Virus record (IMG/VR): IMGVR_UViG_3300030943_000202 | Coordinates: 1 to 20,119 of that record | DNA length: 20,119 nucleotides | Direction: 5' to 3' (one strand) | Source of the DNA: a virus | In this document: piece after piece, positions 1 to 20,119 of the stretch | Layout of the letters: the number at the start of each line of letters is the position of its first letter | Numbering within the stretch: position 1 is the stretch's first letter | Notes under the pieces: model-generated | Database searches by the model: none | Seen by the model: the letters and a program-made list of their open reading frames with translations, nothing else | What the model was told of the DNA's origin: nothing | Made by a program: the position numbers and the translations under genes

Positions 1-604
1 AACCAGCGGGGCCAATCGGGTATCGTTGCGTGATCGTAAGCGTTGACGTGCCATTTCCGATAAAACTTGCAAGCAGAACGTCTTTACTCGTCGGCGCGCT
101 TGAATCTGCGGCAAGAACAAAAGAATCTGCTATTGAATAATAGAAACTGCCACCAGAAAACTCTTTCACGCGAGTCTGCACATTTGATTCTGCATAACGC
201 AACTTCAAGTAGTTTACGGTACTTCCGTTAAGAGTTGCACCTGATATGTCAAAATCTGTCTGCGCCGCTGATTCTATTCGTACTGGTATTTGGCTTGTTT
301 GCATGGGAGCCGGAACAGACCATCCCGGTGCATCATTTGGAACATCTACGTCAAAATCCGCAATACCGGCGGCGGCGGTTATATTGAGACGAGTTACGCT
401 TGAGCCTTGAGTAACCGCTCCACCTGAAAGAAGCGCGGAACTTACTCCGAAAGACTGCAAGAAAAGACGGCCCGCAAGCCCTTGCAAGTATCGGTTATCT
501 CGCACAAGGTCTTGCCCCCAATAACGATCACCAACGCCCTTTGGAACTTTTGCCGCTCCAATTATTTCTGACTGATGATTAAAATGACTGCTCCAAAAAC
601 TCAT
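1..604 (-). CDS. Probable distal tail or fibre protein, N-terminal part (3' end outside window)
   Basis: ATG at 604 has an AAGGAG ribosome site (7 bases) and the frame is open for 201 codons to the window edge, so the C-terminus is missing. The N-terminal 50 residues are polar and aromatic (MSFWSSHFNHQSEIIG, GVGDRYWGQDLVRDNRYLQG, LAGRLFLQSFG). A strand-rich Ser/Thr/Ala-rich stretch follows, with VTRLNITAAAGIADFDVDV, MQTSQIPVRIESAAQTDFD and SGGSFYYSIADSFVLAADS. No collagen or chaperone repeat is visible in this part. Its position after the wedge genes suits a fibre, a fibre-attachment or other distal tail protein. I do not recognise a specific family. Confidence 0.6.
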   Translation of the reverse strand, partial: MSFWSSHFNHQSEIIGAAKVPKGVGDRYWGQDLVRDNRYLQGLAGRLFLQSFGVSSALLSGGAVTQGSSVTRLNITAAAGIADFDVDVPNDAPGWSVPAPMQTSQIPVRIESAAQTDFDISGATLNGSTVNYLKLRYAESNVQTRVKEFSGGSFYYSIADSFVLAADSSAPTSKDVLLASFIGNGTSTLTITQRYPIGPAG

Positions 605-620
605 GCTTGTTTCTCCTTAT

Positions 621-1457
621 TTATTGACCGACTAATCCATTGCTATATGGAACAAATGTTTGACCCGTTCCATTCAAATATCCTAAGTACACTTTGAAAT
701 AAGCAGGTGCAATATCTTTCAGGTCTGCTTTTATTGATTCGATATCCGAAGCCGAAAGAGATGTATTGCCAACATTGACCAAAATAGAACCTTTTATCAT
801 CGGTTCGACATAATCTGCTGTTGTCGTGGCATATTCGGTTCCGTCGCCAAGCATTCGAGATCCATAACCGATATCAGGATCAAGACCGCCAATCGCAAAT
901 GACAACATAGAGTCATCACAGTTAAGGCCGCATATAAGCATTTGGTCTGCTTGTTTTGGTATAATTCCTGTCTTATATTGCACGATTCCTGCACCGCCAA
1001 CTATCCGGATGCCATAATCAAGAGAGGCGTCAAGTCCCCCAACACCGAACCAATATGTTCCTATCGCTTCATTCCCGTCACCGCAAACGATTGAATCGTC
1101 GCCTGAAATTCCAGAAATTATTTCTGAATCACCTCCGACGATAGAATCTATAAGCGGTTTTGCAGAAAAAAACCATGTCGAAAGAAAACGAGTGTTAGTA
1201 ATTGCATTCGCTATTTTTGCGCGTTTTGTAGAATCATTATCCTTTTCTTTTATTCCGGCTTCAAGCCAACCCCCGAAGTCATTCAAACAAATTGCAGGGG
1301 CGCGAGCGGGATCATGCAATGAATCAAGGTTTACCGAATCGTTAAACCATCGCATATATTCCGCGTCGAGAAAATCAGTGAGCGCGATAATATCTTCATC
1401 ACCTCGAAAAGCGCTCGGGAAATAATCTATTGACGGGATCGGTAAAAGATTCTGCAT
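621..1457 (-). CDS. Putative gpI-like baseplate/tail protein with internal repeat
   Basis: The protein has 278 residues and begins in a TAATG junction after the J-like gene, where gpI-like proteins usually lie. The N-terminal 100 residues are helical with SIDYFPSAFRGDEDIIALTD and DNDSTKRAKIANAITNTRFL. Residues 105-210 are Gly/Asp-rich, with an imperfect repeat: FGVGGLDASLDYGIRIVGG (137-155) and FAIGGLDPDIGYGSRMLGD (187-205), each preceded by an I-x-C-G or V-C-G segment. Residues 225-260 form an alpha/beta C-terminus (ASDIESIKADLKDIAPAYFK). The assignment to the gpI family rests on position and general layout, not a clear motif. A fibre-linking role is possible. It is followed after 16 bases by the partial gene at the window edge. 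Confidence 0.5.
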   Translation of the reverse strand: MQNLLPIPSIDYFPSAFRGDEDIIALTDFLDAEYMRWFNDSVNLDSLHDPARAPAICLNDFGGWLEAGIKEKDNDSTKRAKIANAITNTRFLSTWFFSAKPLIDSIVGGDSEIISGISGDDSIVCGDGNEAIGTYWFGVGGLDASLDYGIRIVGGAGIVQYKTGIIPKQADQMLICGLNCDDSMLSFAIGGLDPDIGYGSRMLGDGTEYATTTADYVEPMIKGSILVNVGNTSLSASDIESIKADLKDIAPAYFKVYLGYLNGTGQTFVPYSNGLVGQ

Positions 1458-3214
1458 TAGGTTGCCTCTGTCAACGTCAGTGTTCCGTATGTTGTAATTT
1501 CATCTGTTGCGTTTACAATAGGGAAAGTCGGGCTTGAAAAAGTAAAGTCGTCTATCCCGTCAACATACGCTTTTATAAACGCAACAACATCATTTGCTGT
1601 TATGCTTATGCCAAAATCAGCAGCACCAAACTTATATAGTGCTTCGAGTTGCTGTTGAACTTTTGAATAATCTGCCGATGTAAACGTTTCTCCAAAAAGC
1701 GTATTTATTCTGGTAATTGCATCCGCTATTCCATCTGATTTATAAACGTCTACAATTTCTTGACCGCTTTCAGAAAGAAGTAATTTCCACGCGAGACGAA
1801 AAAAGGGTAATACGCCCGTCCAATTATACGAAGAATAAATCTTGGCTGTTGATACAACATTTTTCGCGGTTATTGTAGCATCCAAAACTCGAACATCCAT
1901 ACCGCCGAAAACAGTTCGTTCGATAAGATATGTCTGAAGACCTGATTTTGTGAGTATGTTCGGATTTCCTCCACCTACTGCAATCGCAACTACTTTCGCG
2001 GATAATACGCCGAACGCATTAGGGATAACACGAGCTATAGAAAGTCCGCCGTATGCAAGAGAAAGCGATTCTCCGTCGTTTATAGTCACAAAACGGTCAC
2101 GGCTTTTCAAAGTACCTGGCGCGGTATTCTTTGCCGTCTCGATTGATTGCGCGTCAGAGCCGCCGGTAAACGTCGTTCCGTTCGTACATCCTGAAATATT
2201 CGCGTCACTTCCAGCGTAGACTGAAATTGTGTTAAGAGCATTAACAACAGAATCGACTCCTCCTCCTTTTGCATAATCAACGAAAATATCAAAGTTTGAA
2301 GGTATTGCACCATTAGTTCCATTACCAAACATGATATAACTTGTTCCGTCTGTGCGATACATAAGCTGGTAATGCGCTTCGTATCCTTTTGAAAGTGCAA
2401 GTGTATCAACGCGAGTCCATTGCGTCCCGTTGACCGTAATTACGACGGTATCGTCTAACACGAGATAGTCGGGAAGATCGAATACCTGCCATGCGGTTAC
2501 GCCGTCAGAAGTTCCAATTTTTATTCCTGTTTTTGCTTCTTGCTGATAACATGTTACGCGCCCAGAATATAATGTCATCGTAAGATTTCCAGAGCCATCT
2601 GAAATAGTTACCGCATTCCCGAGAAAAGCATCGGCAAGAGTGAGCGCAAGCTTTATGTGAGTCGCGTCAATTCTGATAACGTAATAATCGCGAGAGTTGG
2701 AAAGGCCGGTCGGCAATGCGCCCGACGAGGATAATCGCACTTTTTCACCGGTTAGAAAATCGCGTACAACGGTAACGCGGTTACTTGATACGGGAGTCGA
2801 TGAAAGATTGACTACCTCAGTTACAAGAGGAAACGTAACTTGAGCGCGTGACTCGAAACGCTTTGCGCTTATGGCAACCGTTCCGCGAGTAGTTGCCGCA
2901 AGATTTTCCGCCGTGACAGTAAAAGGGAATGATACGGTAGATTGAAAATAAAACAACACCGTTCCTTCTGATGTAGTCTGTTCCGGCATTTCATAGCCGA
3001 TAAGTCGGCACATTTCTTTTACCGCTTGACGAGTAAAAGCCGTTCCAAGATAAGAATTGTTTGCTTGCGCGTTGTTTATCATTGAGCAAATATCACCGAC
3101 TCCTGCAACCATTTTTTTGAACCAGTCCGGTTTATCTGCAAGATTTTGCACGTTATTTATGTCATTGAGAATCGTCTGATATGTACGGGACGCGTATTTT
3201 ATCGGGCTTGCCAT
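1457..3214 (-). CDS. Baseplate J-like wedge protein with inserted domain
   Basis: The 585-residue protein has the gpJ/gp47-like layout: an N-terminal helical region (NVQNLADKPDWFKKMVAGVG, then TAFTRQAVKEMCRLIGY), a strand-rich middle, the segment IMFGNGTNGAIPSNFDIFV (294-312), and the signature GGSDAQSIETAKNTAPG then TLKSRDRFVTINDGE (351-382), followed by wedge strands. Wedge proteins connect the hub to the sheath and fibres. Residues 147-216 look like an insertion not found in all J-like proteins: TGEKVRLSSSGALPTGLSN, DYYVIRIDATHIKLALTLAD and a short strand pair. That pattern resembles a domain scattered in phage structural proteins. ATG follows a GAGGA site; a leader hairpin sits at 3227-3241. 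The stop shares bases with the next start (TAATG). Confidence 0.78.
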   Translation of the reverse strand: MASPIKYASRTYQTILNDINNVQNLADKPDWFKKMVAGVGDICSMINNAQANNSYLGTAFTRQAVKEMCRLIGYEMPEQTTSEGTVLFYFQSTVSFPFTVTAENLAATTRGTVAISAKRFESRAQVTFPLVTEVVNLSSTPVSSNRVTVVRDFLTGEKVRLSSSGALPTGLSNSRDYYVIRIDATHIKLALTLADAFLGNAVTISDGSGNLTMTLYSGRVTCYQQEAKTGIKIGTSDGVTAWQVFDLPDYLVLDDTVVITVNGTQWTRVDTLALSKGYEAHYQLMYRTDGTSYIMFGNGTNGAIPSNFDIFVDYAKGGGVDSVVNALNTISVYAGSDANISGCTNGTTFTGGSDAQSIETAKNTAPGTLKSRDRFVTINDGESLSLAYGGLSIARVIPNAFGVLSAKVVAIAVGGGNPNILTKSGLQTYLIERTVFGGMDVRVLDATITAKNVVSTAKIYSSYNWTGVLPFFRLAWKLLLSESGQEIVDVYKSDGIADAITRINTLFGETFTSADYSKVQQQLEALYKFGAADFGISITANDVVAFIKAYVDGIDDFTFSSPTFPIVNATDEITTYGTLTLTEAT

Positions 3215-3226
3215 TTCATCCTCTCT

Positions 3227-3241
3227 ACGTCATCACGACGT
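3227..3241 (-). promoter_or_regulatory. GNRA-like RNA hairpin in the J-like wedge leader
   Basis: The minus strand reads ACGTC-GTGAT-GACGT, a 5-bp stem with a 5-base loop (one base longer than in the sheath leader). It lies immediately before the AGAGAGGA ribosome site of the gene at 3214. UC and GA flanks can add two pairs. Confidence 0.68.
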
Positions 3242-3270
3242 TGATTTACTGTCACGATACAAGCAAAAGC

Positions 3271-3657
3271 TTAAACCGTCAAGGGAACTTGCACAATTCC
3301 CGGCGATTGATAATCGAAGAAGGGAATATACAATATCTGAACGTCCGCTTCACCGCGCCGCTGGTTTATCTTTATCGCTGCCTGACTGGTTACAACTCGC
3401 CGGTCACGTGAGCCGTTCGTTCCGGTCGACACTTCACGGTTCCGTTGCGCTATCCATGCGGCAATATCATATTTCATGTTTACCTCGAGGGATAAACCAC
3501 CTGCGGTATTTTCATATCCGGGAACTCCTGCGCCGAATTGTCGATTATAGAATAAAGACCGTTTTGCCTGCATTATTCCTTGCACGAGGTCGGATTCTAT
3601 TTCCTTTCTTGAGTCAACTTGTCCGTAGAAAAAGAAGTAATCGCCGTCGAGATTCAT
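3271..3657 (-). CDS. Baseplate wedge protein, gp25/gpW-like
   Basis: With start ATG 3657 the protein has 128 residues. I prefer this to the TTG at 3663 because GGGAGG (3664-3669) is correctly spaced only for the ATG. The gp25-type pattern is clear: the N-terminus with QVDSRKEIESDLVQGIMQAK, a basic aromatic turn (SLFYNRQFGAGVPGYEN), the helix NMKYDIAAWIAQRN, a DRRVVTSQAAIKINQR strand segment, and a final QILYIPFFDYQ strand. In T4, gp25 helps assemble the wedge and triggers sheath contraction. It is followed by the J-like wedge gene, the usual order. Confidence 0.75.
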   Translation of the reverse strand: MNLDGDYFFFYGQVDSRKEIESDLVQGIMQAKRSLFYNRQFGAGVPGYENTAGGLSLEVNMKYDIAAWIAQRNREVSTGTNGSRDRRVVTSQAAIKINQRRGEADVQILYIPFFDYQSPGIVQVPLTV

Positions 3658-3659
3658 TT

Positions 3660-4325
3660 TCAACCTCCCGTCTTTATGGTTGTAGTTGCTGACGTTGACA
3701 TATCAAGAACAATTGGCGGAACTGTCCCTACTCCTGGACCAGAAGGCGTTCCTGGAGCCGTGCAATTATGAGTATGCCCTGTCTGCGCAAGCGTTATCGC
3801 GTTCAGTATAGACGTTTTGAAATTATTCATTTCGGTTTTTAGCTCGTCGTGCGTTGCGAACTTCTTTCCATTTCCGTTCAACTCAATAGCGTCGCATGTT
3901 ACGATTATCTTTGCCGGTCCTGTTATCGACAGTTCTTTCGATTCATCATCATACACGATAACGGTCACGCTGTCATCAAAAAGTACTTTTGTTTCAGGCC
4001 CCGTATAACTTCCCGGCGTTGATCCTTCAATCGCTGATGTTCTTGAACGATAACGCGGTCGCGTCATATTTCCAGCAATGAAATAAACCACTACCCAATC
4101 ATCGACTTTAGGAACGATGCAACCACGTCCAAAGTATTCAGGGTCTACCCATGGCGATTCAGTCGGGAGCATCCAGCCAAGTTCCGGTATGGATATTCTC
4201 ACTCGACCTTTTTTCAGTTCATCGTTTGTATCGAGTACCTTGCCTTCGTACTCTTTCACGTATCGCGTTTCGTCCGCGATTATTTGAAGTATTTCCCCGT
4301 ATTCGTCGTTTCGTCTATTGCTCAT
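3660..4325 (-). CDS. Baseplate central spike (gpV/gp5-like) protein
   Basis: The protein has 221 residues. Residues 25-95 form an OB-fold region (YEGKVLDTNDELKKGRVRIS, WVDPEYFGRGCIVPKV, DWVVVYFIAGNMTRPRYR) of the gpV type. Residues 112-150 have short alternating strands (VTVIVYDDESKELSITG, KIIVTCDAIELNGNG) suited to a trimeric beta-helix spike. A helix (157-178) precedes a C-terminal segment with TGHTHNCTAPG (His184, His186) and a Gly/Pro-rich tail. His-x-His tips bind metal in some spikes, but here the motif is followed by about 35 more residues. The protein would pierce the outer host layer. ATGA overlap joins it to the hub gene. Confidence 0.8.
   Translation of the reverse strand: MSNRRNDEYGEILQIIADETRYVKEYEGKVLDTNDELKKGRVRISIPELGWMLPTESPWVDPEYFGRGCIVPKVDDWVVVYFIAGNMTRPRYRSRTSAIEGSTPGSYTGPETKVLFDDSVTVIVYDDESKELSITGPAKIIVTCDAIELNGNGKKFATHDELKTEMNNFKTSILNAITLAQTGHTHNCTAPGTPSGPGVGTVPPIVLDMSTSATTTIKTGG
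3664..3669 (-). promoter_or_regulatory. Ribosome binding site that decides the gp25-like start
   Basis: GGGAGG abuts the TTG at 3663-3661 with no spacing, but sits 6 bases before ATG 3657-3655. It therefore supports the ATG as the true start. Confidence 0.75.
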
Positions 4326-5518
4326 ACCTTTTCACCTGTCGGACTGAATGCGTAAGCGTCAGAAATAGAAACGTCGGTAAAATATCCGGCAGTTGTCAAA
4401 TTGTGTTCTGACTTTCTAATCCACCACGTTCTGTCACTTGCACCTATTCGAGAAGGGAAACCCGTTCCGAACGTAGCTATCATTGCCGCTGTCACGTTAG
4501 GATCTCCCATGAGTTTCGCGTCAACGGTTAAGCCAGAACCTTGCGGCGCAGTTGTCGTTGTATCGGCAATGAAGTATTGTTTCACTTGTTCAAACGTTTG
4601 CCTTGAAAGAAAATCAGCCAATAGACTTGCCTTTGATGTTAAATCAGGTTGTTGATTAAACGCTTTTTCTACGGCTTTTTCGTCAAGCCTCCAGTATGTA
4701 ACAGTTTCATCCTTGACGTTATATGTCATCATCTGTACTTTTCCGTCGGATTCATAAACTTGCACACCTTGACCCGTCGCCGAATCCATCGAATGATCTT
4801 GCCATTCATAACTCAAGACGTTCGCCTTGTTTGACAATATCGCTTCGTAAGCATCGCCATATTCAAGATGAGTTGAAGTTTCACCCGTCATGAGTTTCAC
4901 AAAGTTAGACGTTTTCAATTTCGCATAATCGACGAAACAAGCTATTTGATTTCCTTGTTTATCACGTCCGATACGAAAAGCCGCGCGCCATTCATCAGCA
5001 TATTTCACAAGGAATCTAAAGTCAGATTCATTTTGACATACCTTAGTGCCGGAAGTAATCGCTTCACTGCCACGCGCGAAATTGATTTCAGGATTTAATA
5101 CGCCACAACGGCGCATAGCATCGGCTACAACGTCCGCCTTCGTACCCGTTTCGTACCATTTCACCATTTCACTACCGCGAGATTGAAGCGCCATGAATGA
5201 GCAGTTAAACGTGATACGCCCGCCGCCATCGCCACCGCCGGAAGGTGAGTTGACCATGACTTCGATAGGACTACGTGAAGCCGCTGTAGGTTGCCCCATT
5301 CGAGTTCCCCACGAGATTTTAAGTTTCACGCCAGGACGCAAAATGTATGAATAGATATTGTTTCGGTCAAGAAGTTGAAGCGTGCCTGAATCCATCTTTG
5401 CCATTTCTTCCGTGACATTGAGACTCATAACGTCTTCGGTTTTCACCAAGTCTGTTTTAACGTCCGATGATTCAACCTTGAACCATGAACCGTCATGATT
5501 ATAAAGTTCAAGGCTCAT
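4322..5518 (-). CDS. Baseplate hub protein (gp27/gpD-like)
   Basis: The protein has 398 residues. After an N-terminal beta region (LELYNHDGSWFKVESSDV, MAKMDSGTLQLLDRN) and a Gly-rich loop at 92-100 (SGGGDGGGR), it shows the phage late-control D signature. That signature is a KADVVADAMRRCGVLN helix, then QNESDFRFLVKYADEWRAAF and the strands IACFVDYAKL. The hub trimer sits at the bottom of the tube and holds the spike. Its ATG overlaps the previous stop (ATGA) with a GAGG site; its stop overlaps the spike gene (ATGA). The hub-then-spike order is standard. No lysozyme or peptidase domain is visible. The identity is secure by motif plus position. Confidence 0.82.
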   Translation of the reverse strand: MSLELYNHDGSWFKVESSDVKTDLVKTEDVMSLNVTEEMAKMDSGTLQLLDRNNIYSYILRPGVKLKISWGTRMGQPTAASRSPIEVMVNSPSGGGDGGGRITFNCSFMALQSRGSEMVKWYETGTKADVVADAMRRCGVLNPEINFARGSEAITSGTKVCQNESDFRFLVKYADEWRAAFRIGRDKQGNQIACFVDYAKLKTSNFVKLMTGETSTHLEYGDAYEAILSNKANVLSYEWQDHSMDSATGQGVQVYESDGKVQMMTYNVKDETVTYWRLDEKAVEKAFNQQPDLTSKASLLADFLSRQTFEQVKQYFIADTTTTAPQGSGLTVDAKLMGDPNVTAAMIATFGTGFPSRIGASDRTWWIRKSEHNLTTAGYFTDVSISDAYAFSPTGEKV

Positions 5519-5790
5519 GTCGGCACCCTCAGTGTTCGCAATTTACCAAGGTCAAAATGAGCGTCAACGAGTTCAACTATGTTTTCATCAAAAATCTTGT
5601 ATGCGCTCGATTCACTTCCCGCGCCGTAAATTGCGTCACGTGAAGCGATTTCGTCCAAAGACGATGAATTATCGCATTCGACTTTCGTGAAAGACGTTGC
5701 CGTTGCCGTGACGGGTAATATCTCTTTTATTGAAACGGTATTTCCGTCTGCATCAGTGAAGGAAATGTTTTCTGCGTTATTGTATCTCAA
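5515..5790 (-). CDS. Small baseplate protein (91 aa)
   Basis: This ORF starts with TTG (5790-5788) in a TTGA overlap, with GGAGGG at 5799-5804 (8-base spacing), so the TTG start is well supported. The sequence opens with a strand pair (ISFTDADGNTVSIKEILP) and ends with helices and a proline-closed strand (SAYKIFDENIVELVDAHFDL, then GKLRTLRVPT). It is acidic, without membrane segment or catalytic motif. Similar small proteins lie between the hub adaptor and hub in other myophages, where they often form part of the inner baseplate. The exact role is unknown; alternatives include a gpX-like hub adaptor. Confidence 0.55.
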   Translation of the reverse strand: MRYNNAENISFTDADGNTVSIKEILPVTATATSFTKVECDNSSSLDEIASRDAIYGAGSESSAYKIFDENIVELVDAHFDLGKLRTLRVPT

Positions 5791-6365
5791 AACGGATTCC
5801 CTCCAAAAGTTTTTTGCGCAATGGCGAATAGCGATTCGATGCCGCCAAGAAGAGCCGCGACATTTCTAAACTGTTCTTCAACCGCATACAATGGATCTGT
5901 TTCATCAAGAGCGAGCTCAATATCGACGACAGAATGCTGTGGAATGCCGATAGCATTTACCATATTAGCGGTATGCTGAAAATCGCACTTTGTCACATAA
6001 TAGACTTGCGGAATACTTCCCGTACCCCACGAATAAAGGACTTTCGGATTCGCAGAGAATTGTCCGCGTTGTGCAGCTTTCCCGAGAAAGCCTTGCGCCT
6101 GATTTCGAAGAAGTTCAAACTGTTTCAATAGCATCATGTCGCCATCAACTGCGTTACGTCTACATATCGGAAGTGAGAAGCTGATTTTTCTATTCCCATT
6201 TCCACCCGTTGATATAGGCTGAAAGTTACGTCCAGGAATAGGCGTTTCGGTAATGACGACGGCCTTACTGTCCTTGATTGTTCCTTCCGGAATCGTCGCG
6301 CTCGTAATGAGTTGCTTGTTATAAAGGTCGTACATGTACCACGGAAGAGATGATGCAAAGTTCAA
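5787..6365 (-). CDS. Baseplate hub adaptor, CIS-tube/LysM-type tail protein
   Basis: The 192-residue gene starts with TTG (6365-6363) immediately after the tape-measure TAG, with GGAGGG at 6373-6378 (7-base spacing). Key segments are ETPIPGRNFQPISTGGNGNR, KISFSLPICRRNAVDGD, a helix MMLLKQFELLRNQ, then ANPKVLYSWGTGSIPQVYYV and VDIELALDETDPLY. The P-x-V-L-Y-S-W-G strand, followed by a second strand and the L-x-E ending, matches the tube-initiator or LysM-associated protein of contractile injection systems, which sits between hub and tube. The C-terminal helix (160-188) has no recognisable LysM repeat. The family match is from pattern memory; the hub-adjacent role is supported by gene order. Confidence 0.6.
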   Translation of the reverse strand: MNFASSLPWYMYDLYNKQLITSATIPEGTIKDSKAVVITETPIPGRNFQPISTGGNGNRKISFSLPICRRNAVDGDMMLLKQFELLRNQAQGFLGKAAQRGQFSANPKVLYSWGTGSIPQVYYVTKCDFQHTANMVNAIGIPQHSVVDIELALDETDPLYAVEEQFRNVAALLGGIESLFAIAQKTFGGNPF

Positions 6366-7808
6366 CTATCTACCCTCCGCAAGTCTGGCATTTGATACGT
6401 TGTTTCTGAAAGAATACGCGAGTCCAGAACCGAAGTTACGACCAGCTTGTTCAGCATCGCCTTCAGTTACGGAAATATAGAATGGGCCGATGTTTACCGG
6501 CATGGTTTCGGTTTTCTTTTTCGTGTAGCTTGCAAAATCTTTAGCGGCGAATATGTTATCATCTGGCGATGTTTCATGTACTTGACCGCCTTTCGTAATG
6601 ATAACGTCATTATGTTTCGTTCCTGACAGATTCTTTTCCCAGTTATCGCCTACATTTCCGATTGCACCGAGATATGGTGCCGCGTAATCTTTAGCCGAAC
6701 CGGTCAATGTGCTAAACTGTTTATCTGCACGCCCTTGCCAGCTTGTAAATAACCCTTGTATTTTCCCAAACTCTTCAAGTGAACCCTTGAAGTCACCGGC
6801 AAGAAACTTTGCAACGCCTTTAGCCATCTGCAAAAGCATACCAAAACCAGAAACAAGCTCGTCAACTAACCCGACTACAAGAGTTAGTGCCATAGTTAAG
6901 GTAGAACCAAGAACCGTACCAATGAAACTGAATGCACCCCGTATTCCTTCGGAGTCATCAAAACCTAAAACCTTCAATAATTGATTGAACGATTCAACAA
7001 GCGTATCGATCGGTGTCATAAGATTGCGAACTGCTGGCAAAAATCCTTCCGTAAATCCTTTTACTGCGTTCTCGATAAAGTTTGCAAGTAAATGAAAAGT
7101 CTCTTTCAGTTTATCAATAATAGTCCAAAGACTCGCGCCTTGTTCATTTGCAGTCGTCCATGCTTTCACAAGGTCGAGAAAAAACTTGACAATCGTTGCA
7201 CCCATGTCGATAATCCACTCGAACGCGGGCTTGAAGTCTGTCACTAATTGTTTCGCGAGCATACCCATAAATATGATGACGGCAGATATCTTAAACGATA
7301 ACACGTTTAAAAACTCATCGAATGATTTGAAGTTCGTATTGAACGCCTTCTGAAATGCTTCACCTACGGTCTTCACGAGTGACTTGAAAACTTCCCAAAG
7401 TGTTTTTGCGACGACGACAACAGTGCGGAAAATGTTCGCGACGGTCGCGCCCCATTTCACGAACTGCGCGCGATTATCACGAACCCAGTCAAGCATTTTC
7501 TGCAAGAGCGGCATAACCTGTTGACGTAATGGCCATAAGAGATTTTTGAGGAATATATCTTTTGCAAGACCGAACGCTTGACCGACTTCGGGCATTTCTT
7601 TGAGAACTGCTCCAGCCGTTTTGAACGCAGCGATTAAACCGCCTACTTTCAAAATGAGACCGTTTACTGATTTATTGACTGCGCCCGTAATCGTTGAACC
7701 GAACTTTTTCGCGTTGCCTTCGATCCGGCCCATACCTTCGCCGATTTTGTTTACGCCCGCGAGAAAAGGGGAGACGTCAAAGTTGAATACATTTTCATTC
7801 GCTGCCAT
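6366..7808 (-). CDS. Tape measure protein
   Basis: This 480-residue protein is long, helical and hydrophobic in the middle (for example TVVVVAKTLWEVFKSLV and SAVIIFMGMLAKQLV). That is typical of the tape measure that sets tail length and is ejected with the DNA. Residues 400-425 carry a C-terminal motif common in tape measures (DVIITKGGQVHETSPDDNIF, then AAKDF). The N-terminus starts NVFNFDVSPFLAGVNKIGE and resembles tape-measure openings. The length is short for the class, which by the usual 1.5 angstrom per residue rule implies a tail of roughly 70 nm. ATG has a GGAGGG site (spacing about 7) and overlaps the end of the frameshifted chaperone by 14 bases. It is followed by baseplate genes, as expected. 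Confidence 0.85.
   Translation of the reverse strand: MAANENVFNFDVSPFLAGVNKIGEGMGRIEGNAKKFGSTITGAVNKSVNGLILKVGGLIAAFKTAGAVLKEMPEVGQAFGLAKDIFLKNLLWPLRQQVMPLLQKMLDWVRDNRAQFVKWGATVANIFRTVVVVAKTLWEVFKSLVKTVGEAFQKAFNTNFKSFDEFLNVLSFKISAVIIFMGMLAKQLVTDFKPAFEWIIDMGATIVKFFLDLVKAWTTANEQGASLWTIIDKLKETFHLLANFIENAVKGFTEGFLPAVRNLMTPIDTLVESFNQLLKVLGFDDSEGIRGAFSFIGTVLGSTLTMALTLVVGLVDELVSGFGMLLQMAKGVAKFLAGDFKGSLEEFGKIQGLFTSWQGRADKQFSTLTGSAKDYAAPYLGAIGNVGDNWEKNLSGTKHNDVIITKGGQVHETSPDDNIFAAKDFASYTKKKTETMPVNIGPFYISVTEGDAEQAGRNFGSGLAYSFRNNVSNARLAEGR
6373..6378 (-). promoter_or_regulatory. Ribosome binding site supporting the TTG start of the hub adaptor gene
   Basis: GGAGGG lies 7 bases before the TTG at 6365-6363, which directly follows the tape-measure TAG. 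The next in-frame ATG is at codon 11 and has no ribosome site. Confidence 0.7.
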
Positions 7809-8813
7809 TGTCTGTTCCCTCCTGTTTTTCTTCGGCTACTTTCCAAGCGAGAGTATATTGATCCCAGGGTAAGCGTTCAAGCCATTCTGGAGATAAACGC
7901 GCCGCTTTCGCAAGGCGCACACATTCTACGGTCAGCATCGAACGATTAAAATCCAGTGCGTTTATTGCCCACGGGAGGGACGGTCGCGGCGAGGGGCCTT
8001 CTTGCTTAGACCGGAGGCGAAAAAACCATTCAAGTCAATCGGCGCGTCAAAGTGCGTTTTGCACTTCATGCAGATTCTTTCACGTGTTACGTTGATCGAA
8101 TAGCGTTTCATTTCCTCGTTAAGCGTTGCCATGTCTTCTGCGTCCATCTTTTCAAAGAATCTCGTTCCGAATGCAGATTTCCATGTAGCATCGCACGGTT
8201 TCCCGTTGATAGTCCTGAGTGCAGAACTATATAGCGCAAACTGCATACGCATTTCAGCATCGGGGCATTTCTGATGAGCGCGGATACACTGGTCGAGTGT
8301 CGGCCAATCCATGACGAACGATTCAACCGTTTCGATCACTTCGCTTGAATCACTCCGTTTCAATTCAACTGGATATTCAAGAGTAATAGCAATGCCCGCG
8401 CGCGGATCATCAAGTGTTTCAATGTCAAGCGCATACAGATGATCGGTATCATCAAACTCTATACCGTCCGTTTCTCCGCGTTCAGCTTTTACGATACTTC
8501 CGCATTTCGGGCACGCATACTCACCGGATATCGAATCGTCTTTTTTCGTTTCTGCCATTCCATAGCACGCAAGGGAGAACGCTGATTCAAACGGCATGAA
8601 GCGAAGAGCGCGCCTAATTTCTGCGCACTCGATTGTGCCACTGTCTCCGGAAAGATTTTCCGTGATACCGACGTTCCATTCGAGAATAGCAGAATAAGGA
8701 TTCCCCCGTTCTGCTTCTTCCGTAGTCTTTGCGATACCGAGCGAGTCAGCCCGTCCCACTTTCACTTCCGTGTATACCGAGCCGTCAAGCTCCACTCCAA
8801 CCGATAATTTCAT
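7795..8813 (-). CDS. Tail assembly chaperone, -1 frameshift product (about 339 aa)
   Basis: At 8025-8019 the ribosome can slip back by one base on U UUU UUC after Phe264-Phe265. The -1 frame is then open for 74 residues, from 8019 to a TGA at 7795-7797, fourteen bases inside the tape-measure gene. The extension begins RLRSKQEGPSPRPSLPW and contains LAKAARLSPEWLERLPWDQY and TLAWKVAEEKQ. That is a compact helical segment of the sort seen in lambda GT-like and other chaperone extensions. It fills the 153 bases between the chaperone stop and the tape-measure start. An in-frame ATG inside it has no ribosome site, so a separate gene is less likely. The longer form would bind the tape measure and recruit tube subunits. 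Confidence 0.72.
7962..8813 (-). CDS. Tail assembly chaperone, unshifted form, with split zinc ribbon
   Basis: The 283-residue protein lies between the tube and tape-measure genes, the place of tail assembly chaperones (lambda G, P2 E). It contains two CxxC pairs far apart: Cys101/Cys104 in YACPKCGSIVKAE and Cys248/Cys251 in RICMKCKTHFDAP. These could together bind zinc, with a mostly helical stretch (160-240) between them. T4 gp26-type baseplate/chaperone families also carry such cysteines, so a relation to them is the main alternative. Residues 262-266 (NGFFA) are encoded over a U UUU UUC slippery site. The normal frame then ends after 18 more residues. ATG follows an AGAGGAA site; hairpin 8830-8843 lies just before. 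Chaperone role: moderately secure. Confidence 0.7.
   Translation of the reverse strand: MKLSVGVELDGSVYTEVKVGRADSLGIAKTTEEAERGNPYSAILEWNVGITENLSGDSGTIECAEIRRALRFMPFESAFSLACYGMAETKKDDSISGEYACPKCGSIVKAERGETDGIEFDDTDHLYALDIETLDDPRAGIAITLEYPVELKRSDSSEVIETVESFVMDWPTLDQCIRAHQKCPDAEMRMQFALYSSALRTINGKPCDATWKSAFGTRFFEKMDAEDMATLNEEMKRYSINVTRERICMKCKTHFDAPIDLNGFFASGLSKKAPRRDRPSRGQ
8019..8025 (-). other. Programmed -1 frameshift slippery heptamer
   Basis: The minus-strand mRNA reads U UUU UUC in the zero frame (codons GGU UUU UUC), a canonical X-XXY-YYZ site. Both tRNAs keep good pairing after slipping. Five bases downstream a CGGTC arm (8009-8013) can pair with GACCG (7981-7985), giving a possible stimulatory stem with a 23-base loop. 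The open -1 frame after it supports real use. Confidence 0.75.
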
Positions 8814-8829
8814 TTCAATCAGTTCCTCT

Positions 8830-8843
8830 ATGTCTCACGACAT
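8830..8843 (-). promoter_or_regulatory. GNRA-loop RNA hairpin in the tail-chaperone leader
   Basis: The minus strand reads ATGTC-GTGA-GACAT, a 5-bp stem with the same GUGA loop as the other leader hairpins. One base pair differs from the sheath copy by a compensatory change (C-G to U-A). It lies just upstream of the AGAGGAA ribosome site of the gene starting at 8813. UC and GA flanks can add two pairs after an A-A mismatch. Confidence 0.68.
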
Positions 8844-8858
8844 TGATTTATTGTTTTT

Positions 8859-9272
8859 TTACTCCACGGGCGTAATGTCATACGGAATGAAAGTGACTTC
8901 CATTCTCGCGTATGAAACGTTTGCGAGGTCAGTCTCAGGTATCTTCTTAACCGAGCATTCAACGGACTCCCACAATTCACGGGCAAACTCAACGCCTCCA
9001 GCATCGCACAATATGATAGTGACGTCGTGCTGTTCGTCATTGTTGTACCAGTCGTTCAGTGTTTTACGCGTTGAAGTCGAACGGCGAGTTTCAAACGTCG
9101 CAGGGATTGCGGGCATTGTGGTAACGCCCGTTGCGATTTTGTAAATACGACGGAAACCGGGAACGTCGATCATGCCTTTTTCAAGCGAGATTTCACCGAG
9201 TTTCACAAGCCCGGGAAGTTCGTCCCCGTCAATGAGCAATCGGACTTTCTGCGCCATGCTATTCTGTTGCAT
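8859..9272 (-). CDS. Tail tube protein
   Basis: The 137-residue protein lies directly after the sheath gene, as in P2, Mu and T4-like gene orders. It shows the short beta-barrel pattern of tube subunits: KVRLLIDGDELPGLVKLGEI near the N-terminus, GMIDVPGFRRIYKIATGV, the helix segment STRKTLNDWYNN, then HDVTIILCDAGGVEFAREL and a terminal strand ANVSYARMEVTFIPYDI. Subunits stack as hexameric rings around the tape measure to form the DNA channel. ATG is preceded by a GAGGAG ribosome site (about 8 bases). The track start may be trimmed to the Met at residue 6 (MAQKV), but the first Met fits the ribosome site better. Confidence 0.85.
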   Translation of the reverse strand: MQQNSMAQKVRLLIDGDELPGLVKLGEISLEKGMIDVPGFRRIYKIATGVTTMPAIPATFETRRSTSTRKTLNDWYNNDEQHDVTIILCDAGGVEFARELWESVECSVKKIPETDLANVSYARMEVTFIPYDITPVE

Positions 9273-9296
9273 CGTTTTTTCTCCTCATCTTTAATA

Positions 9297-9321
9297 AGCG
9301 CCGGACATTATGCCCGACGCT
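9297..9321 (-). promoter_or_regulatory. Stem-loop between sheath and tube genes
   Basis: The minus-strand RNA pairs AGCGUCGGGCA with UGUCCGGCGCU around a 3-base loop, an 11-bp stem containing two G-U wobbles. It begins ten bases after the sheath stop codon and ends about 25 bases before the tube start. There is no run of U after it (UAUUAAAG follows), so it does not look like a complete terminator. Likely roles are protection of the sheath mRNA 3' end, weak attenuation or an RNA processing site. Confidence 0.6.
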
Positions 9322-9330
9322 CGATACTTT

Positions 9331-11154
9331 TTACTGGACCTTGTAAACTACTCCGACGCCGATTTTGATCGAGCCCGCGGGCGCGGGAAACGAGAAATAC
9401 ACGTCAATGTCACGATTACCTGCTTGTAGGAATCCAACAGGGTTATTCGAAGCATCGGCGATAACTTCATATCCGTCCGATTCATCCGACATTGTACCTT
9501 TTCCGTCGTCAAGTTCGTATTGCCCGAAAGTCTCGCCTTCCTTGACGTTTCCAGTGCTTCCACGTTTCCACATTTTGTGCATAAACTGAAGCATCGCCAT
9601 TCTGTCTTCACGAACGCGTCCAATACTGTTCGGCGTATTCTCGGAAGTCTGCAAGGAATCAACGCCGGAAACCTTGATATAGTTCCGCATGAACACGACG
9701 TTTGCATACCGAAACTCGACTCCCGTTGAAGGCGTAAACAAGTTACGAACGCAATAACCAGAGCCTGAAAGAGATTGAATCACGTTGACGCCTGCGCTTG
9801 CAATATCGGTTCGGTCAAGATCATCAGGGGCGGTATAGCCGTATACCTGATATACACCCTTAAGCGGGAACGTAATCTGCGCGGGAATCTGATGAATACC
9901 GAGGGACGCAAAACCGGCAACCATCCATCCCATGAGGTGACCGCAATTCGGGACCGCACGGCGCGGAGCAGTCGGAGAGTCAGCGAACGGGTCAGAAACA
10001 CCCAACCAGTTATGCGCGTACACTGCGTCAACTTCATCGGACCGCTGATAGAGCTGTCCGGATGCAATTACGGCTGATTTCGTCGAGAGCGCGAACGCTC
10101 CGCAAATTACAGCGATGGGATTATCTTTCGTTGTGCGATTCTGACAATACGTTTCGAGTGCGCTCTGATAATCAGTCACGGCAGTTTCGACGTTCGCAAT
10201 CATACGAACAGGGATATTATTGAACAGTGCATAGACGGTATTCCAGTCGGCAACGGTCGCGGGCTGAGTTCCGTCAGTTCCTCCCGTAAGATATGTCACC
10301 GTCGTAACGTCGGCAGGATAAATCTTATCGGCAGTCGGCAATGTACCGGGGACAAGTTTCGTTGCTTCCATCCAACTGGAAGAGGCGAACACGTTGACAA
10401 TGTACATATTCGGATTGTTCGCGTTGAACGTTACCCATGTTTTACCGATACCCTGATCGACTTCCGAAACGACGCCGGAAGTATCTTTACGATAGACGTT
10501 TATTTTGAGTGCGAGAAGTCCAGCGGTATAATCTGCGGCAAGTCCGGTTCCGGCATAATCAGTATCGGTCCATGTAACGGTTTTCGCGGCTTCATCGACT
10601 GCGGTAATGAAATGATATTCTGCGAATCCCGTTTTGAAGATATGCAGAACGTCACCAACGGAAAAACCGACAACAGATGCAAGCGTCATCGTGCGTGCCG
10701 TCGCGCCGGTACCAGTCGGAAGAGTCGTCACGGAAGATATAAATGCATCACCGCGAGTAATCTTGTATCCGGTCCTGTTTGCCGATACGCCATACTCATC
10801 TTCGGTCTGATACGCTGCGCTCAATTTGAGAGTGGCAAGAGGTGATGACTGGCTATCATTGATTGAAGCACTTGCGACAACCGCGCCGGTTCCCGGGTAA
10901 GACGCAACGTACAGTGTTCCGTCCTGTCCGCGAAGGTTTGCAAAGAAACCGTTGATTGCGTCCCATCCATACGCGCCCGCATTCGTCTGAGCGCCAAGTA
11001 CCTGCTGAGCTTCCTGAGTATTGCGGAAAGGGAACGCCTTGTTATATTTCCGGTCGCATTTTGCGACAAGTCCCGCGATACCAAAGTCGGCAGCGGTTAC
11101 GGATTTCTCCGATTTAGTCGGGAGGTTATCCCCGTATACACCTAAACGCCTCAT
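9331..11154 (-). CDS. Contractile tail sheath protein
   Basis: The protein has 607 residues, within the size range of long sheath proteins. The N-terminus has sheath-type features (AADFGIAGLVAKCDRKYNKA, then NTQEAQQVLGAQTNAG and GWDAINGFFANLRGQDGTLYV). A long strand-rich insertion (about 95-290) follows. The conserved C-terminal region runs from about 480 to 607 and includes VVFMRNYIKVSGVDSLQT, IGRVREDRMAMLQFMHKMW and the last strands IDVYFSFPAPAGSIKIGVG. Sheath subunits form the helical sleeve that shortens and drives the tube into the host. ATG follows an AAAGGA site (7 bases), with the hairpin 11168-11181 just before it. The tube gene is next, as in other myophages. Confidence is high from order plus C-terminal pattern. 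Confidence 0.88.
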   Translation of the reverse strand: MRRLGVYGDNLPTKSEKSVTAADFGIAGLVAKCDRKYNKAFPFRNTQEAQQVLGAQTNAGAYGWDAINGFFANLRGQDGTLYVASYPGTGAVVASASINDSQSSPLATLKLSAAYQTEDEYGVSANRTGYKITRGDAFISSVTTLPTGTGATARTMTLASVVGFSVGDVLHIFKTGFAEYHFITAVDEAAKTVTWTDTDYAGTGLAADYTAGLLALKINVYRKDTSGVVSEVDQGIGKTWVTFNANNPNMYIVNVFASSSWMEATKLVPGTLPTADKIYPADVTTVTYLTGGTDGTQPATVADWNTVYALFNNIPVRMIANVETAVTDYQSALETYCQNRTTKDNPIAVICGAFALSTKSAVIASGQLYQRSDEVDAVYAHNWLGVSDPFADSPTAPRRAVPNCGHLMGWMVAGFASLGIHQIPAQITFPLKGVYQVYGYTAPDDLDRTDIASAGVNVIQSLSGSGYCVRNLFTPSTGVEFRYANVVFMRNYIKVSGVDSLQTSENTPNSIGRVREDRMAMLQFMHKMWKRGSTGNVKEGETFGQYELDDGKGTMSDESDGYEVIADASNNPVGFLQAGNRDIDVYFSFPAPAGSIKIGVGVVYKVQ

Positions 11155-11167
11155 AGACTGTTCCTTT

Positions 11168-11181
11168 ACGTCTCACGACGT
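11168..11181 (-). promoter_or_regulatory. GNRA-loop RNA hairpin in the sheath leader
   Basis: The minus strand reads ACGTC-GTGA-GACGT: a perfect 5-bp stem closed by a GUGA (GNRA-type) tetraloop. It lies just upstream of the AAAGGA ribosome site of the sheath gene. After one A-A mismatch the flanks CUU and AAG can also pair, taking in part of the ribosome site. The same element occurs in front of three other genes in this window. Its function is unknown; translation control, mRNA processing or mRNA stability are possible. Confidence 0.7.
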
Positions 11182-11202
11182 TAAGATATAGATTTCAACC
11201 GG

Positions 11203-11427
11203 TTAGATAATTGGTCGAAGTGAAAAGTATTTTGCAATCGCTGCAAAATCGCTGGAATCAAGTTCCACCTGAGTTAGACCCACACTGTCACCTTCGCGCC
11301 CGGCGGGTTCCCATCGTTTCCAAACTCCGCGAATCGGCCATTCGCGCATTGCATTCGCCATGTTTACGGCGTAAGCGGCGATACTGTCAGCACCGGATTT
11401 CCCAGGTTCTTCTTTAGCAGTTTCCAT
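11203..11427 (-). CDS. Small hypothetical protein (74 aa) before the sheath gene
   Basis: ATG at 11427 is preceded by a strong GGGAGGA site (about 4 bases away), and the gene overlaps the previous one by 64 bases in another frame. The N-terminus is charged (METAKEEPGKSGADSIA), residues 14-30 are probably a helix (SIAAYAVNMANAMREWP), and a compact stretch VWKRWEPAGREGDSVGL follows. There is no membrane segment or cysteine. Small proteins just before the sheath gene occur in Mu-like and other contractile phages, but I do not recognise this one. The ribosome site makes the gene likely real despite the long overlap. Confidence 0.55.
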   Translation of the reverse strand: METAKEEPGKSGADSIAAYAVNMANAMREWPIRGVWKRWEPAGREGDSVGLTQVELDSSDFAAIAKYFSLRPII

Positions 11428-12533
11428 GTGTCCTCCCTCACCTCGACGTCAAATGTATATGACGCACGAGGAACTATATCGTAATCTTCGACCGGTTCAT
11501 TATCGATTGCCGGTTCTGACCATTCAAACCAAACTTTTCTACCGTTGACCCATGCGGTCGATGTTCCAATAAATGCACGTGCGGCTCTTGCGGCGTCCGC
11601 TTGTAATTCAGGAGAGCGCGCAACGATTTCTAATTGCACTTTCCATGTCTGAATTACACCGTCACGTTTCTGATAAGTGCCGAGCGGGCCGACGCACTCA
11701 TTTCTGATTTCTGCGCGCGAGTTTCTTGTCGCTGGCGTCGGGCTCGCATACCACACTACAGTCCCGGGCAACGTATCTTCACGATTATAGTAACCGACTT
11801 CTACCGGACTTGTTATGTAGACTGTAGCATTGGTCGCGTCATTTAGCAAGGCGTTTCCGTCATACGTTGACATAAAAGATATTTGATTGTCTTGTATGTT
11901 ATCGACCTGATGCGTTTCACCGTTAAAAAGCAATACCATGTTGCGCTCAAGAAAGGACCAATCAGTTTCTATCGTGACAACCTCGTCCCCTGCTTTCGCG
12001 TTCACTGTTCCCATTGCGCGATTGATTCCGATGCGCGTACGTTCCTTTTCAATTCCCGTTTTGACCGCCGTAAGAATGTCAGCCGGTAATGATTCTTTAA
12101 CTGCACGAAAATCTGACAGAATTAGGTAATCAGCTTTTGAATGATTGACTACGATCTTTAATTTCGTAACAGCCGAATAACCGTCGATAGGAATTGAGGT
12201 ATCAGTTAATTGCTTGAATGTTGGAATGCTGAAGTCTTGAGCGGTTGCAACGGATACGGCGTAAAGTGCGTCGCTATCGCGTTCAACTTGTCCGGACTCA
12301 AGGCGTAAACTCGCAATGTTGATAACGAGTTCCTGAAAAGCGGAAACGTCAACGGACGCTGGTAAAGTCAATGTTGCAGTCTTTCCAGAACTGCCGGAAG
12401 GAATGCGGATAGCAATAGCAGACGTGTGATAGTTCGCTATGTATTCATCGAAGTATTGAAGTTCTACCGTAAGGCCGGTATCAGCAGTCCAGCCGGTAAG
12501 TGAGTCAAGCGCTGATATAAGTAACTCACTCAT
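11364..12533 (-). CDS. Large three-part neck/tail protein; C-terminal part resembles a tail terminator
   Basis: The 389 residues divide into three apparent regions. Residues 1-145 look like a beta-sandwich of carbohydrate- or galactose-binding type (LTGWTADTGLTVELQYFDEY, AIAIRIPSGSSGKTATLTLP, then a KLKIVVNHSKADYLILSDF closing). Residues 150-245 begin with a helix (ADILTAVKTGIEKERTRIG) and then strands resembling an OB/SH3-like unit (AGDEVVTIETDW, NGETHQVDNIQ). Residues 255-380 contain WKVQLEIVARSPELQADAA, a helix, then VNGRKVWFEWSEP and a last beta strand SYTFDVEVRED, like proteins that cap the tail tube. Its position before the sheath gene fits a tail terminator. The domain reading is by eye and the function is inferred. 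Confidence 0.5.
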   Translation of the reverse strand: MSELLISALDSLTGWTADTGLTVELQYFDEYIANYHTSAIAIRIPSGSSGKTATLTLPASVDVSAFQELVINIASLRLESGQVERDSDALYAVSVATAQDFSIPTFKQLTDTSIPIDGYSAVTKLKIVVNHSKADYLILSDFRAVKESLPADILTAVKTGIEKERTRIGINRAMGTVNAKAGDEVVTIETDWSFLERNMVLLFNGETHQVDNIQDNQISFMSTYDGNALLNDATNATVYITSPVEVGYYNREDTLPGTVVWYASPTPATRNSRAEIRNECVGPLGTYQKRDGVIQTWKVQLEIVARSPELQADAARAARAFIGTSTAWVNGRKVWFEWSEPAIDNEPVEDYDIVPRASYTFDVEVREDTWKLLKKNLGNPVLTVSPLTP

Positions 12534-13113
12534 TTTGCGCCTCTGCTTTTCTTGCGCGTTCAGTTATTTTCTTGATAAGCTCTTGCCGTCCTGTTGTCAT
12601 GTACTGACTCACGGCTTGCTTAAACTCGATAGCCGGGTCATTCGCTTTCAATCGACGCAAGAGAACGTCATACGACTTCTGCATTGCAGGACGCGCGGGA
12701 ATACGAAATGTTTTACCGTTGCGCGTAATCGTTGCGCCATATTCATGGACAATGAAAAGTGCATTGAGCGGTAACTTCGATTCGTGATGCTTTCCTTTTA
12801 TCATATGTACTGTGTATCCTCGTTTCGTTTTGAACTTCCGCATTCCTTTGATATACGTCTTTGAACCTTCAAGGCCAAGTCCGTACAAAGGAGAATCAGG
12901 ATAACGATAGCCGAGACGTGCTTTCTTCGCGCGTGTATCCGGTTTCAGAGGTATGAGTGAAAAAGTGTTATTGATAAGGCCGTTTCTCCAGATTGCAATA
13001 AGGTCGTCCGCGTCTCGTGAACGTTGCATATCTGCTACGCCTTCAGCTATCTTGGGAATTTTGCGTATTCTTTGCCGTGTTGCGTTCCAGTTTGTCGAAA
13101 AGGTTATAGGCAT
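12526..13113 (-). CDS. HK97 gp10-like neck/tail completion protein
   Basis: The 195-residue protein has ATG at 13113 behind a GAGGA site (spacing about 8). The key signature is in residues 118-148: NALFIVHEYGATITRNGK, then a FRIPARPAMQKSYDVLL run. This matches the h-E-(F/Y)-G ... I-P-A-R-P pattern of HK97 gp10/virion morphogenesis proteins. The protein is basic, with a helical N-terminus (ATRQRIRKIPKIAEGVADM) and a helical C-terminus (residues 158-195). Family members join head and tail or complete the tail. Its 3' end overlaps the following gene by 8 bases (ATGAGTGA), implying coupled translation. Confidence 0.75.
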   Translation of the reverse strand: MPITFSTNWNATRQRIRKIPKIAEGVADMQRSRDADDLIAIWRNGLINNTFSLIPLKPDTRAKKARLGYRYPDSPLYGLGLEGSKTYIKGMRKFKTKRGYTVHMIKGKHHESKLPLNALFIVHEYGATITRNGKTFRIPARPAMQKSYDVLLRRLKANDPAIEFKQAVSQYMTTGRQELIKKITERARKAEAQNE

Positions 13114-13116
13114 TTG

Positions 13117-13587
13117 TCAATTCCTCTTCAAACCGAAAGTAATATAAACCGGAAACTTTCCGACTCTCATTGAAAGACCTTTGTCTGCAATCTTGAACTC
13201 TTGCCCGTCAAGAAGAACCGTGTCGCGTATCATGTCGATAGCGGAAAAATCCTTGCCGAGAGTGTCGTCTGAAATATAACCCGCGTCAATCCATGACTGA
13301 ATTGGTGTATAAATGAGTACGTCAACTTCTGCACGAACTCCGGCTTTTTCAAGTTTACGAGCATCTGGTTGCCTTTCGACAGGAAGTGCCCATGTCTCGA
13401 ATGTCGGCGTGATAGATTTCTTTTTTATCGTCCCGAGTGTATCACGTGATACGTCGCTTTCTTTACGCGGTCGGAAAGTCACGGGCGTTCCATATTGCAT
13501 TGCTGCGTCAAGTGCATCCTGGCGGTATCCTTGCGCTTCGAGATAAACCGTGCAATCAGTCGAAACGCCACTTGAGCCCATGTTCAC
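13117..13587 (-). CDS. Putative head-closure (stopper-like) protein
   Basis: The frame begins at GTG 13587 (GTGA overlap with the connector stop), but ATG at 13581 is two codons later and could be the real start; neither has a strong ribosome site (GGTG upstream). The protein has 154-156 residues. After a short helix (LEAQGYRQDALDAAMQYG) it is mainly beta: PVTFRPRKESDVSRDTLG, TFETWALPVERQPDARKLEK, EVDVLIYTPIQSWID, DTVLLDGQEFKIADKG and GKFPVYITFGLKRN. The small beta-barrel character, with a final VYITFGLKR strand, resembles head-tail joining/stopper proteins that follow the adaptor gene. The gene order adaptor, this gene, gp10-like protein supports the call. It is moderately secure only. Confidence 0.58.
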   Translation of the reverse strand: MNMGSSGVSTDCTVYLEAQGYRQDALDAAMQYGTPVTFRPRKESDVSRDTLGTIKKKSITPTFETWALPVERQPDARKLEKAGVRAEVDVLIYTPIQSWIDAGYISDDTLGKDFSAIDMIRDTVLLDGQEFKIADKGLSMRVGKFPVYITFGLKRN

Positions 13588-14435
13588 GATGCACCGCCCG
13601 TCATATACTTTCTGATAAGTGCATTCGCAGTTAAGGCAAGGTCACGCCTGATATGAGTATACTTTCCTGCATCTCCATAGTCGCGCGAGATTCCCGGAAG
13701 ACCCTGATTACCGCCGCCCGTCTTGTTTGCAATGTGAGCAAGAACGACGTCAGCCGTTAAGCATTTAATCGCTTCGGCAACGTCTCCCGGGCAATTTGCA
13801 TACCCGTATTGATAGGTAATGCGAAGATTGCGGTCACCACGATAGAAAATAGGGATATAACTTGACTCGTTAAAGTTAGCCTTTGCTTTCAAGATCCCTT
13901 CATCGGCAATCACCTGAATAGCCGTCGGCGTTAAATAGTAGAGATTGGTATCAACATTTGTATAGCTGATTTGTAAAAGTTGCACGATAGGACGGCGACG
14001 AAGAATCATAATAGAACTTCCCGTACCATCGTAGAACTCTGTCACGGTAGAAAGTCCGTCGAAAGTTTGCCGAGTTTTTGACGTAATCCACGGCATAATC
14101 CTGTTCGTGATACGATCTTGAATCCATGTGTCAGAAACGACACAAAAGTATGAAACAAGAATAGCGCTAGCGGTACCGCTAAGGGTCGTAGGCACGTTCA
14201 ATGTGATCTGTCCGTCACTGTCTACCACGTCAACCGATTTGATCGACGCAAGGGCCGGTATGCCTGTGCCAAATACGTTCATTCCTACGGTCAATTTTCT
14301 GGTATCGATATGCGTAATGATTGGAGAAGGTGATACCCACGTGCCGACAAGAGACTGATTATTTTGTGTATCCATTCCATAGCCTTCGAGTAAGGCGCGG
14401 ATGTCGGACGGTTCGGGGATTCCTGCATCGTTCAA
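13584..14435 (-). CDS. Head-tail connector (gp6-like adaptor) with an inserted beta domain
   Basis: The protein has 283 residues. It starts with TTG (14435-14433), supported by a GGGAGG site at 14441-14446 with 5-base spacing; the nearby ATG is out of frame. Residues 8-21 (PEPSDIRALLEGYG) and 100-126 (SDTWIQDRITNRIMPWI) form the helical start typical of connector adaptors. They are followed by the strand pair TEFYDGTGSSIMILRRRPIVQL, then RNLRITYQYGYANCPGDVAEAI and a helical tail (218-278). Such proteins form the ring under the portal. Residues about 28-97 do not belong to the core: they form a small strand-rich unit with LTVGMNVFGTGIPALASI and GQITLNVPTTLSGTAS, resembling a widespread GM-x-V-x-G-x-GIP repeat domain. 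Connector identity is good; the insert is read from its sequence pattern. Confidence 0.72.
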   Translation of the reverse strand: MNDAGIPEPSDIRALLEGYGMDTQNNQSLVGTWVSPSPIITHIDTRKLTVGMNVFGTGIPALASIKSVDVVDSDGQITLNVPTTLSGTASAILVSYFCVVSDTWIQDRITNRIMPWITSKTRQTFDGLSTVTEFYDGTGSSIMILRRRPIVQLLQISYTNVDTNLYYLTPTAIQVIADEGILKAKANFNESSYIPIFYRGDRNLRITYQYGYANCPGDVAEAIKCLTADVVLAHIANKTGGGNQGLPGISRDYGDAGKYTHIRRDLALTANALIRKYMTGGAS

Positions 14436-14912
14436 TTATTCCTCCCAAAAAAGAAGGTCTACAGTTATATCAGACGCCGCATCAGGCGTAATAGTGACAA
14501 GGTAATTTGTGTTCGGTTTCAAAATAGAGATTGCGTCGTTTTCAACATTTCGGGTTGTGCCATTTACTCCGAGTATTTGTGTGCTGATTATGGTTCCTGC
14601 GCTTGTAACGGTCGGAGCAGAAAAGCGCTTAAACGCCATAGTGTCGTCAGCGAAACTCCGGTTTCTATTTAACACGGGGCTTGCAGTTCCATCTGCGGAA
14701 CAAACGGGATTCTCTGCTATGGTTATAGTTGTGCGAGTTGACGCGGTAATAAGAGCTTTGAAAAAAACAGGTTTTGATCCAACCTTCCACTGTGTAACTG
14801 ACGGAGTTGCAAGGGCGGCGGCTGCTTTGGAAATGAAAAAAATCTTTCCCATCGTAATGAGGTGAGAAATAAAATCCATCGGAACGGAATAGCCGGAATC
14901 ATTCGTTATCAT
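14436..14912 (-). CDS. Beta-rich hypothetical virion protein (158 aa)
   Basis: ATG at 14912 has a GAGG ribosome site 6 bases upstream, just past the terminator. Residues 14-50 look like an N-terminal helix and linker (MDFISHLITMGKIFFISKAAAALATPS). Residues 50-158 are strand-rich: FFKALITASTRTTITIAENP, then FSAPTVTSAGTIISTQILG, and a closing LKPNTNYLVTITPDAAS followed by DLLFWEE. The L-x-PNT-x-Y closing with a terminal W/Y-E-E resembles small jelly-roll-like virion proteins seen beside capsid and connector genes in other phages. That resemblance is from memory and not proven. It may be a head decoration, head fibre or neck component. The next gene's TTG follows its TAA immediately. Confidence 0.5.
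   Translation of the reverse strand: MITNDSGYSVPMDFISHLITMGKIFFISKAAAALATPSVTQWKVGSKPVFFKALITASTRTTITIAENPVCSADGTASPVLNRNRSFADDTMAFKRFSAPTVTSAGTIISTQILGVNGTTRNVENDAISILKPNTNYLVTITPDAASDITVDLLFWEE
14441..14446 (-). promoter_or_regulatory. Ribosome binding site supporting the TTG start of the connector gene
   Basis: GGGAGG lies 5 bases before the TTG at 14435-14433, spanning the end of the preceding gene. No ATG in the right frame is nearby. Confidence 0.7.
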
Positions 14913-14926
14913 CGTACACCTCGATT

Positions 14927-14989
14927 AAAAAAACGCCGTCCCGTCCTAATTCATGGAGGAGTGGGCCATGAATAGGCGGGCAGGACGGC
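14927..14989 (-). terminator. Intrinsic terminator at the end of the capsid block
   Basis: On the minus strand a long imperfect stem is formed by 14989-14966 (GCCGTCCTGCCCGCC then TATTCATGG) and 14956-14935 (CCATGAATTAGGACGG then GACGGC). The loop is about 9 bases, and seven U follow directly (14933-14927). Both ends of the stem pair perfectly (CCATGAAT/ATTCATGG and GCCGTCC/GGACGGC type pairing), with bulges in the middle. This is the classic shape of a rho-independent terminator. It lies between the candidate decoration gene and the connector block, and the next ribosome site (GAGG) begins a few bases after the U tract. It therefore probably attenuates rather than ends transcription, giving more head mRNA than neck and tail mRNA. 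Confidence 0.85.
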
Positions 14990-15001
14990 AGGAAAGAAGG
15001 A

Positions 15002-15466
15002 CTAAATCTTGCGAACCCAGAGAATAACCGTGCGAGCGGCGGCAGTTGCGCCACCTGCATCGACAAGGTTACACTTCGCGGATGCATACGCGGTCGGGTT
15101 CGATTTCGGGTAGAACTTGTTCTGCGCAACGTCGATAGTTCCCGCGCGAGTCACTGCTTTCGCGACGGCTGATATAATCGCGTCGGTCACGGCAGTCGTG
15201 TTGTTCTGTATCTGGACGGTCGAAGAAGTCACGGCGGTATCCGTGCGAACGGTTACGTCAAGAATCTCGAAGTCGAAAAGAAGCGACGGGTCTGCGGGAA
15301 GATTTGCGGCAACGATTGCACCGACGGTACCGGCAGGAAATGCCGTTACAATCTGAAACGTTCCGTAGTTGTCGAGTTCGCGAATACGTTCGCCAAGTCT
15401 CGCATTCTGATCGGCAGGCTGACACGCGCTCATTGCGCTTGCTTCACCGGCTGAAAACTTATTCAT
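15002..15466 (-). CDS. Candidate head decoration/stabilisation protein
   Basis: The 154-residue protein begins with ATG in an ATGA overlap and has a GAGG ribosome site 7 bases upstream. The N-terminal 30 residues are polar (QPADQNARLGERIREL). The rest is an Ala/Thr/Val-rich beta protein (residues 36-154) with alternating strands such as FDFEILDVTVRTD, STVQIQNNTTAV and AARTVILWVRKI. It has no catalytic motif, signal peptide or membrane segment. Small beta-sandwich proteins encoded just after the MCP are often decoration or cement proteins, so that is the leading inference. A short head fibre or other minor head component is the main alternative. It is the last gene before the terminator at 14927-14989. 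Confidence 0.5.
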   Translation of the reverse strand: MNKFSAGEASAMSACQPADQNARLGERIRELDNYGTFQIVTAFPAGTVGAIVAANLPADPSLLFDFEILDVTVRTDTAVTSSTVQIQNNTTAVTDAIISAVAKAVTRAGTIDVAQNKFYPKSNPTAYASAKCNLVDAGGATAAARTVILWVRKI

Positions 15467-15798
15467 ATAAATACCTCATTCATCCACCGCCAACCTTGAC
15501 GGCATAATTCGGCGCGGACGGCTTCAACTTGCGTCTCTACTCGTCCGCTTATTACTTCAACCGATTCCCCTGCGATTTCCATCTTGCATTCAGGCTTGAA
15601 GCTATCAGTGCAATCAGGATGTTGTAAATAAAACCATGGAGCGTCTGCTTTCGGTTTTACTTTCGCAACTCGTGGAGGCGGTAACTCGGGAAGAGCTAAA
15701 GTCTCTACGGGTTTTGTTTCTACAACTTGAACGGGAAGATCGAGCTTGCTTTTCAGCTTGCCCGATGCCTCCACGTCCTTTCGCGAGAGGACGGACAC
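15463..15798 (-). CDS. Hypothetical protein (111 aa) directly after, and in frame with, the capsid gene
   Basis: The ORF begins with GTG one codon after the MCP stop (TAA GCC GTG), in the same reading frame, and ends in an ATGA overlap with the next gene. I see no Shine-Dalgarno match in the 20 bases before the GTG, so it would depend on termination-reinitiation from the MCP or on stop-codon readthrough. The first 50 residues are Pro/Lys/Val-rich and probably extended (PVETLALPELPPPRVAKVKPK). Residues 54-111 look like a small alpha/beta domain (APWFYLQHPDC, then VEAVRAELCRQGWRWMNEVFI). I do not recognise the family. A head accessory is plausible from position. The start is uncertain; the in-frame GTG at codon 9 is no better supported. 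Confidence 0.55.
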   Translation of the reverse strand: MSVLSRKDVEASGKLKSKLDLPVQVVETKPVETLALPELPPPRVAKVKPKADAPWFYLQHPDCTDSFKPECKMEIAGESVEVISGRVETQVEAVRAELCRQGWRWMNEVFI

Positions 15799-15801
15799 GG
15801 C

Positions 15802-17235
15802 TTACGCGCGCCGGACGTTCTTGAGCATATAGGACGTTTTCTCGAACGAGTCGATAAGCGTACCATAGGTCTTAATCATGAACGGATTGTTGTCATCCGT
15901 TTTCGCGAGCGGTTCCATAGTGACGAGGCCACCGAAACGAGAACCGGCAGAGTTCGTATACGCGAACTTGCCGAGCCCCTGAATCTTGTCCAGGTCCCAG
16001 AGAATGACGGTTTCCGGAGTGATTCCACCGGTTGCCACGACAGGAACGTCACTTCCCATTTTGGTAGTGACAGGAGCGGCAGCGGAAGGAATCGTGGCAA
16101 CAAGACCTGAAGGAGCGGACACGGTCGGATTGATCGCGGTCGGAGTAGTCGAGAACGTCACGGTAGTCGTGCGAGCGTTCGGAGTTCCGACAGCATCGTA
16201 CTGGTTAGCCGGAATGATCGAAACAAGAGTTTCGGTTCCAGTCGTGAGGCTTGCGTAAATCTTGTACAGACGCGCATCAGGTACATCGGCCCACGAGAGG
16301 GTTACGACAGAAGATCCACCAGTCGGGGTGACAGTGCGCTCGGCGTCGGCAATCGATTCTCCGTTGAGTCCAACATAGGAAACCTGGAAGAAATACTGCT
16401 GTGCGGCAACGGTTCCACCGGAATCAGTTTTAGCTGCGGTAACGGTTCCCATCTGGACGTCATTACGCAGCGAGCTGGTAGTGATGATCGGGATATCGCG
16501 GTACGCCTGAAGTCTCCAGCCGCCGTCGATTTCAACCTGAGTCATGCCAGAACCGACAACGCCCTGATTGAGACGTACGTTAGTCAGAAGCCGTGAATAC
16601 TTCGAGAGCATTTCCGGCGTCATGAGGAACGCTTTACGATGGTTAGCACCCTGAAGACGGATGTTTGCATCGATCATGTTATCGAGATCCGAAAGATCGG
16701 TCGGAACAGTACCGCCCTTAGTTCCGGCAAAACGGTTGGTCTGAATAAACGTATCGAGTCCAGGGAACATGTACGGGTCAGCCTGATCGTTTCCGTAGTG
16801 AATCTGGAACACGAGGTTGTAGGCATGCGCCTGAACGTGGTTTTCCATTTCAAGGGAAAGGGCGTCCACGTAGCCTTTCGATGCGTCCATAAGAAAGTTA
16901 GTTACCGCGCCTTTCGCACGGGTAACTTTCAACACACGGCCAGTACGTTCGTACGTACTCTGTCCGGTCGGAGTTACGGCACCTTCACCGATTGCACCCT
17001 GTCCAGACGGAAGAGTGAGCAAGCGATTGAACTCATGATACCGCATAGCAGCGTTGAACGGATCGAGCACGGCAATTTCCGGCACGAGGCGAACGACGGT
17101 AGTGGTAATGAGTTTCTCAAGGTTCTGGGGAACAAGCGCCTGAGCTGAGCCAGCGGCGGCGGTCAGTGCTTTCTGAACAGTGGAGCTGATCGCTCCCTGC
17201 ATATACGAAGCATTGGGGTTATTGATACCAGTCAT
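15802..17235 (-). CDS. Major capsid protein, HK97 fold, with inserted Ig/FN3-like domain
   Basis: The protein has 477 residues. The N-terminal arm (about 1-35) is followed by HK97-type features: residues 40-60 (TTTVVRLVPEIAVLDPF), an E-loop-like region near 70-115, a long spine helix region around 118-148 (DALSLEMENHVQAHAYN), and A-domain strands with MTPEMLSKYSRLL (205-217) and YRDIPIITTSSLRN (245-258). The fold resumes at 405-477 with ETVILWDLDKIQGLGKFAY and MEPLAKTDDNNPFMIKTYGTL. Between about 262 and 372 sits a beta-rich domain of fibronectin III/Ig type (QYFFQVSYVGLNGES, then TLSWADVPDARLYKIYAS). A VQKA motif at 20-23 suggests removal of the first 22 residues on maturation. ATG follows an AAAGGA site that sits against a GNRA-loop hairpin. 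This should be the most abundant virion protein. Confidence 0.85.
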   Translation of the reverse strand: MTGINNPNASYMQGAISSTVQKALTAAAGSAQALVPQNLEKLITTTVVRLVPEIAVLDPFNAAMRYHEFNRLLTLPSGQGAIGEGAVTPTGQSTYERTGRVLKVTRAKGAVTNFLMDASKGYVDALSLEMENHVQAHAYNLVFQIHYGNDQADPYMFPGLDTFIQTNRFAGTKGGTVPTDLSDLDNMIDANIRLQGANHRKAFLMTPEMLSKYSRLLTNVRLNQGVVGSGMTQVEIDGGWRLQAYRDIPIITTSSLRNDVQMGTVTAAKTDSGGTVAAQQYFFQVSYVGLNGESIADAERTVTPTGGSSVVTLSWADVPDARLYKIYASLTTGTETLVSIIPANQYDAVGTPNARTTTVTFSTTPTAINPTVSAPSGLVATIPSAAAPVTTKMGSDVPVVATGGITPETVILWDLDKIQGLGKFAYTNSAGSRFGGLVTMEPLAKTDDNNPFMIKTYGTLIDSFEKTSYMLKNVRRA

Positions 17236-17249
17236 AATACTAGTCCTTT

Positions 17250-17264
17250 ACGTCTTCACGACGT
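17250..17264 (-). promoter_or_regulatory. GNRA-like RNA hairpin in the capsid leader
   Basis: The minus strand reads ACGTC-GTGAA-GACGT, a 5-bp stem with a 5-base loop starting GUGA. It is followed after one A by AAAGGA, the capsid ribosome site. The flanks TCTT and AAGG can pair after an A-A mismatch, enclosing most of the site. The flanking bases match the sheath leader almost exactly. Confidence 0.72.
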
Positions 17265-17290
17265 TAAGATTGAAAAAATACGGGCCATAC

Positions 17291-17302
17291 TGTCTCACGA
17301 CA
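17291..17302 (-). promoter_or_regulatory. Second GNRA-loop hairpin further up the capsid leader
   Basis: The minus strand reads TGTC-GTGA-GACA, a 4-bp stem with the same GUGA loop, 26 bases upstream of the first capsid-leader hairpin. GCC and GGC can pair outside an internal loop. It is not next to a ribosome site. The whole leader (17236-17322) holds these two hairpins and no other clear signal. Confidence 0.6.
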
Positions 17303-17322
17303 TGAGGCACGATTAAATTACT

Positions 17323-18165
17323 TTACTGAAGATTCCACTTTGCGGCAAAAACGGGATCATTCGCAATGGCTTCGGAGAAACCGCGAATTGCTTCGCCGTT
17401 ATCAGCTTCGGTTCTGTGGAATCCCTTTGCTACGGGAAGACCGGAATCACTCTGGCGATACACGCCGGAATCCTTGAGGGATTTCGTTACTGACGCGGCA
17501 ATCACGTCAACCATGTTTCCACCGTTGAAAGGCGCGTTCGAGTTCTGCGATTTCTGAACAGTTGACTGAACAGGGGCAACACCGGACGCGGCCTGAAAAC
17601 CGGAAAGCATTTCTCCGATAATCTGACCCTGCTGGTTCATCTGAGCCTGCATGGACTTCATGACGGTAAGGATCGGCGTAAGGTCGGGACTCGCGGAAAC
17701 AGCCATCGACTTCGCAACAGTCTTTTTCCCCATGAGGCTCATGAGTGCCTTCGCGACTTCATTGACGTTTTTCTCGTCGACTTCCGGAATCGCTTCCGTG
17801 CGTTTTTCTCCATCATCGCGGGCAGTTACTCCCTCGGTAGTTGAAGTTTCGAGAGACTTCGCGATAGTTGCAAACGCTTTCTTCACGTCGTCACTTTCCC
17901 ACGGTGCCATGCCTTTTTCCTTCGGATCAGCTTTCGGTTGCATTACGCCCTGAGGCTGTGCGGGAGTAGTTCCCTGCTCACTGCCTTTCATAACGCCGGG
18001 ATTGTTGTCCGCGTCGTTGTCGGACGGGCCGCCCTGATTGTCAAGGTCGGGCTCCGCATGGGGGTTGCCGCCGGACTGGAGCTGGCTGATAAGGCCGGAG
18101 ATGTTGGCGAGAATGGCACCTTCCTCGGGGGAGAGGTCTTTCTGTACGCTGGTTCCTGCGTTCAT
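17323..18165 (-). CDS. Putative capsid assembly scaffold protein
   Basis: This 280-residue protein lies between the protease and the major capsid gene, the usual scaffold position. Composition agrees: residues 30-85 are disordered and rich in Gly, Pro, Asn, Asp and Gln; residues 90-150 and 165-190 are predicted helical, with Met/Gln-rich repeats such as MKSMQAQMNQQGQ; and the C-terminus is short and basic/aromatic (AAKWNLQ), as in scaffolds that bind the shell. No enzyme motif is seen. A V/I-x-K-(A/S/G/D) motif occurs about ten times (K9, K60, K96, K103, K139, K152, K170, K205, K228, K247) and may mark protease cuts. The ATG overlaps the protease stop (ATGA) and has an AAGGA ribosome site 8 bases upstream. 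Scaffolds diverge strongly, so the call rests on position and composition. Confidence 0.65.
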   Translation of the reverse strand: MNAGTSVQKDLSPEEGAILANISGLISQLQSGGNPHAEPDLDNQGGPSDNDADNNPGVMKGSEQGTTPAQPQGVMQPKADPKEKGMAPWESDDVKKAFATIAKSLETSTTEGVTARDDGEKRTEAIPEVDEKNVNEVAKALMSLMGKKTVAKSMAVSASPDLTPILTVMKSMQAQMNQQGQIIGEMLSGFQAASGVAPVQSTVQKSQNSNAPFNGGNMVDVIAASVTKSLKDSGVYRQSDSGLPVAKGFHRTEADNGEAIRGFSEAIANDPVFAAKWNLQ

Positions 18166-19118
18166 AGTTGGTTTCCTTTTTGGCTCTTCTTAACTTCAAG
18201 AAGTAGCCTTAGATTAGATTCCAGGCCTGCGAGCGCGACACGCGTACGAGACTGGCTTTTTTGTACAGACTGGTCCGGAGTGACAACTTCGGTTTCGTTC
18301 TTGTACATTTGGGGATATTCAAGAATCAAGGAAACTGCAACTTTGGAATACTCTACAAAGAGATCGTTTAGCTCGTTCTCGGGTTCGACTGAATCCGATA
18401 CTATGCGCTTAATCTCAGAGTCAAGAGCGTCTTGAAGCTGGTAATACTTTTGCCAGTATTCTTCACGCGCTCCCGCCGCTTGCATTTTCGATTCTAAAGA
18501 ACTTTGCAAACTCTTGCGCACTGACCACGGCGGTACAATACCAAGAGCCTTGTAAACGGGATGAGCGACGGACGCGGCATACGCGGGACGATTCACCAAA
18601 ACAACGCCGTCAAGTTTCACGTCATCTATTTCGCGACGGCCAGATTCATCGACGGACTTTATCCCGCATTCCGGTATGTCGCCTTCAATCGAGAAACCGC
18701 GCTTCTTCGGCGTCTTGTATGGGGGTAAGCCGTTCGCCTGTCTCCATACCTTGTCAGCTTTTTCAAGCGTCGCGGCTCCCATGTTGTCGCTTTCGTCGTA
18801 CAGGCGAAACGATACCCACCATTGACCCTCAGGCGTGATAGAAGCATCGACAAGAAGTCCGACGTCATCGACAAAGTTAACGCCGTGACGCCCTTCATAC
18901 AAAAGGATGTCACCGGCTTTCGCTTGCGCGATAAACGATTCGATACAGTGTTGCGTCATGCGTTCGCCGTGACCATCGACATAGATACCGCTTGCGATAC
19001 CTTCGAGATAACGGTGCTTAATGCCTCCGTTATCCGCTTTCTCTACGGCGAAATATCCAGAGTCGAACTTCTTTTGTATAAAATCGAATTGAATCCGCTT
19101 CTGTTCCATTTCGTTCAC
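18162..19118 (-). CDS. Prohead (capsid maturation) protease, HK97/XkdF-like serine protease
   Basis: The protein has up to 318 residues. The N-terminal half matches the herpesvirus/HK97-type prohead protease fold: the opening strand YLEGIASGIYVDGHGERM, a candidate catalytic His78 in EGRHGVNF, a strand with DVGLLVDASITPEG, the nucleophile-type segment KKRGFSIEGDI with candidate Ser143, and the closing VLVNRPAYAASVAHP (Asn176-Arg177-Pro178). From about 195 to 318 the chain is charged and helical and holds several V-x-K-(A/S) motifs that may be processing sites. The enzyme would cut scaffold and capsid N-termini inside the prohead. The start is ambiguous: GTG at 19118 (AAAGGG, spacing 7) or ATG at 19109 (AAGG, spacing 8), three codons later. 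Its stop overlaps the next gene in an ATGA junction. The fold assignment is good; the active-site residues are read by analogy. Confidence 0.82.
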   Translation of the reverse strand: MNEMEQKRIQFDFIQKKFDSGYFAVEKADNGGIKHRYLEGIASGIYVDGHGERMTQHCIESFIAQAKAGDILLYEGRHGVNFVDDVGLLVDASITPEGQWWVSFRLYDESDNMGAATLEKADKVWRQANGLPPYKTPKKRGFSIEGDIPECGIKSVDESGRREIDDVKLDGVVLVNRPAYAASVAHPVYKALGIVPPWSVRKSLQSSLESKMQAAGAREEYWQKYYQLQDALDSEIKRIVSDSVEPENELNDLFVEYSKVAVSLILEYPQMYKNETEVVTPDQSVQKSQSRTRVALAGLESNLRLLLEVKKSQKGNQL

Positions 19119-19155
19119 CTTAATGCCCTTTAGTGTAAGTTGTCAAGGGAGATAT

Positions 19156-19365
19156 TCATAATTCACTTTTTGTAGAATCGCTTTGAACAGTTTCCGCGCT
19201 GATTATCTTTTCTGCTCTGGCTTTTAAGACTTCCACGACTATCGTCTCTATTGTGTTCGCTTCCAGAACTTCTTCTTTCGTTGCGTCTTCACGCCTCATG
19301 TTATCAATTTCGATACTGAACCGTCTGTCGCCTTTGTGTTCGACTGTAATAATTAACGCTGTCAT
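19156..19365 (-). CDS. Small hypothetical protein (69 aa) between minor head protein and protease
   Basis: A 69-residue ORF opens with ATG, preceded by an AAGGAG ribosome site with a spacing of 7-8 bases, and sits 28 bases after the minor head gene. The N-terminal third looks like two short beta strands (MTALIITVEHKGDRRFSIEI). The rest is acidic and probably helical (residues 27-55), ending in a Ser/Thr-rich tail. There is no signal peptide, membrane segment or cysteine. I do not recognise the family. Its place in the head block suggests a head-assembly accessory, but that is inference from position only. The good ribosome site and the fit between neighbours make it likely to be a real gene. 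Confidence 0.65.
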   Translation of the reverse strand: MTALIITVEHKGDRRFSIEIDNMRREDATKEEVLEANTIETIVVEVLKARAEKIISAETVQSDSTKSEL

Positions 19366-19393
19366 CTTTCAACTCCTTGAATGATTCACTATA

Positions 19394-20119
19394 TCACAGA
19401 ATACGCGTAATATACACGCATTCGCATGAGCAACTTACTACCTGGTCTACCGGCGCGCTCGGATCATGCGGATGTTGCATCATCGTCGTACCCGTTACCA
19501 TAAGCCCGCGGCCCTTTACCCATTGAGTACGAGGTACGGAAAAAACCGCATTGATTGGTTTCTCTACGCCGTCCAGCGCTGCATGATTCTCTCTCGGATT
19601 CTTTGATAGACTCGGATGATGCACCCATCGTTTCACGATCTGTATTTTCCCTGCGTTCTGTTCTTGCAGTCGCGTGTTGAACGTATGCTTTATGTCGTCA
19701 ATCGCGGAACGTACTTCCGTCGTTGCTATCGCGTCTATGTTTGAAGGTATGCCCGTCGCCCCTGGTTTCGTGTATCCTTCAAAGGTTCCTGCTATCTTCT
19801 CGCGGAATTGCGCTATCAACTTCGGGTTGATCTGTCCGCGTGCTTCACCTTTCTTATATTGCATTGAGCCTTGTCCGGTTTTCAGGAAGTCAGAAACGGA
19901 TGAGCGTAAGTCTTTCGTGAGCTGGTCGCGCAGTGTGTCAGTAAGTAATCGACCTTGTTCTTGACCCTTGCGGATATAGACTGATCGTTTTGGCAATACC
20001 TCTTCGAGCGCGGGAATGGTTAACTGCTTCGTGGAACTACGCTTGACACGAGCGGCTACTCTAGAGAACTCGTCAACTTTTACACGCGCGACGGCACGCT
20101 GTATGTTTTCGTGACCGTT
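19394..20119 (-). CDS. Mu F-like minor head morphogenesis protein, C-terminal part (5' end outside window)
   Basis: The frame is open from the window edge to a TGA at 19394, giving at least 241 residues; the true start lies beyond 20119. The TTG at 19996 would be an internal start with no clear ribosome site, so I read the gene as partial. The C-terminal half carries the Mu gpF/SPP1 gp7-type signature: a TTEVRSAI segment, then a tryptophan-containing stretch leading to HHPSLSKNPRENHAALDG, and finally a P-x-DPSAP turn followed by a Cys-rich CSCEC segment. Family members are minor head proteins bound near the portal, needed for head assembly or DNA ejection. The position just before a protease, scaffold and capsid gene fits, and a portal gene would be expected immediately to the right. 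The family call is fairly secure; the exact role is inferred. Confidence 0.8.
   Translation of the reverse strand, partial: NGHENIQRAVARVKVDEFSRVAARVKRSSTKQLTIPALEEVLPKRSVYIRKGQEQGRLLTDTLRDQLTKDLRSSVSDFLKTGQGSMQYKKGEARGQINPKLIAQFREKIAGTFEGYTKPGATGIPSNIDAIATTEVRSAIDDIKHTFNTRLQEQNAGKIQIVKRWVHHPSLSKNPRENHAALDGVEKPINAVFSVPRTQWVKGRGLMVTGTTMMQHPHDPSAPVDQVVSCSCECVYITRIL

Follow-up and report, generated by a model that had tools for sequence, protein, structure and literature searches.

Why do four structural genes of one virus carry nearly the same small hairpin at their ribosome sites? In a 20,119-nucleotide viral DNA (the window, that is, the whole stretch analyzed), an original prediction had placed minus-strand hairpins of the type ACGTC-GTGA-GACGT beside the Shine-Dalgarno (SD) sequences of genes that it named major capsid protein (MCP), sheath, chaperone, and J-like wedge. 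The features concerned are as follows.

17246..17268 (core 17250-17264), minus strand: MCP leader hairpin, CTT-A-ACGTC-GTGAA-GACGT-A-AAG
17244..17249, minus strand: MCP SD AAAGGA, adjoining the stem
15802..17235, minus strand: major capsid protein (SU10_MCP / phrog_212)
11164..11185 (core 11168-11181), minus strand: leader hairpin of the sheath-like gene, CTT-A-ACGTC-GTGA-GACGT-A-AAG
11162..11167, minus strand: sheath gene SD AAAGGA
9331..11154, minus strand: putative tail-sheath-like protein
8826..8847 (core 8830-8843), minus strand: leader hairpin of the 283-aa ("chaperone") gene, TC-A-ATGTC-GTGA-GACAT-A-GA
8824..8829, minus strand: 283-aa gene SD AGAGGA
7962..8813, minus strand: 283-aa protein, encoded between the tube-like and tape-measure genes
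3223..3245 (core 3227-3241), minus strand: leader hairpin of the wedge gene, TC-A-ACGTC-GTGAT-GACGT-A-GA
3219..3226, minus strand: wedge gene SD AGAGAGGA
1457..3214, minus strand: baseplate wedge subunit (phrog_219)

All four look-alike hairpins are real, and the view that they belong to one dispersed RNA element is supported. Dinucleotide shuffles of the minus strand yielded a mean of 0.005 hairpins with an ACGTC stem and a GNRA loop, and no shuffle contained two hairpins of identical stem. A covariance model (R2) built from unrelated phages, with the window and its kin left out, recovered exactly the four named sites at 30 to 34 bits (E values of 3.2e-8, 4e-8, 4e-8, and 4.1e-7). Among the remaining independent sites of the window, the best reached 11 bits. 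AAAGGA, AGAGGA, or AGAGAGGA lies directly 3' of each stem, and the ATG follows 12 to 16 nt past it. The predicted compensatory change from C-G to U-A in the 8830 copy is genuine, and the outer flanks covary as had been claimed, with pair -2/+2 being U-A at the MCP and sheath genes and C-G at the chaperone and wedge genes. Chance or shared ancestry, which the occurrence of some copies in related phages might suggest, has a negligible probability as an explanation: it is refuted by the shuffles, by the independent model, and by unrelated leaders that have nothing but the hairpin in common.

The gene names held up in part. Identity is supported for the MCP and wedge genes, and the sheath assignment is tentative, on weak homology to annotated sheaths (31% to the LE4 tail protein and weak matches to Streptomyces phage sheaths). 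The name chaperone was not confirmed, the 283-aa gene having no PHROGs or Pfam match. Regarding intrinsic termination, no U run follows any of the four hairpins, and a terminator scan of the MCP and wedge leaders found none. The window also holds a fifth related hairpin, P1, which the original prediction had missed and which lies upstream of the MCP copy.

17281..17310, minus strand: P1, second GNRA hairpin, core TGTC-GTGA-GACA at 17302-17291

P1 matches model R1 weakly (11.5 bits). It has a 3' GTA bulge and a lower stem, and beyond the stem comes T6 (17278-17273), the only T run near any of the window hairpins; an automatic terminator scan called none here. Hairpins of the P1 type also precede MCP copies in unrelated phages.

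Comparison across viruses defines a leader element of 22 nt with the core ACGUC-(GNRA or GNRAN)-GACGU. It is shown to consist of a 5-bp helix (ACGUC/GACGU), a GNRA or GNRA+1 loop, an obligatory 1x1 mismatch, and then 1 to 3 covarying base pairs, and to lie directly or up to ~20 nt before the SD, mostly 12 to 14 nt before the start codon. Among 47 family representatives, pair -1/+1 was mismatched in 46, and pair -2/+2 was paired in 39, versus 18.5 expected (0 of 20,000 shuffles). Pairs 1, 2, 5, -2/+2, and -3/+3 vary on both sides, with a covariation score reached by none of 500 shuffles, and pair 4 changes to C-G in contig L077. By these compensatory changes in the proposed helices, the element is a conserved structured RNA.

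Its stem sequence is conserved beyond what pairing requires. ACGTC accounted for 57 leader stems versus at most 3 for any other sequence, in a set mostly fetched by ACGTC patterns, and a control pattern with the stem ACGTT returned 1 chance match versus 17 stretches for ACGTC. A version with a U-A closing pair and the same SD gave one chance match in DNA phages. Loop length had been taken as the sign of a structure-first constraint, which puts the emphasis in the wrong place: the stem sequence hardly varies, and every loop is a GNRA, with or without a fifth base.

The element precedes MCP genes of at least eight unrelated Pfam/PHROG families, as well as two sheath families and tail genes. In the single-stranded RNA (ssRNA) phages L048, L053, L057, and L058, it lies between the maturation and coat genes, and the ssRNA carrier contigs also encode RNA replicase and maturation proteins. 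Alongside these copies, it was found in the IMG/VR contigs L069, L084, L091, and L151. Since ssRNA phages carry it, the element works as RNA, and a purely DNA-level role is excluded. An operator or late promoter motif in DNA, palindromic by accident, would account for the palindromic stem and the recurring upstream position; nevertheless, the ssRNA phage copies, the variable loop length, the asymmetry of the GNRA loop, and RNA-type covariation around an internal mismatch make it exceedingly improbable. Genes not known as abundant are also preceded by the element, namely an 88-aa orphan (C0, 33 loci) and a tail fiber (C3). In L072 and its kin, no long open reading frame lies downstream of the hairpin; a neighboring tmRNA was considered for the L072 copy, and ARAGORN found no tRNA or tmRNA in L072, L075, or L181.

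Within the relatives of the window virus, the hairpin was kept, with covarying stem and flanks, at the same genes as had been predicted: in MCP orthologues (L004, L005/L006, L007, and L012), sheath orthologues (L004, L006, and L011), and wedge orthologues (L019 and L154). Leaders that keep the ribosome site and lack the stem, named beforehand as counterevidence, were seen only at the chaperone gene and in distant relatives. The chaperone copy is absent in L006, L007, L017, and L018 (one such orthologue is 98% identical), and no hairpin was found in the MCP leaders of the distant relatives LE3/LE4, L008 to L010, and L013. Since these distant MCP leaders lack it, as do 9 of the 13 Steitzviridae coat leaders, the element is not universally needed.

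The 4227 Rfam covariance models gave no match up to an E value of 1 in the window or in L072 (5000-6300), and none up to 0.1 in nine carrier records. A blastn search of the cultured tailed phages in INPHARED gave no convincing copy, the ssRNA record L048 being the only convincing one. Candidate host chromosomal copies (five matches in the genome collection and seven in Planctomycetota) look like chance, with L043 the least certain, and bacterial-genome matches do not fall in leaders. We found no earlier description in the open-access literature, and the leader element is apparently undescribed so far.

How might the hairpin work? We favor, with a probability of about 0.55, a cis-acting mRNA leader element for abundant virion proteins that acts at the RNA level, at translation initiation, and is recognized by a conserved host component. 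Both the shape and the sequence of the hairpin would be read, either by the ribosome itself or by an RNA-binding protein associated with it, and recognition would raise the output of the capsid, sheath, tail-tube, and coat proteins or set its timing. The spread of the element over unrelated DNA phages, and over RNA phages as well, suggests that these viruses exploit the same host factor to make shell proteins. By the same token, the phage-encoded RNA-binding protein that had been proposed is an unlikely partner, since the element occurs across unrelated tailed phages as well as in ssRNA phages, whose genomes have about three genes.

The original prediction also held that the extended stem can cover part of the ribosome site. 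In the window, the lower stem does use SD bases; this is not general, as the spacing varies and the effect of scrambling is insignificant. Scrambling the hairpin in silico barely altered SD exposure (0.48 versus 0.52; P = 0.10), so selection seems to act on hairpin identity rather than on plain masking, and neither SD insulation nor SD masking had a significant in silico effect as a general role. Activation rather than repression would fit best because the virion proteins of highest copy number are well represented among the downstream genes and SD occlusion is not systematic. A translational operator, in which a host protein on the hairpin keeps the 30S subunit from loading until a late signal and so delays or limits structural-gene translation, is unlikely. 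In its favor, the covarying lower stem in the window and similar copies uses SD bases (AAG, GAG), as in the T4/RB69 gp43 operator hairpin (PMC3014915), and the sequence specificity of stem and loop hints at protein binding. Yet the SD distance varies, the SD lies outside the stem in many copies, the ensemble shows no net SD masking, and a repressor site common to competing unrelated phages would be hard to select for.

Alternatively, the hairpin could shield the mRNA 5' end or direct an RNase cut just upstream of the gene. A promoter-like sequence just upstream of the wedge hairpin, a consensus match only and largely preserved in L019, would place that hairpin at an mRNA 5' end.

3254..3282, minus strand: sigma70-like promoter, TTGACG-N17-TATCGT

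Copies also often sit in intergenic gaps behind terminator-like hairpins. Against this stand the internal position of the element in ssRNA phage genomes, with which a 5'-terminal stabilizer is hard to reconcile, and its single stem sequence, which a generic stabilizer would not need; stabilization or processing is distinctly unlikely.

The helix 93 stem-loop of 23S rRNA, a substrate of RluB/RluF, offers an intriguing lead: it has 12 nt identical to the hairpin (ACGUCGUGAGAC) (PMC3919597), ACGUC-GUGA-GAC matching E. coli 23S positions 2590-2601. Imitation of this helix, by which its binder (such as a pseudouridine synthase of the RluB/RluF type) would be recruited close to the start site, is very unlikely as the explanation. 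When all 1024 possible stems were combined with a GUGA loop, only 4 had 12 nt in common with rRNA, the ACGUC stem being tied best, although the match was noticed after the fact (P ~0.4%). P1 copies often retain the A2602-like base, some with the following GU; most of those inspected keep GACA, and the P1 of L025 is identical over 16 nt. The obligatory mismatch coincides with the place that U2605, the RluB target, would occupy. On the other hand, the A2602 bulge is missing from the leader hairpin (P2), whose residue at the 2605 position is usually not U (+1 is mostly A), the loops GAGAU and GGGA deviate from helix 93, and helix 93 itself differs in sampled Planctomycetota. The element further differs from helix 93 in lying in an mRNA leader and in its 4- or 5-nt loop, and binding is putative. 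It is quite improbable that tailed DNA phages and RNA phages independently acquired, or exchange, a helix 93-like leader hairpin that draws a conserved host rRNA-binding factor to capsid mRNAs. Mimicry of 16S helix 36 and h40 was rejected: the matches are short, and random hairpins do at least as well as full P1.

Control by leader hairpins close to the ribosome site is a known phenomenon. The coat-protein operators of MS2, Qbeta, and PP7, which bind coat protein, are found at the start of the replicase gene; like the leader element, they are short hairpins close to a Leviviricetes start codon, each having a small loop and, beneath a short helix, a defect. The leader element, in contrast, precedes the coat gene and is shared with DNA phages. 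Lambda boxB is a ~15-nt hairpin with, similarly, a 5-bp stem and a GNRA-like pentaloop. Unlike boxB, the leader element is not in a nut-site position (its place at the SD of each gene speaks against N antitermination), occurs in RNA phages, and has no expected N protein. The T4/RB69 gene 43 operator (PMC3014915) is likewise a small sequence-specific hairpin upstream of, and overlapping in sequence with, a phage-gene ribosome site, but it serves a phage-encoded autogenous repressor at one gene in one phage group, with another stem and loop, whereas the window element serves many genes in unrelated phages. An autogenous operator of the gp43 type was rejected, the regulated genes belonging to unrelated families and ssRNA phages sharing the element. 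In the structured rpsO-type leader, which docks on the 30S subunit with the help of S1, a structure beside the SD also takes part in initiation (PMC3858243); the phage element is far smaller, without a pseudoknot, and has no known r-protein partner.

It would be unusual for unrelated double-stranded DNA tailed phages and ssRNA phages to share one sequence-specific hairpin and to carry it mostly ahead of virion genes, and such sharing implies a conserved host factor on which many viruses converge. The element gives a 22-nt means of tracking down that factor, of recognizing capsid genes in viral contigs that lack annotation, and of adjusting expression. Whether phages gain translation by imitating rRNA also becomes a testable question; if true, the helix 93 reading would amount to a pan-viral mimicry in which rRNA is copied at the molecular level to control translation.

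The leader hairpin is an RNA element that is sited at the translation start, often of virion genes, and is constrained in both sequence and structure. In the window, all four minus-strand copies, which precede the Shine-Dalgarno (SD) sequences of the major capsid protein (MCP), tail-sheath-like, 283-aa, and baseplate-wedge genes, lie at exactly the positions originally given. A covariance model of the element scored these copies at 31 to 35 bits, with the next independent site at 11.5 bits, confirming that the other genes of the window lack a strong copy. A second model, trained on zero sequences from the window or its relatives, recovered the four with E values of 3.2e-8, 4e-8, 4e-8, and 4.1e-7. 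In 200 dinucleotide shuffles of the window minus strand, GNRA(N)-looped hairpins with the ACGTC stem occurred on average 0.005 times per shuffle, and no stem arose twice. The minus-strand genes mostly abut or overlap; four of the intergenic gaps house the four copies.

The closest relatives of the window are IMG/VR contigs, and the closest cultured relatives are Leptospira phages LE3/LE4 (46% MCP identity). When orthologous leaders were compared, the MCP hairpin was kept in contigs L004, L005/L006 (GTGAT loop), L007 (GTAAC), and L012 (GAGAT); the sheath hairpin in L004 (GAGAT), L006 (GAGA), and L011 (GTGA); and the wedge hairpin in L019. The MCP leaders of LE3/LE4, L008 to L010, and L013 lack it, as do the 283-aa gene leaders of L018 (protein 98% identical), L017, L006, and L007. 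The expectation that relatives keep the hairpin at the same genes held for MCP (distant relatives excepted), sheath, and wedge and failed for the 283-aa gene. From this distribution, the MCP and sheath copies are stable, and copies at other genes come and go. Between the 97%-identical sheath genes of the window and L004, the loop is swapped (GTGA versus GAGAT). Relative to L018 (position 1421), window positions 8814-8858, the leader of the gene at 7962-8813, hold ~35 nt with hairpin and SD in the window only, as if both were gained or lost as one unit. The leader of the window gene at 18162-19118 contains TTGACA some tens of nucleotides ahead of the start; this hexamer persists in distant relatives (L006, L007, L010, L012, and L013) and may be a promoter.

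In a MAFFT alignment of 46 sequences, the single gap column was the fifth loop base, and core-stem pairs 1, 2, and 5 and pairs -2/+2 and -3/+3 changed on both sides. The covariation score of 0.265 (0.089 in shuffles) was reached by none of 500 shuffles, and slid controls all fell below 0.11, bearing out the earlier claim of covarying stems. Among 47 family representatives, -1/+1 was unpaired in 46 (40 expected), and -2/+2 was paired in 39 (18.5 expected; 0 of 20,000 shuffles), with pair types spread over U-A, G-C, and C-G. Core-stem pair 4 changed to C-G in one contig, L077. From these results, the element is built of a 5-bp stem, nearly constant in sequence and capped by GNRA or GNRAN, that is joined to a lower stem through a fixed 1x1 mismatch.

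A strict pattern scan of IMG/VR (ACGTCGNRAN{0,1}GACGTARAGGA) returned 17 stretches, mostly capsid or sheath leaders and several from phages in which no similarity to the window was detected; a looser scan, in which the spacing to AGGA could vary, gave at least 120 matches. Of the 165 exact hairpins in the collected set, 143 had, within the next 45 nt, an SD together with an open reading frame. Leaders of different families have the hairpin, not the flanks, in common.

Genes downstream of the element, by Pfam or PHROGs, include the following
Major head proteins: SU10_MCP/phrog_212, phrog_1357, Phage_capsid/phrog_10, Phage_capsid_3/phrog_334
Further major head proteins: phrog_371, P22_CoatProtein/phrog_283, Phage_cap_E, Gp13-like
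Tail sheath: phrog_23
Major and minor tail: phrog_584 and phrog_290
Other classified genes: head maturation protease, virion structural protein, scaffold-like protein
Further genes: 88-aa orphan (33 loci), tail fibre

The 88-aa orphan (L066, L071, L087, and ~30 more) is signal-peptide-like, and its element stands behind a tandem AGCC-GUGA-GGCU hairpin; one such contig, L104, has genes for terminase, SU10-type portal, and capsid. In L031 (positions 2443 and 6200), the capsid and tail-gene copies share a rare GGGA loop, as if copies inside one genome evolve together. The leader hairpin also occurs in a near-identical ~300-nt region of several IMG/VR contigs: L072 (position 5634), L073, L075, L082, L130, L131, L137, L164, and L178. 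This region has no long open reading frame and no Rfam or tRNA match, shows the GTGA/GAGAT loop swap, and is possibly a novel noncoding RNA.

A second hairpin, CTCATGTC-GNRA-GACAGYA, lies upstream of the MCP copy in the window, L005/L006, L012, L064, and L080. Related hairpins lie upstream of the element in L025, L031, and, before a sheath gene, L158. L109 has two more copies upstream of the element, giving three in tandem (356-435) before a P22-like coat gene. Such upstream hairpins are often, not always, followed by a T-run.

The element is also present in single-stranded RNA (ssRNA) phages. In SRR7976301_9 (L048), ACGTC-GTGAT-GACGT is located between the maturation and coat genes, and 4 of 13 Steitzviridae coat leaders read have the hairpin (L048, L053, L057, and L058), L053 with a compensated closing pair (ACGTT-GTGA-AACGT). 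Further copies came from IMG/VR records L069, L084, L091, and L151; L084 encodes RNA_replicase_B, and L084, L091, and, weakly, L151 match phage maturation protein. Leviviricetes lack a DNA stage, so the element must work at the RNA level.

Because most extra copies were retrieved with patterns specific to ACGTC, that stem's dominance among them is partly by construction; less biased evidence comes from orthologous leaders, ssRNA leaders reached via RdRp relatives, extra copies from the model search, and the control pattern. That control, with an ACGTT stem, returned one stretch only, judged a chance match. A genome collection of 84,980 species yielded five matches, none convincing as a gene leader; 199 Planctomycetota genomes yielded seven model matches, none a convincing leader; and Rfam yielded no match to the element.

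The element core, ACGTCGTGAGAC, equals E. coli 23S rRNA positions 2590-2601 (helix 93), a match spotted after the fact. When all 1024 stems were combined with a GUGA loop, four, ACGTC among them, matched rRNA over 12 nt, and the upstream hairpin of L025 has a 16-nt match that includes base A2602. Many Actinomycetota share an identical helix 93, and the Planctomycetota sampled do not. RluB and RluF bind the helix 93 stem-loop with contacts at A2590-U2596 and none at G2597-A2602 (PMC3919597), a pattern that fits the fixed 5' strand and tolerated extra loop base of the element. Unlike helix 93, the leader hairpin lacks the bulged A. We offer the hairpin as a putative mimic of this RluB/RluF-bound stem-loop, as a lead rather than a verdict.

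The extended stem had been proposed to cover part of the ribosome site. In silico, the hairpin neither hid nor exposed the SD consistently, which does not support such cover as a general feature and argues against a simple SD mask and a simple SD insulator alike. The element lies 10 to 30 nt from the start codon (mode, 13 to 14), where a docked 30S would meet the hairpin, and on this basis it probably works in translation initiation. A host factor would recognize it, because phages with unrelated proteins have it in common and the gene set of ssRNA phages is too small to provide a dedicated regulator. More tentatively, the genes that carry the element suggest that its effect on translation may be positive.

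Follow-up and report, generated by a model that had tools for sequence, protein, structure and literature searches.

A predicted lysine cleavage code, V/I-x-K, for head maturation in a phage and its relatives

Three genes on the minus strand of a virus genome, named here as those of a prohead protease, a scaffold and the major capsid protein, share a short motif built around a lysine. Is this motif the code by which the head proteins are cut during maturation? The window, i.e. the whole stretch of DNA that was analysed, comprises 20,119 nucleotides (positions 1 to 20,119 of IMG/VR record IMGVR_UViG_3300030943_000202). A sequence-only reading of it had proposed V/I-x-K-(A/S/G/D) as a maturation cleavage code, a proposal now supported by shuffled sequences, by conservation of the capsid site and by capsid starts recorded after K in Herelleviridae, a group with much-studied phages of Listeria and Staphylococcus. 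With a probability of about 0.9, a phage serine protease would cut after V/I-x-K: the scaffold would be shredded, the capsid protein would lose 22 residues and the protease would trim itself.

The gene names are based on open reading frames and weak family matches (Table 1). The scaffold gave no convincing family match and is named from its position and composition. No Pfam match was obtained for the window protease at E values up to 1, and PF04586 (Peptidase_S78, HK97 gp4) is matched by 2 of 27 members of its family, with a best E of 0.0054. Profile alignment with hhalign makes the window protease a distant relative of the prohead protease of Herelleviridae, its family matching SPO1 gp3.2 (94.3%, E 9.5e-8) and A511 gp84 (96.1%, E 3.1e-9).

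Table 1. Positions of the head genes, predicted cleavage sites (↓) and candidate catalytic residues in the window.
Feature	Position	Strand	Basis
Major capsid protein, 477 aa	15802..17235	-	ORF; PF17236 2.5e-5, phrog_212 2.8e-11
Capsid N-arm, residues 1-22, predicted removed	17170..17235	-	variable in relatives, ends at conserved K
Capsid site VQK22↓A23, predicted mature start Ala23	17167..17178	-	K in 70/71 relatives, R in one
Scaffold, 280 aa, ten [VI]xK[ASGD] sites	17323..18165	-	10 vs 0.82 in shuffles
Scaffold K9 (SVQK↓D)	18139..18141	-	V7, K9 invariant in 7 scaffolds
Scaffold K60 (VMK↓G)	17986..17988	-	motif scan
Scaffold K96 (VKK↓A)	17878..17880	-	motif scan
Scaffold K103 (IAK↓S)	17857..17859	-	motif scan
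Scaffold K139 (VAK↓A)	17749..17751	-	motif scan
Scaffold K152 (VAK↓S)	17710..17712	-	V150, K152, S153 invariant in 7 scaffolds
Scaffold K170 (VMK↓S)	17656..17658	-	motif scan
Scaffold K205 (STVQK↓S)	17551..17553	-	V203, K205 invariant in 7 scaffolds
Scaffold K228 (VTK↓S)	17482..17484	-	motif scan
Scaffold K247 (VAK↓G)	17425..17427	-	motif scan
Prohead protease, 318 aa	18162..19118	-	family hhalign to SPO1 gp3.2, A511 gp84
Protease K27, N-terminal of core, may be structural instead	19038..19040	-	K 68/68, [VIL]xK 66
Candidate catalytic His78	18885..18887	-	68/68 family members
Candidate catalytic Ser143 in GFSIEG	18690..18692	-	68/68 family members
Protease K190 (VYK↓AL), core end	18549..18551	-	K 68/68, [VIL]xK[ASGD] in 60
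Protease K202 (VRK↓SL)	18513..18515	-	K in 37/68
Protease tail K287 (SVQK↓SQ)	18258..18260	-	motif scan
Protease tail K311 (VKK↓S)	18186..18188	-	motif scan

The motif, scored as [VI]xK[ASGD] against composition-preserving shuffles, is concentrated in two of these proteins. The scaffold has 10 against 0.82 in shuffles, a number attained by 0 of 4000 shuffles, and the protease has 5 against 0.98 (p 0.0018). The single capsid motif is non-significant by count (1 against 0.67, p 0.50), so that the support for this site comes from its position and conservation. Among 20 other genes tested in the window none is enriched, the smallest p being 0.19 for the tape-measure gene; the sheath has none against 1.09, and the tail genes stand at chance level. 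The earlier claims of a scaffold density above that of shuffled sequence and of its absence from most non-head proteins thus held. All the lysines named then were found in place (ten in the scaffold, four in the protease, and that of VQKA at capsid residues 20-23), but the protease count of four, correct for K190, K202, K287 and K311, had overlooked K27 (AVEK↓AD).

The same excess is found in related scaffolds: 178 motifs against 18.4 in 24 representatives, and 243 against 36.2 in a second set of 42 whose loci were reached via the protease alone (the highest of 1000 shuffled totals being 53). The 66 non-redundant scaffolds, which leave out L050 and include L091, the reverse of the set of 42, hold 422 against 54.2; p is at least 0.01 in 7 of the 66, reaching 0.31 in one. 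For L005, L025, L027, L028 and L030 the longest ORF was taken as the scaffold, and L009, with its N-terminus missing, was dropped from the counts. The 147 proteins encoded downstream of the representative loci have 82 motifs against 74.9. When seven scaffolds are aligned, site residues account for 7 of the 12 invariant columns (hypergeometric 4e-5). Separately, 64 upstream proteins have 75 motifs against 57.8, with scattered values by position (103 against 55.8 at -2, 69 against 58.2 at -1).

Each element of the motif matters in the 66 scaffolds. Neither arginine ([VI]xR[ASGD], 17 against 17.3) nor glutamate ([VI]xE[ASGD], 62 against 63.6) can replace the lysine in these counts, and no excess appears with shifted spacing ([VI]xxK[ASGD], 50 against 54.4; [VI]K[ASGD], 53 against 55.0) or with the reversed motif (62 against 54.7). 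Nor is leucine enriched as the P3 partner of K (LxK[ASGD], 46 against 35.1). An unsupervised test of residue pairs at spacings 1-6 ranked V+2K first (450 against 101.4), followed by K+1S and K+2L. The core of the consensus proposed earlier is therefore retained, but not its breadth, the residue pairs giving the narrower V/I-x-K↓S/A-L. No covariation was found between the P3 residue (V or I) of capsid and scaffold sites: I takes a fraction of 0.17 at the scaffold sites of the 11 loci with a capsid V, and of 0.21 in the 14 loci with a capsid I.

These counts bear on two other explanations. Amphipathic scaffold helices could generate such repeats as a by-product, and the pairs L+3I, I+4L and L+4L are indeed over-represented too; a helix would, however, permit L at P3 or R in place of K, neither of which is enriched, and would not require V/I, K and S/A jointly, which makes this origin hardly credible. 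Cutting by a trypsin-like host protease, rather than by a phage enzyme, is no more plausible. A P1 lysine by itself would fit such an enzyme, as would the arginine found at P1 in one capsid, yet the sites require V/I at P3 and S/A at P1', arginine is not enriched in scaffolds, and loci from Leptospira phages and from one Clostridia and one Treponema MAG carry the sites together with the phage's protease gene.

In the capsid protein, whose VQK the sequence-only reading had singled out for a conservation check, the site is kept as [VIL]xK↓[AG] in 70 of 71 non-redundant relatives, the remaining one (L103) having R at P1, under a search pattern that itself admits only K/R at P1 and A/G at P1'. This count excludes L050, which lies on the same contig as L025 and has a broken capsid ORF, and L058, whose capsid ORF lacks the N-terminus; an independent alignment column of 73 rows including both has 71 K, 1 R and 1 gap. 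Beyond the site, the mature capsid region of the relatives is depleted of the motif (22 against 42.4, with a shuffle minimum of 28). The structure model of the capsid (pLDDT 41.6) is too poor for the N-arm. Capsid starts after lysine are recorded in two Herelleviridae: the mat_peptide of the A511 record, a submitter's annotation, opens at residue 24 after DALK23, and the phage 812 chain in PDB 9row, whose start is the depositor's choice, covers residues 25-463, after DVVK24. Both starts align with the K22 site. Alternatively, K22 could be conserved for the fold of the N-arm in the shell, with cutting limited to scaffold and protease. The neighbouring L24, L34 and P36 are conserved as well. This is nevertheless very unlikely given that the V/I/L-x-K↓A context is the same as in the scaffold, that the arm preceding K22 is variable and that the A511 and 812 starts fall at this position.

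The protease sites flank the catalytic core and avoid it. Across the family, the motif occurs 51 times against 5.6 up to residue 30 and 145 times against 24.5 in the tail, compared with 23 against 32.1 in the core. His78 and Ser143, invariant in the family, fit the conserved catalytic His and Ser of prohead serine proteases of the T4 gp21/herpesvirus type. Invariant acidic residues, from which a third catalytic residue might come, include D85, D108 and E145. Foldseek, run with a low-confidence model (pLDDT 54.7), gave T4 gp21 as its top match (prob 0.99, E 6e-3), and VIA aligned 132 residues of the same model with gp21 (Z 8.8, rmsd 3.5); the structure models were built from 9 and 10 sequences. 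By hhalign, no sequence link was found between the protease family and single sequences of T4 gp21 or HK97 gp4 (0.1%), and the protease profile gave only chance matches among PDB sequences. A phrog_1028 search of two MAG genomes returned no match, its controls being silent too.

Ten Herelleviridae loci, SPO1 included and picked among 60 of 634 records, were compared. Members such as SPO1, A511 and phage 812 have the same order of protease, scaffold and capsid genes. The columns of Ser143 and K190 hold S and K, respectively, in 10/10 Herelleviridae and Thermus proteases, and the GFSxEG serine motif is kept, whereas the His78 column aligns uncleanly. The Herelleviridae genomes are larger, and their capsid belongs to another sequence family, hhalign matching only a short inserted segment (3.4%). 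P3 is also looser, with A in the A511 capsid and often T in the A511 and 3-521 scaffolds. Of the ten Herelleviridae/Thermus scaffolds two are nowhere near significant, and A511 is weakly enriched. The motif could still be a docking or targeting signal that unites scaffold, protease tail and capsid N-arm in the prohead without any cutting. All three carriers meet there, and a protease would not have to recognise the hydrophobic P2' residue (L). Little credence is given to docking, which leaves unexplained why sites lie on both flanks of the protease core, why the mature capsid is poor in them and why the A511 and 812 starts come right after K.

The T4 head-maturation code is L/I-x-E. As a positive control, T4 gp22 has 16 [IL]xE against 5.73 in shuffles, with gp18-gp20 at chance, and the 66 scaffolds gave 264 against 236.3, which was not counted as enrichment for this P1 glutamate. 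The window system resembles that of T4 gp21 in its hydrophobic P3, its single charged P1, its many scaffold and protease sites and the one site that ends the capsid propeptide, but P1 is a glutamate in T4 and a lysine here. According to parts of the literature, the T4 gp23 propeptide has 65 residues, as compared with 22 here, and phiKZ and SPN3US (A/S-x-E) likewise show C-terminal self-trimming and multi-site propeptides (PMC5694885), again with glutamate at P1. A P1 lysine has a precedent in HK97: the earlier reading had placed HK97 among systems with other motifs, whereas it also cuts after lysine, at K103/S104, in a passage of PMC10275583. As predicted for the window, the cut in HK97 gp4/gp5 precedes S-L (TFNK103↓SLG), but its scaffold lies within the capsid protein, as a delta domain without the V/I-x-K repeat (1 match). 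A literature search, weak in that subscription papers were thinly covered, turned up no description of a maturation code of the V/I-x-K type.

The analysis shows a gene-specific and conserved code, present also in a homologous system whose recorded mature starts follow K; from this we infer that cutting takes place in the window phage, in what order, and what becomes of the pieces. The protease would join the scaffold inside the prohead, recognise V/I-x-K and cut after K, favouring S or A and then L. It would cut itself after K190, and probably also after K202 and K27. Some ten cuts would divide the scaffold into pieces no longer than 51 residues, and the capsid protein, cut after K22, would begin at Ala23 in its mature form. 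The pieces would then exit the head, or remain as small peptides, before DNA filling. Scaffold removal may be partial, since gp22 of a Leptospira phage, a protease-scaffold fusion judging by its 548 aa length in Table 1 of PMC6078989, is reported in the same paper among the abundant virion proteins; scaffold fragments are retained in T4 as well, according to a section of PMC9026906.

More broadly, it is somewhat probable that one lysine code, V/I/L-x-K↓S/A-L, extends across a protease superfamily of about 70 mostly uncultivated phage lineages, Leptospira phages LE3/LE4 and Herelleviridae, matching the glutamate code of T4/phiKZ with its charge reversed. It would have gone unseen so far since trypsin, the standard enzyme of proteomics, cleaves at this residue too and masks the sites. 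Such a short code, read from sequence alone, would reveal the processed head proteins and their cleavage positions in phages poorly named by family libraries. It picks out the capsid protein left unidentified by the LE3/LE4 paper and predicts for these cultivable phages that mature gp23 starts at Ala21. Lysine and glutamate at P1 in related proteases would offer a natural pair for studying how prohead proteases choose their substrates.

On the minus strand, the window carries a Mu-F-like head gene fragment, genes for protease, scaffold and capsid, and a contractile-tail set. The sequence-only reading had proposed that a [VI]xK[ASGD] motif (P3, V/I; P1, K; P1', the residue after the cut) marks maturation cleavage sites. 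All fifteen of the lysines it named were located, together with an additional protease site, K27. Against 4000 composition-keeping shuffles (counts are given throughout as observed vs shuffled mean), the predicted excess in the scaffold was borne out (10 vs 0.82, with 0/4000 shuffles reaching 10) and the protease also exceeds chance (5 vs 0.98, p 0.0018); counts are at chance in the capsid gene (1 vs 0.67) and in the 20 other window genes tested. If every site were cut, the computed scaffold pieces would be 7 to 51 residues long. Identical counting of the published T4 code, L/I-X-E (PMC9026906), gave 16 vs 5.73 in the scaffold gp22 and 7 vs 2.57 in the protease gp21, with gp18, gp19 and gp20 at chance; this matching pattern makes the window look like a known cleavage code. 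A fold link between the window protease and T4 gp21 (VIA Z 8.8 over 132 residues, from a weak model) is suggestive only.

Coordinates of the features in the window and in the loci of its relatives
Locus	Feature	Coordinates
Window	protease, scaffold and capsid genes	15802-19118 (-)
Window	capsid	15802-17235
L034	fused protease-scaffold ORF	117-1499
L044	fused protease-scaffold ORF	254-1903
L046	fused protease-scaffold ORF	4691-5962
L012 (LE3)	gp22, fused protease-scaffold ORF	4274-5920
L012 (LE3)	gp23, capsid	5962-7356
L013 (LE4)	gp22 and gp23	same as LE3
L008	site-bearing gene upstream of protease	2236-3720
L081	site-bearing gene upstream of protease	2251-2829
L078	site-bearing gene upstream of protease	735-1466
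L025	capsid ORF split in two pieces close to N-terminus	5989-8121
L058	capsid ORF without N-terminal part	around 7650-9840
L103	capsid with R at P1	7824-9272

The motif is specific. Of the pairs tested, with residues one to six positions apart, V+2K was the most over-represented (450 vs 101.4); next came K+1S, K+2L, V+3S and V+4L, and together these spell one motif, V-x-K-S-L. Replacing P1 by R (17 vs 17.3) or E (62 vs 63.6), lengthening (50 vs 54.4) or shortening (53 vs 55.0) the spacing by one residue, reversing the motif (62 vs 54.7) and placing L/E/Q/R at P1' (57 vs 52.1) all left counts near chance; a small excess persists with L at P3 (46 vs 35.1). Seven aligned scaffolds (23-70% identical to that of the window) share only 12 invariant columns, 7 of which are a site P3, P1 or P1' (hypergeometric 4e-5), and mean identity is 0.83 at site lysines vs 0.46 at other lysines.

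The capsid protein matched 11 viral contigs (34 when the alignment was used). It also matched the Leptospira phages LE3 and LE4 and two genome records, one with the title Clostridia MAG and one with the title Treponema MAG. Forty capsid loci were considered, two of them LE4; the column of capsid K22, suggested for a conservation check, is K in all 39 that retain the N-terminus (L009 lacks it). The damaged capsid ORFs of L025 and L058 may reflect a frameshift, an insertion or an error in assembly. Thirty representatives were left at a capsid identity of 90%, with 178 sites vs 18.4 in 24 scaffolds, 80 vs 21.0 in 23 proteases and 27 vs 6.9 in four fused protease-scaffold proteins; such fusions occur in at least four lineages, with the sites in their second half. 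The 147 downstream proteins are near chance (82 vs 74.9), and 64 upstream proteins have a mild excess (75 vs 57.8). Three upstream genes with 4-6 sites (L008, L081, L078; individual p <=0.0035) may encode further head substrates.

An independent set was built with the protease profile as sole query: from the best 80 of 91 confirmed loci, 43 were left once capsids >90% identical were dropped, and the scaffold was taken as the ORF between protease and capsid, by place and length and ignoring the motif. Its 42 scaffolds hold 243 sites vs 36.2 (maximum 53 in 1000 shuffles) and its 43 proteases 142 vs 42.5. Individually, 59 of the 66 scaffolds from all loci are enriched at p <0.01 and 64/66 at p <0.05, the exceptions being those of L111 (p 0.31) and L117 (p 0.058). 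BLAST single linkage joins 65/66; among 12 without mutual BLAST matches, 9 reach p <0.01.

In 71 non-redundant capsids, the N-arm (median 21 residues) ends in I (46), V (13) or L (12) at P3, K (70) or R (1) at P1 and A (70) or G (1) at P1'. The regular expression used here requires K/R at P1 and A/G at P1', a requirement that the alignment column check does not have. Beyond the arm, capsids are depleted of sites (22 vs 42.4, shuffle minimum 28). The single R (L103, IIER↓AMT) counts against cleavage by a K code; the scaffold of that locus keeps K sites. Proteases are site-rich in the first 30 residues (51 vs 5.6) and the tail (145 vs 24.5) and below expectation in the core (23 vs 32.1). K190 and K27 are each K in 68/68; K27 lies within a predicted strand of the protease model and so may be structural.

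LE3 and LE4 gp23 are 45.8% and 45.6% identical to the window capsid over 97% of its length. By homology, gp23 is the capsid protein that went unidentified in the 2018 paper on these phages (PMC6078989). Among the virion proteins that this paper names as abundant is gp22, judged by its length to be the fusion of protease and scaffold, which counts against cleavage. By analogy with T4, which retains scaffold fragments (PMC9026906), gp22 could be retained fragments, or its removal could be incomplete. The numbering in that sentence of the paper is itself uncertain, because it includes gp19, elsewhere called the portal (PMC6078989).

The protease family profile aligns with SPO1 gp3.2 (94.3%, E 9.5e-8, 152 columns) and A511 gp84 (96.1%, E 3.1e-9). 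All 10 proteases compared from the Herelleviridae and Thermus set carry S in the column of S143 and, in that of K190, a K with S or A after it. For [VIL]xK[ASGD], SPO1 has 11 vs 1.5 in the scaffold and 9 vs 1.7 in the protease; scaffold enrichment is significant at 0.01 in 7/10 of these phages, the others being A511 (4 vs 1.7, p 0.09), 3-521 and EFGrNG, for which the annotated ORF is short. The A511 mature capsid is annotated in its GenBank record from residue 24, after DALK23, and the deposited phage 812 chains 9row, 9rox and 9roz cover residues 25-463, starting right after DVVK24; 5lii, with 463 residues, and SPO1 9vel, with 468, are instead full length. The confident part of the window capsid model is the inserted beta domain only (residues about 260-380), which Foldseek matches to 9vel (prob 1.0). 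The L045 counterpart of this domain matches a tail sheath/connector protein of Achromobacter phage Motura (40.6%, E 3e-3).

T4-like maturation by a V/I-x-K↓S/A-L-specific serine protease is most likely. The protease (S143, H78) would act inside the prohead, cut off its own tail at K190, shred the scaffold and take a 22-residue arm off the capsid protein. The analysis demonstrates the code, its specificity and its conservation, and homologous phages have recorded mature capsids that begin directly after K. Cutting in the window's phage, the third catalytic residue, and the timing and fate of fragments are what we infer. Cutting after lysine is already known from HK97 (K103/S104; PMC10275583), whose site, TFNK↓SLG, likewise has lysine at P1, and is recorded for A511. 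The open-licence literature searched appears to contain no statement of a shared code of this kind; what appears to be new is a multi-site V/I-x-K code common to scaffold, protease and capsid in a large family.
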